Positions 1 to 64,000 of a stretch of 64,000 nucleotides of DNA are shown here, one piece after another. Numbering within the stretch: position 1 is the first letter of the stretch; each line of letters opens with the position of its first letter. The position numbers and the translations under genes were made by a program. This DNA is from Streptomyces sp. TLI_053 (lineage in GTDB: Bacteria > Actinomycetota > Actinomycetes > Streptomycetales > Streptomycetaceae). The notes under the pieces were generated by a model, which was given only the letters and a program-made list of their open reading frames with translations, was not told the origin of the DNA and did no database searches. The stretch is taken from the NCBI RefSeq assembly GCF_900105395.1, contig NZ_LT629775.1, forward strand, positions 8,087,501 to 8,151,500, read 5' to 3'.

Positions 1-1
1 C

Positions 2-40
2 CTCAACAGCATGGCCTCCTCGGGCCTGGGAGGCCGCTGA
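2..40 (+). CDS. 3' end of an upstream gene (partial)
   Basis: An open frame entering from the left edge ends at a TGA at 38-40, giving a C-terminal tail of about a dozen residues (LNSMASSGLGGR). The TGA shares its last base with the ATG of the next gene (TGATG), the usual sign of translational coupling in an operon. The tail is too short to identify the protein. The call rests on the coupling geometry only. Confidence 0.35.
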   Translation, partial: LNSMASSGLGGR

Positions 41-1632
41 TGTCCCCCGATCCCCACGGCGCTGTCGAACTCGACCTCGACGAGAGGCCGTTCACCGAAC
101 GCGGCTCCTGGCTGCTGGTCACCGCGGGCCCGGACGGGCTGCGGGTGGCCCGGGCCGAGTACGAGACCCGGCTCGCCGACACCCTCGAACTCAGCGGGCT
201 GGTGCTGCGCGACGCGGACGGCCACCCGCTGCCGGTCCGCGCCGCCACCCCCACGGCGGTCGAATTCGCGGGCGGGGCCGCGCTGTTGTTCGCCGACCCG
301 GTCACCCTGGTGCTCACCGGGCAGGACGTCCACGCCTCCTGGCGGCTGCCCGACGGCACCGCGCGGAAGCTCTCGCTCGACGGCTGCCACGTCCTGCTCG
401 GACCGCCGGGGGAGTGGTCGGCCGCCGCCGTGCGCGCCGCCGCCGAGGCCCGCTGGGCGGCCTGGTTCGCCCGGATGCCGGCCGTCCGCCCCGACCTCGC
501 CGTGGCCGCCGCCACCGCCTGGTGGACCCTGGCCGTCAACCTGCTGCCGATCGCCGGCCGCGAGGGCCTCGTCCCGTCCAAGTACGGCTACGTGGGCGTG
601 TGGAACTGGGACGCGCTGTTCCACGCCGTCGCCCTCCGGCACGCCGATCCGGCGCTCGCCCGGGACCAGATCCTGCTCTTCCTCGACCACCAACTGCCCG
701 ACGGCCGGCTCCCCGACGTGGTGCACGAGCACGGTGTGCTCTCCGACACCACCGACCTTCCCCGCAGCGACCACGCCCGGCTCGCCGAGCACGTCGGCAC
801 CGCCAACGGCGCCCGGCCCACCCCCGGGCCGGTGCCGGTGACCAAACCGCCGCTCGCCGCCTGGGCCGTGTGGAAGGTCCACGAGACCGCCCCCGACCTG
901 CCCTTCCTCGCCGCCGCCTACCCCCGGCTGGTCCGCGCCCACCGGTGGTGGTTCGCCGCCTCCGACCCGGACGGCGACGGCCTGCCCGAGTACCTGCACC
1001 CCTACTCCTCCGGCCTGGACGACAGCCCGGTCTGGGACCACGGCCCCCGCGCCGAACCGCCCGACCTCAACTCCTACCTGGTCCTGGAGGCCGACCGGCT
1101 GGCCGACATCGCCGACGCCCTCGGACGGCCGGACGAGGCCGCCGACTGGCGCTCGCGCGCCGCCGCCCACACCGACCTCCTGGTCGCCCGCCGCTGGGAC
1201 GGCACCCGCTTCACCACCCTGGCGGCCGGCGCCCCCGTGCCCGTCCGCACCGCGCTCGACCTGATGCCCCTGTTCACCGGCCGGCTGCCCGCCGACATCG
1301 CCGCAGCGCTGGACCGCATCCTGCGCTCACCCGCCTTCTGGGGCGAACGGCCGGTCCCCACCGTCGCCTTCGACGATCCGGCCTTCGACCCGGAGGCGAT
1401 GTGGCGCGGTCCGGTCTGGCTCAACATCAACTACCTGCTGATCGAAGGACTGCGGCGCTCCGGCTTCGCCGGCACCGCCGCCGAACTGCGTGCGCGCACC
1501 CTCGCCATGGTCCGCGACGCCGGGGGCCTCTACGAGTACTGGAACCCCCTCACCGGTACCCGGGCCCGGACGGCGACCTCCGGTTTCGGCTGGTCCGCGG
1601 CGCTCTTCGTCGACCTGGCGGCGGAGGGGTAG
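40..1632 (+). CDS. MGH1-like / GH63-type glycoside hydrolase
   Basis: A 530-residue protein with the (alpha/alpha)6-barrel signature of MGH1-like and GH63-related glucosidases and amylo-alpha-1,6-glucosidases. WNWDALFHAVAL near residue 190 carries the Asp expected as general acid. GGLYEYWNPLTG near residue 490 carries the Glu expected as base, followed by a SGFGWSAALF end. The N-terminal 150 residues look like a beta-sandwich accessory domain. There is no signal peptide, so it is probably cytoplasmic and acts on an imported oligosaccharide or glycoside. The ATG at 40 has GGGAGG seven bases upstream and overlaps the stop of the preceding frame, so the gene belongs to an operon that begins outside the window. 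The exact substrate cannot be read from sequence. Confidence 0.8.
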   Translation: MSPDPHGAVELDLDERPFTERGSWLLVTAGPDGLRVARAEYETRLADTLELSGLVLRDADGHPLPVRAATPTAVEFAGGAALLFADPVTLVLTGQDVHASWRLPDGTARKLSLDGCHVLLGPPGEWSAAAVRAAAEARWAAWFARMPAVRPDLAVAAATAWWTLAVNLLPIAGREGLVPSKYGYVGVWNWDALFHAVALRHADPALARDQILLFLDHQLPDGRLPDVVHEHGVLSDTTDLPRSDHARLAEHVGTANGARPTPGPVPVTKPPLAAWAVWKVHETAPDLPFLAAAYPRLVRAHRWWFAASDPDGDGLPEYLHPYSSGLDDSPVWDHGPRAEPPDLNSYLVLEADRLADIADALGRPDEAADWRSRAAAHTDLLVARRWDGTRFTTLAAGAPVPVRTALDLMPLFTGRLPADIAAALDRILRSPAFWGERPVPTVAFDDPAFDPEAMWRGPVWLNINYLLIEGLRRSGFAGTAAELRARTLAMVRDAGGLYEYWNPLTGTRARTATSGFGWSAALFVDLAAEG

Positions 1633-1663
1633 GCGGGCCGGGGCGGGGCGCCCCCGGGCCCGC
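1633..1663. terminator. Imperfect GC hairpin between convergent genes
   Basis: GCGGGCC with following G residues pairs with CCCCC-GGGCCCGC, with a one-base bulge, between the stop of the glycosidase and the stop of the convergent DUF3592 gene. There is no T tract, which is common in actinomycete terminators. It may serve both strands. Confidence 0.4.
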
Positions 1664-1676
1664 GGTTCCGGGCGCG

Positions 1677-2561
1677 CTACTCCGGCCCGCCCAGGTACGG
1701 CCAGGCGAGGATGTAGCCGGCCAGTCCCACGAACAGCACGGCGGCGGCCACCGTCAGGGGCAGGCCGAGGAAGGTGCCCCGGGCGAGGCCCCGGCCGAGG
1801 CCCGCCCGGCGGCGGACCACGCCGGGGTCGGCCGGGTCGTAGCAGATGTCCACGGTGTCAGTGCGGACGAGGCCCGGCTGGTCCTTGGCGGTGTGTTCCC
1901 GGGCGATGCCCTCGGCGTCGGTGAAGGCGTACCGGGCGAAGTGGCTGGGGCTCTCCGTGTCGCCGTCGTCGTCGTGGCCGGTGACCCGGGCGGTCACCGT
2001 GACGCCGCGGCGGTAGAGCAGCCAGTCGGTCCGGAGCGAGGAGACGACGGCGTAGAGGCCGAGCACCGCGAGGACGGTGAACGGCAGGGTGAGCAGCCAC
2101 GCCAGCGCGGGCTTGGACGCGATCCGGGGGTTCGACGCCAGCGCCCGCGCGAGGAACGGCGCGACCAGCCCCGCCAGGTAGAACCAGAGCAGCAGCTTCC
2201 GCCACGAGTCGAACGGCTTGAGCAGCGGAGTACGTCCACGCGGTTCGACGGTGGTCGTGACCAGCGCGGCGCCGTCCACGGACCGGTCCGCCGCCGCCCG
2301 CTCGGGCAGTGCGGTGGCCGCCGTCCGGGCGAAGGCCTTCGCGGCCGCGCCGTTGTGGTGCGCGACCGGATACACCCGGGCCTCCGCTCCTGCCGTGAGC
2401 AGCACCACGTCCACCCGGCCCGGGCGGACGTCGATCCGGTCGATCGCCGTCACGGGTATCCGGTGGGTCGTGCGGCGCCGCTGCAGCACGAGCGCGTCGC
2501 CGTCCAGCCGGGCGGTGTACCGGGTCCCGTGCAGCACCACGGCCGGCCGGATGTCAGTCAT
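1677..2561 (-). CDS. DUF3592-type membrane protein
   Basis: A 294-residue protein. An N-terminal PH-like region of about 90 residues (LHGTRYTARLDGDALVLQ) precedes two hydrophobic helices near residues 120-165 and a last one near 265-285. Between them lies the DUF3592 segment, GVTVTARVTGHDDDGD..HFARYAFTDAEG..DTVDICYDPADPGVVR, the small beta domain typical of that family. Its function is unknown; family members are thought to sit in the cytoplasmic membrane. It is monocistronic, facing the glycosidase gene, with no visible partner. Confidence 0.7.
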   Translation of the reverse strand: MTDIRPAVVLHGTRYTARLDGDALVLQRRRTTHRIPVTAIDRIDVRPGRVDVVLLTAGAEARVYPVAHHNGAAAKAFARTAATALPERAAADRSVDGAALVTTTVEPRGRTPLLKPFDSWRKLLLWFYLAGLVAPFLARALASNPRIASKPALAWLLTLPFTVLAVLGLYAVVSSLRTDWLLYRRGVTVTARVTGHDDDGDTESPSHFARYAFTDAEGIAREHTAKDQPGLVRTDTVDICYDPADPGVVRRRAGLGRGLARGTFLGLPLTVAAAVLFVGLAGYILAWPYLGGPE

Positions 2562-2622
2562 GGCGGGGAGCCTAGTGGATCATCGGTGGGCGGCCGGGCT
2601 CCGCTCGACGCCGGTGCTCACC

Positions 2623-3354
2623 TCACAGGTGGGCGCTGATCCGCCCGCCCGCGGTGAGCACGATGGACACGCCGTTGGCGACGGCCCCGGTGTCGTGCTG
2701 GTCGGCGTCCAGGGTGTCCATCACGGTGTTGTCGAGGCCGAGGATCTGCGCCCGGTAGTGGAGTTCGCCGACCTTGGTGAGCTTGGCCGTCCAGCCGCCC
2801 GCGAGCTTGAAGGTGCCCGGGCCCTGGTGGGCGCCGCCCGTCCAGGAGTGGACCGTGCCGTCGACGGAGAGCACCACGAACATGTCGTTGGCGTCGAGAC
2901 CGGCGTCGGCGTCCTTGGTCTCCAGGGTGGCCAGGACGGAGCCGCGGGCGACGATCCTGGCGGTGTAGTTCTGGTTCCCGGTGGGCTGGACCTCGGCCGT
3001 GCTGATGCCGTCGGCCAGGGGGAAGCTCTTGCCGGGGGACTTCGGCTTGGCGCCGGCTGTGCCGGTGCTGGTCGCCGTGGACGCGGCCGTCGGTGCCGCG
3101 GTGGTGGCCGTCGGTGCCGCGGTGGTGGGCCTGGCCGTGGCGCTCGGTGTGCTCGGTGCGGCGGCGGTCGGTGTTGTCGGCGCGGTACCGGTGGCGGTGG
3201 GCACGGTGGCGGCCGTCGTGGTGACGGACGCGGTGGCGGACGCGTCGGAGTCGGGGCCGCAGGCCGTCACCGCGGGCGCGATCAGGGCGACCGTCAGGAT
3301 CGCTCCCGCCAGCGCGCGGACGGTGGTCGGACGGCGGGTCGCCTTGCGGGACAT
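2623..3354 (-). CDS. Secreted lipoprotein, function unknown
   Basis: The 243-residue product starts MSRKATRRPTTVR and continues with a hydrophobic stretch ending AVTACG, a lipobox with the lipidated Cys near residue 32. A long Ala/Thr-rich spacer (about residues 35-95) follows. It resembles the flexible tether of envelope lipoproteins. The C-terminal 140 residues hold two related beta-rich segments, each with YTAR/YRAQI and a following LDN or LETKD motif, suggesting an internal repeat. The frame is open for another 180 codons upstream, but the ATG at 3354 is the only start that puts the signal peptide at the N-terminus. No family is recognised. Confidence 0.7.
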   Translation of the reverse strand: MSRKATRRPTTVRALAGAILTVALIAPAVTACGPDSDASATASVTTTAATVPTATGTAPTTPTAAAPSTPSATARPTTAAPTATTAAPTAASTATSTGTAGAKPKSPGKSFPLADGISTAEVQPTGNQNYTARIVARGSVLATLETKDADAGLDANDMFVVLSVDGTVHSWTGGAHQGPGTFKLAGGWTAKLTKVGELHYRAQILGLDNTVMDTLDADQHDTGAVANGVSIVLTAGGRISAHL

Positions 3355-3518
3355 GGAGGTTCTCCTGAGCGGGGTGCCGGGTGGTCGTCGTGCGACGGCG
3401 TGCACGATCGAACGTAGTGCGAACAGTCGACGGAATCGGGCCTTCCGTGTCACCGGACTGCAACGGCTGCGGCAGACTGGGCCTCCGACCGCCCGACGAG
3501 CCACGGGAGTGCCGGACC

Positions 3519-4838
3519 ATGACGATTCCTCAGCCTGCCGCCGACCCGGCCGAGCACGCCGCCGCCCGTCGTGAGCGTGTGCTGCGGGAGGCCGTGCGGC
3601 ACCGGCTGCTCGACCCCGAGGACGCGCTGCTCGCCGCCTTCGTGGACCTCGACGGGGTGGCGGCGAGCGTCGCCGGCCTGCGGGCGGCCTTCCCGGCCGG
3701 GCCCGACGTGCTGCACACCTTCGCCGCGAAGGCGAACTGCCTGGTCCCGCTGCTGGCCCGGCTGCGTGAACTGGGCCTGGGCTGCGAGGTGGCCAGCCCC
3801 GGCGAGTTGGCCCAGGCGCTGGCGGCGGGCTTCCGGCCGGACCGGATCGTCCTCGACTCGCCCGCCAAGACCCGGCGGGAGCTGGCCGCCGCACTGGAGC
3901 TGGGTGTCGCCGTCAACGTCGACAACTGGCAGGAACTGGAACGCGTCGACGCCCTGGTGGGGTCCGGGACGCCCGGGTCCCGGATCGGGGTCCGGCTCAA
4001 TCCGCAGGTCGGCGGCGGCAGCATCGGGGCGATGAGCACCGCCACCGCGACCTCCAAGTTCGGCATCGGGCTGGCCGACGAGGGGAACGGGAAGCGGCTG
4101 GTCGAGGCGTTCCGCGAACGCCCCTGGCTGACCTGGGTCCATGTGCACGTCGGCTCCCAGGGCTGCCCGCTCGACCTCATGGCCGAGGGGGTCGCCCGGG
4201 CGGTGGCGTTCGCCGCGCGGGTGAACGAGGAGCTGGGGCGGCGCCAGGTGGTCGGCGTCGACCTCGGCGGTGGACTGCCCGTCAACTTCGCCGACGACAC
4301 CACCGCGCCCACCTTCGCCGAGTACGCCGGGCTGCTGCGGGCCCGGGTGCCGGAGCTGTTCGACGGCGGCCACCGGCTGGCGACCGAGTTCGGCCGCTCG
4401 CTGCTGGCGAAGAACGGCTTCACCGCCGCGTACGTCGAGTACACCAAGACCTCCGGCGGCCGGCGGATCGCCGTCACCCATGCCGGGGCCCAGGTCGCGA
4501 CCCGCACGGTGTTCATGCCGGACACCTGGCCGCTGCGGATCACCGCGCACCACCCCTCCGGCGCGGCGAAGGACGGCGCGCCGGTGCCGCAGGACGTCGC
4601 CGGACCGTGCTGCTTCGCCGGGGACCTGGTCGCGACGGGCCGCCCGTTGCCGCTGCTGGAGCCCGGCGACCTGGTCGCCCTGCTGGACACCGGCGCCTAC
4701 TACGCGACCACCCACTTCCAGTACAACAGCCTGCCCGAGCCGGCGGTGCACGGCTTCACGGTGGACGCGGCGGGCGCGGTGCGGTTCGTGCCGCTGCGCC
4801 GGGCGCAGCCCGTCGAGGAGTTGCTCCGACCGGTCTGA
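3519..4838 (+). CDS. PLP-dependent amino acid decarboxylase (DAP/ornithine decarboxylase fold type III)
   Basis: A 439-residue alanine-racemase-fold decarboxylase. LHTFAAKANC near residue 71 carries the PLP lysine. HVGSQG and DLGGGLPVNF form the phosphate-binding and Gly-rich loops. EFGRSLLAKNG corresponds to the EPGRS segment of LysA. GPCCFAGDLVA and GAYYATTHFQYNS correspond to the dimer-interface Cys and Tyr motifs of the other subunit. The substrate specificity helix is not diagnostic, and an additional DAP decarboxylase should exist elsewhere, so an accessory amine- or lysine-forming role is likely. The ATG at 3519 has GGGAG ten bases upstream. The longer open frame upstream is rejected because the family fold starts just after this Met. 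Confidence 0.85.
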   Translation: MTIPQPAADPAEHAAARRERVLREAVRHRLLDPEDALLAAFVDLDGVAASVAGLRAAFPAGPDVLHTFAAKANCLVPLLARLRELGLGCEVASPGELAQALAAGFRPDRIVLDSPAKTRRELAAALELGVAVNVDNWQELERVDALVGSGTPGSRIGVRLNPQVGGGSIGAMSTATATSKFGIGLADEGNGKRLVEAFRERPWLTWVHVHVGSQGCPLDLMAEGVARAVAFAARVNEELGRRQVVGVDLGGGLPVNFADDTTAPTFAEYAGLLRARVPELFDGGHRLATEFGRSLLAKNGFTAAYVEYTKTSGGRRIAVTHAGAQVATRTVFMPDTWPLRITAHHPSGAAKDGAPVPQDVAGPCCFAGDLVATGRPLPLLEPGDLVALLDTGAYYATTHFQYNSLPEPAVHGFTVDAAGAVRFVPLRRAQPVEELLRPV

Positions 4839-4987
4839 CGGGACCGCCGCCGCGACAGTCGTGACGGAGGGTCAGAACAGCAGGCCGGAAGGGGGTTCCC
4901 GGACGGTGGCGGGCGGGTATCACCCTGCCGCGGCCGCCGTCCCGGCCGCGGTGCAGACAGCCTCAGCGTGTCGAAGGAGGCCTCGCC

Positions 4988-5698
4988 ATGTCCGCCCACC
5001 CCCCTGCCGAAGCCCGGAACCCCGTGGATCCCGACCCCCGGGCCCAGGACGTCCGTACCGTGCGGCGCCTGCGCCTCGGCGTCGGTGTCCTCGGGTTCCT
5101 GCTGCCGATCGCCCTTCCGCTCGGCAACAGCCTCACCTCCGCCCGGATCGCGCTGCTCGACTCGATGAGCGCGTCCTACTACACCCATATGCGCAACGTC
5201 TTCGTCGGCGGACTGTGCGCCGTCGGCGTCTTCCTCATCTGCTACCGCCACGACCGCCGGGAGGACCGGCTGAGCTCGGTCGCCGGGGTGCTGGCGATCG
5301 CGGTGGCCCTGTTCCCCACCGAGCCGCCGTCCGCGCTGGTGCCGCACCCCAGCGGTGTCCAGACCACCGTCGGGATGCTCCATCTGGTCTTCGCGGCGGG
5401 CCTGTTCGGGGTCCTCGGGTACTTCTGCCTGCGGTTGTTCGCGGACTCCCCGGCGGCCGGGCACCGCCGCCCGGCGCGAGACTGGGTGTACCTGGTCTGC
5501 GGCTGGGTGATCGTGGCCGGAGTGCTCACGGTCGCCGTCGCCGGGGTGCTGCACCTGGCGCGGGACTGGCCGCTCACCCTGCCCTACCTCGGTGAGGCGG
5601 TGTCGGTGTTCGCCTTCGGCGTTGCCTGGCTGGTGAAGAGCGAGGCCGTCCCGACCCTGCTGCCGCGCACCGCCCGTCCGGCCGCCGCCACACCCTGA
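4988..5698 (+). CDS. DUF998-like integral membrane protein
   Basis: A 236-residue protein with about six predicted membrane helices, for example GVGVLGFLLPIALPLGNSL, VFVGGLCAVGVFLICY and WVIVAGVLTVAVAGVLHL. A conserved-looking DSMSASYYTHMRN stretch follows the first helix. The pattern fits DUF998/Frag1-like membrane proteins of unknown function. A strong GAAGGAGG lies seven bases before the ATG. The gene stands alone, with no partner that suggests a job. Confidence 0.65.
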   Translation: MSAHPPAEARNPVDPDPRAQDVRTVRRLRLGVGVLGFLLPIALPLGNSLTSARIALLDSMSASYYTHMRNVFVGGLCAVGVFLICYRHDRREDRLSSVAGVLAIAVALFPTEPPSALVPHPSGVQTTVGMLHLVFAAGLFGVLGYFCLRLFADSPAAGHRRPARDWVYLVCGWVIVAGVLTVAVAGVLHLARDWPLTLPYLGEAVSVFAFGVAWLVKSEAVPTLLPRTARPAAATP

Positions 5699-5720
5699 CC
5701 GGAGCGGCGCGCCCCGACCG

Positions 5721-5804
5721 GCCCGCCCCGACCGGTGTGTCCTGCCCGGCCCGCCCCGACCGGTGTGTCCTGACCGGCGCGCCCCGACCGGTGTGTCCTG
5801 ACCG
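5721..5804. repeat. Tandem repeat, three units of 28 bp
   Basis: Three consecutive 28-base units at 5721, 5749 and 5777 share the core CCCCGACCGGTGTGTCCTG; partial copies flank them. They fill the gap between the DUF998-like gene and the AraC regulator. No function is apparent; slipped-strand expansion is the simplest origin. Confidence 0.8.
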
Positions 5805-5926
5805 GCAAGCCGGGCCCTGACCGGCCCGGCAGACCCGGGCTGATGGCAGGATGCTTGCGGTCGGTGCGGTGCCGGCCGGGGCGCGCCGCGGTGCCCGGGT
5901 CGTCCGCGGGGAGTGGAGGCGGCCCG

Positions 5927-6886
5927 ATGGGCCGAGGCAAGCACCGGGTCGCCGTGCTGGTACTGGAGGGGGCGAAGCCGCTGGACGTGGGCATCCCCGC
6001 GCAGGTGTTCTCCAGCCGGCCGAGCATGCCGTACACGGTCCGGGTCTGCGGTCCGGCCCCGGGCCTGGTGGCCGGCGGCGACGGCCTGTCCTACCACGTG
6101 GCCGAGGGCCTGGAGGCGCTGGAGCACTCGGACACCGTGTTCGTCCCCGGCTACCGCGATCCGGCGACCACCGCGCCGCCGGCCGCCGTGGTCGAGGCGC
6201 TGGTCGCCGCCCACACCCGGGGCGCCCGGCTGGCGGCCATCTCGACCGGGGCGTTCGCGCTGGCCGCGACCGGACTGCTCGACGGGAAGCGGGCGACCAC
6301 CCACTGGCACTACGCCAAGGTCCTGGCGGAGCGCCATCCGCGGATCCGGGTCGACGAGAACGTGCTGTTCGTCGACGAGGGCGCGGTGCTCACCTCGGCC
6401 GGCGCCGCGTCCGGCATCGACCTGTGCCTGCACCTGGTCCGGCGCGACCACGGGGTGGGGCTGTCGAACCACGTCGCGCGGCGGCTGGTGGCCGCGCCCT
6501 ACCGCAGCGGCGGTCAGGCCCAGTACGTGCCGCGCAGCGTGCCCGAACCGCTGGGCGACCTGTTCGCCGGCACCCGGGAGTGGGCGCTGGCGCACCTGGC
6601 CGAGCCGCTCACGCTGGAGGGGCTGGCCCGGCACGCGCGGGTCTCGGCCCGGACCTTCTCGCGGCGGTTCGTCGAGGACACCGGCTACACGCCGATGCAG
6701 TGGGTGCTGCGGGCCCGGGTCGACCTCGCACGGGAGCTGCTGGAGCGCACGGACCTGGGCGTGGAGCAGATCGCCGACCGGGTCGGGCTCGGCACCGGGG
6801 CGAACCTGCGGCTGCACTTCCACCGCGTTCTCGGCACCTCGCCCACCGAGTACCGGCACACCTTCGCGGCGCGCGCCGAGGGCTGA
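5927..6886 (+). CDS. GlxA-family transcriptional regulator (DJ-1/PfpI plus AraC HTH)
   Basis: A 319-residue protein with two domains. Residues 5-170 form a DJ-1/PfpI-like domain (VAVLVLEGAKPLDVGIPAQVF..ISTGAFALAATGLLDGKRATTHW), where STGAF replaces the nucleophile-elbow Cys, so it should sense a ligand rather than catalyse. Residues 215-315 form an AraC-type double helix-turn-helix (LTLEGLARHARVSARTFSRRFVEDTGYTPMQW and LGVEQIADRVGLG). The ATG at 5927 has GGAGGC seven bases upstream. The target is unknown; the next gene, gap, is on the same strand 230 bases away. Confidence 0.85.
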   Translation: MGRGKHRVAVLVLEGAKPLDVGIPAQVFSSRPSMPYTVRVCGPAPGLVAGGDGLSYHVAEGLEALEHSDTVFVPGYRDPATTAPPAAVVEALVAAHTRGARLAAISTGAFALAATGLLDGKRATTHWHYAKVLAERHPRIRVDENVLFVDEGAVLTSAGAASGIDLCLHLVRRDHGVGLSNHVARRLVAAPYRSGGQAQYVPRSVPEPLGDLFAGTREWALAHLAEPLTLEGLARHARVSARTFSRRFVEDTGYTPMQWVLRARVDLARELLERTDLGVEQIADRVGLGTGANLRLHFHRVLGTSPTEYRHTFAARAEG

Positions 6887-7115
6887 GGACACGGCCGGGG
6901 AACGGCGGGGGGACCCGTGGCACCGGTGGTGGCGGGATCCTGCTGGCGGGATCCTTGCGGCCGCTGGCACGAAGGCCGGCGAGATCCTTGCGCACCGTGT
7001 CGATCCAGCCCCTGTCCGGGGCGCCCCGGAACTCCGAGGATGGACGCGTCACCACACGACGGGACCGCACGACGGGACGCGTCGGAACGCCCCGGAACCG
7101 CAGAGGGAGCCCTCC

Positions 7116-8114
7116 ATGACCCGCATCGCCATCAACGGGTTCGGCCGCATCGGCCGCAACAGCCTGCGCGCCCTGGTGGAGCGCGGCAGCGAGCTGGAGG
7201 TGGTCGCGGTCAACGACCTCGCCCCCATCGACTCGCTCGCCCACCTGCTCCGCTTCGACAGCGCGCTCGGCCGCTTCCGCCACCCGGTCGCCGTCGAGGG
7301 GGACGAGCTGGTCGTCGCCGGCAACCGGATCAAGGTGCTCGCCGAGCGCGACCCCGAGGCCCTGCCGTGGGCCGAGCTCGGTGTCGACCTCGTCCTCGAG
7401 GCCACCGGCCGGTTCACCTCCGCGGACGCCGCCCGCGCCCACCTGAAGGCCGGCGCCGCCCGGGTCCTGGTGAGCGCCCCGTCCGACGGTGCGGACGTCA
7501 CCCTGGCCTACGGCGTGAACACCGCCGACTACGACCCGGCCGCGCACACGATCGTCTCCAACGCCTCCTGCACCACCAACGCGCTGGCCCCGCTGGCCTC
7601 GGTGCTGGACGAGCTGGCCGGCATCGAGCACGGCTTCATGACCACGGTGCACGCCTACACCCAGGAGCAGAACCTCCAGGACGGGCCGCACCGCGACCTG
7701 CGCCGGGCCCGCGCCGCCGGCGTCAACATCGTGCCGACCACCACCGGAGCCGCCAAGGCGATCGGCCTCGTGCTGCCGCAGCTCGACGGCAAGCTGTCCG
7801 GCGACTCGATCCGGGTGCCGGTCCCGGTCGGCTCGATCGTCGAGCTGAACACCACCGTCGAGCGCGAGGTCACCCTCGACGAGGTGCTCGCCGCCTACCG
7901 CGCCGCCGCCGACGGCCCGCTCAAGGGCATCCTCGACTACGCGGACGAGCCGCTGGTCTCCGGCGACATCACCGGCGAGGCCGCCTCCTCGATCTTCGAC
8001 GCCGCGCTCACCCGGGTCGACGGCAAGCACGTCAAGGTGGTGGCCTGGTACGACAACGAGTGGGGCTTCTCCAACCGGGTCATCGACACCCTGGAGCTGC
8101 TCGCCCGCGGCTGA
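7116..8114 (+). CDS. gap: Glyceraldehyde-3-phosphate dehydrogenase, type I
   Basis: A 332-residue NAD-dependent GAPDH. It begins with the Rossmann motif INGFGRIGRN and has the catalytic Cys152 in SNASCTTNALAPL. It ends with WYDNEWGFSNRVIDTLELL. Length and motifs are canonical. GAGGGAG precedes the ATG by six bases. It is not next to pgk and tpi, as the housekeeping actinomycete gap gene usually is, so it is probably an additional copy. That last point is inferred from context only. Confidence 0.93.
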   Translation: MTRIAINGFGRIGRNSLRALVERGSELEVVAVNDLAPIDSLAHLLRFDSALGRFRHPVAVEGDELVVAGNRIKVLAERDPEALPWAELGVDLVLEATGRFTSADAARAHLKAGAARVLVSAPSDGADVTLAYGVNTADYDPAAHTIVSNASCTTNALAPLASVLDELAGIEHGFMTTVHAYTQEQNLQDGPHRDLRRARAAGVNIVPTTTGAAKAIGLVLPQLDGKLSGDSIRVPVPVGSIVELNTTVEREVTLDEVLAAYRAAADGPLKGILDYADEPLVSGDITGEAASSIFDAALTRVDGKHVKVVAWYDNEWGFSNRVIDTLELLARG

Positions 8115-8154
8115 CGGCCGCCAGGCTCGGGGGTCGGGGGGCCGCCACGCCGAG

Positions 8155-8224
8155 GGGCCGCCCCGGGTTCGGATTCGGCGGCGTGACAGCGATGTTGCGC
8201 CCGATGACGAATCCGGGGCGGCCC
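8155..8224. other. Long inverted repeat downstream of gap
   Basis: The left arm GGGCCGCCCCGG...GGATTC (8155-8176) pairs with the right arm GAATCCGGGGCGGCCC (8209-8224), with a small bulge and about 30 bases of loop. It lies in the 200-base gap between gap and the next gene. It could end gap transcription or regulate the downstream oxidoreductase. Confidence 0.5.
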
Positions 8225-8315
8225 TTGAGCGTCCCCGGCCCCTGTGTGACGGTGGACGGCACGCCGCCCGGCCGGTCACCGTCCGCGCCGGGGATGCCGA
8301 GGAAAGAGGACACCG

Positions 8316-9335
8316 GTGCCGTCGCACGCGAGGCCCCTGCGCAGGCTGGGATTCCTGACCATCGGACTCTTCGACCCCGCCGACCCGGCGCAGGGGCACG
8401 AGCAGACCCTGCGGCTGATCGAACTCGGCGAGCAGCTGGGCTTCGACAGCGCCTGGGTGCGCCACCGCCACCTCCAGTACGGCATCTCCTCGCCGGTCGC
8501 GGTGCTCGCGGCCGCCACCCAGCGCACCCGCCGGATCGAGCTGGGCACGGCCGTCGTCCCGGTCGGCTGGGAGAACCCGCTGCGTCTGGCCGAGGACCTC
8601 GCCACCACCGACCTGCTGTCCGGCGGCCGGCTCAACCCGGGCGTCAGCGTCGGCCGTCCCGGCCACTGGGACCGGGTGTCCGGCGCGCTGTACCCGGACA
8701 CCGCCGAGGCCGAGGACTTCGGCTACGAGCGGGTCCGCCGACTGCTCGGCTTCCTGCGCGGCGAGCGGGCCACCGACTTCAGCGGCGTCGAGGGCATCGA
8801 GGTGTACTCGGACCGGGTCCAGCCGGTCTCGCCGGGCCTGGCCGACCGGCTCTGGTACGGCGGGGGGAGCCTGCGTTCCGCCCGCTGGGCCGGGGAGCAG
8901 GGGCTCTCGCTGCTCACCAGCAACGTGGTGCGGGCCGAGGAGTCGGAGGACTTCGCCGAGATCCAGCGCTCGCAGATCGCGGCCTTCCGCGCGCACCACC
9001 CGCTGGGGGCCGCGGCCCGGGTCTCCCAGGGGCTGGTGGTGATCCCCACCGACAGCGCCACCCCGGAGCAGCGGGCGCGCTACGAGGAGTACGTCCGGGC
9101 CCGGACGCCGCGGACCTCGACCCCGCAGGGCCCGGCCCGCACGATGTTCGCCCGGGACCTGGTCGGGCCGTCCGCCGCGATCGCGGAGCAGTTGTCCGCC
9201 CACGCGGGCTTCCGCGAGGTGGACGAGGTGGTCTTCGCGCTCCCGTTCACCTTCGGCCACGAGGACTACGTCCAGATCCTCACCGACATCGCCGCCCACC
9301 TGGCCCCGGCCCTCGGCTGGAAGCCGGGCGTCTGA
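8316..9335 (+). CDS. Luciferase-like (LLM class) flavin-dependent oxidoreductase
   Basis: A 339-residue TIM-barrel protein with LLM motifs: LGFLTIGLFDP at the N-terminus, LGFDSAWVRHRH, then RIELGTAVVPVGWENPLRLAEDLATTDLLSGGRLNPGVSVG, the FMN/F420 phosphate-loop region. It is a single-component-type monooxygenase or F420-dependent oxidoreductase; the cofactor cannot be decided. The start is a GTG with GGAAAGAGGA five bases upstream. A strong hairpin follows the stop. Confidence 0.8.
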   Translation: MPSHARPLRRLGFLTIGLFDPADPAQGHEQTLRLIELGEQLGFDSAWVRHRHLQYGISSPVAVLAAATQRTRRIELGTAVVPVGWENPLRLAEDLATTDLLSGGRLNPGVSVGRPGHWDRVSGALYPDTAEAEDFGYERVRRLLGFLRGERATDFSGVEGIEVYSDRVQPVSPGLADRLWYGGGSLRSARWAGEQGLSLLTSNVVRAEESEDFAEIQRSQIAAFRAHHPLGAAARVSQGLVVIPTDSATPEQRARYEEYVRARTPRTSTPQGPARTMFARDLVGPSAAIAEQLSAHAGFREVDEVVFALPFTFGHEDYVQILTDIAAHLAPALGWKPGV

Positions 9336-9367
9336 CCGGCCGCCGGCCGGCAGCGGCCCCGCGAACG

Positions 9368-9410
9368 ACGGAACGGGGCGGGGGCCGTCACAGCCCCCGC
9401 CCCGTTCCGT
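9368..9410. terminator. Bidirectional terminator, perfect 18-bp stem
   Basis: ACGGAACGGGGCGGGGGC (9368-9385) is exactly complementary to 9393-9410, with a 7-base loop. It sits between the convergent LLM oxidoreductase and MFS genes, so it should stop both transcripts. Confidence 0.85.
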
Positions 9411-9440
9411 GCGGTTCCGTTCCGTGCGCTCCCGGCGCGG

Positions 9441-10844
9441 TCAGAGCCGCTCGGGCACCGGGTTGCCGACCGCCTCGATCGCGCGCCGGACGGGGACCTT
9501 CAGCAGCACGGCGAAGCCGATCACGAAGAACACCAGCAGCGAGATGATCGCCGAGCGGTAGCTGCCCGTGATCTGGTAGGCCAGGCCGAAGACCAGCGGG
9601 CCCATCCAGCTGGTGCCGCGGTCGCTGACCTTGTAGACGCTGAAGTACTCGGCCTCCCGCCCGGCCGGGATCATGTGCGAGAACAGCGAGCGCGAGAGCG
9701 CCTGGCTGCCGCCGAGCACCAGGCCGATCATGCAGGCCAGGGCGTAGAACCAGGCGGGCTGGTGGGCCGGCATGAAGTAGCCGAGCGCGAGGGTGACCAC
9801 CCAGCCGACCAGCGAGCCGAGCACGGTGCTCTTGGCGCCGAAGCGGTGCGCGATCCGGCCGAGCAGCAGTGCGCCGCCGATCGCCACGATCTGCACCAGC
9901 AGCACGGCGACGACCAGCGAGGTCTGGTCCATGCCCAGTTCCTCGCTGCCGTAGAGCGAGGCCTGCGAGACGACGGTCTGGATGCCGTCGTTGTAGCAGA
10001 GGAAGGCGCCCAGGTAGAGCAGCGTCAGCGGGTAGCGGCGCATGCCGCGCAGGGTGCGGCCGAGTTCGCGCAGGCTCCCGGCGGCCGGTCGGGCGTCCCG
10101 GGGGCCCTGCGCCGTCCCGGGCGGCTGCCCCGGGAGCACACCGGCCCGCGAGGGCAGCCGCAGCAGCGGCACCAGGGTGAAGACCGCCCACCACAGCCCG
10201 GCCGAGGCCAGGCAGATCCGCACGGCGGTGCCGGAGTCCAGTCCGAACGCGTCGTGGCCCTGGAACAGCGCCAGGTTGGCGATCAGCAGCAGGCCGCCGC
10301 CCGCGTAGCCGTAGGCCCAGCCCTTGGAGGACACCTTGTCCCGCTCGTCGGGCGAGGCCAGGCCGGGGAGGTAGGCGTAGGAGAGCGCGACCGACACCGC
10401 GTACGCGATGTTCGCGACCACCAGCAGGCCGCCGCCGAGCAGGTAGCGGTCGCCGCCGAGGAAGAACATGCCCATCGTCGCGGCCGAGCCGACGTAGGCG
10501 GCCCCGCACATCAGCTCCTTGTGCCGCCCGGTGCGGTCCGCGACCGTCCCCAGCAGCAGCATCGCGCCGACCGACAGCAGCACCGAGAACGACACCGTGT
10601 ACGGGAAGAACGAGCCCGCCCGGATCGACAGGCCGAGCGGGTGCACATTGCCCCGGGCGTCGGCCGCCTCCTTGGCGACGGAGGTCAGGTACGGACCGAG
10701 GAAGACCGTGAGGACGGTGGCGGAGAAGGCCGCGTTGGCCCAGTCGTTGATGTACCAGCCGAACTGCATGCGGCGCAGCGCGCGCCCGTCGTCGGCGGCG
10801 GTGGCGGTGGCCGGATGCTCCGGCAGGTCGGTCGCTGTGCTCAT
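9441..10844 (-). CDS. MFS transporter, UMF1/Atg22-like
   Basis: A 467-residue permease with about twelve helices. The opening RMQFGWYINDWANAAFSATVLTVFLGPYL matches the WxxYDWANSAY-type signature of the UMF1 (Atg22-like) branch of the major facilitator superfamily. VADRTGRHKELM is the loop 2-3 motif, and SLFSHMIPAGREAEYFSVYKVSDRGTSWMGPL is also typical. The substrate is unknown; phospholipid-derived or sugar solutes are possible. Its ATG overlaps the stop of the upstream phosphodiesterase (ATGA), so the two are co-translated and perhaps take up the phosphodiesterase products. Confidence 0.8.
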   Translation of the reverse strand: MSTATDLPEHPATATAADDGRALRRMQFGWYINDWANAAFSATVLTVFLGPYLTSVAKEAADARGNVHPLGLSIRAGSFFPYTVSFSVLLSVGAMLLLGTVADRTGRHKELMCGAAYVGSAATMGMFFLGGDRYLLGGGLLVVANIAYAVSVALSYAYLPGLASPDERDKVSSKGWAYGYAGGGLLLIANLALFQGHDAFGLDSGTAVRICLASAGLWWAVFTLVPLLRLPSRAGVLPGQPPGTAQGPRDARPAAGSLRELGRTLRGMRRYPLTLLYLGAFLCYNDGIQTVVSQASLYGSEELGMDQTSLVVAVLLVQIVAIGGALLLGRIAHRFGAKSTVLGSLVGWVVTLALGYFMPAHQPAWFYALACMIGLVLGGSQALSRSLFSHMIPAGREAEYFSVYKVSDRGTSWMGPLVFGLAYQITGSYRSAIISLLVFFVIGFAVLLKVPVRRAIEAVGNPVPERL

Positions 10845-11647
10845 GGGGCGGTTCCTATCACCGTGCTGGAGCCGTTGCCGTCGTGGGGCCAGCATCCGCG
10901 CTCGCGGAGGACATCGCGCAGGACGTCGATGCGATCGGCCATGATGCCATCCACACCCAGGTCGAGGAGAGCCCGGATCCGTGTGGCGTCGTCCACAGTC
11001 CAGACGTGAACCTGCAGGCCCAGGCGGTGCGCGGTCCGGACGAAGGCCCGGTCGACCACCCGGACGCCCTTGTGCCGCTCGGGCACCTGGGCGCAGATCC
11101 CGGCCCACGGCGCCCCGCCGCCGCGCCCGAGCGGCCCGGCCAGCGAGCGCAGCCGCAGCCGCGCGACCTCGCGCGGGCCGAGCGAGGTGGCCAGCCGGGG
11201 CCCGGCGGCGGCCCGTACGGCGGCGAGCCGGGCGTCGGAGAAGCCGCCGACGCAGACCCGGTCCCAGGCCCCGGTCCGGCGCACCGCCTCGACCAGCGGG
11301 CCGACGGCGGGCGCCGCCTTGACGTCGATGTTGAAGCGGGCCTCGGGGAACGCGCCGAGCAGGTCCTCCAGCAGCGGCACCGGCTCGGTGCCGCCGATCC
11401 GGGCCTGCCGCACGGTGCGCCACGGCAGCTCGGACAGTGCCCCGGTGCGGTCGGTGACCCGGTCGAGCCGGCTGTCGTGGAACGCCACCAGCACGCCGTC
11501 GGCCGTGGCGTGGACGTCCGTCTCCAGGTACCGGTACCCGAGGGCGACGGCGGCCTCGAACGCGGCCGACGAGTTCTCCGGCCGCCCGAGGTCACCGCCC
11601 CGGTGCGCGAAGGCGAGCGGCCCCGGATGGTCGAGGAAGGGGTGCAT
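10841..11647 (-). CDS. Glycerophosphodiester phosphodiesterase
   Basis: A 268-residue GDPD TIM barrel. It has AFAHRGGDLGRPENS (catalytic His, metal-binding Glu), ETDVHATADGVLVAFHD (metal ligands and second His) and the C-terminal VHVWTVDDATRIRALLDLGVDGIMADR. It hydrolyses glycerophosphodiesters to sn-glycerol-3-phosphate and an alcohol. There is no signal peptide, so it is cytoplasmic. It is the first gene of a two-gene operon with the MFS transporter. A 33-base palindrome 56 bases upstream of the start probably controls it. Confidence 0.87.
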   Translation of the reverse strand: MHPFLDHPGPLAFAHRGGDLGRPENSSAAFEAAVALGYRYLETDVHATADGVLVAFHDSRLDRVTDRTGALSELPWRTVRQARIGGTEPVPLLEDLLGAFPEARFNIDVKAAPAVGPLVEAVRRTGAWDRVCVGGFSDARLAAVRAAAGPRLATSLGPREVARLRLRSLAGPLGRGGGAPWAGICAQVPERHKGVRVVDRAFVRTAHRLGLQVHVWTVDDATRIRALLDLGVDGIMADRIDVLRDVLRERGCWPHDGNGSSTVIGTAP

Positions 11648-11702
11648 GACGTGCTCCGAGCTGCTGGAATCGGTCGCCGCCGGGCCTGCCGGCCCCACGC
11701 GC

Positions 11703-11735
11703 GTTACATTGTGACACTCATTGTCAAGATGTAAC
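11703..11735. promoter_or_regulatory. 33-bp palindromic operator candidate
   Basis: The arms GTTACAT..TGACA and TGTCA..ATGTAAC form an almost perfect dyad, about 56 bases upstream of the phosphodiesterase start on the minus strand. On that strand it includes TTGACA, a possible -35 element inside the operator. Dyads of this size fit TetR-type or other dimeric repressors; which one is unknown. Confidence 0.6.
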
Positions 11736-11995
11736 GGGCAGGGGTGCGGAGCGGTCGGCGCGGGGCGCGGCGGGCGGCAGGCGCGGGGGAGAGGGACGAT
11801 CGAGGAGCGGCGGCCGCGCCGGCGCCGCACCGCCGATCCCGCGTCCGCGAAAGGCCCGGCCATGGAACTCCTCGACGACCCGCCGCCGTGTCGCCCCGGA
11901 GGGCGCGCTGCCCCCGGTACCCGCGCCCCCGGTTCCCCCGCTGCTGCCCCCGGTACCCCCGCCGCCGGTTCCCCCGGGGCACGGAGGGCCGCCCG
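11736..11995. other. Gene-free stretch, low complexity
   Basis: No convincing gene. The segment at about 11905-11980 is a run of CCCCCGGTACCC and CCCCCGGTTCCC type units. Frames read through it give only proline/arginine low-complexity peptides. The methyltransferase start follows immediately. Confidence 0.5.
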
Positions 11996-12796
11996 GTGAC
12001 CGGCGGCCGCTACGGCGAGGCGGTGTTCCGGCCGGAGCAGGCGGGCGAGGGCGAGCGGATCGACTTCGGCGCCCTCGCCTACGACCGGGTCACGATGGCC
12101 CGGCTGCACGCCCTCGGGGTCGGCCCCGGCTGGCGCTGCCTCGACATCGGGGCCGGCACCGGCACGGTCTCCCGCCGGCTGCTGGAGGAGGCCGGGGTGG
12201 CGGAAGTCCTGGCCGTGGACCGCGATGTGCGCTTCCTCGCCGAGCGGGCCGTGCCCGGGATGGAGGTGCGGGAGGCCGACGTCACCGCCCCCGACTTCGC
12301 CCCCGGCCGGTTCCGGCTGGTGCACGCGCGCTTCGTGCTGATGCACCTGCCCGACCACGAGCGGCTGGTCCGGCGGCTGGCCGAACTCGTCGAGCCGGGC
12401 GGGGTGCTGGTGCTCGGCGACGCGGTCGAACCGGCCGCCGACCGGGACCCGGCCACCCCGTACGACCGGGCGATGCGGGCGATGTGGCGGGGGCTGCGGG
12501 AGACCATCGGCACCGACGTCTCCTGGGTGCCCTCCTACCCGCGCCTGCTGCGCGGGGCGGGGCTCGAACGGGTCGGCGCCGAGGTACGGGTGCCGCCGCT
12601 GCTGCCGGGCAGTCCGATCAGCCGGTTCTGGGCGGACACCTTCGAGCGGAGCCGGGCCGCGATGCTCGCCACCGGCCTGGTCGACGACGCGGGGGTGGAC
12701 GAGGCGGTCCGCTACCTGGACTCCGAGGACTGCGCCGCCCTGGCGGCCGGCCTGCTCACCGTCTGGGGGCACCGGCCCGCCGCCCGCCCGGCCTGA
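11996..12796 (+). CDS. Class I SAM-dependent methyltransferase
   Basis: A 266-residue Rossmann methyltransferase. CLDIGAGTGTVSRRL is SAM motif I, VLAVDRDVRF is motif II, and ADVTAPDFAPGRFRLVHARFVLMHLPDHE is the acidic loop and post-motif. The UbiE/Methyltransf_25 group fits best; the substrate is unknown. The GTG start at 11996 has CGGAGGG eight bases upstream. The longer frame begins in low-complexity sequence and is rejected. It may be a cluster-boundary gene, as the first carrier protein of the cluster lies convergent 70 bases away. Confidence 0.8.
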   Translation: MTGGRYGEAVFRPEQAGEGERIDFGALAYDRVTMARLHALGVGPGWRCLDIGAGTGTVSRRLLEEAGVAEVLAVDRDVRFLAERAVPGMEVREADVTAPDFAPGRFRLVHARFVLMHLPDHERLVRRLAELVEPGGVLVLGDAVEPAADRDPATPYDRAMRAMWRGLRETIGTDVSWVPSYPRLLRGAGLERVGAEVRVPPLLPGSPISRFWADTFERSRAAMLATGLVDDAGVDEAVRYLDSEDCAALAAGLLTVWGHRPAARPA

Positions 12797-12803
12797 CCGG
12801 GGA

Positions 12804-12847
12804 GCGCTCCGGCCGCCGGGGTCGGTCCACCCGGGCGGCCGGAGCGC
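12804..12847. terminator. Bidirectional terminator, 14-bp stem
   Basis: GCGCTCCGGCCGCC (12804-12817) pairs exactly with GGCGGCCGGAGCGC (12834-12847). It separates the convergent methyltransferase and carrier-protein genes and marks a natural left edge of the biosynthetic cluster. Confidence 0.8.
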
Positions 12848-12863
12848 GTCGGACTCCGGGTCC

Positions 12864-13103
12864 TCAGACCACTTCCCCGGGAACCCGCCCGCCGACCAGC
12901 GCCGCGAGTTCGCCGAACGTCCGGTGGGTGACGATCTCGATCGCGTCGATCTCGATCCGCAGCCGGTCCTGGATCTCGGCCGCGAGGTACACGGCCACCA
13001 CCGAGGTGCCGCCGGACTCGAAGAAGTCCGAGTCCTCGGTGACGTCCTCGCACCCGAGGAGCTCGGTCCACAGTGCCGCCAGGCGGCTGTTCACATCTGC
13101 CAC
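12864..13103 (-). CDS. Stand-alone acyl/peptidyl carrier protein
   Basis: A 79-residue four-helix carrier protein. DFFESGGTSVVAV has the Ser that takes 4'-phosphopantetheine (GGTS in place of GGDS), and the C-terminal VTHRTFGELAALV helix completes the fold. The GTG at 13103 has AGGAG about ten bases upstream; nearby GTG codons are possible alternatives. It is the last gene of the leftward operon containing the ATP-grasp ligase and the truncated NRPS. It could carry an amino acid or acyl group for either. Confidence 0.85.
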   Translation of the reverse strand: MADVNSRLAALWTELLGCEDVTEDSDFFESGGTSVVAVYLAAEIQDRLRIEIDAIEIVTHRTFGELAALVGGRVPGEVV

Positions 13104-13185
13104 GTCACACGTCTCCTGACTTGCCGGTAGGCATACCGGGGAGAAGCCCCGCCGGAGGTGGCGGGACACTCGAGGGGGAACACCG

Positions 13186-13243
13186 GGAGGAACGAACGCG
13201 CCGGGGAGGCGCGGGGAGGAACGAACGCGCCGGGCGAGCGCGG
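13186..13243. repeat. Two tandem 29-bp units
   Basis: Two 29-base direct repeats (13186-13214 and 13215-13243) share GGAGGAACGAACGCGCCGGG. They fill the gap between the ATP-grasp and carrier-protein genes. No precursor-peptide frame with a ribosome-binding site was found here. Confidence 0.75.
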
Positions 13244-13247
13244 GGAC

Positions 13248-14630
13248 TCAGGCCCCGGAACCGCCCGGCCCGGGAACCGCGAACACCGGCTTCAGCGCCC
13301 GGTCGCAGGCCCAGGCGGCGGCCAGGTCCTCGGCCACGATGCAGTACATGACCCCGTTGTTGCCGTCGAAGGCGTTGGTCAGCACGACCCCGGTCCGGGT
13401 GGCCGGGTCGTAGCGCAGGCCGGCGCCCTCCACGGCGGCGAGGGCGGCCGAGAACGAGGTGGTCGCCCAGCCCTCCGGCCACACCCGTTCGAGGACGATC
13501 CGGTCCTTGCCGAAGCCCTCGCCCACCACGATCCCGCCGATCCGGCCGTAGATGTGGGTGGAGCCGGTGACCCGGCCGTTGTACTCGGTGAAGAGCACCT
13601 CGCGGTCCGGGGTCACGATCGCGTCCGGGCCGAGGACGCCCCGGTAGCCGATCGCGTGCAGCGCCTCGGCCAGCCGGCGGCCGCCGTCGAGGATCCGTTC
13701 GAGCACCTCCGGTTCCAGGCCCTGGGAGGGCATGATCTGCCCGACCGCGTAGGGGGCGGAGAGCAGTTCGCCGTCACCGGTCAGCTCCACGCCCTCGTCG
13801 GTGAGGAGGAACTCCGAGAAGAACGCGGAGCTGTCGCGGACGTAGCGCTCCGCGACCGGCCGCCCCCGGCCGCCGGCGGTCAGCCACTCCCACCGCTCCC
13901 GCAGGTAGGCCCGCACGTCCTCGCGGCCGGCGACGGTGATCACCCGGCGGGCGCCGATCGGGCGGAAGCTCTCGCCCGTCGTCAGGACCTCGTTGCCGCG
14001 CCCGCCGGAGAGGAAGTCGTGCTTGACCATCACCGGGCCGCCGCCGAGCAGGTCCAGGATCGCCTCCTCGGCGACCTGGGGGCTGACGAGCACGGCGCCC
14101 TCCGGCATCGGCACTCCCACACCGCCGGCGACGGTCCGGAACGCCGACTTGCTGTTGACCATCACCCCGCCCGCCTGGTCCACGAAGCCGTGGCCCGGCA
14201 TCGCGTCCCGCACCCCGAGGACGGTGGCGAGCCGGGCCACCGCGGCGTCCGGCCACAGGGCCGACAGATGGGTCACCTCCCGCTCGCCGACGGCCAGTTC
14301 GAGCGCCTCGACGAACTCCGGGTCGGCCAGCCGGGCGGGGGAGAGGGTGCCCTCGCTGCCGGCGTGGGCCGGCGGGACGACGACGGTGAGGCTCTCCCGC
14401 CGCACGCCGGTCGACGAGGTCACGTACTCCAGGAAGTCCTCCTCGGGGCGCACCGGCAGGACGAGGACGTCGCCGTCCTCGGCGAACCAGGCGATCCGCT
14501 GCACCCACCAGCCGGTCCAGCCGCGGTCGGTGCGCACGTCCTCGCTGAAGTCGTTGCCGATGAGGACGCGGATGGCGTGCGCGTTCCGGGCGGCCGTCCG
14601 CGCGGTCCGCGCGCCGGGCATGATCAGCAT
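13248..14630 (-). CDS. ATP-grasp peptide ligase with pre-ATP-grasp domain (PGM1-like)
   Basis: A 460-residue protein. Residues 1-130 resemble the pre-ATP-grasp fold (IRVLIGNDFSEDV). The ATP-grasp core has MVKHDFLSGGRGNEVL for nucleotide binding and GPDAIVTPDREVLFTEYNGRVTGSTHIYG, with the Glu and Asn expected to bind Mg. The layout matches ligases such as PGM1 of pheganomycin, which activate a carboxylate as acyl phosphate and join it to the amine of a peptide or amino acid. That match is from memory of the family, not a search. An amidinotransferase and DpgA-type genes in the same cluster support a guanidino-phenylglycine substrate. Its start overlaps the NRPS stop by seven bases. No ribosomal precursor peptide was seen nearby. 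Confidence 0.75.
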   Translation of the reverse strand: MLIMPGARTARTAARNAHAIRVLIGNDFSEDVRTDRGWTGWWVQRIAWFAEDGDVLVLPVRPEEDFLEYVTSSTGVRRESLTVVVPPAHAGSEGTLSPARLADPEFVEALELAVGEREVTHLSALWPDAAVARLATVLGVRDAMPGHGFVDQAGGVMVNSKSAFRTVAGGVGVPMPEGAVLVSPQVAEEAILDLLGGGPVMVKHDFLSGGRGNEVLTTGESFRPIGARRVITVAGREDVRAYLRERWEWLTAGGRGRPVAERYVRDSSAFFSEFLLTDEGVELTGDGELLSAPYAVGQIMPSQGLEPEVLERILDGGRRLAEALHAIGYRGVLGPDAIVTPDREVLFTEYNGRVTGSTHIYGRIGGIVVGEGFGKDRIVLERVWPEGWATTSFSAALAAVEGAGLRYDPATRTGVVLTNAFDGNNGVMYCIVAEDLAAAWACDRALKPVFAVPGPGGSGA

Positions 14631-17137
14631 CGGTTCTCCCGTTCGATCAGGTGGGCCATGGTGGCGACGGTGGGGGCGGCGAGGACCTCCAGGAGGTCCA
14701 GCTCGACCCCGAGTTCGGCCCGGAGTTCGGTGAGCAGGGTCAGCAGCTGGACCGAATCCCCGCCGCTGGCGACGAAGTTGCTGTGCAGCCGCGCCGACGG
14801 GACGCCGAGGACCCGGCACCACACGTCGGCGACCGCCCGCTCGGTCGGGGTGTCCGGGGCGTCGCCGATGCCGGCCGGGGCCTCCTCCGGCGCGGGCAGC
14901 GCGGCGCGGTCGAGCTTGCCGGTCGGGCCGAGCGGCAGCCGCTCCAGGGCGACCACCCGCCAGGGCACGGCGTGCTCGGGCAGGGTGCGGGCCAGGTAGC
15001 GCCCCAACTCCTCGGCGTCCGGCGGGAAGGCCGTCGCCGGGGTCACGTACGCGACCAGCCGGGCCGTCGGCCGCCGGGTGTCGACGGTCAGTACGGCCTC
15101 CGCGACCGTGGGGTGGCCGCGGAGCACCGCCTCGATCTCCCCGGGCTCGATCCGGTGGCCGCGGATCTTGATCTGCCGGTCCCCGCGGCCCAGGAACACC
15201 AGCGCCCCGTCGGCGCGGCGCCGCACCAGGTCGCCGGTGCGGTAGTACCGGGTGCCGTCCGGTGCGGTGCCGAACGCCCCGGCGGTGACCTCGGGCTGGT
15301 TCCAGTAGCCGGTGGCCACCCGGTCGCCGCGGACCTCCAGCTCGCCGCGGAGCTCGGTGGGGTGCCCGTCCGTGTCGAGGAGGCGGATCCGTACCCCGTC
15401 GACCGGTCCGCCCACCGGGAGGGCACCGCCGCCGAGGTCGGCCCGGCCGGCGAGGTGCTGGGTGACCAGGGTGCACTCGGTCGGGCCGAGACCGTTGACC
15501 AGGGCGCTGCCGTCGGGGAAGGCCCTGAGGAAGCGACGGAGGTCGTGCCGGCCGGCCTCCTCGCCGCCGAGCACCACGACCCGGACGGTCCCGAGCGCGG
15601 CCTCGTGGCCTGCCGCGTCCTCGGCGAGGTCGCCGGTCAGGTGTCGGAAGACGGTCGGGGTGCAGTGCAGCACGGTGGCCCCGGCGGCGCCCAGCCGCTC
15701 GCGCAGCCGGGGCGCCGGCAGCAGCGGGTCCAGCACGTGGAGGGTGGCTCCGGTCAGCAGCGCGCCGTAGAGGTCCATCACGGCCGCGTCGAAGGTGTGG
15801 CGGGCCAGCAGCGGCACCTGGTCGCCCGGGCCGAGACGGATCCGGTCCGCGTAGGTGAGCGCGTGCGCGAGGACGTTGCCCCGGGTCTGCATCACCGCCT
15901 TCGGCCTTCCGGTGGAGCCCGAGGTGTGCAGGAGGTAGGCGAGCGCGTCGGCACCGGCGGCGGGAGGCTCCCCGGCGCCGGGCCGCGGCTCGGCGCCGGG
16001 GACCGGGCCCGGGTCGGCGCCCGGATCGGTCGGGTCCAGCGGGACGATCTGCCGGCCGCGGGCCAGGAGCGCGGCGCGCTCGGCGAGTTCGGGGTCGCAG
16101 ACGACCGCGGCGGCGTCGACGTCGAGCAGCAGCCTGGTCAGCCGGCCGTCCGGCTGGCGGGGGTCCAGCGGGACGTACGCCGCGCCGGTCCTGAGTACCG
16201 ACCAGGCGCCGACCACGGCGCCGATGTCGTGGGCGCAGAGCAGTGCGACGCGCCTGCCGGGGCCGCCGAAGCGGCGCAGCCGCCGGGCCGTCGCGGCGGT
16301 GACGCGCTCCAGCCCGGCGTAGTCGAGCGTGCCGGAGGGGCCGGTCACGGCGGTGCGGCCGGCGTGCTCGGCCGCGGTCCGCAGGAACCGGTCGACCAGG
16401 GTTTCGCCCGGCCCGGGCGGTGCGGGGGCGGTGAAGCCGGCCGGGACCGGCAGCGACCAGGGGGCGGCGGGCGGCTCGTCCTGCACCCGCAGCTCCCGGA
16501 CCGGCCGTCCGGGGTCGGCCAGGGCCTCCCCGAGCAGGGTCAGGCAGTGGCCGAGCACCCAGAGGGCGGTCGAGCGGGCGAGCAGGCCGGTGTTGTAGCG
16601 CAGGCAGAGGCCGGCGGCCCCGTCCTCGCGCTCCAGCGACAGGGCGAGGTCCGGCGCCGCTTCGCGCAGCTCGCGATCGCCGGGGTGGCCGGCGAGGGCG
16701 CGCAGCTCCGGCGGAGCGCGGTGCGGGGCGGCGGCGCCGGCGTCGGTGGTGGTGGCAGCGGTGGCGTCGGCGGCGGCGTGGACGCGGAGGAGCTCCTCGG
16801 CGAACGGGGCCGCCGGCCGCAGCCGCAGGAGCAGCGGCCGGACCCCGGGACCGGTCCCCGGGCCGGTGGCCAGGCCCAGCAGCAGGTCCGACTGCCCGGT
16901 GTGCCGGTGCAGCACGGCGGCCCAGGCGGTGAGCACCGTGATCGACGGGGGAACTCCCGCCGAGCCGCTCACCTCGTCCAGGAGGGCCGCCGTGGCGGCG
17001 GGAAGCGGCAGGCGCTCGGTCCCGGGCCGGTACGGTCCGGCGGTGGCCCGGGGCCGGTCGGTGGCCAGGTCGATCTCCGTCGCCCCGTCGAGGTGCCCGT
17101 GCCGGGCCCCGGACCGGATCGACGCGGTGTCCGTCAT
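14624..17137 (-). CDS. NRPS: truncated C, adenylation, PCP
   Basis: An 837-residue protein. Residues 1-230 resemble only the C-terminal half of a condensation domain ([40 protein letters not shown]); the HHxxxDG half is absent. Residues 245-740 are a complete adenylation domain: [15 protein letters not shown] (A3), GLGPTECT (A5), [33 protein letters not shown] (A7-A8) and [11 protein letters not shown] with the A10 Lys. Residues 755-830 are a PCP with [14 protein letters not shown]. Aligned to GrsA by eye, the pocket reads D-A-M-H-V-G-G-L-V, which I cannot assign. The ATG has GAAGGGGGAC upstream. It probably only charges an amino acid onto its PCP for a partner enzyme. Confidence 0.9.
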
Positions 17138-17328
17138 GTGGTCCCCCTTCGTGCTTCGGTGTCCGGTTGGTGCGAGGGCATGCGGGGCCGGAGGCGCGAC
17201 GGGCCGTGCCGTCGTCCCGCTGTCCCTGCTGTCCCTGTTGTCGCCGCTGTCTCTGCTGTCGCGCCGGGAGCCCGGTCCGCCCGGTCTGCCCGGTCTGCCC
17301 GGTCTGCCCGGTGAGTCCGGGAGCCCGG

Positions 17329-19191
17329 TCAGTCCGGCCGGTCGGCCGACTCGGCCCGGTCGCCGTGCCAGGAGCGCCACAGCCGGGCGTACGGACCGCC
17401 CTGCCGCACCAACTGCTCGTGGCTGCCGGTCTCGGTGATCCGGCCGTCCTCCATCACCACGACACGGTCGGCGTCGTGCGCGGTGTGCAGCCGGTGGGCG
17501 ACGGCGACGACCGAGCGCCCCGCCAGGACGGCGGCCAGGGCCCGTTCCAGCTGCCGTGCGGCGCGCGGGTCCAGGAGCGAGGTGGCCTCGTCCAGGACCA
17601 CGGCGATCGGATCGCTCAGCACCAGCCGGGCGAGGGCCAGCTGCTGCGCCTGGATCGGCGAGAGCGGCGCGGCGCCCGAGCCGACCTCGGTGTCCGGGCC
17701 GAGTTCGCAGGCCCAGTCCCAGGCGTCGACCGCCTTCAGCGCGTGTTCGAGTTCGTGCTCCGCGGCGTCCGGCCGGGCGATCAGCAGGTTGTCCCGCAGG
17801 GTGCCGCGGAAGACGTGGTGCTCCTGGGTCACCAGCGCGATCCGGCGGCGGAGTTCGGCCACCGGGACGGCCGACATCGCGGTGCCGCCGATGGTGATGG
17901 AGCCGGCGGTGGGGCTGTGCAGCCCGGCCAGCAGTCCGGCGAGCGTGCTCTTCCCGGCGCCCGACGGGCCGACGACCGCGATCCGCTCGCCGGCCCGGAT
18001 CGTCAGATCGACGGAGTGCAGGACGTCCTGGCCCTCCCGGTAGGCGTGCGACACGCCCTTCAGGACGATGTCCTTCCCGGCGCCGGTACCGCCCGTACCG
18101 CCCCTACCGCCCGGGTCGGCCGCGGTCGTACCGTCCGTGCCCGTCCCGGTCGGCCTGCCGGTCCCCGTCCCGGTCGCACCGCCCGTTTCCGTCCCGGCCG
18201 TGCTGCCCGCCTCGGACGCGGGCCCGTGCACCCCGAGGATCCGGGCCAGCGAGGCCCCGCCGACCTGCAGTTCGTCCATCCAGTACAGCAGCCGGTCCAC
18301 CGGGCCGATGATCTGCTGCACGTACAGGGTGGCCGCCGTGACGGCCGCCAGCGAGACACGGCCGTCGAGGTACAGCAGGCCGCCGATCAGCAGGGTGGCG
18401 ACCACCGGCAGCACATAGCCGGTGTCGGCGATCGGCAGGTAGACGCTGCGCAGGTACAGCGTGCGGCGCTCGGCGGCGTAGGACTCGGCGATGTCCTCGT
18501 TGACCCGTGCGAAGCGGTGGTCGGCCAGTCGCAGCGCGTCCACCGTGCGCGCCCCGTCGACGGTCTCGCCGAGGCCGCCGGTGAGCCGGGCGTACGAGGC
18601 GTTCGCCCGCAGGTAGCCGGCCCGGGCGCGGCGCAGGTACCAGGCGGTGGACAGCCACAGGACGGGCACGGCGACCAGGCACGGCAGGACCAGCACGGGT
18701 GCGGTGAGGGCCACCGCGCCCAGCGTCAGGGCGACCGTGGCGAGTGCCACCAGGGTGTCGGGGACGGCGAGTTGCACGGTGCCGGCCAGCACGTCGACGT
18801 CCCGGGTGGTCCGGGTGATCAGCTCGCCCGGGCCGGCCCGTTCCACCGTGGCCAGCGGCAGGGCGAGCACCCGGTCGACGAACTCCTCGCGCAACCGGGC
18901 GAGGACCTTCTCGCTGAGCCGCAGCGAGGCGAGCAGCGCGAAGCGGGTGAGGACGGCCTGGGCCACGACGGCGGCACCGATCGTCAGCGCGGTCCCGGTG
19001 GCGCCGTCGATGCCGCCGCCCCGGCCCGCGTCCTCGACCAGCCCGCCGAGCAGTTTCGGCGCGACCAGCCCCGCCGCGGTGGCGAGGGCGTGCAGCAGCA
19101 GGGACACCGAGAGCTGTCCCGGGTACCGGAGGGCGAGCCGCCTGGCGTAGCCGCGCACCTCGCGGGGCGTTGCGACGGGAAGGGCGCTCAT
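17329..19191 (-). CDS. ABC exporter half (canonical Walker motifs, degenerate signature)
   Basis: A 620-residue half-transporter with six membrane helices (residues 20-330) and a nucleotide-binding domain. Walker A is GPSGAGKST, the Q-loop is VTQEHH, Walker B is IAVVLDEATSLLD and the switch His is VAHRL. The signature, normally LSGGQ, reads LSPIQ. A Gly/Thr-rich linker of about 60 residues separates the two halves. Its ATG overlaps the stop of the next gene upstream (ATGA), which encodes the partner with the opposite set of defects. The pair should form a heterodimer with one working ATP site. It probably exports the cluster product or gives self-resistance. Confidence 0.88.
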   Translation of the reverse strand: MSALPVATPREVRGYARRLALRYPGQLSVSLLLHALATAAGLVAPKLLGGLVEDAGRGGGIDGATGTALTIGAAVVAQAVLTRFALLASLRLSEKVLARLREEFVDRVLALPLATVERAGPGELITRTTRDVDVLAGTVQLAVPDTLVALATVALTLGAVALTAPVLVLPCLVAVPVLWLSTAWYLRRARAGYLRANASYARLTGGLGETVDGARTVDALRLADHRFARVNEDIAESYAAERRTLYLRSVYLPIADTGYVLPVVATLLIGGLLYLDGRVSLAAVTAATLYVQQIIGPVDRLLYWMDELQVGGASLARILGVHGPASEAGSTAGTETGGATGTGTGRPTGTGTDGTTAADPGGRGGTGGTGAGKDIVLKGVSHAYREGQDVLHSVDLTIRAGERIAVVGPSGAGKSTLAGLLAGLHSPTAGSITIGGTAMSAVPVAELRRRIALVTQEHHVFRGTLRDNLLIARPDAAEHELEHALKAVDAWDWACELGPDTEVGSGAAPLSPIQAQQLALARLVLSDPIAVVLDEATSLLDPRAARQLERALAAVLAGRSVVAVAHRLHTAHDADRVVVMEDGRITETGSHEQLVRQGGPYARLWRSWHGDRAESADRPD

Positions 19192-20969
19192 GCGACCGTC
19201 ACCTCCCTGGTGACGACGGTCCGGTAGCGGGCGTCGGCAAGCAGTTCGCCGTGCCGGCCCTCGGCCACGACGGTCCCTCCCTCGACGAGCACGACGTGGT
19301 CGGCGCGGTCCAGCAGGATCGGGCTGGTGGTGAACACCACGGTCGAGCGGCCGCGCCGGTGGGCGCCCAGCCGTTCGGCGACGCGGGCCTCGGTGTGGGC
19401 GTCGAGCGCGCTGGTCGGTTCGACCAGGACCAGCGTGTCCGGGTCCGCGAGCAGGGCCCGGACCAGGTTGAGCCGTTGCCGCTGGCCGCCGGAGAACTCC
19501 CGGCCGCCGGTGATCTCCTGGTTGAGGCCCTCGGGCAGCGCCGCGACGACGTCGTGGGCCGAGGCGGTGTCGAGCGCCCTCCGCAGCCGGTCCGTGCCGC
19601 CGTCCGCGCCGGCGCCGTCGCCCGCCGTGCTGCCGCCGTCCGGGCTGCCGTCCGGGCTGCCGTCCGTGTCGCCGTCCGCCGGGCCGTGCGGATCGAGCTG
19701 GGTGGCGAGGGTGCCGGAGAACAGCCGGGCGTCGTGGTCCACCACCAGGATCCGGCGGCGCACCTCGGCGAGCGGGAACGCGGCCAGCGGGATGCCGCCG
19801 AGGGTGGCCGGGGAGTCCACGTACCGGCCGAGCCGGTCGGCCAGCAGCCGCATGTCGTCCGGCCGGGCGCAGGCGACGGCGACGAACCGGTCCGGCGGGA
19901 TCTCCAGGCCCGATCCGGGGTCCCGCAGCGGCCCCCGCGCATCCTCGGTACCGGGCTCCCGCCCGCCCGGGTCGAGCCCGGGTTCCATCGCGAGGAGGTC
20001 GGTCACCATCCGGGCCGCGACGAACGCCCTGGTCAGCTGGTCGACCATGGAGGTCGCGCGGCGCAGCTGCTCGGCGAGGAAGACGGCGTACCCGTAGAAG
20101 GCGACCAGCGCGCCCGGGCTCATCCGGCCGGTGCCGACGAAGTGGGCCCCGAGCCAGACGATCACCGTGACGAGGAGCCCGGGCAGCAGCAGCCGTCCGG
20201 CGGCCACGCTCGACTCCACCCCCGCGACCCGGACCCCCTCGTGGCGCACCCGCTGCGAGCGCTCGCGGTACCGGTCGGCGAAGACCCGCTCGCCGCCGAT
20301 GCCGCGCAGGACCCGGAGGCCGTCGACGATGTCCACGGCGAGGTCCGCCAGCGCGCCCTGTTCCTTCCGCAGGCCGTGCTGCCTGGTGTGCAGCAGCCGC
20401 ATCAGCGCGGCGATCGCCGCCGCCGACAGCGGTACGCCCACCAGGGCGACCAGGCCGAGCTGCCAGGAGACGGTCAGCATGACGCCGGCGACGACCGCGA
20501 TGGACACCACGGCGCCGCCGCCGCGGGCGGTGCTCTCCAGGGCGGCGCCGATCCGGGTGATGTCGGTGGCACCGACGCTCACCACCGTCCCGGCGGAGAC
20601 CCGGTGGGGCAGTTCCGCGCCCAGCCGGGCCGCCTTGCGGGTGACGAGCTGCATGGTGCGGTAGGCGGCCCCGAACCGGTTGGTCACCGAGCAGCGGTCG
20701 CGCAGGGTGCCGGCCACGGCCTGGGTGACGCCGAGCCCGAGGACCACGGCGCACCAGGTGACCAGCGCACCCCGGTCCCCGGCGATGAGCCCCCGGTCGA
20801 CCCCGCGGCCGATCGCGGCGGGCACGAAGGCCTGGGCCAGGGTGCAGAGCACGCCGTAGCCGACGGCGAGGACCGCGGAGGCGCGGTGGGCGGACGCGAG
20901 CCACAGCAGGTAGCGGCCGGGGGAGCCGAGGGCGGGCTCGCCGGGGTCGGGTTCGGGGAAACGGTGCAT
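19188..20969 (-). CDS. ABC exporter half (degenerate Walker motifs, canonical signature)
   Basis: A 593-residue half-transporter with six membrane helices (about residues 30-310). In its nucleotide-binding domain, ACARPDDMRLLADRL stands where Walker A should be, the Q-loop Gln is Asp (VVDHDAR), Walker B has lost its Asp (TLVLVEPTSALD) and the switch His is Ser (FTTSPILL). The signature FSGGQRQRLNLVRALL is intact. It therefore supplies the signature for the ATP bound by its partner, encoded directly downstream. A Gly/Asp repeat linker (DGDTDGSPDGSPDGG) interrupts the domain near residue 455. Confidence 0.88.
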   Translation of the reverse strand: MHRFPEPDPGEPALGSPGRYLLWLASAHRASAVLAVGYGVLCTLAQAFVPAAIGRGVDRGLIAGDRGALVTWCAVVLGLGVTQAVAGTLRDRCSVTNRFGAAYRTMQLVTRKAARLGAELPHRVSAGTVVSVGATDITRIGAALESTARGGGAVVSIAVVAGVMLTVSWQLGLVALVGVPLSAAAIAALMRLLHTRQHGLRKEQGALADLAVDIVDGLRVLRGIGGERVFADRYRERSQRVRHEGVRVAGVESSVAAGRLLLPGLLVTVIVWLGAHFVGTGRMSPGALVAFYGYAVFLAEQLRRATSMVDQLTRAFVAARMVTDLLAMEPGLDPGGREPGTEDARGPLRDPGSGLEIPPDRFVAVACARPDDMRLLADRLGRYVDSPATLGGIPLAAFPLAEVRRRILVVDHDARLFSGTLATQLDPHGPADGDTDGSPDGSPDGGSTAGDGAGADGGTDRLRRALDTASAHDVVAALPEGLNQEITGGREFSGGQRQRLNLVRALLADPDTLVLVEPTSALDAHTEARVAERLGAHRRGRSTVVFTTSPILLDRADHVVLVEGGTVVAEGRHGELLADARYRTVVTREVTVA

Positions 20970-20977
20970 GGGGGTGT

Positions 20978-22021
20978 CTAAGCCTTCGTGCCGAGGGTGA
21001 GGCCGTGCTCGTAGGGGAGTCCGGTGACGGTGCGCACCTCGGTGAAGCCCACCCGGCGCAGCCACTCCTCGTAGTCCTTGGCCGGGTAGGCCATGCCGCG
21101 GCCGCTGGCGAGCACGTTGAAGTAGAGGCCCAGCCGGGCGGAGAAGATGCCCTCGGTCTCGTCGTCGGACACGTTGAAGCCGTAGACGAAGACCTGGCCG
21201 CCGGCGGGCAGGGCGTCGTACGCCTTGGTCAGCAGGGCGAGGATCTGCTCCTCGGCGAAGATCTCCAGGACGTGGCTGAAGAGCACGGCGTCGGCACCGG
21301 ACGGGAACGCGTCCTCGAAGATGTCGCCGGGGTGCAGCTCCACCCGGTCGGCGAGTTCGGCGGCCGCGCCGTCGCCGGCGAGCCGCGACACGCTGGGCAT
21401 GTCGAAGACGGTGGCCCGCAGTCCGGGGCGGCGCCGGGCGAACTCGGCGGAGGTGGTGCCGTCGCCGCCGCCGATGTCGAGCAGGTGCTTCACCGCGGCG
21501 AACTCGTCGCGTTCGACCAGGGCGTCGAGGCTGCGCAGGGTGAAGGCGCTCATCGCCCGGTGGAACACCGCCTCCAGTCCGGGGTTGCGGGACAGGCGCT
21601 GGTAGAGCGTGGGTTCGTCGCCGGGGTGGTCGGCGAGCGCCGTGTTGGTGCCGGCGCGCAGCGCCCGGGTCAGGTGCGAGAAGGCCGGGTAGTAGACCTC
21701 CTTCCAGCCCACCAGGATGTGGGACCAACTGTCCGGCGCGTCCGTCGCCAGCAGGTCACCGGCCACCGCGGAGTTGGCGTACAGGCCGTCGGTCCTGGTC
21801 AGGAGGCCGGTCGAGCAGACGCCCTGGAGGAGTACCCGGAGCTGGTGGGCGGGGACGCCGGTGACGGCGTGGAGCTGTTCGAACGAGGCCCGGTCGTGTT
21901 CCCCGAGGTAGCGGAAGACGCCGAGTTCGACGGCTGTCGTCACGGCGTTGAAGAGCGCGGGCGCGTTCACCAGGAACCGGAAGCGCTCGTAGACCGGATC
22001 ACCTTCGTGCACGTTGCTCAT
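20978..22021 (-). CDS. SAM-dependent O-methyltransferase (Methyltransf_2 type)
   Basis: A 347-residue protein. An N-terminal winged-helix dimerisation domain (residues 10-100, LFNAVTTAVELGVFRYL) precedes a catalytic domain with LLDIGGGDGTTSAEFARRRPGLRATVFDMPSV (SAM motifs I-II) and HPGDIFEDAFPSGADAVLFSHVLE (motifs III-IV). This is the layout of small-molecule O-methyltransferases that act on phenols. It is the first gene of the leftward operon, eight bases before the ABC pair, so it likely tailors the cluster product, perhaps a resorcinol hydroxyl. The ATG at 22021 is chosen for its 12-base spacing to AGAAGGGA; an ATG at 22033 overlaps that site. Confidence 0.85.
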   Translation of the reverse strand: MSNVHEGDPVYERFRFLVNAPALFNAVTTAVELGVFRYLGEHDRASFEQLHAVTGVPAHQLRVLLQGVCSTGLLTRTDGLYANSAVAGDLLATDAPDSWSHILVGWKEVYYPAFSHLTRALRAGTNTALADHPGDEPTLYQRLSRNPGLEAVFHRAMSAFTLRSLDALVERDEFAAVKHLLDIGGGDGTTSAEFARRRPGLRATVFDMPSVSRLAGDGAAAELADRVELHPGDIFEDAFPSGADAVLFSHVLEIFAEEQILALLTKAYDALPAGGQVFVYGFNVSDDETEGIFSARLGLYFNVLASGRGMAYPAKDYEEWLRRVGFTEVRTVTGLPYEHGLTLGTKA

Positions 22022-22566
22022 CTGGACGAGCATTCCCTTCTGGACCGTCGGTGGAGGACTTCCCGAAGCGCGACAACTCGGAACGCAAAAGGCGGAGAAC
22101 CCGGGAACGCCCGGGGGAATGCGGGCGGCCCGAGCGGAACGATCCTCGCGGGGCCGCCGGTCAGGGGATCCACGGCCCGGACCGGCCCGGTGGACATCCC
22201 GGTGCCCAGCAGATGGTACGTCACATTGCACCGCTGGGCGAGCCCTCGGGATCAAGAAGCTCGGCGCGGACGACTGTGTGGGCTTATGGGTGAATCATCC
22301 CGCAGGTCACGAAGCCCCTTTCGGTGTCGGGGTCTTGACGCGCGGTCGGGCGGGATGAAGTGATGGTGTGCGACGCAGCGCCCCCCGAAGCGCATGTGAC
22401 GATCCCTCAGGCCACCGGACATCGGTCCGGGAGGTCCGGGCGTCCCGGTTCCGGCGCGATTCCGCCCCCCCTGGCCGTGAGCGACGAACGGCCTGCCGCA
22501 CCCCGTGATCACCCTGGTTCCCGGACCGTTCACGTGCCGACGGAACCACCACTGGAGGAGCCCGCG
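22022..22566. promoter_or_regulatory. Divergent promoter region of the two main operons
   Basis: 545 bases without a convincing gene between the leftward O-methyltransferase operon and the rightward amidinotransferase operon, so both promoters should lie here. TTGACG at 22335-22340 on the plus strand is a possible -35 element, but no good -10 follows at the right distance. No clear operator dyad was found. The lower-GC patches at 22070-22090 and 22210-22290 are the likeliest promoter sites. Confidence 0.5.
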
Positions 22567-23727
22567 ATGCAGCTGAACAGCTTCGACGAATGGTCACCGC
22601 TCAAGGAGGTGATCGTCGGTTCGGCGGAGAACTACACCTCGCACGAACGCGAGCTGTCCTTCGACCTGTTCTTCCACGACAACATCGCCAAGGACAACTC
22701 CTCGCGCTCGGAGTGGTACTACCCCCGGCTGACGGCCGCCGCCGACGGCGGGCCGGGTGCCGGATCCGGCCGGAAATCGATCAAGCAGCGTTATGTGGAC
22801 GAGCTGAACGAGGACCTGCACGGCATCGTCGAGGCGCTCGAATCGCTCTCCGTGACGGTCCACCGGCCGATGAGCGTCGACGCCGCGACGGCCAGGGTCG
22901 AGACGCCGGCCTGGACGGCCTCGGTGGTGCCGCCCCTCAACGTCCGCGACAACACCCTGATCCTGGGCGACGAGATCATCGAGACACCGCCGATGATCCG
23001 GTCCCGGTACTTCGAGACCCAGTTCCTCACCGGGATCTTCAACGACTACTTCCGGCGGGGCGCCCGCTGGACCGTCATGCCCCGCCCGCTGATGACGGAC
23101 GCCTCCTTCGACCTCGACTACGCGCGCACCAGTACGGTCGGCGGACCCACCGAGCCGATCGCGGAGCCGCAACCCTCCCCGTACGACGTCGGCTTCGAGA
23201 TGATGTTCGACGGCGCGCAGTGCCTGCGGCTCGGCCGCGACCTCGTCGTCAACATCTCCACCGCCAACCACGCGATGGCCTGCGACTGGCTGGAGCGCCA
23301 CCTGGAGGGCCGGTTCCGGATCCACCGGGTGCACCGGCTGAGCGACAGTCACATCGACAGCATGGTGCTGGCGTTGCGGCCCGGAACCCTGCTGGTCCGG
23401 TCCGAGCAGGTGGCCGAGAAGCTGCCCGAGGCGCTCCGGAAGTGGGACCTGATCGTCCCGCCGCCGGCCGAGGGCAACAACTTCCCGCAGTACGACGACG
23501 ACGACCTGATCCTGACCAGCCCGTTCATCGACCTGAACGTGCTCTCCGTCGCCCCGGACACCGTCCTGGTCAACGAGGCCTGCCCGGAGCTCGGGCGCAC
23601 CCTCGAACGGCACGGCTTCACCGTGGTGCCGGTGCGCCACCGCCACCGGCGGCTCTTCGGCGGCGGCTTCCACTGCTTCACGCTGGACACGGTCCGCGAG
23701 GGCGGGCCGGAGGACTACCTCGACTGA
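22567..23727 (+). CDS. Amidinotransferase (arginine:glycine / inosamine-phosphate type)
   Basis: A 386-residue alpha/beta-propeller enzyme. It moves the amidino group of arginine onto an amine through a Cys-bound intermediate. The catalytic triad is visible: Asp in EMMFDGAQCLRLGRDLVV, His in SDSHIDSMVLALRPGTLL and Cys370 in GGGFHCFTLD. NEWSPLKEVIVGSAE-like DEWSPLKEVIVGSAENY is the usual N-terminus. The ATG at 22567 has CTGGAGGAG six bases upstream; the longer frame is rejected. It heads the operon that makes a DpgA-type aromatic amino acid, so the acceptor may be the amino group of a dihydroxyphenylglycine, as proposed for pheganomycin-type compounds. Glycine or a diamine are alternatives. 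Confidence 0.9.
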   Translation: MQLNSFDEWSPLKEVIVGSAENYTSHERELSFDLFFHDNIAKDNSSRSEWYYPRLTAAADGGPGAGSGRKSIKQRYVDELNEDLHGIVEALESLSVTVHRPMSVDAATARVETPAWTASVVPPLNVRDNTLILGDEIIETPPMIRSRYFETQFLTGIFNDYFRRGARWTVMPRPLMTDASFDLDYARTSTVGGPTEPIAEPQPSPYDVGFEMMFDGAQCLRLGRDLVVNISTANHAMACDWLERHLEGRFRIHRVHRLSDSHIDSMVLALRPGTLLVRSEQVAEKLPEALRKWDLIVPPPAEGNNFPQYDDDDLILTSPFIDLNVLSVAPDTVLVNEACPELGRTLERHGFTVVPVRHRHRRLFGGGFHCFTLDTVREGGPEDYLD

Positions 23728-23950
23728 CGCGGTCGGGGCGGCGGACCGGTCGGGGCGGTGGACCGGGCCGCGGCGGGGGACCGGTCGCGGGTCCTCCCGG
23801 CCGTGGGCTCCCGGGCCCGTGGGCTCCGGGTGTTCCCGCCGTCCGCCGTGTTCCCGTTCCCGAACGTCCCCGAGCACTCCTCCGGCCCGGCCGGATCCGG
23901 CCCGGGCGACACCGAAGAAACGACCGAGGAAGAGTCCGGAGGAGACGACG

Positions 23951-25090
23951 ATGAAAGTGGCCGACCGGAGTGTCCGGAACCGCCCGGGATCCTTGTCCGC
24001 GGAATCCCGGGCGACATCGCCCGCGATCGTGGGGGTCGGCACCTCGGTGCCCGCCACCTCCTACTCGCAGCGAGAACTGCTCGACCTCTTCGGCATCACC
24101 GACCCGCGGGTGCGGTCGATCTTCCTGAACAGCGCCATCGAGCGCCGCGCGCTCACCCTCCCGCCGCCGCTGCCGGACGGCTCGATGCCCGTCGAGACCC
24201 AGGGCCAGCTGCTGGCGAAGCACGTCACGAGCGGCGTGGCCCTGGGCCGGCGGGCGGTCGAGGACTGTCTCCGCGCGGCCGGCGCGACCCTCGCCGACGT
24301 GCGCTACCTGTGCTGCGTCACCTCGACCGGTCTCCTCACCCCGGGCTTCTCCGCGCTGCTGATCAAGGAACTCGGCATCGACCGGCACTGCGCCCGGCTG
24401 GACGTGGTGGGCATGGGCTGCAACGCGGGCCTCAACGGCCTGACCTCGGTGGCCTCCTGGGCCGCCGCCCACCCCGGCGAGCTGGCCCTGCTGGTCTGCA
24501 TCGAGGCGTGCTCGGCGGCGTACGTGATGGACGGCACCATGCGCTCGGCGGTGGTCAACAGCCTCTTCGGGGACGGCTCGGCCGCGGCCGCCGTGGTCGC
24601 ACCGCCCACCGCCACCGCCACCGCCACCGGCCCCGCCGGCACGCCCGCCGGCCCGGCGCTGCTGCGCTTCTCCAGCTGCATCGTCCCCGAGGCCTCCGGC
24701 GCGATGCGCTACGACTGGGACGACGAACAGGGGAAGTTCAGCTTCTACCTGGACCCGGACATCCCCTACGTGGTGGGGGCGCACGCGGAACCCTCGCTCG
24801 ACCGCCTCCTCGAAGGAACGGGACTGAACCGCTCCGACATCTCCCACTGGGTGATCCATTCCGGCGGGAAGAAGGTCGTGGATTCGGTCCGGGTGAATCT
24901 CGGCCTCACCCGCAGGGACGTCCGGCACACCACCGGGGTCCTGCGCGACCACGGCAATCTCTCGAGCGGATCCTTTCTGTTCTCCTACCGGCGGCTCGCC
25001 GCCGAGGCCTGCGCCGAACCCGGCGACTTCGGCGTCCTGATGACCATGGGTCCCGGATCAACCATCGAACTGGCCCTGGTGGGCTGGTGA
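23951..25090 (+). CDS. dpgA: Type III polyketide synthase, DpgA-like
   Basis: A 379-residue chalcone-synthase-fold enzyme. The catalytic triad is Cys157 in VVGMGCNAGLNG, His in SHWVIHSGGKKVVD and Asn in DHGNLSSGSF. DpgA condenses four malonyl-CoA into 3,5-dihydroxyphenylacetyl-CoA, the precursor of 3,5-dihydroxyphenylglycine. The adjacent dpgB-like and hpgT-like genes support that role over a chalcone or RppA-type function. The ATG has CGGAGGAG six bases upstream. A Thr/Ala repeat of about 20 residues near residue 215 is a lineage-specific insert. A modified starter or extender would give a substituted ring. Confidence 0.85.
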   Translation: MKVADRSVRNRPGSLSAESRATSPAIVGVGTSVPATSYSQRELLDLFGITDPRVRSIFLNSAIERRALTLPPPLPDGSMPVETQGQLLAKHVTSGVALGRRAVEDCLRAAGATLADVRYLCCVTSTGLLTPGFSALLIKELGIDRHCARLDVVGMGCNAGLNGLTSVASWAAAHPGELALLVCIEACSAAYVMDGTMRSAVVNSLFGDGSAAAAVVAPPTATATATGPAGTPAGPALLRFSSCIVPEASGAMRYDWDDEQGKFSFYLDPDIPYVVGAHAEPSLDRLLEGTGLNRSDISHWVIHSGGKKVVDSVRVNLGLTRRDVRHTTGVLRDHGNLSSGSFLFSYRRLAAEACAEPGDFGVLMTMGPGSTIELALVGW

Positions 25091-25827
25091 CGGAAGGAAT
25101 GGCGGTCACGATGCACGCGAACCTCGACCCGACCCCGCTGCCCGACGGACTCGGCCCCGAGGTGAGGATCGACGGATCCCGGCCGCTGGCCGACCTGACC
25201 GCGGCGGTGAACGCCGTCTGCGACGAGGTGGAGAACCGGCCCGAGCGGTCCGTCGTGGTGCTGCGGCTCGACGTCACCCCGGCCGGCTCCAGGGCCTGGC
25301 CCGGCGCCGTCGACGTCCGGCAGGTCAACCGCTGGGAACGGGCCGTGCGCCGGTTCGAGCGCCTGGCCGCGATGACCATCGCCGCCGCGCACGGCGCCTG
25401 CGGCGGCCCCGCCCTGGACCTCCTGCTGGCCGCGGACTTCCGGATCGGCGCACCGGACCTGCTGCTGATGGTGCCCGTCAACGACGGCCACTTCTGGCCC
25501 GGCATGTCGCTCTACCGGCTGGTCCAGCACCTCGGGGTCGCCAGGGCCCGGCAGATCGTCATGTGGGGCAACGACATCTCGGTCGACCGGGCGCTGGAAC
25601 TCGGCCTGATCGACCAGCTCAGCGAGGACGTCGCGGAGGCGGTGCACACCGCGACCGTGCTGATGGGGCGGATCTCGGACCGGGAACTGGCCGTCCGCCG
25701 CCAGCTCCTGCTGGAGGCCGGCTCGGCCGACTACGACGGAGCCCTGGGCGCCCACCTGGCCGCCTGCGACCGCGAGCTGCGCCGGCTGGCCGCCGCGGCC
25801 CCGGGGACACCGGGGAGCCCCCGGTGA
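25087..25827 (+). CDS. dpgB: DpgB-like enoyl-CoA hydratase/isomerase-fold protein
   Basis: A 246-residue crotonase-fold protein. RLAAMTIAAAHGACGGPALDLLLAADFRIGAPDLLLMVPVNDGHFWPGMSLYRLVQHLG covers the first oxyanion-hole strand and helix; VDRALELGLIDQL is the usual crotonase continuation. DpgB raises DpgA turnover and aids aromatisation in known dihydroxyphenylglycine pathways; DpgD-like dehydration is the alternative. The GTG start at 25087 overlaps the dpgA stop (GTGA); an ATG at 25099 is also possible. The overlap implies the two are made in equal amounts. Confidence 0.75.
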   Translation: MTEGMAVTMHANLDPTPLPDGLGPEVRIDGSRPLADLTAAVNAVCDEVENRPERSVVVLRLDVTPAGSRAWPGAVDVRQVNRWERAVRRFERLAAMTIAAAHGACGGPALDLLLAADFRIGAPDLLLMVPVNDGHFWPGMSLYRLVQHLGVARARQIVMWGNDISVDRALELGLIDQLSEDVAEAVHTATVLMGRISDRELAVRRQLLLEAGSADYDGALGAHLAACDRELRRLAAAAPGTPGSPR

Positions 25828-25927
25828 CGGCTCCGGCCCTGGCGGCCCGGGACCGCGGCCGGCACCTCCCGGCCGGGGTCCGTCGGCAGCGCACCCCGGC
25901 CCGGCAGCAGCGCTCCTCGGCCCGCCG

Positions 25928-27232
25928 GTGAACCCCCGCCCGGTCCGCCTGGACGCCACCTCGCTGCACGCCTCGCTGGCGGAACCCGTACTCGGCTCGA
26001 TCGGCTTCCTCAACGAGATCATGGCCCGCTATCCGGACGCCGTCTCCTTCGCACCGGGCGCCCCCCACCCGGACCTGCTGCCCGACCTCGAACCCGGGCG
26101 CTACCTCGACCGCTTCCTCGACCACCTCGTCCGGGACCGGGGCCACACCCCGGACCGGGCGCGCCGGCTGCTGCTGGAGTACGGGCCGAGCCGCGGGCTG
26201 ATCGGGGACCTCGTCGCCGGGGCGCTGCGCCGGGACCACGCCGTCGACGTGCCGGAGGCGGCGGTGGTGGTGACCGTCGGCGCCCAGGAGGCCATGTTCC
26301 TGACGCTGCGCACCCTGTTCGGCTCCCGTGGGGACGTGCTCGCCGTCGCCGACCCCTGCTTCGTCGGCATCAGGGGGGCCGCCCGGCTGCTCGACATCGA
26401 CCTGGTCGGGGTCGAGGAGACCCCGCTCGGGCTCGACCTCGACGCCCTGGCGGCGCGCTGCCGGACCGCCCGCGGCACCGGCCGGCGGGTCCGCGCGTGC
26501 TACGTCGCGCCCGACTTCGCCAACCCGGGCGGCGGCCGGATGCCGCTGGAGGTCCGCCACCGCCTGCTCGAACTCGCCGAGCTCGAGGACTTCCTGGTGC
26601 TGGAGGACAACGCCTACGGCTTCACCGCGGCGCCCGGGGCGGAGCTGCCGTTGCTCAAGGCCCTGGACCGGAACCGGCGGGTGGTGCACCTGGGGACCTT
26701 CGCCAAGGTCTGCTTCCCCGGCGCCCGGGTCGGCTACGTGGTCGCGGACCAGGAGGTCGTCCGCCCGGGCGGACCCGCGACCCTGCTGGCCGACGAACTC
26801 GCGGCCGCCAAGAGCATGGTGACCGTCAACACCTCCCCGGTCTGTCAGGCCGTGATCGGCGGCATGCTGCTGGAGCACGGCGGCTCGCTGATGGCGCTCA
26901 GCCGGCGCAAGTCGGAGCTCTACCGGCGGAACCTCGGCCACCTCGCCGAGGAGCTGGACCGCCACGCGGCCGACGGCCTGCCCGACGGGATCAGCTGGAA
27001 CCGGCCCGAGGGCGGGTTCTTCGTCCGGATGACGCTGCCGGTGCCCGCCGACACCGCCCTGCTGGAGCGGTCGGCGGCCGAGTACGGCGTGCTGTGGACG
27101 CCGATGGCGCCGTTCCACCTCGGCTCCGGGGGCGACCACCGGCTGCGGCTCTCCTGCAGCTACCTCGACCCCGGGCAGATCGAGACCGGGGTCGCGCGGC
27201 TCGCCGGGTTCCTGCGGAAGGAGGTCCGATGA
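25928..27232 (+). CDS. PLP-dependent class I aminotransferase, HpgT-like
   Basis: A 434-residue fold-type I aminotransferase. It has ISFAPGAP-type entry (VSFAPGAPHPDL), VTVGAQEAMFLTLRTLF, CYVAPDFANPGGGRMPLEVRHRLLEL and the PLP lysine in HLGTFAKVCFPGARVGYV. HpgT enzymes convert 4-hydroxy- or 3,5-dihydroxyphenylglyoxylate into the phenylglycine, and the MocR-like C-terminal layout fits that group. The GTG start follows a 100-base gap after dpgB with no other frame in it. The stop overlaps the next ATG (ATGA). Substrate is inferred from the neighbours. Confidence 0.8.
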   Translation: MNPRPVRLDATSLHASLAEPVLGSIGFLNEIMARYPDAVSFAPGAPHPDLLPDLEPGRYLDRFLDHLVRDRGHTPDRARRLLLEYGPSRGLIGDLVAGALRRDHAVDVPEAAVVVTVGAQEAMFLTLRTLFGSRGDVLAVADPCFVGIRGAARLLDIDLVGVEETPLGLDLDALAARCRTARGTGRRVRACYVAPDFANPGGGRMPLEVRHRLLELAELEDFLVLEDNAYGFTAAPGAELPLLKALDRNRRVVHLGTFAKVCFPGARVGYVVADQEVVRPGGPATLLADELAAAKSMVTVNTSPVCQAVIGGMLLEHGGSLMALSRRKSELYRRNLGHLAEELDRHAADGLPDGISWNRPEGGFFVRMTLPVPADTALLERSAAEYGVLWTPMAPFHLGSGGDHRLRLSCSYLDPGQIETGVARLAGFLRKEVR

Positions 27233-28482
27233 CGCACCCGCCCGAGCCGTCCGCGCTCCCGGTCCGGTCGTCCCCGCGCCCCGCCCGGCCGGCCCCGCTC
27301 CCGGCCCCGCTGCCCACGGAACGGCCCAACCCCTTCGACCCGCCGACCGGACTGGCCGACCACCGCGGCGGGGAGCCGATCCGCCCGCTCGCCTACCCGG
27401 ACGGCCACACCGGCTGGCTGGTGACCGGCCACGCCCTGGCGCGGAGCGTGCTGGCGGACCCGAGGTTCAGTGCCGGCTCCGAACTCAAACGGGCTCCCGT
27501 GGCCCGACCCGGCGCCGAGCCCTTCTTCGGCGCCCCGGCACTGCCCGGCTGGATGGTCGACATGGACCCACCCGCCCACACCCGGGTCCGCCGGCCGCTG
27601 GCCGCCACCTTCACCGCCCACCGGATGAAGGCCCTGCGGCCGCGGATCGAACAGCTCGTCGACGAACACCTCACCGCGACGGCCGACGCGGCGCCACCGG
27701 CGGACCTGGTCGAGCGGTTCGCGCTGCCGGTGACCTCGCTGGCGATCTGCGAACTCCTCGGTGTGCCCTACCGGGAGCGGGCCGCCTTCCAGCACGACAG
27801 CGCCCTGCTGTTCAGCCTGGACGCCTCCGCCGGGGAAGCCGCCCTGGCGATGGAGCGCCTGGACGGGTTCCTGCGGGAACTCACCCGGAGCAGGCGGGCC
27901 CGGCCCGGCGACGACGTGCTGAGCATGCTCGTCCGGGACGGCACCCTGAGCACCGAGGAGATCGCCGGCGCCGGTGTCCTGCTGCTCACCGCCGGACACG
28001 GGACGACCGCGAGCTCGCTCGCCCTCGGGACCTTCGCCCTGCTGTCGCACCCCGGGCAACTGGCCGCGCTGAAGAGCGATCCGGCGCTCGCCGACAACGC
28101 GGTGGAGGAACTGCTGCGCTATCTGACGATCTTCCACTTCGGGGTCCCGCGCACTCCGCTGGAGGACCTCGAGCTCGGGGGACGGCTGCTCAGGGCGGGG
28201 GAGTCGGTGACGGTGTCGCTGTCGGCGGCCAACCGGGACCCGGCGCGGTTCGCCGACCCCGACCGGCTGGACCTCTCCCGGCGGACCACGGGCCATCTGG
28301 CCTTCGGCCACGGGATCCACCAGTGCCTGGGCCGGAACCTGGCGCGGACCGAGATGCGGGTCGCCTTCCCCGCCCTCTTCCGACGCTTCCCCGGCCTGGC
28401 CCTGGCGGTGCCGCCGGAGGAGGTCCCGCTCGCCACCGACATGGGCTTCTACGGGGTGCACCGGCTCCCGGTCACCTGGTGA
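27229..28482 (+). CDS. Cytochrome P450 (I-helix acid replaced by Gly)
   Basis: A 417-residue soluble P450. It has the ExxR pair in VEELLRYLTIFHFGVPR, the heme loop FGHGIHQCLGRNLARTE and the I-helix LLTAGHGTTASSLAL. In most P450s the I-helix reads AGxE/DT; here the acid is Gly, which affects proton delivery. GGAAGGAGGT lies three bases before the ATG, and the gene overlaps the aminotransferase stop. A proline-rich N-terminal 30 residues precedes the fold. It might hydroxylate the aromatic ring or oxidise the benzylic carbon, a step done by DpgC in known pathways. Confidence 0.9.
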   Translation: MTHPPEPSALPVRSSPRPARPAPLPAPLPTERPNPFDPPTGLADHRGGEPIRPLAYPDGHTGWLVTGHALARSVLADPRFSAGSELKRAPVARPGAEPFFGAPALPGWMVDMDPPAHTRVRRPLAATFTAHRMKALRPRIEQLVDEHLTATADAAPPADLVERFALPVTSLAICELLGVPYRERAAFQHDSALLFSLDASAGEAALAMERLDGFLRELTRSRRARPGDDVLSMLVRDGTLSTEEIAGAGVLLLTAGHGTTASSLALGTFALLSHPGQLAALKSDPALADNAVEELLRYLTIFHFGVPRTPLEDLELGGRLLRAGESVTVSLSAANRDPARFADPDRLDLSRRTTGHLAFGHGIHQCLGRNLARTEMRVAFPALFRRFPGLALAVPPEEVPLATDMGFYGVHRLPVTW

Positions 28483-28608
28483 GCCCGATGCCCCACGCCC
28501 GACGCCCGCGCCCGCCGCAGGTCCCGCCCCCGCCCCCGGGCCCGCCCCGCACCGACCCAGCCCCGCGCCGACCCGACCGCCCCGGCCCACGACGAGTGAG
28601 AGGGAACC

Positions 28609-29526
28609 ATGCACGGCACCACCATCTCGGCCATCGGATACGAGTGCGGCGACATCCGCCCGGTCTCCGACCTGGCCGGGACCACGACCGCGGACATCTC
28701 CCCGCTGGTCACCGAGATCGTCCACTTCCGGGAGAGCCGCCGCGAGATCTGGGACCTCGCGGCCGGCGCCGCCGAGCGGACCCTCGCCACCGCAGCCCGG
28801 CCCGACCTCGTGCTCTACGTCAGCGAGAACGACCCGGACACCACCGGCTCGCTGGCCCGGATCCTGGACCGGCTCGGCCTCAACGACGTCGAGCACCTCG
28901 CCCTGTCCGGGCAGGACTGCGGCAACCTGGTCCCCGCCGTCCGGGTGGCATCCGACGCCCTGGCCTCCGGCCGGGCCGAGCGCGTCCTGCTGCTGCTCGC
29001 CGACCGGGCGGAGGGCCGGGACCGGATCATGGCGAGCGGCCTGTCCGTGTTCAGCGACGGGGCCGCCGCGTGCCTGCTCTCCCGCGGACCGGAGCCGGCC
29101 GGCCCCCGGCTCCGGGTGGAGGCCGCCGGCAGCCGCACCGCCGTCCGTCCGGCCGACGCGGACCCCGCCGGACAGGGGCTGCTCTCGACCGTCCGGCTGG
29201 CCTCCGAGACCGTCACCGCCCTGCTCGCCGGCCTCGGGCGGACCGGCGCCCCGTTCCGGTACGCGATCCTGCCCAACTACCGCCCGGCCGCCCAGAAGTT
29301 CCTGCTCGCGGCCATGCGGATGCCCCCCGACAGGCTCCTGCTCGGGCCCGTCACCGAACTCGGGCACTGCTTCTCGGCGGACCTCCTGATCACCCTGCAC
29401 CGGCTGGCCGCCGCGGGCGCGCTCGATCCCGGGGACCGCCTCCTGCTCGCGACCGGCGGACCGTACTCCTGGTCGGCCCTGGCGGTCGAGTACACGCACG
29501 ACGACGGCCCGGCCCCGTGTCGATGA
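28609..29526 (+). CDS. KAS III-like thiolase-fold protein with rearranged active site
   Basis: A 305-residue thiolase-fold protein related to 3-oxoacyl-ACP synthase III. The nucleophile Cys is present in LALSGQDCGNLVPAVRVASDAL. The position of the catalytic His (HQAN in FabH) reads PNYRP, and the catalytic Asn (GNTSAAS) reads ELGHCFSADLL, so the Cys-His-Asn triad is Cys-Asn-His as aligned by eye. Such proteins often act as acyltransferases making esters or amides instead of C-C bonds. GAGAGGGAAC precedes the ATG. It could transfer an acyl group to the phenylglycine or a carrier-bound intermediate. Confidence 0.75.
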   Translation: MHGTTISAIGYECGDIRPVSDLAGTTTADISPLVTEIVHFRESRREIWDLAAGAAERTLATAARPDLVLYVSENDPDTTGSLARILDRLGLNDVEHLALSGQDCGNLVPAVRVASDALASGRAERVLLLLADRAEGRDRIMASGLSVFSDGAAACLLSRGPEPAGPRLRVEAAGSRTAVRPADADPAGQGLLSTVRLASETVTALLAGLGRTGAPFRYAILPNYRPAAQKFLLAAMRMPPDRLLLGPVTELGHCFSADLLITLHRLAAAGALDPGDRLLLATGGPYSWSALAVEYTHDDGPAPCR

Positions 29527-29608
29527 CGCGGGCGCGGCCGGCCGCACCGAAGTCCGAAGGCCCATCCACCACGTGCCCCGCCCCGGGGCCGCACCCGGCA
29601 GGTGTCTC

Positions 29609-30355
29609 ATGATCGACGACGCGTTCGTCTCGACGGTGAAGTCCCTGGAGGTCCCCGAGATGGGGACCGACTCCACCGCCCCGCTGCTCTACTGGCTCAT
29701 CCGCACGCTGCGGCCGCAGCACGTCCTGGAGGTCGGCATGGGGTACACCACCCCCTACCTGGCCAGGGCGCTCAAGGACAACAAGGAGGCCTTCGAGGCC
29801 GAACGCGCCCTGCTCGGCACCCCCGGGTCCGCCGAGCTCCAGCCGCTCGCCCACGCCCCGTACTACGACGAGCCGTACGAGCCCAGGCTGATCTGCATCG
29901 ACCGGATGACCGACACCTCGTCCTCCGCCCCCAGGGCCCTCGACGTCCTGGACCGACTGGACCTCACCGGCGTCTGCGAGGTCGTCGAGGGCGACCTGCG
30001 GGGTTCGGCCGACAAGGTCAGGGACGCCTTCGGTCTGATCGACTTCGCCTGGATCGACACCTGGGACACCCTCGCCTTCGTCCGCGAGTACTGGGAACTG
30101 GTCAACCCGGCCGGCGGCGTGTTCGCCGCGCACTACCTGATGACCTACCCGCAGGGGCGGGCGGTGCTGCGCTACCTCGAATCCCTCAGGGGCCGGGACG
30201 GCGGCCGGCTGGAGATCACCAACCTCCGCGAGCCGCACCGGTTCGGCCAGAACAGCACCACGCTGATCCGCCGGATCCGCGACTACGTGGACCCGGAGGA
30301 CCTGCGCCCGCAGGGGAACAGCAACGACCCGACCGGCGTACTCGCCATCGACTGA
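29609..30355 (+). CDS. Class I SAM-dependent methyltransferase
   Basis: A 248-residue protein. The SAM motif is HVLEVGMGYTTPYLARAL, the acidic motif is VVEGDLRGSADKV and FAWIDTWDTLAFVREYWELVNPAGGVFAAHYL is the following strand and helix. The fold resembles class I O-methyltransferases of the CmcI/Methyltransf_24 kind. The ATG at 29609 is preceded only by a weak GGCAGGTG site, suggesting coupling to the gene before. Its role, O- or N-methylation of a cluster intermediate, is inferred from context. Confidence 0.75.
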   Translation: MIDDAFVSTVKSLEVPEMGTDSTAPLLYWLIRTLRPQHVLEVGMGYTTPYLARALKDNKEAFEAERALLGTPGSAELQPLAHAPYYDEPYEPRLICIDRMTDTSSSAPRALDVLDRLDLTGVCEVVEGDLRGSADKVRDAFGLIDFAWIDTWDTLAFVREYWELVNPAGGVFAAHYLMTYPQGRAVLRYLESLRGRDGGRLEITNLREPHRFGQNSTTLIRRIRDYVDPEDLRPQGNSNDPTGVLAID

Positions 30356-30367
30356 CGGAGGACCACC

Positions 30368-31393
30368 GTGCACGTCTACTCCGTGACCCCGGAATCGGCA
30401 AGCCAGCAGCGTGAGTTCGAGCAGGACTACCTCTCCCGGCTGCGGGAGGCCGGAGCGTCCTGCGAGCGCGCGGGCTGGTCGGGCATCCTCGTCCCGCACA
30501 ACCTCCACGAGGTCGACCCCTGGCTGATCGCCGGCCAGCTCGGCGCCGCGACCGACACCCTCGTCCCGCTCGTCGCCGTCCAGCCCTCCTCGGTGCCGCC
30601 CCACACCGCCGCCGCGATGGCCGCGGCGTACGCGACCCTGTACGGGCGCCCGCTGCACTTCAACCTGGTCGCCGGCGCCCGGGACGACGAACTGCGCCGC
30701 ACCGGCGACCGACTCGGCCACGACGAGCGGTACGAGCGGATGCGCGAGTACGGGACGGTGCTGCGCGCACTGCTGCGCGGCGAGGAGGTCGACACCGAGG
30801 GCCGCTTCTACACCTACCGCGGGTTCCGGCTGGAGCCCCGGCCCGAAGTCCTCTCGCAGTGCAAGCTGTTCGTCGCCGGCTCCTCCCCGGCCAGCATCGG
30901 AGTGGCCAGGGACGTCGCCGACGTGGTGGTCACCCACCCCGCCCGCTACCCGGAGTGGGAGGAGACCTTCCTGAAGCCGCTGCTGGCCGGCGGCTACACC
31001 GGCGAGCTCGGGATCCGGATCGGCATCGTCGCCGGGCCGGACCGGGAGGACGCCTGGGCGACGGCCCGGGAACGGTTCCCCGAGACCTGGCGGGGGCGGC
31101 AGGAGACGCTGCTCAAGACCGTCTCGCAGAACTCCTGGTCGCGTCAGCTGGCCGTCGACGCCGTGGCCGAGGCCGCCGCGGCCGCCGACGCGGCGCCGGA
31201 CACGTACTGGCTGGGAGCCTTCCGCAGCGGCCACGCCAGCGCGCCGTTCCTGGTCGGCAGCCACGACGACGTCGGCTCCCGGCTCGCGGAGTACCTGCGC
31301 GCGGGGGTCGGGCACGTTCTGCTCAACGGCAGCTACGAGGACGACCACGAGGACATCAACCGGGCACTCCTCGCGGCTCGGCACACGCCCTAG
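30368..31393 (+). CDS. SsuD-like flavin-dependent monooxygenase (LLM class)
   Basis: A 341-residue luciferase-like TIM barrel of the alkanesulfonate-monooxygenase type. It has CERAGWSGILVPHNLHEVDPWLIAGQLG, LVPLVAVQPSSVPPHTAAAMAAAYATLYG, HFNLVAGARDDELRRTGD (FMN loop) and FVAGSSPASIGVARDVADVVVTHPA. These enzymes use reduced FMN and oxygen for oxidation or C-heteroatom cleavage. In biosynthetic clusters they often hydroxylate carrier-bound substrates. The GTG start has ACGGAGGACC five bases upstream, 12 bases after the previous stop. It is one candidate for the oxidation normally done by DpgC. Confidence 0.85.
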   Translation: MHVYSVTPESASQQREFEQDYLSRLREAGASCERAGWSGILVPHNLHEVDPWLIAGQLGAATDTLVPLVAVQPSSVPPHTAAAMAAAYATLYGRPLHFNLVAGARDDELRRTGDRLGHDERYERMREYGTVLRALLRGEEVDTEGRFYTYRGFRLEPRPEVLSQCKLFVAGSSPASIGVARDVADVVVTHPARYPEWEETFLKPLLAGGYTGELGIRIGIVAGPDREDAWATARERFPETWRGRQETLLKTVSQNSWSRQLAVDAVAEAAAAADAAPDTYWLGAFRSGHASAPFLVGSHDDVGSRLAEYLRAGVGHVLLNGSYEDDHEDINRALLAARHTP

Positions 31394-31448
31394 AGCTCGA
31401 CGGCCGACCGGCCGTGTCCGACTGTCGATGCACGGAGGGGTGGAGAAG

Positions 31449-33350
31449 TTGAGTCTTGTCGTACGGAGCGGTCCGCTCACCGAACAGCAGGAACGCTGGT
31501 GGCTGCGGCTCTACTGGCGGGAGAAGGGGGACATCGACAACGCCTGGTCCAAGCGCTGGGACCTCCCGGCGGGGGTGTCCGTCGCGGCGGCGACGGCGGC
31601 GCTGACGGCACTGGTCGAGCGGCACGAGGTGCTCAGGACCGGGTTCGGGCTCGGACCGGACCACCTGCCGTACCAACTGGTCTTCGCCGCCGAGGGGTTC
31701 CGTCTGCCGCTGACCGTCGCCGGGCTGGACACCCTGGCGGAGTACACCGACGAGGGCGGGATCCACCCGCTCGTCGGCGGCTCGATGTACACCCGGCCGC
31801 CGTGGTCGGTGCGGCTGTTCGTCGAGGACGACGAGGTGCGGGTGCTCAGCCTGGTGTTCGAGCACATCCTGCTCGACGGATCCGGGGTGCGGAACCTCCG
31901 GGAACAGTTCCTGGCCCTCTGCGGCGAGGGGCCCGGCGGAGCCCTGCGGATCACCCACCCGCTCGACCGGGCGGCCGGGGAGCGCCGGACCCCGCGGACC
32001 CCGGAGGGCCGGCCGGCGCGCAGCCGGGACCCCAGGGAGCTGGCGCCCAGGCTGCTGGTGCCGGCCACCGTGAAGGAGGAGACCCCGGAGCCGCGGTTCC
32101 TGATGTCCGCGGTGCGCTACGAGGGGTTCCTGCCGCTGCTGGACCGGGTCTGCCGGACCCACCGGGTGTCCCGGGCCATGGTCCTGATGCACGCCGTCGG
32201 CTGGCTGATCTCCCGCTACTCGGGCATCCCCCGGATCATGGTCGTCAACGCGATCGGCCTGCGGCTGCCCAGCGACGACAGCGTCGACCTGGTCGCCAAG
32301 GCGATGGAGGTCATGGTGGACCTCGACGAGGACCGGACGCTGGCGGAGTCCCTGACCGCCGTCGCGGCCGGGTTCCTCCGCGCGTACACCGAGGAACTGC
32401 GGCTGGGCCTCCGGGACCAGGACGCCCGCCTGCGGCTGGAGAAGGAGCGCGGCATCGGCTCCGTCCGGGGCCTCTACTTCAACTACCAGGGCCCGTCCGA
32501 GCCGGACACCCCGGAGCCGGCCGGGAGCCCCTCCGTCCCGGAGACCGGAGTCTCCCGCACCGACGAGTGGCGCTCCGGCGAGGAGCCCTGGAGCTACGCC
32601 ACCTGGATCTACGTCGACGGCACCACGGTCTCCGTCGACTTCGACGTCGACGCGGTGATGCTCCCGGCCGGCGTCGTCCACCGCATGGCCGAACTGCTGC
32701 CCGCGTTCGTCCGGCTGGTCGCCGAGCGGCCGGACGCCCCGCTGTCCGCCGCCCGCACGCTGCTCCCGCCGGACTTCGCCCGGGACACCGAGGCGCGGCT
32801 GGTGCGGGGGACGTGGGTCCACCTCGACACCGTCGCCGGGGTGATCGCCGGCTGCCCCGGGGTGCTCGCCGCCGAGGCGGCCGAGGAGGACGGGGACATC
32901 GTGGCCCGGGTGTCGCTCGACGGGTCGTCCTGCCTGTTCGACGTGCACGAGTACGTGCTCTCCCGGCTCCACCTGGAGGGCGACCTGATCGCGCCCCACC
33001 GGTACCGCCTCGCCGGGGGCAGCGCGAGCCGGGCCACCGGCCCCGGCCTGCCCGACCTGGCGGCCGGCGCGGAGTGGCGGCCGGGCGACGGCACCCCGGT
33101 GCTCGGTCCGGCCACCGAGCCCGAGCGCGAACTCGTCGCGGCCCTCCAGGAGACCCACGGCTTCGGGGCGGTCAACCTGGCCCTCACCTACGCGGAGGCC
33201 GGCGGCCGCGCGATCCTCGCCCCCGCCGTGGTCGAGACCCTGCGCCGCCGTGGTCTCGAGGGCCTGCGACTCCCGCACTTCGCCACCGCGCACACCCTGC
33301 GGGCCGTCGCCGGGGCGCTGGTCCGGCGGACGCCCGGCCACGCGCCCTGA
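31449..33350 (+). CDS. Condensation-domain protein with decayed A/PCP tail
   Basis: A 633-residue protein. Residues 1-440 form a condensation domain: PLTEQQERWWL at the N-terminus and VLSLVFEHILLDGSG at the active site, so the first His of HHxxxDG is Glu138 while His139 and Asp143 remain. Later come YFNYQGPSE and YATWIYVDGTTVSVDFD. Residues 470-530 look like the small C-terminal subdomain of an adenylation domain without its Lys. The last 75 residues look like a PCP whose GGDS is EAGGRAI, so it cannot be pantetheinylated. TTG at 31449 is chosen because GGAGGGG lies eight bases before it; the ATG at 31428 has no such site. It ends the operon. It may be a free-standing amide-forming enzyme. Confidence 0.8.
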   Translation: MSLVVRSGPLTEQQERWWLRLYWREKGDIDNAWSKRWDLPAGVSVAAATAALTALVERHEVLRTGFGLGPDHLPYQLVFAAEGFRLPLTVAGLDTLAEYTDEGGIHPLVGGSMYTRPPWSVRLFVEDDEVRVLSLVFEHILLDGSGVRNLREQFLALCGEGPGGALRITHPLDRAAGERRTPRTPEGRPARSRDPRELAPRLLVPATVKEETPEPRFLMSAVRYEGFLPLLDRVCRTHRVSRAMVLMHAVGWLISRYSGIPRIMVVNAIGLRLPSDDSVDLVAKAMEVMVDLDEDRTLAESLTAVAAGFLRAYTEELRLGLRDQDARLRLEKERGIGSVRGLYFNYQGPSEPDTPEPAGSPSVPETGVSRTDEWRSGEEPWSYATWIYVDGTTVSVDFDVDAVMLPAGVVHRMAELLPAFVRLVAERPDAPLSAARTLLPPDFARDTEARLVRGTWVHLDTVAGVIAGCPGVLAAEAAEEDGDIVARVSLDGSSCLFDVHEYVLSRLHLEGDLIAPHRYRLAGGSASRATGPGLPDLAAGAEWRPGDGTPVLGPATEPERELVAALQETHGFGAVNLALTYAEAGGRAILAPAVVETLRRRGLEGLRLPHFATAHTLRAVAGALVRRTPGHAP

Positions 33351-33428
33351 CCGGATCCGGGAGGTCTCGGTCACAGGGCCCGCCGCCAGCCCCGGTCCCG
33401 GCCCCGGCCCCGGTCCCGGCCCTGGCCC

Positions 33429-33463
33429 GGCGGCCCCGCGCACCGGCTGTGCGCGGGGCCGCC
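33429..33463. terminator. Bidirectional terminator, perfect 15-bp stem
   Basis: GGCGGCCCCGCGCAC (33429-33443) pairs exactly with GTGCGCGGGGCCGCC (33449-33463) around a 5-base loop, between the convergent condensation-protein and formyltransferase genes. It ends both the rightward and leftward operons of the cluster. Confidence 0.85.
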
Positions 33464-33482
33464 GCCCGGCCGTGCCGCCGCC

Positions 33483-34184
33483 TCAGCGGTCGTGCAGGGC
33501 CCACCGGCCGCTCTCGACCCGGACCGTGTCGGTGCCCGGCAGGGCGATGAGTTCGGGCTTGAACAGCGGCGGCGCGTCCATCGCGGGCTCCCAGGTCGCC
33601 AGCCTCTCGTCCTGGGGCACCTCGATCCGCCGGTTCGCGGCGAGGTCGGCGACCACCTTCAGCAGCAGCCGCACCCCGAGCGGCGCCAGATGGTCCCGCC
33701 ACAGGGACTGCGGGGTCGAACCCGGCGGCACCAGCAGGTGTTCCTGGGCGGCGAGCGGCCCGCCGTCGGTGCGCTCGGTGAGGTGGTACACGCTGCCCCC
33801 GGTCACCTTGTCGCCGTCCCGGACCGTCCACCGGATCGCGTCCCGGCCCCGGTGCAGCGGCAGCAGGCTCGGGTGGTAGCCGATGGTCGCGACCGCCGCC
33901 CTGGCCCTGGTCCGCCGGCCGAGGAAGGCGTGCGAGTGCGCGGCGAGGATGATGTCCACCCCGTCCGGGACGTGCATCGCCCGCAGTTCCGCCGAATCCG
34001 TCCACGGGACGTCCCGGTGGTACGCCCAGGAGCGCAGCCGGTCCCAGGACATCGCGTCGCCCTCGTCGGACTTCCCCTTGCGGAGCCGGGGCGCGGCCGC
34101 GCCGACGATCTTGTGTCCCTCGTCCCTCAGGGCCTCCGCGACCTGGACCGCGAACGCCCCCTGTCCTGACATGTAGATGTTCAT
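33483..34184 (-). CDS. Formyltransferase (methionyl-tRNA formyltransferase-like)
   Basis: A 233-residue formyltransferase-fold protein. TIGYHPSLLPLHRGRDAIRW corresponds to the NxHxSLLP loop of Fmt and GART; the His is kept but the catalytic Asn position is Gly. GDKVTGGSVYHLTERTDGGPLAAQEHLLV carries the expected catalytic Asp region. It should use 10-formyl-tetrahydrofolate, perhaps to N-formylate an amine in the pathway. The ATG has GCAGGAG six bases upstream. It is the last gene of the leftward PKS operon. Related free-standing proteins often have GYH here, so activity is still plausible. Confidence 0.78.
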   Translation of the reverse strand: MNIYMSGQGAFAVQVAEALRDEGHKIVGAAAPRLRKGKSDEGDAMSWDRLRSWAYHRDVPWTDSAELRAMHVPDGVDIILAAHSHAFLGRRTRARAAVATIGYHPSLLPLHRGRDAIRWTVRDGDKVTGGSVYHLTERTDGGPLAAQEHLLVPPGSTPQSLWRDHLAPLGVRLLLKVVADLAANRRIEVPQDERLATWEPAMDAPPLFKPELIALPGTDTVRVESGRWALHDR

Positions 34185-34222
34185 CCGCACTCCTGCGCTC
34201 ACTGATCGGATGGTGGCCGGCC

Positions 34223-35485
34223 TCAGCCCTCGGCGGCCTTCAGTCCGGAGGGGTCGGGGGTGAACCGCACCGGCATCGTGGAGAACCCGGTCAGGAAGTT
34301 CGACCGGATCCGCCGCGCCTCCTCGGTCTGCTCGAAGCCGGTGCTGAAGTCCCTCAGGGCATTGAGCAGTTCGGCGATCTCCACCTTGGCCAGGTACGAG
34401 CCGACACAGAAGTGCGGACCGTAGCCGAAGGCCATGTGCCGGTTCGGCGCGCGGCCGAGGTCGAACACCCCGGGCCGGTCGAAGACCCGCTCGTCCCGGT
34501 TGCCGGAGGCGTGCCAGAGGGTGACGATCTCGCCCGGCCGCAGCCGGACGCCGTGCACCTCGGTCTCCCGCACCACGCTGCGCCCGAAGTGCATGGTGGG
34601 CGAGGCCCAGCGCAGCACCTCGTCCACCGCCGTCCCGACCGCGACCTCGCCGTCCTTGAACCGCCGCCACTCGTCGGGCCGGGCGGCGAGGGTGTGGAGG
34701 CAGTCGATCATCGTCAGCCGGCTGGTCTCGTCGCCCCCGATGATCAGGCTGTAGCAGTTGAGCACCACGTCCTCGTCGGACAGTGGCACCCCGTCGATCG
34801 AGCTCGCGACCAGCATGCTGATCACGTCCTCGCCGGGCGACTCACGACGCTCCTCGACGACGTCCATGAAGTACATCAGGATCTCGTTGCGGGCCATCTC
34901 GGAGTCGACCTCGTCGACGTCCTCGCCTTCCGCGGAGAGCGCCGCCTTCGTCAGGCTCAGCAGGTAGTCCCGGTCCTCCTCGGGCACCCCGAGCAGGCTG
35001 GAGATGGTGGTCATCGGGATCCGGCTCGCGATCTCCTCGGCGAACTCGCAGCCGCCGGCCTCGACCGCCTCCCGGATCCACACCCGGGTGTTGGTCCGGA
35101 CCGTCCGCGCGACCTCGTCGAGCACCCGCGGCGAGAGCACCCGTTGCAGGATCTTGCGCAGCTCGTGGTGCCGGTGCCCGTCGGTGACGGCCAGCATCCG
35201 GCCGGCCGCCGCGTCGCCGCCCTCCAGCAAGGTGACGAGCACATTGCCGCGCTCCGAGGTGAAGTTCACGTTGTCGCGGTAGGTGGCGATGATGTCCTCG
35301 TGGCGGGACAGCACCCAGAACCCGCGGCGGCCGTCGGCCGGCGGGTTCCAGTGCAGCGGCGCGTGGTCGCGCAGTCCGCGCCAGTACCCGTCGAGGTCGG
35401 CGCGGCGGTCGGCGAAGGTCGCCGGGTCGCCGAGGTCCAGGGCGGCCGGGGCGTCCGCGGCCGGGACGGTGGGGGAGGCACTCAT
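34223..35485 (-). CDS. Cytochrome P450
   Basis: A 420-residue soluble P450. It has the I-helix LIIGGDETSRLTM with the usual acid-Thr pair, the ExxR in VDEVLRWASPTMHFGR and the heme loop MAFGYGPHFCVGSYLAKVE. The ATG starts two bases after the stop of the KS gene. The HFGRS segment and N-terminal pattern resemble P450s of PKS/NRPS clusters that oxidise carrier-bound amino acids or tailored products, but the substrate cannot be read. All canonical motifs are present, unlike the P450 at 27229. Confidence 0.9.
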   Translation of the reverse strand: MSASPTVPAADAPAALDLGDPATFADRRADLDGYWRGLRDHAPLHWNPPADGRRGFWVLSRHEDIIATYRDNVNFTSERGNVLVTLLEGGDAAAGRMLAVTDGHRHHELRKILQRVLSPRVLDEVARTVRTNTRVWIREAVEAGGCEFAEEIASRIPMTTISSLLGVPEEDRDYLLSLTKAALSAEGEDVDEVDSEMARNEILMYFMDVVEERRESPGEDVISMLVASSIDGVPLSDEDVVLNCYSLIIGGDETSRLTMIDCLHTLAARPDEWRRFKDGEVAVGTAVDEVLRWASPTMHFGRSVVRETEVHGVRLRPGEIVTLWHASGNRDERVFDRPGVFDLGRAPNRHMAFGYGPHFCVGSYLAKVEIAELLNALRDFSTGFEQTEEARRIRSNFLTGFSTMPVRFTPDPSGLKAAEG

Positions 35486-35487
35486 GC

Positions 35488-37272
35488 TCACCAGTCCGTG
35501 CGCCAGAACCGGCGGGGCCGGAACGGGTAGGTGGGCAGCGGCACCCGGCGCCCGGACTGCCCCCGGTGCAGGGCGTCGAAGTCCACCTGGCTGCCTCCCA
35601 CCCAGGCGTCGGCCAGCGCGGCCAGCGCCTGCGCGTCGCCGCCGGCCGGCACCAGGCCGTGGTCGGTGCGGCCGAACGCGCCCGGGTCGGACGGCGGGGC
35701 GGCGGCCGTCGAGGTGACCGTCGTCCCGGCGGCCTCCCCGGACAGTGCCGCGATCAGTTCCTCGCGGCTGCGCACCACGGCGGCCCAGCGGCGGGCCATC
35801 ACCTTGCGGCCGAGGTTGAGGCTGAAGCAGACGTCGTCCAGCCGGAGTTCCGGGTCGGCCTCCAGGCGGGCCAGCAGCCGTTCGCGCTGCCGGGCGAGCG
35901 CTTCGTCGTCCAGGGCGGAGAGGGTGGCCAGCCGGGGCCGGCCGGCCGGTTCGGGCTCGCGCGGGGCGGCGTCGGGGGCCTCCTCCAGCAGCAGGTGGGC
36001 GTTGTAGCCGCCACCGCCGATCGAGGTGATGCCGGCGCGGCGGATGCCGGCCTCCGGGTCCCAGGCGGCCGTCTCCAGCTGCGGCACGAACGGGGTGCTG
36101 GGGAAGTCGAGGTCCGGGTTGACCTCGGTCAGGTTGATGGTGGCGGGGAGCGTCCGGTGGTACAGCGCCAGTGCGGCCTTCATCGCGCCGAAGCCGCCCG
36201 ACACCACGCCGCCGTGGCCGACGTTGCCCTTGACGCCGCCGATCGAGGTGGTCCCGGTCTGCTTGCCGAAGGCCATGCCCGCCGCGTGCACCTCCAGCTC
36301 GTCGGTCATCGGCAGGCCCAGGCCGTTGGCCTCGTACATCGACACCGTCTCCGGGTCGACGCCGCCGACCTGCATCGCGTTGGCGATGCAGGCGCTCAGC
36401 CGCTCGGGCTGGGCCAGGCCGTACGCCATCGCGCTGACCCCGTTGTTGTTGACCGCCGAGCCCTTGACCACCGCGTACACGTGGTCGCGGTCGGCGACGG
36501 CCCGGCCCAGCGGCTTCAGCAGGAGAGTGACGACACCGCTGGACAGCGCGGTGCCGGTGCCGTTGGCGTCGAAGGGGCGGCAGTGGCCGTCCCTGGACAG
36601 GACCCGGTTCTCCTCCCACAGGTGGCCGCGGGGGTGCGGCAGCCGGACCATCGAGCCGCCGGCGATGGCCATGTCCGTCTGGCCGAGCAGCAGCGACTGG
36701 CAGGCCAGGTGCACCGCGTAGTGGAAGCCGGCGCAGACCGCGGCGACCGTGACGGCCTCGCCGGTGAGCCCCATGTAGTACAGCGCGTTGGAGGTCATGG
36801 TGTCCGGCGACCAGGCCAGGCTGGCCTCGATCGCCTCCGGGCCGACCGAGACCCGGTCCGGCGGGGAGCTGTAGAGCGCGGCGGTCTGCGGGTTGTTGGC
36901 GCCGTACATGCCGATCTCGGCGGTGAGCCGGTCCGGGTCGTAGCCGCCGTCCTCCAGCGCCTCCCAGGCGCTCTCCAGGTACAGGCGGTTCTCCGGGGTC
37001 ATCGCGGCGGCCATCCGGTCGCTGATGCCGAACACCGACGGGTCGAACTGGTCGTAGGTGTCGAGCACGCCGCAGGCCCGGACGTAGAACGGGCTGTGGA
37101 TCAGGGTCTCGTCGACGTGGATGTCGTCCTTGGCCAGGAAGGAGACGGACTCCCGGCCGTGGACGAGGTTGTCCCAGAACTCCTCCTTGGTACGGGCGCC
37201 GGGGGCCCGCAGCGACATGCCGATGATGGCCACGTCGCCCGGGTCGTAGTCCTGCTCCGGGCTGTCGGTCAT
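35488..37272 (-). CDS. Lone ketosynthase with His-to-Asn active-site change
   Basis: A 594-residue protein. Residues 12-440 are a type I PKS ketosynthase with Cys180 in VAAVCAGFHYAVHLACQSLL and the second His (His353) in KGNVGHGG. The first catalytic His of HGTGT is Asn316 (YEANGLGLPMTDELE). Residues 440-594 are post-KS linker sequence ending PLPTYPFRPRRFWRTDW, the tail that usually follows an AT, with no AT between. Loss of that His is known from non-elongating KS0 domains, which transfer but do not condense. It lies between the A-PCP and P450 genes, so it could accept the growing chain or act as a gatekeeper. It also resembles no chain-length factor. Confidence 0.85.
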   Translation of the reverse strand: MTDSPEQDYDPGDVAIIGMSLRAPGARTKEEFWDNLVHGRESVSFLAKDDIHVDETLIHSPFYVRACGVLDTYDQFDPSVFGISDRMAAAMTPENRLYLESAWEALEDGGYDPDRLTAEIGMYGANNPQTAALYSSPPDRVSVGPEAIEASLAWSPDTMTSNALYYMGLTGEAVTVAAVCAGFHYAVHLACQSLLLGQTDMAIAGGSMVRLPHPRGHLWEENRVLSRDGHCRPFDANGTGTALSSGVVTLLLKPLGRAVADRDHVYAVVKGSAVNNNGVSAMAYGLAQPERLSACIANAMQVGGVDPETVSMYEANGLGLPMTDELEVHAAGMAFGKQTGTTSIGGVKGNVGHGGVVSGGFGAMKAALALYHRTLPATINLTEVNPDLDFPSTPFVPQLETAAWDPEAGIRRAGITSIGGGGYNAHLLLEEAPDAAPREPEPAGRPRLATLSALDDEALARQRERLLARLEADPELRLDDVCFSLNLGRKVMARRWAAVVRSREELIAALSGEAAGTTVTSTAAAPPSDPGAFGRTDHGLVPAGGDAQALAALADAWVGGSQVDFDALHRGQSGRRVPLPTYPFRPRRFWRTDW

Positions 37273-37370
37273 GGGGAACGCTCCTGCTTCGGTCGAGGGT
37301 GGTGACTCGGCGGGCGGTGCGGTGGACGGTGCGGTGGCGGGTGCGGTGCCGGTCCGGTCGAAGTACTCGT

Positions 37371-39211
37371 TCAGCGGCCGGTGCTGCCCCGGCCGCGCAG
37401 CGCGGCCCGGCGGGCGTCGGCACGCTGCCGGGCCGACTGGACCACCTCGGGGGTGGCACCGCTGTCGTCGTCGAGCCAGCGCCCGAGGGAGGCGATGTCG
37501 CGGAAGCTGAACAGGTCGGGCACCCGCACCCGGCGGTCGAACCGCCGGGTCATCAGCCGGGCCAGCCGGACCAGCAGCAGCGAGTCCCCGCCCAGGTCGT
37601 AGAAGGCGGCCTGCACGTCGATGCCCGCCGGGTCGAGGTCGAGCAGCTCGCCCCAGATCTCCGCGAGGGCGGTCTCGGTCGGCGTGCTCGGCGCCGTCCG
37701 CGGGCCGTCGGCGCCGGTGGCCGGCGCGGGCGGCTCGGGGAGCGCGCCGCGGTCGAGCTTCCCGCCGGGACCCAGCGGCAGGGCGGGCAGGACCACGACC
37801 GCGGCGGGCACCATGTAGTCGGGGAGGCCGGCGGCGAGACGGGCGGTGACGGCGCTCTGGAGCGCGGCGTCCAGCCGGGGACCGGCCGGGGCGGCCGCGT
37901 CCGCCTCCGCGACGTCCCCGGCGGGCACGACGTAGCCGACCAGCCGGTTGCCCCGGACGACGACGGCGGCCTCGCGGACCTCGGGGCAGCCGGTCAGCCG
38001 GGCCTCGACCTCCTCCAGCTCGATCCGGTAGCCGCGCAGCTTGACCTGGTGGTCGGTCCGGCCGAGGAAGCGCAGCTCGCCGTCCTCGGTGAACCTGACC
38101 AGGTCCCCGGTGCGGTAGATCCGTTCGCCGTCCAGGAACGGGTCCGGCAGGAAGCGCTCGGCCGTCGTGCGCGGCCGGTTGACGTAGCCGTGCGCGAGGC
38201 CGACGCCGCCGAGGAACAGCTCGCCGGCCTCCCCGGCCGGGACCCGCCGCAGCTCCTCGTCCAGCACGTACACCCGGGCCGTGGTCGTCGGCGGGCCGAT
38301 GGTCGGCTCGTCCGTCCCCCCGGCGGGCACCGGCCCGAACGAGCAGAACACCGTCCCCTCGGTGGGGCCGTAGGCGTTGAACACCCGCTCGACGCCGGTC
38401 TCCCGGTACGTCCGGTCCACCAGCTTGCGCCGCAGCGCCTCGCCGCCGAACACGACCGAGCGCACGTTCGGCGGCAGCGCCCCCGCGTCGAGCAGCCCGT
38501 TCATGACCGACGGGACCATGTTCAGATGGGTGATCCGGTCGGCGTGCCGGCTCTCCGCCAGGTGCACGGCGCTCTCGACCAGGACGAGGGAGCCGCCCCG
38601 GCAGAGCGCGTTGAAGATCTCCATCACCGACATGTCGAAGCAGACCGAACTGGCCGCCGCGACACCGCTGAGGTCGCAGCCCTCCAGGATCCGGTCCATC
38701 TCGGCGAGCATCGCCACGCAGCCCGCGTGCCGGACGGCCACGCCCTTGGGGGTGCCGGTGGAGCCGGAGGTGTAGATGATGTACGCGGTGTCCCCGGGCA
38801 CGACGGCCGTGGGCGCCTCACCGGGCTCGGTGGTGACGCTCTCGCCGAGCACCACCACGGTCGGCCCGGCCGGGCAGCCGGCCCGGGAGGCGGGGGTGGT
38901 CAGCAGCAGCCGGGTGCCGCTGTCCCGGACCATGAACGCCAGCCGCTCGGCCGGGTAGTTCGGGTCCAGCGGCAGGTAGCAGGACCCGGACCGCAGGACC
39001 GCCAGGATCGCCACCAGCAGGTCGGGGGTGCGCTCGACGCAGATGCCGACCGGGACGCCGGGACCGGCGCCGTCGGCCACCAGGCGCTCGGCCAGCGCCT
39101 GGGAACGCCGGTCGAGTTCCCGGTAGGTCAGCGCTCCGGCATCGGAGTGGACGGCGATCGCGTCGGGGTTCTTGGCCGCTTGCGCGACAAACTCGGAGTG
39201 CAGGGTTTCGG

Positions 39212-39215
<4 letters not shown>
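37371..39215 (-). CDS. NRPS adenylation-PCP didomain
   Basis: A 614-residue protein. The adenylation domain (residues 5-500) has YIIYTSGSTGTPKGVAV (A3), NAYGPTEGTVF (A5), [34 protein letters not shown] (A7-A8) and LPLGPGGKLDRGAL (A10 Lys). The PCP (residues 520-590) has FYDLGGDSLLLVRL. Read against GrsA by eye, the pocket is D-M-M-N-V-G-A-V-F, which I cannot assign. The GTG start overlaps the stop of the PKS gene (GTGA) with GGAGGAGAC upstream. It should supply the amino acid accepted by the C domain at the end of that PKS. Confidence 0.92.
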
Positions 39216-45391
<6,176 letters not shown>

Positions 45392-46000
45392 GGCGACTCC
45401 CTCGGCAGGGCGGGGTGGGGGTGGCGGGGGCGGCCGGCGTACTGCGGCCGGGCGGAGCGTCAGCGCCGGCGGGGCAAGGAGCGGCCGGCGGCCCGTAAGA
45501 TCATCATGGGCATGACATGGATGACTCCGTGACCGGGCAACGCTGCTCCTCCCGTGGCAAGAAGAACGGCCCGAAAGCGCCGGAGCGCGCGGCCGGGCCG
45601 CGCAGCCCGGGCATCCGAGGCGTTTGCGAGATTGCTCGATGGATCGCACATCAGCGGCCTACGACGGGCCGACGGTCTCCTCGTCCGCCGTGAGACGCGA
45701 GGAGTGCACCGGCTACAGGATTGCGTACAACGCGTGTCCGTCGTCGTGGTGGCGAGATTTGATCGACAAAGTGTCCGATTCGATCTCCTGGAGCCGGGCG
45801 TTACGCTCGGGTACCATCCGTGTACAAGTGGGCTGGACAGCCGTTGATCGGGCAATGCAAGCTGGCCCCATGGCAGTTGAGACCTTCGACGTACCGTCCG
45901 ACCGCGTTCCCGGCGTCTGGCCAGGGCGTTTCCCGCAGTCCTCGGCGCAGCGCGGCCCCGCCCGGACGGCCGCCCGCCACGACGCCGGCGGGAGGCCCGC
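45392..46000. promoter_or_regulatory. Divergent promoter region of PKS operon and MFS exporter
   Basis: 609 bases without a convincing gene. The segment 45720-45860 has clearly lower GC than its surroundings and is the probable promoter area; it holds a weak dyad GATCGA...TCGATC (45761-45785). Short open frames through it on both strands lack coding-type GC bias and ribosome-binding sites. No regulator gene is hidden here. Confidence 0.5.
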
Positions 46001-47347
46001 ATGACCGACATCGCCGTCGAACCGGTGGTCCGGCCCGGCCTCGCGCTCGGCGTGCTGGCCGGCGCGCTCGCCCTGGACGTGAGCGGCCTCGGAGTGCTCA
46101 ACGCCGCCCTCCCGTCGGTGGGGGAGCGGTTCGATCTGGCCGACACCACACTCCAGTGGGTGATGACCGCCTACGCCGTCACCTTCGCCGGCTTCCTGCT
46201 GATCGGCGGCCGACTTGCCGATGTGCTGGGCCGGCGCCGGGTGTTCGAGGCCGGCGTCGCCCTGTTCACGGTGTCCGCGCTGGTCGGGGCGGCCGCGCCG
46301 AGCACCGGCGTCCTGCTGGGGGCGCGGGCCGTCCAGGGCATCGGCGCCGCGCTGTCGGGACCGGCCGCCCTGGCCCTGCTCACCCAGACCTTCCCGGCCG
46401 GTCCGGCCCGCAACCGGGCCTTCAGCGTCTACGCGGCCGTCGGCGCCGCGAGCTTCAGCGGCGGGGTGATGCTCGGCGGCGTGCTGACCCAGTTCTGGGG
46501 CTGGCGTTCGGTGCTGTGGTTCTCGGTCCTCCTCGGCCTCGCCGTGCTGGCCGCGACCCGGGCCGGGCTGCCCGACAGCCCGGGGCACAGCGGCCGCCTC
46601 GACCTGCCCGGCGCGATCACCGGCACCCTCGGCCTCACCCTGCTGGTCGTCGGCGTCAGCAGCGACGGCGCCGCGGTCTGGTTCCTGCTCGCCGCCGCCG
46701 CGGTCGCGCTGGCCCTGTTCGTCCTCCGGGAGAGCCGCACCACCGACCCGGCCCTCCCGCTCGGCCTCTTCCGGCTGGCCCCGGTCCGGTCCGCCAGCCT
46801 CGCGGCCTTCCTCCAGTACATGGGCTCGGTCGGGATGCTGTTCTTCGCGCCGCTCTACCTCCAGGGCATGCTGGACTACTCGCCCTTCGAGTCCGGACTC
46901 GCCCTGGTGCCCATGTCGGCGGCCGTCTTCCTCACCGCCAACTTCGCCACCGGCCGCCTGCTCGCCCGCTGGACCCCGAGCACCCTGATGGCGGTCGGCC
47001 TCGTCCTGATCGGCGTCGGCACCGGCCTGTGGGTGACCACCCCGCTCGACGGGAACTACGCCCTGCACGTCCTGCCGGGCCTGGTGCTCAGCGGCATCGG
47101 ACAGGGCCTCAACTTCCCCTCGATGACCTCCGCCGCCCTCTCCGGCGTCCCCGGCGAACAGCACGCCGTCGCCGGCGCGGTCAACGTCGTCACCCAGCAG
47201 ATCGGCGCGAGCGCCGGTGTGGCCGTCCTGGTCCTGGTCGCCGGCACCCGCGACGACCACCTCGCCGGCTACCACCTCGCCTACCTCACCGCCGCCCTCG
47301 CCTGCGTCGCCGGCGCCGCCCTCATCGGCCTCCGCCGCCGGACCTGA
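46001..47347 (+). CDS. MFS drug exporter, DHA2-like
   Basis: A 448-residue permease with about 13-14 helices. It has the DHA2 pattern: LNAALPSVGERFDLADTTLQWVMTAYAVTFAGFLLIGGRLADVLGRRRVF (motifs D1 and A) and GARAVQGIGAALSGPAALALL (motif B), then GVMLGGVLTQFWGWRSVLW (motif C). This family expels drugs and natural products with proton exchange. GGAGGC lies six bases before the ATG. Divergent from the PKS operon, it is a second candidate product exporter next to the ABC pair. Confidence 0.88.
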   Translation: MTDIAVEPVVRPGLALGVLAGALALDVSGLGVLNAALPSVGERFDLADTTLQWVMTAYAVTFAGFLLIGGRLADVLGRRRVFEAGVALFTVSALVGAAAPSTGVLLGARAVQGIGAALSGPAALALLTQTFPAGPARNRAFSVYAAVGAASFSGGVMLGGVLTQFWGWRSVLWFSVLLGLAVLAATRAGLPDSPGHSGRLDLPGAITGTLGLTLLVVGVSSDGAAVWFLLAAAAVALALFVLRESRTTDPALPLGLFRLAPVRSASLAAFLQYMGSVGMLFFAPLYLQGMLDYSPFESGLALVPMSAAVFLTANFATGRLLARWTPSTLMAVGLVLIGVGTGLWVTTPLDGNYALHVLPGLVLSGIGQGLNFPSMTSAALSGVPGEQHAVAGAVNVVTQQIGASAGVAVLVLVAGTRDDHLAGYHLAYLTAALACVAGAALIGLRRRT

Positions 47348-47356
47348 GCCGCTCTC

Positions 47357-47376
47357 CTCCCCGCGGGAGCGGGGAG
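47357..47376. terminator. Short hairpin after the exporter gene
   Basis: CTCCCCG (47357-47363) pairs with CGGGGAG (47370-47376) just after the exporter stop. It is short, so read-through into the next gene, 90 bases on, is likely. Confidence 0.35.
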
Positions 47377-47437
47377 CAGCAGGGGTGCAGCAGGAGGGGA
47401 GGAGCAGCATCCGCACCGTCCACCGCCGAGGAGCGCC

Positions 47438-48205
47438 TTGGTCACCACCGTCGACTCACTGACTTCCCGCCTGTGCGACCTGCTGGTCGGGCACCTGACC
47501 AACAGCGGCGTCGACGTCGTGGCGGGCCTCCACGACGTCGTCGCGCGCGCCGCCGTCCTCGGCCCCGACGGCGCGTGGCTCGCCGCCGCGGCCCACGCCG
47601 ACCTGTCCGACCTGGCCGTCGCCCAGGGGCAGGTGGACCTCGGCCTGCGCCATCTCGACGCCGCCGTGGACAGCGGCTACAACGACTGCGTGGCCCTCCA
47701 CGTCCCCACCGTGCTCCCGCTGCACCGGGACCCCCGCTTCCGGGCCGCCTACGGGCGGATGCGCGTCACCCGGGCGGACCTGGACGAGTTCTTCTGGCTG
47801 CACCGGGAGATGCGGATCGCGGTGAGCGACGCCCGCACCGCGACCGTCGACAACATCGGCCGCCTCGACACCGGGGTGTCCCCGCTCCCGCAGGCCCCGC
47901 TGCCCACCCGCGAGCCGAACACCCCCGGCGTCCTGATCACCCGCCTCCACCTCGCCGTGATCCAGGGCGCGCTCCAGCGGTCCGCAGTGAAGGCGGAGTT
48001 CGGCCGCAGCGCGGGCAACACCGCGCTCGACCTGATCGACGGCACCTGGGACCCGGTCCGCGCCGGGTACGACGCCCGGCACGCGGACGACCTCGACACC
48101 CGCCGCCACCACGCCGCGCAGGCCCGCGCCTTCACCGAACGCCCCGGCGTCTCGACCGTCCTCGTCCCCTGCCCGCCGCTCGGCTCCGTCCACTACCCGG
48201 CCTGA
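47438..48205 (+). CDS. Protein of unknown function, TPR-end-like N-terminus
   Basis: A 255-residue protein. Residues 40-105 (LAAAAHADLSDLAVAQGQVDLGLRHLDAAVDSGYND..LPLHRDPRFRAAYGRM) look like a helical repeat followed by the PRFR motif common at the end of TPR groups. The C-terminal half, including NIGRLDTGVSPLPQAP and FGRSAGNTALDLIDGTWDPVRAGYDARHADDL, matches no family I recognise. There is no signal peptide or membrane helix. The TTG start has GAGGAG seven bases upstream; no ATG or GTG fits better. It is probably transcribed with the exporter gene before it. Confidence 0.65.
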   Translation: MVTTVDSLTSRLCDLLVGHLTNSGVDVVAGLHDVVARAAVLGPDGAWLAAAAHADLSDLAVAQGQVDLGLRHLDAAVDSGYNDCVALHVPTVLPLHRDPRFRAAYGRMRVTRADLDEFFWLHREMRIAVSDARTATVDNIGRLDTGVSPLPQAPLPTREPNTPGVLITRLHLAVIQGALQRSAVKAEFGRSAGNTALDLIDGTWDPVRAGYDARHADDLDTRRHHAAQARAFTERPGVSTVLVPCPPLGSVHYPA

Positions 48206-48208
48206 GCG

Positions 48209-48260
48209 GCACCCGGCCGACCGCCGACCGCCGACCGCCGGTCGACCGCCGGCCGGGTGC
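48209..48260. terminator. Hairpin with 10-bp stem between convergent genes
   Basis: GCACCCGGCC (48209-48218) pairs with GGCCGGGTGC (48251-48260). The 32-base loop is made of CCGACCGCCGA-type repeats that can fold further. It lies between the unknown protein and the regulator. Confidence 0.5.
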
Positions 48261-48304
48261 GGCCGGGTGCGGCCGTGCGGACGGGAGCCGGAGCGCCGTC
48301 CGCG

Positions 48305-50725
48305 TCACTCCGGCAGCGGCGGGTCGAGCGGCGGGTCGGTCAGCGATTCGAGCAGGGCCCGGGCCTCCTCCGCCTCCGGGACGCCCAGGGCGGAGTGGAT
48401 CCCGACGGCCTGCTCTGCGTGCCTCCGCGCAGCCTCTGGTTCGCCCAGGCGCAGGTGCGCACGGGCCAGCCCGACGTGGATCCGGCCCAGGTTGTAGCGC
48501 TCCCCGGTGTGCGGCAGGAACTCGAGCGCGGCCCGGTAGTGGCGCAGGGCACTCTCCGGGGCGTCCATGGCCAGCAGGGCGTCACCGAGCAGGGTGTGCG
48601 ACTCGGCCTGGCCGAAGGTGTCGTCGAGGCCGCGGTGCAGCTCCAGGGCCTCCTGGAACAGGTCGAGGGCCTCCGGGTGGCGGTTCAGCCTCTGCTGGTG
48701 CTCGCCGAACTGGTTGAGCGCGATCGCCTGACCGAGGCGGTTGCCGCCGCGCCGGTGGAACTCCAGCGCCTCCCGGTGGTGGTCCAGCGCCTCCCGCATC
48801 CGCCCGAGCCTGGTCAGCGTCGGACCCAGATTGGTCAGCGCGATCGACTCCACCGCCGGCTCGGGGAGTTCCCGGGCGAGCCGCAGCGCCTCCAGGTGGT
48901 GGTCGAGGGCCTCCTCCAGCCGCCCCGTCCGGGTGAGCGTGAGGCCGAGGTTGGCCAGGACGTGGGCCTCGCCGTTGCGGTTGCCGGTGCGCCGCTGGAG
49001 TTCCAGCGCCCGGTGGAGCAGGTCGAGTGCCTGCGGGAAGTCGCCCAGCTGGTACTGGACCAGCCCGAGGTGCCGCAGCGCGGCCGCCTCCCTGGCCGGA
49101 CTGCCGAGCTGCCGGGTGGCCCGGAGCGCGCCGAGCCCCAGCCCGAGGGCCTCCTGCGCGGGCAGATGGCGCTTGAGGTGGCGCCAGAGGATCGCCGGCA
49201 GGTCCGCGGCGTACTCCGGCAGGTCGGCCTCGGCGGCGTGGCGGGTGAGCGCCAGCAGATTGGCGTGCTCCCGGGTCAGCCACCGCGTCGCGTCCGCCGG
49301 GTCGGCGAACACCAGCGGCGTGCCGCCGCCGGCGCCGCCGGGGGCGGGCGGCCGCGGCCGGTGGTGCCGCTCCAGCGGGACGAGCACGTCCATCGCCGAG
49401 GCGGCGGTGTGCCGGTAGTGGTCGAACAGCCGGACCAGCGCGGCCCGCCGGACCGGCGTGGCCGCCTCGCGCGCGAGCAGCTCACCGGCGAAGGCGCGCA
49501 GCAGGTCGTGGAAGGTGTACCGGAACGCCGCGTGCTCGACCAGCAGGTGGTGGTTGTGCAGCGACTCCAGCAGCTCCTCCGTGTCGTCCAACGGCGCGTC
49601 GACGAGGGCGGCGAGGGCGTGCGGCGTGACGTCCTCCCCGGGATGCAGCGCCGCCAGCCGGAACGCGCCCCGCTGCGCCGGGGTGAGGGAGCGGTAGGAC
49701 TCGACGAAGGCCGCCGCGACGCTCTGGTCCTGGTTGGACAGCTCGGTCAGCAGCTTCTGCGGACGCCGGATCCGCTCCAGCAGCTCGACCGGCGTCCAGG
49801 CGGGATGGTGGGCCAGCCGGGCGGCGGCGATCCGCAGCGCGAGCGGCAGCCTGCCGCAGCGGGTGACGATCTCCTCCACGGTGGCGTCGTGGCCCGCGAC
49901 CCGGTCCGGTCCGGCGACCCGGGTGAACAGCTCCACGGCCTCGTCGTGGCCCAGCACGTCCAGCGGCACGCCGACCGCCCCGTCCAGTCCGGGCAGGCGC
50001 CGCCGGGACGTCACCAGGACCAGGCAGTGCGGGCCGCCGGGGATCAACGGGCGGACCTGCGCCGCGTCGACGGCGTTGTCCAGCACCAGCAGGTACCGCT
50101 GGTCCGCCGCCCGGCTGCGCCAGAGCCGGGCGCGCTCCTCGGTGTCCGGGGGCAGCGCGTTCTCATTGACACCGACCGCCCGGAGCAGGGCGGCCAGCGC
50201 CGCGCCCGGGTCGAGCGGCCGCTGGCCCGGGGTGGCGCCGCGCAGGTCCACGAAGAGCTGCCCGTCGGGGAACCGGTCGGCGAGGGCGTGTCCGACATGG
50301 ACGGCCAGGGCGGTCTTGCCGACCCCGGCCATGCCGTCGATGGCCGAGATCACCAGCGGACGCGCCCGCGGACCGCCCGGTCCGGCGGCCAGGGCAAGCA
50401 GTCGGTCCACCTCGCCGCGCCGTCCGGTGAAGTCCGGGACGGCGTAGGGCAGCAGCCGGGGCACCACGTGGTCGGCCGGTCGTTCCCCGGCGGGCTGCGG
50501 CTCCGACTCCCCGCGGGCCGCGCCGAGCAGCCGGTCGCGGTCGGCCGGCTCCAGCCCGAGGGCGGTGGCCAGCCGCGCCACCGACGACAGCCGGGGCCGT
50601 CGGCGTCCGGACTCCAGCACGCTGATCGCGTGGGTCGAGAGGCCCGACCGTTCCGCGAGGTCCTCCTGCGTCCACCCGGTCGAATACCGGTACTGCCGAA
50701 GCAGTGTTCCGAAGTCCCCCAGCAC
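48305..50725 (-). CDS. XRE-HTH / NB-ARC / TPR transcriptional regulator
   Basis: An 806-residue regulator. Residues 8-62 form an XRE-type helix-turn-helix (LLRQYRYSTGWTQEDLAERSGLSTHAISVLESGRRRPRLSSV without its acidic SARP-type activation fold). Residues 90-370 form an NB-ARC ATPase with DGMAGVGKTALAV as Walker A and RYLLVLDNAVDAAQ as Walker B. Residues 480-790 hold about seven TPR units such as ALDHHLEALRLAREL. This large STAND-type architecture is common among orphan Streptomyces regulators, often beside natural-product clusters. The GTG at 50725 has GGAGG five bases upstream; the frame is open 39 codons further but without such a site. It is the probable cluster-situated regulator. Confidence 0.88.
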   Translation of the reverse strand: MLGDFGTLLRQYRYSTGWTQEDLAERSGLSTHAISVLESGRRRPRLSSVARLATALGLEPADRDRLLGAARGESEPQPAGERPADHVVPRLLPYAVPDFTGRRGEVDRLLALAAGPGGPRARPLVISAIDGMAGVGKTALAVHVGHALADRFPDGQLFVDLRGATPGQRPLDPGAALAALLRAVGVNENALPPDTEERARLWRSRAADQRYLLVLDNAVDAAQVRPLIPGGPHCLVLVTSRRRLPGLDGAVGVPLDVLGHDEAVELFTRVAGPDRVAGHDATVEEIVTRCGRLPLALRIAAARLAHHPAWTPVELLERIRRPQKLLTELSNQDQSVAAAFVESYRSLTPAQRGAFRLAALHPGEDVTPHALAALVDAPLDDTEELLESLHNHHLLVEHAAFRYTFHDLLRAFAGELLAREAATPVRRAALVRLFDHYRHTAASAMDVLVPLERHHRPRPPAPGGAGGGTPLVFADPADATRWLTREHANLLALTRHAAEADLPEYAADLPAILWRHLKRHLPAQEALGLGLGALRATRQLGSPAREAAALRHLGLVQYQLGDFPQALDLLHRALELQRRTGNRNGEAHVLANLGLTLTRTGRLEEALDHHLEALRLARELPEPAVESIALTNLGPTLTRLGRMREALDHHREALEFHRRGGNRLGQAIALNQFGEHQQRLNRHPEALDLFQEALELHRGLDDTFGQAESHTLLGDALLAMDAPESALRHYRAALEFLPHTGERYNLGRIHVGLARAHLRLGEPEAARRHAEQAVGIHSALGVPEAEEARALLESLTDPPLDPPLPE

Positions 50726-51078
50726 GATCGCCTCCGGTGAGTGGTCGTCCGGGGGAGCGGCGACGGCAGGGCGCGACCCGGCCCCCGGAGACACGTCCCC
50801 CGTCGTGACTCCCGGCCCATGACCCTGACGGGCCCCTGACAACGGATCATCATAGAACGCCGAACGGACTCGGTGGGGCGGGCGGCCGGTGTTGGCCGGG
50901 ACAGGTTCCCGGGCCGGTTCCCGGGCGGGTTCCCGGGCGGGTTCCCGGGGCGGGGCAACCGGGGGCCCGGCGTACAGGGCGGCCCCGGCGCGCCGGACGG
51001 TCCCGGCGTACAGGACGGCCCCGGCCCGGCGGGGAGATCACCCGCCGGGCCGGGGCTGCCCCGGGGCGCCCCGCGGAG
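50726..51078. other. Intergenic region with 12-bp tandem repeats and a terminator
   Basis: No gene seen. At about 50906-50950 a 12-base unit GGTTCCCGGGCG repeats about four times. At 51019-51055 a perfect 15-base stem (arms CCCCGGCCCGGCGGG and its complement, 7-base loop) should terminate the leftward acetyltransferase transcript. The regulator promoter should lie at the left end. Confidence 0.6.
51019..51055 (-). terminator. Terminator of the DUF6271/GNAT operon
   Basis: CCCCGGCCCGGCGGG (51019-51033) pairs exactly with 51041-51055 around a 7-base loop, 24 bases beyond the acetyltransferase stop. Confidence 0.8.
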
Positions 51079-51576
51079 TCAGTGCACCGGCATCGACATG
51101 TAGACCGCGCGCCGCCCGTAGGACGCGGGCACGGCCACCTCCCGGTGCGAGCGGCAGCCGATGATCCGCAGCAGGATGTCCGCCCCGCGCACCGCGACCA
51201 TCGAGATCTGCTCGAAGCCCAACTCCTCGGCCCGCGACCGGAAGTGTCGCATGAACCCCAGCGCGACCTCCCGGCCGCGCAGGTCCTCGGCGATCACCAG
51301 GTCGTGCACGTGCAGATTGTCCGACTCGAACGCGGTGTCCTCCGCCCGGGCGAGGTCCGGACAGCGCAGCGGCGGGTACGGCAGGCTCAGCAGGTAGCCG
51401 CGGACCGTGCCGCTCTGCTCCAGCACGAAGCAGGTCTCCGGCGAGGCGACGGCGCGGGACTGCAGCGCCTCCCGGCCCTCCGACAGGCCGTCGGCCGCGT
51501 AGGCGTCGTGCTCCAGCGCGACCACGGCGTCCCAGTCCGCGTCGGCGAGCTGCCGGATCAGGAAGTCCTCGCTCAC
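51079..51576 (-). CDS. GNAT-family N-acetyltransferase
   Basis: A 165-residue GNAT domain. LIRQLADADWDAVVALEHDAYAADGLSEG is the first strand and helix, and DNLHVHDLVIAEDLRGREVALGFMRHFRSRAEELG is the acetyl-CoA loop, with RGREVA where QxxGxG/A is usual. The acceptor is unknown. The GTG start overlaps the stop of the DUF6271 gene (GTGA), so the two act together. One possibility is acetylation of an amino-containing product made or modified by the DUF6271 protein. Confidence 0.8.
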   Translation of the reverse strand: MSEDFLIRQLADADWDAVVALEHDAYAADGLSEGREALQSRAVASPETCFVLEQSGTVRGYLLSLPYPPLRCPDLARAEDTAFESDNLHVHDLVIAEDLRGREVALGFMRHFRSRAEELGFEQISMVAVRGADILLRIIGCRSHREVAVPASYGRRAVYMSMPVH

Positions 51577-52901
51577 CCGGCGGCCCCGTCCAGGCCCGGG
51601 CGCAGGCCCTCGGCACGGGCAGCGGCCACCATCCCGGCCCAGGACTCCACCAGCACCGCCCAGCGCTCGGCGTCCTCCTGCGCCTCGTCCATCAGCTGCT
51701 GCCGCTTCCCGGCCACCACGTCCGCGAGTTCGGTGTACTTGCCGCCGAGCTTGCGGTAGGAGCGGTCCAGGACGTCCAGGCAGTGCTCGTTCCCGGCCCG
51801 GTCCCAGTCGACGCTGCCCCGCACCAGGTCGAGGATCGGCTCGACCCTCAGCCCGTACCGCTCGTCCAGCAGCCCGCGGCCGTGGTCGATCATGCCGCCG
51901 TAGACCGGGTACAGGTACAGCATCGAGAGCAAGAACTTGACGAACCGCATCTGGTACGAGACGAAGCCGGCGCCGGTGCGGCGCTCGGGCGTGTAGTAGT
52001 TGACGATGTGGCGGTTGTGGACCACGCCGGGCGACTTGGAGTGCACCAGCGCGTGCAGCAGGGCGTAGTCGCAGCCGATGGTCTCGATCGAGGGCAGCAG
52101 CGGCAGCACCTCGTAGGCCCGGTGGTCCAGGGCGATGTTGCACATGTAGACGTTCCAGATGTCGGGCACGCCCAGGACGGACTCGTCCCCGTCGAACGGC
52201 TCGGCGCCGACGCCCTTGAAGGAGAGGTCCACCATCGCGTCCCGGTCCTCGTCCGACCACACCGGCGGGGTCCACAGGCGCACCAGGTCGCGGTAGACGG
52301 CCGGGTCGAGTTCGAGGATCTCGCCGATGTCCACGTTGAGTTCGCCGAGGAAGGAGCCGCTGACCAGCATCACCGGCAGGTCGGCGTCGGCCGGGTCGAG
52401 CTCGGAGCGGGTCACGACGGCCGCCGCCTCGCCGGCCGGCCGGCCGATCGAGAGCAGCTCGTGGTGGATCGGGAAGACCTTCTCGCCGTCGACGACCTGG
52501 AAGTCCGCGTCGTCGTTGCGCAGGTGCGTCGAGGTGCAGCCCAGCGCGGCCGCGGCGAGGAAGAGCCGGTTGACGCAGGAGCCGTACGCGACGGCCGGCG
52601 GGAGCATCAGGTCGAGCAGCAGCTCGGGGTCGGCGGTGCCACCGGAGCGCTCGGCCACCGCGCGGAAGAACTCCCGCTGCTCCGTGTTGCCCAGGTGGTG
52701 GACGAACACGCCGGGGGTGGGGGCCAGTGCGGCGACGGCGTCCGCGTTCTTCGCGAACTCGGCGTCGTCGGTGGTGTCGAGGACGAGGAGGTGCACCTCG
52801 ACCCCGAAGGTCGCGACGGCGTAGGCCGCCTCCTCGGCGAGGTCCACGATGGTACCGGGGCAGGAACGCATGGTGGGCAGGGCGAGGCAGACTCGTTGCA
52901 T
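51573..52901 (-). CDS. DUF6271-like protein, possible GT-A glycosyltransferase
   Basis: A 442-residue protein. The N-terminal MQRVCLALPTMRSCPGTIVDLAEEAAYAVATFGVEVHLLVLDTTDD resembles the nucleotide-sugar half of GT-A folds. GCTSTHLRNDDADFQVVDG holds a DDAD acidic motif where a metal-binding DxD would sit. The rest is largely helical, with no membrane segment. I associate the sequence with the actinobacterial DUF6271 group from memory, and a transferase role is inferred. It forms an operon with the acetyltransferase. A DasR-like site lies 180 bases upstream, which could link it to amino-sugar supply. Confidence 0.6.
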   Translation of the reverse strand: MQRVCLALPTMRSCPGTIVDLAEEAAYAVATFGVEVHLLVLDTTDDAEFAKNADAVAALAPTPGVFVHHLGNTEQREFFRAVAERSGGTADPELLLDLMLPPAVAYGSCVNRLFLAAAALGCTSTHLRNDDADFQVVDGEKVFPIHHELLSIGRPAGEAAAVVTRSELDPADADLPVMLVSGSFLGELNVDIGEILELDPAVYRDLVRLWTPPVWSDEDRDAMVDLSFKGVGAEPFDGDESVLGVPDIWNVYMCNIALDHRAYEVLPLLPSIETIGCDYALLHALVHSKSPGVVHNRHIVNYYTPERRTGAGFVSYQMRFVKFLLSMLYLYPVYGGMIDHGRGLLDERYGLRVEPILDLVRGSVDWDRAGNEHCLDVLDRSYRKLGGKYTELADVVAGKRQQLMDEAQEDAERWAVLVESWAGMVAAARAEGLRPGLDGAAG

Positions 52902-53329
52902 CTGTGGAACTCTCCGTCTGATCGTCAGATTCGGTGCGGCGGCGGTCGGTTGGGTCGCGGGGCGGCGCGCGGTCGGCGTACGGTGCCGCCACCGCGGCGT
53001 CCCGGCGTCCCGGGCGGACCTCCACGCCGGCGTCCCCCGCCGCGCATGCGGCCTCCCTGCCGGCGGCCTCGCTCCACCAAGGTGGACTAGACCAACTTCA
53101 GTGTCAACGGAGTGCTTTCGGCGAGCGGGCGGCGACACCCGGACACTGCCCGATGGGGCACGCTCCGATGCCCTCGCACGGACCTCGGCGGCATGGCGGA
53201 CGCCACCGCTCCTGGCTGATGCCCGACAATCGACCGACGGTGAAAGGGCCCTCCATGAGCGGCCGGACGGGCAGCACGATTCCCGCCGGCGCGCTCTGCC
53301 GTCCGGCCCCGACCGCCCGGATCAGCCCG
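52902..53329. other. Intergenic region upstream of the DUF6271 operon
   Basis: 428 bases with no convincing gene. It contains the promoter of the leftward DUF6271 operon near 53079-53107. The stretch 53110-53329 shows no gene or strong structure beyond short GC-rich dyads. Confidence 0.5.
53079..53098 (-). promoter_or_regulatory. DasR (dre)-like operator overlapping a TTGACA box
   Basis: On the minus strand the site reads TTGGTCTAGTCCACC within a near-palindrome, close to the DasR consensus core TGGTCTAGACCA seen before chitinase and amino-sugar genes of Streptomyces. TTGACA, a consensus -35 element, lies four bases upstream of it (53102-53107), so binding would block transcription of the DUF6271/GNAT operon. 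Confidence 0.5.
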
Positions 53330-54193
53330 TCACGACCCGGCACCGACCGGGTGGACGGCGATCTCCGCGAGGGCCTTGTCGTCGTGCGGCTTGTTGCGGG
53401 GCCACGTCCGGCCGTCCGGGTCCCGCTCCTCGGCCCGGTGGACGCCGTCGACCACGGCCTGCGGGTGGTCCGCCCGGCAGGCGGCGGCCAGCTCCTCCCA
53501 GGAGTGCAGGCGGTAGTCGTCCACCGCGGCCGAGACGCCGTCGGTGGCGGCGAGGACCTGGGCGACCTCGTCGAGCGGCCAGGAGGCGGTGAGCGCCCGA
53601 CGGCCGGCCTCCGGCACCGCCTCGGCCACCCAGTAGCCGCCCGGCCGGTTGATCCAGCCCATCTGCGCGTCCCGGAGCTCGCGCAGCAGCTCCCGGTGCC
53701 GCTCGTCGAAACCGCTGCCACCGGCCAGGCGGCGGCGGTACTCGGCGGCCTGCGGACGGGACTCGACCAGCGTCGCGAGCCGCGGATCGGTGAACACCCG
53801 GGCCGTTCCGTCACGGCCGACCACCGCGACCGGGCTGTCGCCGAGGACCGCGGCCTCGACGACCCGGCCGCGCAGGCGCACGATCGACACCGTCGCCGCC
53901 GGCGAGGCGCCCGGCACCAGCCCGTACGCGTGGGTGACCGCCGCGAGGGCGTCGTGCAGGACCTCGGTCAGCTCCGCCCGCGGGGCCGCCGTGAGGCCGT
54001 CGACCAGCAGCGCGCCGAGGGTGTCCGCGTACCAGCCGCCGCGCGGCCGCTCGTCGGAGAGCGTGGAGACCCCGTCCAGGACCACCACGGCGTCACCGGC
54101 GGGCGTGACGAACACGCGGTCCTCGCTCGGGCGGCTGTCCTGGCCGGCGCGCTCGCCCGTGCGGACGGAGAACACGAAGGGGGTGCTGGGCAC
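53330..54193 (-). CDS. PP2C-like serine/threonine phosphatase
   Basis: A 287-residue PP2C-fold protein. It has GQDSRPSEDRVFVTPAGDAVVVLDGVSTL, the first metal-binding Asp motif with DGVS in place of DGMGG, VRLRGRVVEAAVLGDSPVAVV and LAATDGVSAAVDDY, plus a C-terminal KPHDDKALAEI that matches the late DD(x)A motif. All metal-binding Asp positions appear present. It probably removes phosphate from Ser/Thr of an unknown target in the cytoplasm. The GTG start has AAGGA nine bases upstream; it is monocistronic with no kinase nearby. Confidence 0.75.
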   Translation of the reverse strand: MPSTPFVFSVRTGERAGQDSRPSEDRVFVTPAGDAVVVLDGVSTLSDERPRGGWYADTLGALLVDGLTAAPRAELTEVLHDALAAVTHAYGLVPGASPAATVSIVRLRGRVVEAAVLGDSPVAVVGRDGTARVFTDPRLATLVESRPQAAEYRRRLAGGSGFDERHRELLRELRDAQMGWINRPGGYWVAEAVPEAGRRALTASWPLDEVAQVLAATDGVSAAVDDYRLHSWEELAAACRADHPQAVVDGVHRAEERDPDGRTWPRNKPHDDKALAEIAVHPVGAGS

Positions 54194-54261
54194 GGAGCCG
54201 GTCCTTGTCGGTAGGAGGGGGGTGTCCGTCGAGAATAGACGCCCTGCTCCGGGGAACCGCC

Positions 54262-54310
54262 CTGCGCACCCTCATGCACCCTCATGCACCCTCACGCGCC
54301 CTCACGCACC
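54262..54310. repeat. Short CCCTCATGCA tandem repeat
   Basis: About four diverging units of GCACCCTCATG / GCCCTCACGC type occupy the end of the 108-base gap between the TIGR03943 and phosphatase genes. The repeat runs into the stop region of the TIGR03943 gene. Confidence 0.6.
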
Positions 54311-55156
54311 GTCGCTCTCGGGCGGCGCGTCGCGGTAGGGGTTCCGCGGCTTGGGCACGGCCCTGACCTCCAGGACGTCGAGCACGGGCGCCGCCGTGGC
54401 CGGCGCGCCGGGGACCGGCCGCCACACCCCGGTCACCTCGACCCAGGTGTCGGTGGCCGGCGCGGGCTCCGTGCCCTGGACCTGCACGCGCAGCCGGCGG
54501 GCGTCGGCGGCGCAGCAGCTGACGAGCAGCCGGTTGAGGTACCAGCCGCCGGGCGTGGCGCCCGGCGCGGAGGCGGGTGCGGCGAAGCCCAGGAGGCGGA
54601 CCTTGCGGCCCTCCAGGCTGCGGTTGGTGTCGTGGCTGCGGCCGACGAACTCGGTCATCGACATCGCGGTGGTCGGCTCGTCCGCCGTCAGCCCCGTGTA
54701 CGAGACCTGCTCGACGGTGGCCGCCGTGCCCTCGCGCTGGGCGGTGTACGCGCCGAGGGCGGGCGGCGCGAAGAACAGCAGGGCGAGGGCCGGGACGGCG
54801 AGCAGCCCGGCGACGCGGGGCGCGGCGCCGTGCTCGTGGCCGTGTCCGTGTCCGTGGTCCTGCCCGTTCTCGTGCTCGTGGTGGTCCTGACCCGAGGGGT
54901 CGGCGCGCCGGTGCCACTGCGCGCTGCCGTCCTCCGCGCGGCTGAAGGCGAGCACCGGCTCGCGCTGCGGCAGCAGCCGGCGCACGGCGTTGCCGACGCC
55001 CAGCAGGACCAGCAGGAGGCCGGAGACGATCAGCGGTACGTGCAGCCCCTCCTTGACGTACTGGAGGTAGAGGTCGCTGCCGAGGGTGATGCGCAGCAGG
55101 GCGCAGCCCAGCAGTGCGACCAGCAGCGACGGGGCGAGGGCTCGGACACGGCTCAC
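54302..55156 (-). CDS. TIGR03943-family membrane protein
   Basis: A 284-residue protein with two N-terminal helices (LLVALLGCALLRITLG and VPLIVSGLLLVLLGVGNAV), a His-rich stretch near residue 100 (HHEHENGQDHGHGHGHEHG) likely to bind metal, and a third helix. It ends with the soluble TIGR03943 (DUF1980) domain, VRLLGFAA..NRLLVSCCAADARRLRVQVQG and WVEVTGVW. Such proteins are nearly always paired with the permease encoded just upstream, and the pairs are known to respond to zinc. The GTG overlaps the permease stop (GTGA). Confidence 0.88.
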   Translation of the reverse strand: MSRVRALAPSLLVALLGCALLRITLGSDLYLQYVKEGLHVPLIVSGLLLVLLGVGNAVRRLLPQREPVLAFSRAEDGSAQWHRRADPSGQDHHEHENGQDHGHGHGHEHGAAPRVAGLLAVPALALLFFAPPALGAYTAQREGTAATVEQVSYTGLTADEPTTAMSMTEFVGRSHDTNRSLEGRKVRLLGFAAPASAPGATPGGWYLNRLLVSCCAADARRLRVQVQGTEPAPATDTWVEVTGVWRPVPGAPATAAPVLDVLEVRAVPKPRNPYRDAPPESDGA

Positions 55157-56193
55157 AGCAGGACTCCTCCGACGGCGATGCTGGCCAGGACGGCGATCAG
55201 GAAGGTGACGGCCGGGAAGCGCGCGGCGAAGGAGCGGCCGAAGGCTCCGGACTGCAGGGCGATCAGCTTGAGGTCGACCATCGGGCCGACCACCAGGAAC
55301 GCGAGCCGGGCGGTCGGGGAGAAGCCGGTCAGCGACGCGGCGACGAAGGCGTCCGCCTCCGAGCAGACCGCCAGCAGCACCGCGAGCACGCCGAGCGCGA
55401 GCACCTGCAACCAAGGTGTGTCGACGAAGAGTTGGAGCACCGACGGCGGTACGAGGACATTGAACGTGGCGGCCGCCATGGCGCCGACCACCAGGAAGCC
55501 GCCGGCGTGCAGGAAGTCGTGCTGCAGGCCGCGGCCGAACCGCTCCCAGGGCCCGGCGTCGTCGGCGAGACCGTCCGGGGCCTTCGGCAGGCGCAGCCAC
55601 TCCTCCTTGCCGAGCCGCAGCCAGAGCCAGCCCATCACCACCGAGGTGAGCAGCGAGGCGATCAGCCGGGCGAGCACCATCTCGGGCCTGCCGGGGAAGG
55701 CGACCGCGGTGGAGACCAGCACCACCGGATTGATCGCGGGTGCGGCGAGCAGGAAGGCCAGCGCCGCCGCCGGGGCGACCCCCCGCCGCATCAGACTGCC
55801 CGCGACCGGCACCGAGGCGCACTCGCAGCCCGGCAGCACCGCCCCCGCCGCCGCCGCGACCGGCACGGCCAGCGCCTGCCGGCGCGGCAGCAGCCGCCCG
55901 AACAGGTCGGACGGCACGAACGCACCGATCGCCGCCGACACCACGGTGCCCAGCAGCAGGAACGGCACACCCTGCACGACGATGGCCATCAGCACGGTGC
56001 GCCAGGTGGCCAGCGCGGGCGCGTGCGACCACCCGAAGAACCCGGTCCCGAGCAGCACCGCCGCCACCCCGGCGGCCACCACGAGCGCGACGCCCGGGCT
56101 GCGCCGTGCGCCCGGCCCCGACGGCACACCGGCCCCGGGCGGTCCGTCCGGGGATCTGGTGAGTACTGCGGCTGCGTGGGTCTGTTCGCCCAT
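55153..56193 (-). CDS. UPF0718-type permease (ArsP_1 / DUF318)
   Basis: A 346-residue permease with about eight helices. VLPGCECASVPVAGSLMRRGVAPAAALAFLLAAPAINPVVL carries the CxC motif and the APAxNP loop of this family, and AVCSEADAFVAASL carries the second conserved Cys. Family members move or bind metal(loid)s or small thiols; together with TIGR03943 partners they appear in zinc-starvation regulons. The ATG at 56193 has AAGGGGCGGG six bases upstream; an upstream GTG at 56232 lacks a site. A Zur-box-like dyad lies about 130 bases upstream. Confidence 0.85.
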   Translation of the reverse strand: MGEQTHAAAVLTRSPDGPPGAGVPSGPGARRSPGVALVVAAGVAAVLLGTGFFGWSHAPALATWRTVLMAIVVQGVPFLLLGTVVSAAIGAFVPSDLFGRLLPRRQALAVPVAAAAGAVLPGCECASVPVAGSLMRRGVAPAAALAFLLAAPAINPVVLVSTAVAFPGRPEMVLARLIASLLTSVVMGWLWLRLGKEEWLRLPKAPDGLADDAGPWERFGRGLQHDFLHAGGFLVVGAMAAATFNVLVPPSVLQLFVDTPWLQVLALGVLAVLLAVCSEADAFVAASLTGFSPTARLAFLVVGPMVDLKLIALQSGAFGRSFAARFPAVTFLIAVLASIAVGGVLL

Positions 56194-56452
56194 GGTCCCG
56201 CCCCTTGGCTGCTGCCCTCGGCAGAAGTTCACGTTGCCGCACCCGCGCCGGAGCAGGGTAGCGACGGCGAAGGACGGCGCCGACTCGGCTGTGGTGCGAG
56301 CGGCGGGGTTAGATTAGCGCTGATAATCATTGCCATCTAGAGCTATGGAAGCCCTGTTTTGAGGTGCGCAGGTCAGAATGGCGACAGAAGGCCTGGCAGT
56401 AGAGCCGCAGCCGGTCCGAGCGGGCCGGCCCACCGACGGGCGGCCTCCCGGA
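56194..56452. other. Intergenic region between permease promoter and CRISPR array
   Basis: No gene seen. The permease promoter and the Zur-box-like site lie at 56194-56340. 56341-56452 is the trailer side of the array and holds no recognisable repeat. Confidence 0.5.
56321..56335 (-). promoter_or_regulatory. Zur-box-like operator
   Basis: TGATAATCATTGCCA has the 7-1-7 dyad layout of actinobacterial Zur boxes (TGnnAATnATTnnCA), in a locally AT-rich patch upstream of the permease/TIGR03943 operon, a type of operon known to be repressed by Zur. The two half-sites match at five of seven positions. Confidence 0.6.
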
Positions 56453-57504
56453 GCGCAACCCCCGCGAGCGCGAGGCTGACGTCTCAGCAGTCCAGCGCTT
56501 GACGTTGTCCCAGGAGTAATTTCTGCGAGCGCGGGGCCGACCTCAAGCATAGAGAGACCGATCTCAACATCGCAGAGCAACCCCCGCGAGCGCGGGGCCG
56601 ATAATCCGTGCCGATCGGAGCCGCCTTCGGGCAAGGAGCAACCCCCGCGAGCGCGGGGCCGACCAGTTGAGCAAGGAACAACCAGGAGTAACCCCCGCGA
56701 GCGCGGGGTCGACATCGAGTCCCGCCGACCCAGGACCTCGTCGTTCGAGCAACCCCCGCGAGCGCGAGGCCGACATCGCCCGCTGGGTGATCATCGGGGA
56801 TACGCCGGAGCAACCCCCGCGAGCGCGGGGCCGACCACATCCCCTCCAGGCACACAAGCTCCGCTTCGGAGCAACCCCCGCGAGCGCGGGGCCGACCCCC
56901 GGGCGACCCAGCCGAGGATCGTCATCAACGAGCAACCCCCGCGAGCGCGGGGTCGACGCACGGACACTGCTCGTGTCGGCGACAAAGGTGGAGCAACCCC
57001 CGCGAGCGCGGGGCCGACCCGCGCAGGCCGACCAGCCACGGGATCAACTCGGAGCAACCCCCGCGAGCGCGGGGCCGACTGTCGGCCGCGGCTCAGGGCG
57101 ACGTACAGGAAGGAGCAACCCCCGCGAGCGCGGGGCCGACAGCGTGACCGCCTTACTCCGCCGCACGCTCGACGAGCAACCCCCGCGAGCGCGGGGCCGA
57201 CGGGCCGACGAGCAAGTCAAGCATTTGCCCCACAGAGCAACCCCCGCGAGCGCGGGGCCGACAGTCGGCCGGCTGACCTTCCAGTCGCGGGCGAGGAGCA
57301 ATCCCCGCGAGCGCGGGACCGACTTCACCCACGTCGTCACCCGCGCCGGCGCCGGAGCAACCCCCGCGAGCGCGGGGCCGATCTGTCAAGTCCAAGTTGG
57401 GGCCTAGCATGCAAGGAGCAACCCCTGCGAGCGCGGGGCCGACGCCGTCGTCTACCACCCCGGCGGCGGCTTCGCGGAGCAACCCCCGCGAGCGCGGGGC
57501 CGAC
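56453..57504 (-). CRISPR. Type I-E CRISPR array, 18 repeats and 17 spacers
   Basis: The 28-base repeat reads on the plus strand GAGCAACCCC, then the stem CCCCGCG-AG-CGCGGGG, ending CCGAC. Repeats start at 56453, 56514, 56575, 56636, 56686, 56747, 56808, 56869, 56930, 56991, 57052, 57113, 57174, 57235, 57296, 57355, 57416 and 57477. Spacers are 33 bases except 22 at 56664-56685 and 31 at 57324-57354. The two leftmost repeats are the most degenerate (CGAGGCTGAC end at 56453; AATTTCTGCG at 56514), so this is the old trailer end and the leader is on the right. The orientation fits an E. coli-type repeat on the minus strand, with GGTTGCTC as 5' handle. Open frames through the array are artefacts. 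Confidence 0.97.
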
Positions 57505-57662
57505 ACTTGCTGACCTGCGACGTTTGGTGTCACGGGGCGCTGGCTGATTCGGTTCGATCGGAGCGAAGCCGATGTACTGCCTTCATCTTCCTTCACTCCG
57601 AAGCGTGTTGTCAGTGGGGTGTCTTACGCTCCGTAGCGTACTCGTACGTGGAGGTGGACACG
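57505..57662. promoter_or_regulatory. CRISPR leader and cas promoter region
   Basis: 158 bases between the youngest repeat and cas3, with lower GC than the surroundings. They should hold the leftward array promoter and the rightward cas promoter. A perfect dyad TACGCT-CCGT-AGCGTA lies at 57625-57640, just before cas3, and a smaller ATCGG...CCGAT at 57557-57573. Either could bind a regulator. Confidence 0.6.
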
Positions 57663-60575
57663 GTGGTCGTGGATCGCTGGCGCTGGTATCCGGTCGATGT
57701 CAGGGCCTGGTTGGGCGCGCTCTGGGGCAAGTCCGCCGGGAAGGCCGGGGGGACGGTCAACCTTCTGCTGTCGCACATGCTGGACACCGCCGCCGTGGCG
57801 GAGGTCGTCTGGGACCACTATCTGCCTCAGCTGACGGTGCGGCAGCTCGACGTCGTGGCGGGAGGCCCCGGCAAGGGGAGGCGGCTGTTCTCGTGGCTGT
57901 GCGGCATTCACGACCTCGGTAAGGCGACGCCGGCGTTCCAGCGGATCGATGCTGCTGGCGAGGCGGCCGTCCGCAGGGCGGGGCTTTCCTGGGACAAGTA
58001 CGCAGTGAACAAGAAGACTTGGCGCCACGACAAGGCGGGCGGCCGACTGTTGTGGCTGCTGCTCGAGAGGGCGGGTTGGGCGCGGGAGCAGATCGACTGG
58101 GTGTGGCCGCTGGTCGCCGGTCACCACGGATTGTTCCCCACAGTGGGGCAGTTGGCTCCTGGGAAGGAGGACCTCCAGGGGAAGAGCGGATCCTGGAAGT
58201 CGGCTCAGTCCGCGTTGGTGGAGGTGTTCTCCCGGGAACTCGGCTACGAGGGCGGTTCTCCGCTCGCCGGGGTGGAGCCCGCACTGGTGCCGTGCCGAGC
58301 GGTGCAGCTCCAACTGTCCGGCTTCGTGGTGATGGCGGACTGGATCGCCAGCGACGAGACGCACTTCAAGGGCGAGCCCGATCTGGCGAAGGTGACGATG
58401 CCGGGGGCACGGCAGCGAGCCACCGCCGCCTGGTCCGAGCTCGGGTTGCGCGGCGGCTGGGGGCAGTTGGCCGTTCCCGGACCGAAGGCGTTCCGGGAGC
58501 GGTTCGACCACGGGCCCAGGCCGTCCCAGGAGCTGGTGCTCGACGTGGTGCGCCGGATGGCCGGGCCGGGCCTGGTCATCGTCGAGGCGCCGATGGGGGA
58601 GGGGAAGACGAAGGCGGCGCTCGCGGCTGCTGAAGTGCTGGCGGCGCGCTTCGGCGCGGACGGGGTGTTCCTGGGCATGCCGACGCAGGCGACCGCGGAT
58701 CCGATGTTCACCCAAGTCCGTTCGTGGCTAGGGAAGGTCGGGGATGGGCTGGAGGACCAGGTTGCGCTGCTGCACGGCAAGCGAATGTTCAACAAGGAGT
58801 GGCGTGGCCTGCTGGAGGGCGCGGGGAAGTGGGGCCAGGACGCCGATTCCCGCTACTCCTCGGTGGGCGTGGACGAGTTCGGCATGTCGACCGACTGCTT
58901 CGACGGCTGCGAGGCCGGGGAGCGCAAGGCTCCCGCGCAGTGGTTCCTGGGTCGTCGTCGTGGTCTGCTGAGCCCGTTCGCCGTCGGTACCATCGATCAG
59001 CTCCTCTTCGCCGCCACCCGCACCAAGCACGTGATGCTGCGCATGGCCGGTCTCATGGGCAAGGTCGTGATTCTCGACGAGGTGCACGCCGCCGACGTCT
59101 ACATGTCGCAGTTCCTGCTGGAGGGGCTGTGGTGGCTCGGGCAGGCCGAGGTGCCGGTGGTGCTGCTGTCGGCGACCCTGCCGGCGGAGCAGCGGCGCCG
59201 TCTGGCCGCCGCCTACCTGGCCGGCACGCGGTCGGCAGAAGCGTCGGAGACGTTGGAGTCGTTGGACGTCCCCGAGCCGGACGGGTATCCGAGCGTGACG
59301 GCGGTTTGGTCGGGGCAGGAGAGCCGGACGGAGGCGCTGGTCGAGAGCACCACCTCCTGGCGCGGTGACCTGGCGGTGCGGGTGGAGGTGCTCGACGAAC
59401 CGTCGGCGCGGAGCGATGGCGGCACGCTCCCGGGCGGCACCGACGGCCGCTCGGACGCGGTCGTCGTCGACTACCTGAGGGAGCGGCTGGTCGACGGCGG
59501 ATGCGCCCTGGTCATCCGGAACACCGTGGACCGGGCCCAGTCCACCTTCGAGGCCCTGCACAAGGAGTTCAGCGCAGATGTCCGGCTTCTGCACGGCCGC
59601 CTCCATGCGGGCCACCGCGCGGACCGTACCCAGGAGGTGCTGGAACTCCTCGGGCCGCCGGGTAGCGGAGCCACGCGCCCCAGCCGGCTGATCGTCGTCG
59701 CCACCCAGCTCGCGGAGCAGTCGTTCGACGTCGACGCCGATCTGCTGATCACCGACCTCGCGCCGATGGACCTGCTCCTCCAACGGATCGGACGCCTCCA
59801 CCGCCATGACGGCGTCAAACGCCCCGACCTCTTGTCACAGCCCGTCGTCGCCGTCACCGGAATCCACCTCGTAGGCCAGAGCGCACCGCAGATCCTGCGC
59901 GCCTCCGAGAAGATCTACGGCCGCTATCTGCTGCTGCGCACGGCCGCCGAGGTCGAGCGCGCGGCGAGGGTGGCCGACGGCACGTGGAGCATCCCCGGCC
60001 AGGTGCCTGACCTGGTCGCCGACGTGTACGGCACCGGCACCGGCACCGGTTTCGTCTTCCCGGCCGAGTGGGCCGAGGCCGAGACGGAGGCTCGGGAGGA
60101 ATGGGAGGAGCGGCAGGCCGAGCGCCGGGCGAAGGCGGCGCCGTACGTGTTGACCCGGACCGGTGAGCACGCAGCGCCCACCCTGGAGGGGCTGCATTTC
60201 GGTGCCCACAGCAGGCTGGCCGAGGCAGGCTTCGAGGCGCTCGTCCGCGACGGGGACCGGAGCCTGGAGGTCGTCCTGGTACGCCGAGCCGGGGAGGATG
60301 TGTTCCACGCGGTGACGGGTCGCAAGCTCGGGCCGAACGGTGAGGTCGCGGCGGCGCTGCTGGACGACGTGCTCTCCGGGACGGTACGCCTTCCCGCCAA
60401 GCTGACCGCAGTGGCGGAGGAGGGTCTCGGCCCGCTGTCGGGATGGCGGGACCATCCGTGGCTGCGGTACAGCCCGGCCCTGGAGCTCGACGAGAACGGG
60501 GAAGCGGTTCTCGGTGACTTCCGGCTGCGCTACGACGACCTGCTCGGCCTCGTGGTGGGCGGCGCACGCCAATAG
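57663..60575 (+). CDS. cas3: CRISPR-associated helicase-nuclease Cas3, type I-E
   Basis: A 970-residue protein with an N-terminal HD nuclease: LLLSHMLDTAAVAEV, CGIHDLGKATPAFQ, TWRHDKAGG and VAGHHGLFP provide the metal ligands. The superfamily 2 helicase follows: EAPMGEGKTKAALAAAE (Walker A), VVILDEVHAADVYM (DEVH), LLSATLPAEQ and VATQLAEQSFDVDADLLITDLAPMDLLLQRIGRLHRH (motifs V-VI). It degrades DNA bound by Cascade. Several GTG codons are possible starts; 57663 is chosen for GGAGGTGG seven bases upstream. It is the first gene of the cas operon and lies beside the array leader. Confidence 0.95.
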   Translation: MVVDRWRWYPVDVRAWLGALWGKSAGKAGGTVNLLLSHMLDTAAVAEVVWDHYLPQLTVRQLDVVAGGPGKGRRLFSWLCGIHDLGKATPAFQRIDAAGEAAVRRAGLSWDKYAVNKKTWRHDKAGGRLLWLLLERAGWAREQIDWVWPLVAGHHGLFPTVGQLAPGKEDLQGKSGSWKSAQSALVEVFSRELGYEGGSPLAGVEPALVPCRAVQLQLSGFVVMADWIASDETHFKGEPDLAKVTMPGARQRATAAWSELGLRGGWGQLAVPGPKAFRERFDHGPRPSQELVLDVVRRMAGPGLVIVEAPMGEGKTKAALAAAEVLAARFGADGVFLGMPTQATADPMFTQVRSWLGKVGDGLEDQVALLHGKRMFNKEWRGLLEGAGKWGQDADSRYSSVGVDEFGMSTDCFDGCEAGERKAPAQWFLGRRRGLLSPFAVGTIDQLLFAATRTKHVMLRMAGLMGKVVILDEVHAADVYMSQFLLEGLWWLGQAEVPVVLLSATLPAEQRRRLAAAYLAGTRSAEASETLESLDVPEPDGYPSVTAVWSGQESRTEALVESTTSWRGDLAVRVEVLDEPSARSDGGTLPGGTDGRSDAVVVDYLRERLVDGGCALVIRNTVDRAQSTFEALHKEFSADVRLLHGRLHAGHRADRTQEVLELLGPPGSGATRPSRLIVVATQLAEQSFDVDADLLITDLAPMDLLLQRIGRLHRHDGVKRPDLLSQPVVAVTGIHLVGQSAPQILRASEKIYGRYLLLRTAAEVERAARVADGTWSIPGQVPDLVADVYGTGTGTGFVFPAEWAEAETEAREEWEERQAERRAKAAPYVLTRTGEHAAPTLEGLHFGAHSRLAEAGFEALVRDGDRSLEVVLVRRAGEDVFHAVTGRKLGPNGEVAAALLDDVLSGTVRLPAKLTAVAEEGLGPLSGWRDHPWLRYSPALELDENGEAVLGDFRLRYDDLLGLVVGGARQ

Positions 60576-60734
60576 GGCCCACCAGTGGAGCAGATGGGGT
60601 GCGGTCCCTGACCTTGAACCCCCAACTCTCCCTCGATCAAGCGGAATTCAGGAATTGCGGCCCATGACCGGCTTCAGGTCGTGCCATGATGAAGCAACTG
60701 CTGGCTTAGGAATAACCAGTTGGGAGAACAGTGC
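60576..60734. other. Gap between cas3 and cas8e
   Basis: 159 bases without a gene and with lower GC than the cas genes. This spacing suggests a separate promoter for the Cascade genes. No clear -10/-35 pair was found. Confidence 0.4.
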
Positions 60735-62483
60735 ATGCCCGGGTACAACCTTGTCGACGAGCCGTGGCTGACGGTGCGGTCGGCCGGCGGCAGACCGCCT
60801 CTGGAACTGGGGATCGCCGAGGTGCTGGCCCGGGCCCACGAACTCGAAGGCGTCGTCGTCGAGTTCTCCACTCAGCTGCCCGCCGTCCTGCGTCAGGTGC
60901 TGCTGCCCGTCGTCGCCCACGCCACTGGTGCCCCCCGAACGCTGCATGACAAGGGCCAACGCCTTTCCAGGGACGGCGGGTTCACGAAGGACGAGCTGCG
61001 CGAGATCCGGACCTACCTCGACGAGCACCGCGCGCAGTTCGACCTCTTCGACCCGAAGAACCCGTTCGGCCAGGTCGCCGGGCTGCGCACCGCCAAGGAC
61101 GAAACCAAGGGCTCCGCCGCCCTCGTGGCGACCGCGGCGAGCGGCAACAACGTCCCGCTGTTCGCCAGCCGCACCGACGCAGACCCGCTCGACCTGACAC
61201 CGGCCCAGGCCGCCCACTGGCTCGTCCACGCCCACTGCTGGGACACGGCGGCCATCAAGACCGGCGTCGTCGGCGACGACCAGGTCAAGGCGGGCAAGAC
61301 CACCGGGAATCCCACCGGCCCGCTCGGTCAGCTCGGTGTCATCGTCCCCACCGGGCGCACCCTGTACGAGACCCTCCTGCTGAACCTGCCCGTCACCCCG
61401 CCCACCGTCCTCGGCGTCCCGCAGTGGCTTCGTGGCCCGCACGGCCCGGCCTGGAAGCCCCGCGCGGCCGAGGGCCTGCTCGACCTGTGGACCTGGCAGG
61501 CCCGCCGCATCCGGCTCGTCCCGCACGAGGACGGAAGCGGGCAGCTGAGGGTGGCCCGTGTGGTCATCAGCGCCGGCGACCGCCTCACGCCCATGCCCGA
61601 GCGGGAGCCGCACACCGCCTGGACGTTCACGGCTCCGGCGAAGAAGTCCGCCACGGCACGCCCCGAGCGCCGACCGCGCCGCCACACCCAGGGCAAGGCC
61701 GCGTGGCGCGGACTGGACGCCCTCCTCTCGGCGACCCGGCAGGGCCCGGAAGGCGCCTTCGAGACCAGCGTCCTGCTCGACGAGATCAGCGGTCTGCGGG
61801 AGATCGGCAGCCTCGACGCCGACTACCCGCTCCAGGTCGAGACCTTCGGCATGGTGTACGGCACCCAGTCGGCCGTGGTGGAGGACGTCCTCCACGACTC
61901 CATCCCGCTCTCCCTGCTCGCCCTCCACCAGGACAGCGAAGCCCACGAACTGCTGCTGGACGTGGCCGAGCAGGCGGAGCAACTGGCGAGAGCCGTCAAC
62001 AACCTCTCCGCCGACCTGCGCCGCGCTGCGGGGGCGGAGCCCGTTCCCTGGGACAAGGGCCAGCGCCCCGGTGAGTTCCTCCTGCACCTGCTCGACCCGC
62101 TGGTGCGCCGCCTGCTTGCGGGCGTCCGCGGCGCGGGGGACGACGAGGAACAGCTCCACCAGGGTCGGCTCGCCTGGGAGGAGGTCGCTCATCGCCACGC
62201 GCGGGAGGCGGCGGACGCCCTTCTGCTGGCCGCGCCCGCCGCCACGTTCGGCGGTCGCACTCTTGAGCAGCCGGGCAAGGCGGGCGAGGCGGCCAAGGCA
62301 GGCAAGGCGGGCAGGACGCGGTCCTACAGTCTCGGCGCGGCCGGCGCCAACTTCCGTCGGCAGCTGGACGAGATCCTGCCCCGCTGGACCGACGCTCTGC
62401 GGCAGGCCGCCGCTGCCCGCGAGGCCGAGATCGGCCCCGGCCCCGACCACGACCCGGATCTTGGAGCGGACTTTGACCATTGA
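60735..62483 (+). CDS. cas8e: Cascade large subunit Cas8e (Cse1/CasA)
   Basis: A 582-residue protein. MPGYNLVDEPWLTVR is the standard N-terminus of Cse1, and the rest is FDLFDPKNPFGQVAGLRT, PLGQLGVIVPTGRTLYETLLLNLP (the cas8e core) and a helical C-terminal bundle. Cse1 recognises the PAM and recruits Cas3. The ATG has GGGAGA seven bases upstream. Length is normal for the family. The C-terminus ends in an acidic PDHDPDLGADFDH tail that overlaps the start of cse2 by 11 bases. Confidence 0.93.
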   Translation: MPGYNLVDEPWLTVRSAGGRPPLELGIAEVLARAHELEGVVVEFSTQLPAVLRQVLLPVVAHATGAPRTLHDKGQRLSRDGGFTKDELREIRTYLDEHRAQFDLFDPKNPFGQVAGLRTAKDETKGSAALVATAASGNNVPLFASRTDADPLDLTPAQAAHWLVHAHCWDTAAIKTGVVGDDQVKAGKTTGNPTGPLGQLGVIVPTGRTLYETLLLNLPVTPPTVLGVPQWLRGPHGPAWKPRAAEGLLDLWTWQARRIRLVPHEDGSGQLRVARVVISAGDRLTPMPEREPHTAWTFTAPAKKSATARPERRPRRHTQGKAAWRGLDALLSATRQGPEGAFETSVLLDEISGLREIGSLDADYPLQVETFGMVYGTQSAVVEDVLHDSIPLSLLALHQDSEAHELLLDVAEQAEQLARAVNNLSADLRRAAGAEPVPWDKGQRPGEFLLHLLDPLVRRLLAGVRGAGDDEEQLHQGRLAWEEVAHRHAREAADALLLAAPAATFGGRTLEQPGKAGEAAKAGKAGRTRSYSLGAAGANFRRQLDEILPRWTDALRQAAAAREAEIGPGPDHDPDLGADFDH

Positions 62484-63075
62484 GCAGAAGCTACCGGTCC
62501 AGCGGCGCCCGTACTGGGAGAGGTACACCGCTCCCGACCACACCTGGCGCATCGACCCCCGCACCGGACAACCGGGCCGGCCGCCGGGCGAGGACCTCGC
62601 GGCCATGCGCTCCGGCCTCGGACGGCCGGCCATGGACAGCCCCAGGATGTGGCCGCTCTACAGCTGCGAGGTCGACGACTGGCTCGCGCTGCGCGACGAG
62701 GTGTCCGACGAGCAGAAGGCCGAGCACGCCGCCCTGGCCCTGTTCGGCCTCCACCAGCAGAGCCAGTCCACGCCGATGCACCGCCGCGGCGTCAAGCTCG
62801 GCCAGGCGCTGCGTGCCCTGCGCCGAAGCGGCAGGTTCAGCGAGGATGCGCTCGACACGCGGGTCGCCCAACTCGCCGGCGCCACCAGCGTGTCCGCACT
62901 ACTGGTCCACCTGCGCGGCCTGGTCACCCAACTGCGCACGATCGGGCAGCCGCTGGACTACAACCACCTGATGGCCGACATCCGGGCCTGGCACCACACG
63001 GACCGGCGCCCGCAGGTCCGCCTCAAGTGGGCTGTCGGCTACCAGGGGTGGAAGGAGAAGGCGCCCGCCGAATGA
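62473..63075 (+). CDS. cse2: Cascade small subunit Cse2 (CasB)
   Basis: A 200-residue all-helical protein. YWERYTAPDHTWRIDPRTGQPGRPPGEDLAAMRSGLGRP is the usual Cse2 opening; GLHQQSQSTPMHRRGVKLGQALRAL and LRTIGQPLDYNHLMADIRAW follow. Two copies bind the target strand within Cascade. The start is a TTG at 62473 with GGAG six bases upstream, inside the end of cas8e; the frame has no better start and this gives a normal length. Confidence 0.92.
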   Translation: MTIEQKLPVQRRPYWERYTAPDHTWRIDPRTGQPGRPPGEDLAAMRSGLGRPAMDSPRMWPLYSCEVDDWLALRDEVSDEQKAEHAALALFGLHQQSQSTPMHRRGVKLGQALRALRRSGRFSEDALDTRVAQLAGATSVSALLVHLRGLVTQLRTIGQPLDYNHLMADIRAWHHTDRRPQVRLKWAVGYQGWKEKAPAE

Positions 63076-63134
63076 CCTGCCCCGCCGCCTGAACCGCCCC
63101 GCCACCTGAACCGACGTCCTCCGAGGAGTAGCGC

Positions 63135-64000
63135 ATGACCGGCCGCCTCTACATCGACGTGCACATCCTGCAGACCGTCCCGCCGGCGAACCTCAACCGG
63201 GACGACAACGGCAACCCCAAGGAGGCCTACTACGGCGGCAAGCGCCGCTCCCGCGTCTCCTCCCAGGCCTGGAAGCGTGCCACCCGCATGCACTTCGCCG
63301 AGAGCCGCGACCGGCAGGACCTCGCCACCCGCACCAAGCGGATCGCCTCCCAGCTCGCCAAGGGCATCGCCGAGCGCACCGGCGTCACCGCGGAGGACAC
63401 CCGGCGGATCGCCGACGCGCTGATCAAGGCGACCGGGATCTCCGCCGGCAAGAAGGAGGGCGACACCGCCTATCTCCTCTTCTACGGGCGCCGCCAGTTG
63501 GACGGCATCGTCGACCTGGTCGCCGACACCGCCACCGACCTCGCCGCCCTCGACGCCAAGGCGCTCGACGAGGCCGTCAAGGCTCTCCCGGTCAAGGAAC
63601 AGCTGCAGAGCGGTCACCCGGCCGACGTCGCGCTCTTCGGCCGCATGGTCGCGGACATCCCCGGCCTCAACGTCGACGCCGCCACCCAGGTCGCCCACGC
63701 CCTGTCCACCCACGCCGCCGAGCTCGAATTCGACTACTACACGGCCGTCGACGACGAGAACACCGCCGACGAGACCGGTGCCGGCATGATCGGCACCATC
63801 GGCTTCAACTCCGCGACCCTCTACCGGTACGCCACCGTCGGCCTGCACCAGCTGCGCGACAACCTCGGCGACGACAAGGCCGCCGTCGACGCCGTCGACC
63901 TGTTCGTCGACTCCTTCGCCCGCTCCATGCCCACCGGCTACGGCAACTCCTTCGCCCACCGCACCCGCCCCAGCCTGGTCGCCGTCGTGGTCCGCACCGA
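63135..64000 (+). CDS. cas7e: Cascade backbone subunit Cas7e (Cse4/CasC), cut by window end
   Basis: The frame is open from the ATG at 63135 to the last base, 288 codons, with no stop. The translation begins MTGRLYIDVHILQTVPPANL and has NRDDNGNPKEAYYGGKRRSRVSSQAWKRATR, the typical Cas7e N-terminus (first palm strand and the RRxRxSSQ loop). Later comes TGAGMIGTIGFNSATLYRYATV and PTGYGNSFAHRTRPS. Six copies form the crRNA-binding backbone. GAGGAG lies six bases before the ATG. Cas5e, cas6e, cas1 and cas2 would be expected next, beyond the window. Confidence 0.93.
   Translation, partial: MTGRLYIDVHILQTVPPANLNRDDNGNPKEAYYGGKRRSRVSSQAWKRATRMHFAESRDRQDLATRTKRIASQLAKGIAERTGVTAEDTRRIADALIKATGISAGKKEGDTAYLLFYGRRQLDGIVDLVADTATDLAALDAKALDEAVKALPVKEQLQSGHPADVALFGRMVADIPGLNVDAATQVAHALSTHAAELEFDYYTAVDDENTADETGAGMIGTIGFNSATLYRYATVGLHQLRDNLGDDKAAVDAVDLFVDSFARSMPTGYGNSFAHRTRPSLVAVVVRT

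What the first reader, a model, noticed from the sequence alone, without database searches (positions are those of the whole stretch)
12864..33350. Guanidino-phenylglycine-type cluster built into a PKS/NRPS system
The sequence shows an amidinotransferase, DpgA-like PKS, DpgB-like protein, HpgT-like aminotransferase and a PGM1-like ATP-grasp ligase in neighbouring operons. Those families together make guanidino-phenylglycines and their peptides in pheganomycin and resorcinomycin. Here they stand beside a tandem-AT PKS, two A-PCP NRPS proteins and a formyltransferase, a mix I do not know from any described cluster.
Basis: partly seen in the sequence, partly recalled or inferred. Interest (0 to 1): 0.78.

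Follow-up and report, generated by a model that had tools for sequence, protein, structure and literature searches.

The report
Guanidino-phenylglycine gene island beside unrelated PKS
A soil bacterium carries a self-contained set of genes that probably builds a small peptide capped with a guanidine-bearing aromatic amino acid; it sits next to, but is probably not part of, a polyketide gene set, and it has lost one enzyme that the cell may supply from elsewhere.

Summary
Its coordinates 12864-33350 match a discrete 15-gene island (g12-g26): amidinotransferase, DpgA, DpgB, HpgT-like aminotransferase, PGM1-type ATP-grasp ligase, one A-PCP, a free PCP, a free condensation protein, a KAS-III-like acyltransferase, two methyltransferases, a luciferase-like monooxygenase, a P450 and an ABC pair. 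The proposed mix with the tandem-AT PKS, second A-PCP and formyltransferase is not supported as one unit: three genomes with the island lack the formyltransferase, a fourth has it on another contig, and nine Kitasatospora genomes have the PKS set without the island. One close relative shows the empty site; another keeps only the ABC pair. The island is of the pheganomycin/resorcinomycin kind, with an added carrier-protein arm. Two points are new. dpgC, present in 27 of 29 related dpgA loci, is gone here, leaving a 35-codon frame that I read as its scar; the genome holds two other dpgC genes. And the KAS-III-like protein has the ChlB3 acyltransferase triad, so it probably moves acyl groups. The product is unknown; I infer a guanidino-dihydroxyphenylglycyl cap joined by the ligase to one carrier-modified amino acid.

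The parts
12864..13094 (-). g12 free-standing peptidyl carrier protein
   Evidence: Pfam PP-binding 5e-14; matches in CBMA123, S465, K. humi, MAP5-34 and G108
13248..14630 (-). g13 PGM1-type ATP-grasp peptide ligase
   Evidence: 446 bits to PGM1 3wvq; about 52% identity
14624..17137 (-). g14 A-PCP with a weak condensation-domain remnant at its N terminus; A-domain code DAMHVGGLVK
   Evidence: Pfam; code nearly constant in 5 orthologues
17329..19158 (-). g15 ABC exporter half
   Evidence: Pfam; kept with g16 alone in G007
19188..20969 (-). g16 ABC exporter half
   Evidence: Pfam
20978..22033 (-). g17 Methyltransf_2-family methyltransferase, probably on the resorcinol ring
   Evidence: Pfam 1.8e-28; role inferred
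22567..23727 (+). g18 amidinotransferase
   Evidence: PDB homologues SxtG, inosamine-phosphate amidinotransferase, AGAT; tree
24029..25090 (+). g19 DpgA type III PKS
   Evidence: NF042429 621 bits, cut-off 425
25099..25827 (+). g20 DpgB
   Evidence: NF042431 245 bits, cut-off 140
25824..25931 (+). 35-codon open frame read as the scar of a deleted dpgC, with 4-base overlaps to dpgB and to the HpgT gene
   Evidence: DpgC in 27 of 29 other DpgA loci
25928..27232 (+). g21 HpgT-like aminotransferase
27229..28482 (+). g22 cytochrome P450
   Evidence: Pfam 9.7e-28
28609..29526 (+). g23 KAS-III-like acyltransferase, triad C104-H253-D258
   Evidence: Pfam ACP_syn_III; alignment to ChlB3; conserved residues
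29609..30355 (+). g24 methyltransferase, probably O-methyltransferase of COMT-like fold
   Evidence: AlphaFold model pLDDT 70.6; Foldseek top list holds Rv0187, catechol O-methyltransferases and TomG, TM about 0.56, rmsd 5-6
30368..31393 (+). g25 luciferase-like flavin monooxygenase
   Evidence: Pfam Bac_luciferase 3e-31; fused to a g24 homologue in G108
31440..33350 (+). g26 free-standing condensation protein with a C-terminal carrier-like part without the attachment Ser
   Evidence: Pfam 1.7e-7; E/D-H-xxx-DG motif and no Ser in all 5 aligned
33483..45391 (-). NOT part of the island: neighbouring set g27 formyltransferase, g28 P450, g29 KS, g30 A-PCP, g31 PKS (with g32 MFS at 46001-47347 +)
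   Evidence: independent occurrence

Best explanation
About 12.8-33.4 kb holds a separate biosynthetic island next to an unrelated Kitasatospora PKS/NRPS/formyltransferase cluster. SHOWN: gene content, conservation as a set, occurrence apart from the neighbour, absence of dpgC. INFERRED: (1) DpgA and DpgB make 3,5-dihydroxyphenylacetyl-CoA. (2) DpgC, missing here, is supplied by another locus of the genome, and the HpgT-like enzyme makes dihydroxyphenylglycine. (3) g17 and the P450 decorate the ring, and the amidinotransferase puts a guanidine on the alpha-nitrogen. (4) g14 activates one amino acid on its PCP; the KAS-III-like enzyme g23 moves it, for example to the free PCP g12; monooxygenase g25 and methyltransferase g24 modify it there; g26 condenses or releases it. 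(5) The PGM1-type ligase joins the guanidino-aryl acid to its amine, and the ABC pair exports the product: a small guanidino-arylglycyl peptide related to resorcinomycin and pheganomycin, with a carrier-built amino acid in place of free glycine or a ribosomal peptide.
For: Set conserved: all 15 genes g12-g26 matched in Streptomyces sp. CBMA123 (60-89%, two contigs) and S465 (54-83%); 12 of 15 in K. humi (not DpgA, DpgB, HpgT); 14 of 15 in MAP5-34 (not the P450), in the stretches read. Independence: formyltransferase orthologue absent from S465, K. humi and MAP5-34 and on another contig in CBMA123; formyltransferase in 12 of 70 genus genomes, g23 homologue in 9 of 70, both only in the window genome and CBMA123. 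Empty site: G072 collinear to window 11737 and again from 33483; G007 lacks 12808-17351 and 21005-33427 but keeps the ABC pair at 92-94% DNA identity. Amidinotransferase clade. PGM1. DpgC in 27 of 29 other DpgA loci, two copies elsewhere in the genome. Triad C104/H253/D258 as in ChlB3 Cys113/His296/Asp301 (PMC9573744, passages). Natural g24-g25 fusion in G108, 52% and 68%.
Against: G339 and G108 hold most of the island but no amidinotransferase anywhere at E 0.001, so guanidine is not essential to this gene set. CBMA123 and S465 carry further NRPS genes right beside g12, and G108 beside the ABC pair, so in relatives the carrier arm may feed a longer peptide. The A-domain code fits no substrate that I can name. 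The g23 model is poor (pLDDT 62). In S. violaceusniger an amidinotransferase of another cluster type also lies about 8 kb from the formyltransferase set, which I cannot explain. Only the formyltransferase, not the PKS, was searched for in S465, K. humi and MAP5-34. The role of g26 is unknown.
Confidence: 0.6

Rival explanations
1. One hybrid assembly line: the guanidino-arylglycine is a building block of the tandem-AT PKS, the two A-PCP proteins and the formyltransferase.
For: Direct adjacency, 132 bp between g26 and g27. A similar adjacency, with a different guanidino cluster, in S. violaceusniger NBRC 13459.
Against: Three island genomes lack the formyltransferase; nine genus genomes have the PKS set and no g23 homologue; different contigs in CBMA123; empty site in G072.
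Confidence: 0.06
2. The island is decaying: without dpgC no dihydroxyphenylglycine is made and the locus is silent or makes a truncated product.
For: dpgC missing; relative G007 has only the ABC pair.
Against: The other genes have normal codon-position GC and length; two dpgC genes over the family cut-off elsewhere in the genome; K. humi also lacks Dpg genes in its island and has a Dpg operon on another contig.
Confidence: 0.15
3. The amidinotransferase acts on the A-domain's amino acid and the Dpg unit stays unamidinated.
For: Homology fixes the reaction, not the acceptor; ketomemicin clusters have an amidinotransferase and their product bears the guanidine on an N-terminal valine, leucine or isoleucine (PMC11943689, passages).
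Against: The amidinotransferase lies among those of DpgA-type clusters.
Confidence: 0.13
4. It is simply a resorcinomycin or pheganomycin cluster, and the carrier-arm genes are passengers.
For: PGM1, amidinotransferase, DpgA and aminotransferase shared; a graspetide survey names an NRPS gene in the pheganomycin cluster too (PMC8939145, passages).
Against: g12, g14, g23, g24, g25 and g26 are all present in 6 of the 7 genomes found to carry g24 at 73% identity or more (not in G339; in CBMA123 on two contigs). No conserved short precursor ORF found. The ligase is about 52% identical to PGM1 but 68-85% to its four island orthologues.
Confidence: 0.06

Closest known systems
Pheganomycin biosynthesis (Noike et al. 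2015; primary paper not read, described in passages of PMC8939145 and PMC13417212)
   Same: PGM1-type ATP-grasp ligase, type III PKS, aminotransferase, amidinotransferase
   Different: No precursor-peptide gene found; KAS-III-like acyltransferase, free PCP, free condensation protein and monooxygenase/methyltransferase pair present; dpgC missing. Whether the pheganomycin cluster lacks these was not tested: its sequence was not at hand
Resorcinomycin biosynthesis (Ooya et al. 2015; only a table row and the reference seen)
   Same: Guanidino-dihydroxyphenylglycine type (recalled)
   Different: Cluster sequence not available here; gene-by-gene comparison not done
Ketomemicin (ktm)
   Same: ATP-grasp ligase plus amidinotransferase (PMC11943689, passages)
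   Different: Per that paper six genes, independent of ribosome and NRPS; no Dpg genes among the six
ChlB3 / CerJ / AfcL KAS-III-like acyltransferases
   Same: Cys-His-Asp triad with His and Asp five residues apart in ChlB3 and g23; AfcL is assigned a peptide-bond-forming release from a carrier (PMC12186527, passages)
   Different: Very low similarity (E 4e-4 to ChlB3); activity untested
G068, G089 and G091 NRPS clusters (same genus)
   Same: Ligase 47-48%, amidinotransferase 70-71%, g23 homologue 42-43%, ABC pair
   Different: Many NRPS-type matches; no DpgA in the 36-40 kb read

Membership tests
Pheganomycin/resorcinomycin-type guanidino-arylglycine cluster | PGM1-type ATP-grasp ligase | tested here: met
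   446 bits to 3wvq; PGM1_C domain
Pheganomycin/resorcinomycin-type guanidino-arylglycine cluster | DpgA-type III PKS with aminotransferase | tested here: met
   NF042429 and NF042431 above cut-off; HpgT-like by 50% identity to part of an 815-aa protein of a Dpg locus
Pheganomycin/resorcinomycin-type guanidino-arylglycine cluster | Amidinotransferase of the clade of DpgA-bearing clusters | tested here: met
   tree of 89 rows; the pheganomycin and resorcinomycin enzymes themselves were not among the rows by name
Pheganomycin/resorcinomycin-type guanidino-arylglycine cluster | Complete Dpg pathway in the cluster (DpgC) | tested here: not met
   DpgC absent from the cluster, present elsewhere in the genome
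Pheganomycin proper | Ribosomal precursor peptide gene | tested here: inconclusive
   21 short ORFs in or beside the gaps; I read the conserved ones as ends of neighbouring genes or their antisense; a divergent precursor could be missed
Pheganomycin/resorcinomycin-type guanidino-arylglycine cluster | Guanidino-arylglycine product | not testable with these tools
   needs LC-MS
Hybrid PKS/NRPS cluster including g27-g32 | Conserved co-occurrence of both sets | tested here: not met
KAS-III-like acyltransferase (ChlB3/CerJ) | Cys-His-Asp triad in a KAS III family protein | tested here: met
   own fold model too weak to add
KAS-III-like acyltransferase (ChlB3/CerJ) | Acyl transfer without C-C bond formation | not testable with these tools
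   needs enzyme assay
Any MIBiG entry | Same gene set described | not testable with these tools
   MIBiG not held; in the listings and passages I saw no description of this set

The most novel reading that the evidence does not exclude
A new group of guanidino-arylglycyl peptides in which an ATP-grasp ligase caps an amino acid that was oxygenated, methylated and handed over by a KAS-III-like acyltransferase on carrier proteins, in this strain without a modular NRPS. Its aryl precursor pathway is split over the chromosome: dpgA, dpgB and the HpgT gene lie here, an orphan dpgC-dpgD pair lies about 7 Mb away beside two NRPS genes, and the two loci depend on each other.
Probability: 0.25. Interest if true: 0.65.

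Novelty: new variant of a known kind. Interest (0 to 1): 0.48.

Why it matters
It corrects a cluster boundary that is easily drawn too wide, and points to a recurring gene group (seven genomes found, five of them with the amidinotransferase) with an unusual joining logic: ligase plus carrier-bound modification plus KAS-III-like transfer. If the split Dpg pathway is real, it is a clean case of one natural-product cluster that has given up an essential enzyme and relies on another, testable by single gene deletions.

Tried and rejected
Rejected: one hybrid cluster (see rivals). Rejected: the P450 or the monooxygenase as a replacement for DpgC, because S465 and CBMA123 carry both together with DpgC. 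Left open: substrates of the A domains (codes DAMHVGGLVK and DMMNVGAVCK; read against a recalled PheA reference; no match I trust). Fold search of the g23 model was not run because the model is weak. The two distant dpgC copies are not strong evidence alone: 23 of 70 genus genomes carry a DpgC at E 1e-100. The orphan DpgC is not especially close to the island DpgCs (55-61%, against 60-72% among the three island DpgCs), so I do not claim that it is the relocated gene; its DpgD neighbour is 79% identical to the DpgD in the CBMA123 island. The scar test is weak alone: its C-terminal match to four DpgC ends was reached by 9 of 5000 shuffles, its start resembles only one of the three DpgC starts printed, and blastn gave E 0.017. 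Searches that led nowhere: papers; tRNA genes, none; PDB relatives of g24 and g26, none.
Full report
WHERE IT IS. The window is G000:C1:8087501-8151500 of a 9.9-Mb single-contig genome. I infer the genus Kitasatospora (GTDB sense): two genomes marked as the same genus, G066 and G086, have contigs of exactly the lengths of named contigs of K. humi (372569) and K. sp. MAP5-34 (107751).

THE OBSERVATION. Gene calls by codon-position GC and Pfam/NCBIfam scans confirm the named genes. The tandem-AT PKS (g31, ACP-KS-AT-AT-ACP-C), the second A-PCP (g30), a KS, a P450 and the formyltransferase (g27) follow at 33483-45391, all on the minus strand.

TWO GENE SETS, NOT ONE. A scan of named genomes with the amidinotransferase gave 76 loci (the best 80 of 162 confirmed stretches); their gene content is. 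In the stretches read, g12-g26 are all matched in Streptomyces sp. CBMA123 (two contigs) and S465; in MAP5-34 all but the P450; in K. humi all but DpgA, DpgB and HpgT. A formyltransferase at 86% or more was found in 2 of the 8 genomes asked (CBMA123, S. violaceusniger); S465, K. humi and MAP5-34 had only weak hits of E 8e-9 or worse. The PKS itself was not searched for there. In CBMA123 the formyltransferase set lies on another contig. In the genus, 12 of 70 genomes have the formyltransferase at E 1e-30 and 9 of 70 a g23 homologue at E 1e-20; only the window genome and CBMA123 are in both lists. Of the 11 other formyltransferase genomes, 10 have the P450, KS, A-PCP and PKS beside it (the PKS partly cut by the stretch in several); G070 (73% formyltransferase) does not. 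Leaving out CBMA123, nine genomes thus have the PKS set without a g23 homologue. Of these 11 genomes the ABC pair stands beside the formyltransferase only in G007; I read at least about 3 kb beyond the formyltransferase in each.

EMPTY SITE AND REMNANT. By blastn G072 is collinear with the window up to 11737 and again from 33483: the island is absent. G007 is collinear up to 12807 (with a gap before 12005), then has only 17352-21004 (the ABC pair), then continues from 33428. The ABC pair is 92-94% identical in DNA, like the flanks (92-95%), and in S465, CBMA123, K. humi and MAP5-34 it sits inside the set. The simplest reading is that the common ancestor had the island and G007 lost the biosynthetic genes on both sides while keeping the exporter. 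Gain on both sides of the pair in the window lineage is possible but costs more steps.

WHAT KIND OF CLUSTER. The ligase scores 446 bits against PGM1, about 52% identity. Amidinotransferase homologues are common (17 of 61 relatives at E 0.001, mostly distant). In a tree of 89 rows the window pairs with CBMA123 (99/97) inside a 25-row starred set, 13 with DpgA in the stretch and 12 without it or a PGM1-like ligase; 24 rows, 23 with a PGM1-like ligase and none with DpgA, form a separate clade (100/100), to which ketomemicin may belong (not tested). In one search, 21 short ORFs were found in or beside the gaps; I read the conserved ones as ends of neighbouring genes or their antisense, so no precursor peptide was found.

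THE MISSING DPGC. In S465, CBMA123 and MAP5-34 a gene over the NF042432 cut-off (DpgC) lies before HpgT, and in S465 and MAP5-34 it directly follows DpgB (in CBMA123 a contig break intervenes). Of 29 DpgA-bearing amidinotransferase loci other than the window, 27 have DpgC (summed tblastn bits over 150); of the two misses L021 is cut at a contig end and its DpgC is on the other contig, and L041 has none in the stretch held. In the window 100 bp remain. They lie in a 35-codon frame that begins in a GTGA overlap with the dpgB stop and ends in a GTGA overlap with the HpgT start, as dpgC does in S465 by my called starts. Its last residues resemble DpgC C termini; 9 of 5000 shuffles score as high. 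I read it as a deletion scar; an assembly error is not excluded. The genome has two other DpgC genes over the cut-off and one other DpgA. One DpgC belongs to a DpgA-D operon with an 815-aa protein that I read as an Hmo-HpgT fusion, and with NRPS-like genes (2.93 Mb; MbtH-, HmaS- and halogenase-like neighbours are my reading by length and start of sequence). The other is an orphan dpgC-dpgD pair at 1.06 Mb near two NRPS-like genes, with no DpgA, DpgB or HpgT match listed in the 85 kb or the 40 kb. K. humi likewise lacks Dpg genes in its island stretch and has a Dpg operon on another contig. Background: 23 of 70 genus genomes carry a DpgC.

THE CARRIER ARM. g23 has Asn where FabH has the first active His, and Cys104, His253 and Asp258, present in all 7 sequences aligned and invariant in the 4. 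ChlB3 uses Cys113-His296-Asp301 (PMC9573744, passages), with the same His-Asp spacing; the printed alignment sets the two GH...D motifs together. AfcL, of the same kind, is assigned a peptide-bond-forming release (PMC12186527, passages). So g23 is more likely an acyltransferase than a ketosynthase. g24 has a COMT-like fold (on a model of pLDDT 70.6; TM about 0.56). A g24 homologue is fused to a g25 homologue in G108 (52% and 68%). g24 homologues (44%) and luciferase-like genes stand near each other in two other loci, G212 and G068 C2, so the two probably act in sequence. g26 keeps the second His and DG of the condensation motif, but its C-terminal carrier-like part lacks Ser in all 5. The A-domain code of g14 is nearly constant in 5.

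COUNTER-EVIDENCE. A search with g24 found 13 of 394 family genomes at E 1e-30, 6 of them at 73% or more including the window; with S465 that makes seven. Two of the seven, G339 and G108, hold most of the island but no amidinotransferase anywhere at E 0.001, and each has a DAO-family FAD enzyme in the locus. The amidinotransferase is thus present in 5 of 7. G339 also shows no g12 or g26 among its called genes and has two other condensation proteins. In CBMA123 and S465 further NRPS genes lie right beside g12, in G108 beside the ABC pair, and in K. humi and MAP5-34 two ATP-grasp proteins follow g26; the window has none of these. So the relatives' products may be longer or different. In S. violaceusniger the formyltransferase set again lies about 8 kb from an amidinotransferase, of another cluster type.

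LITERATURE. In the listings and the passages I saw no description of this gene set. The library holds open-licence papers only and MIBiG was not available. The primary pheganomycin and resorcinomycin papers were not read.

VERDICT. A real, recurring, separate island of the pheganomycin/resorcinomycin kind with a carrier arm: a new variant of a known kind. The claim of a PKS hybrid is not supported.

Noticed in passing
window 33483-47347: The neighbouring formyltransferase/P450/KS/A-PCP/PKS set recurs in 11 of the 12 formyltransferase genomes among 70 of the genus (the MFS gene too where the stretch reaches). Its free KS has Asn where the HGTGT His should be and its tandem ATs have unusual motifs (read by eye). 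Product unknown.
   Followed up: partly
L144-L147 and L153-L154 (S. violaceusniger NBRC 13459): Another guanidino cluster type with two amidinotransferases, DpgA/B/C and many PKS- and NRPS-type matches, about 8 kb from the formyltransferase set; paired loci also in Saccharopolyspora flava (L049, L081), NRRL F-5630 (L045, L090) and S. samsunensis (L057, L086).
   Followed up: partly
L134-L139 (G068, G089, G091): NRPS-rich loci with PGM1-like ligase, amidinotransferase, KAS-III-like protein and the ABC pair, without DpgA in the stretch read.
   Followed up: no
L200:12733-14379: Natural fusion of a g24-type methyltransferase with the luciferase-like monooxygenase.
   Followed up: yes
L173 (G000 about 2.915-2.935 Mb): DpgA-D operon with a probable Hmo-HpgT fusion and NRPS-like genes: a second Dpg-using locus in the same genome.
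   Followed up: partly
L059, L061, L062: Amidinotransferase relatives of 71-72% in rhizobia; Agrobacterium cavarae L059 also has DpgA, DpgB, DpgC and a PGM1-like ligase.
   Followed up: no
window 57648-63998 +: Genes that look by eye like the start of a type I CRISPR-Cas operon (Cas3-, Cse1-, Cse2-, Cas7-like); not searched.
   Followed up: no
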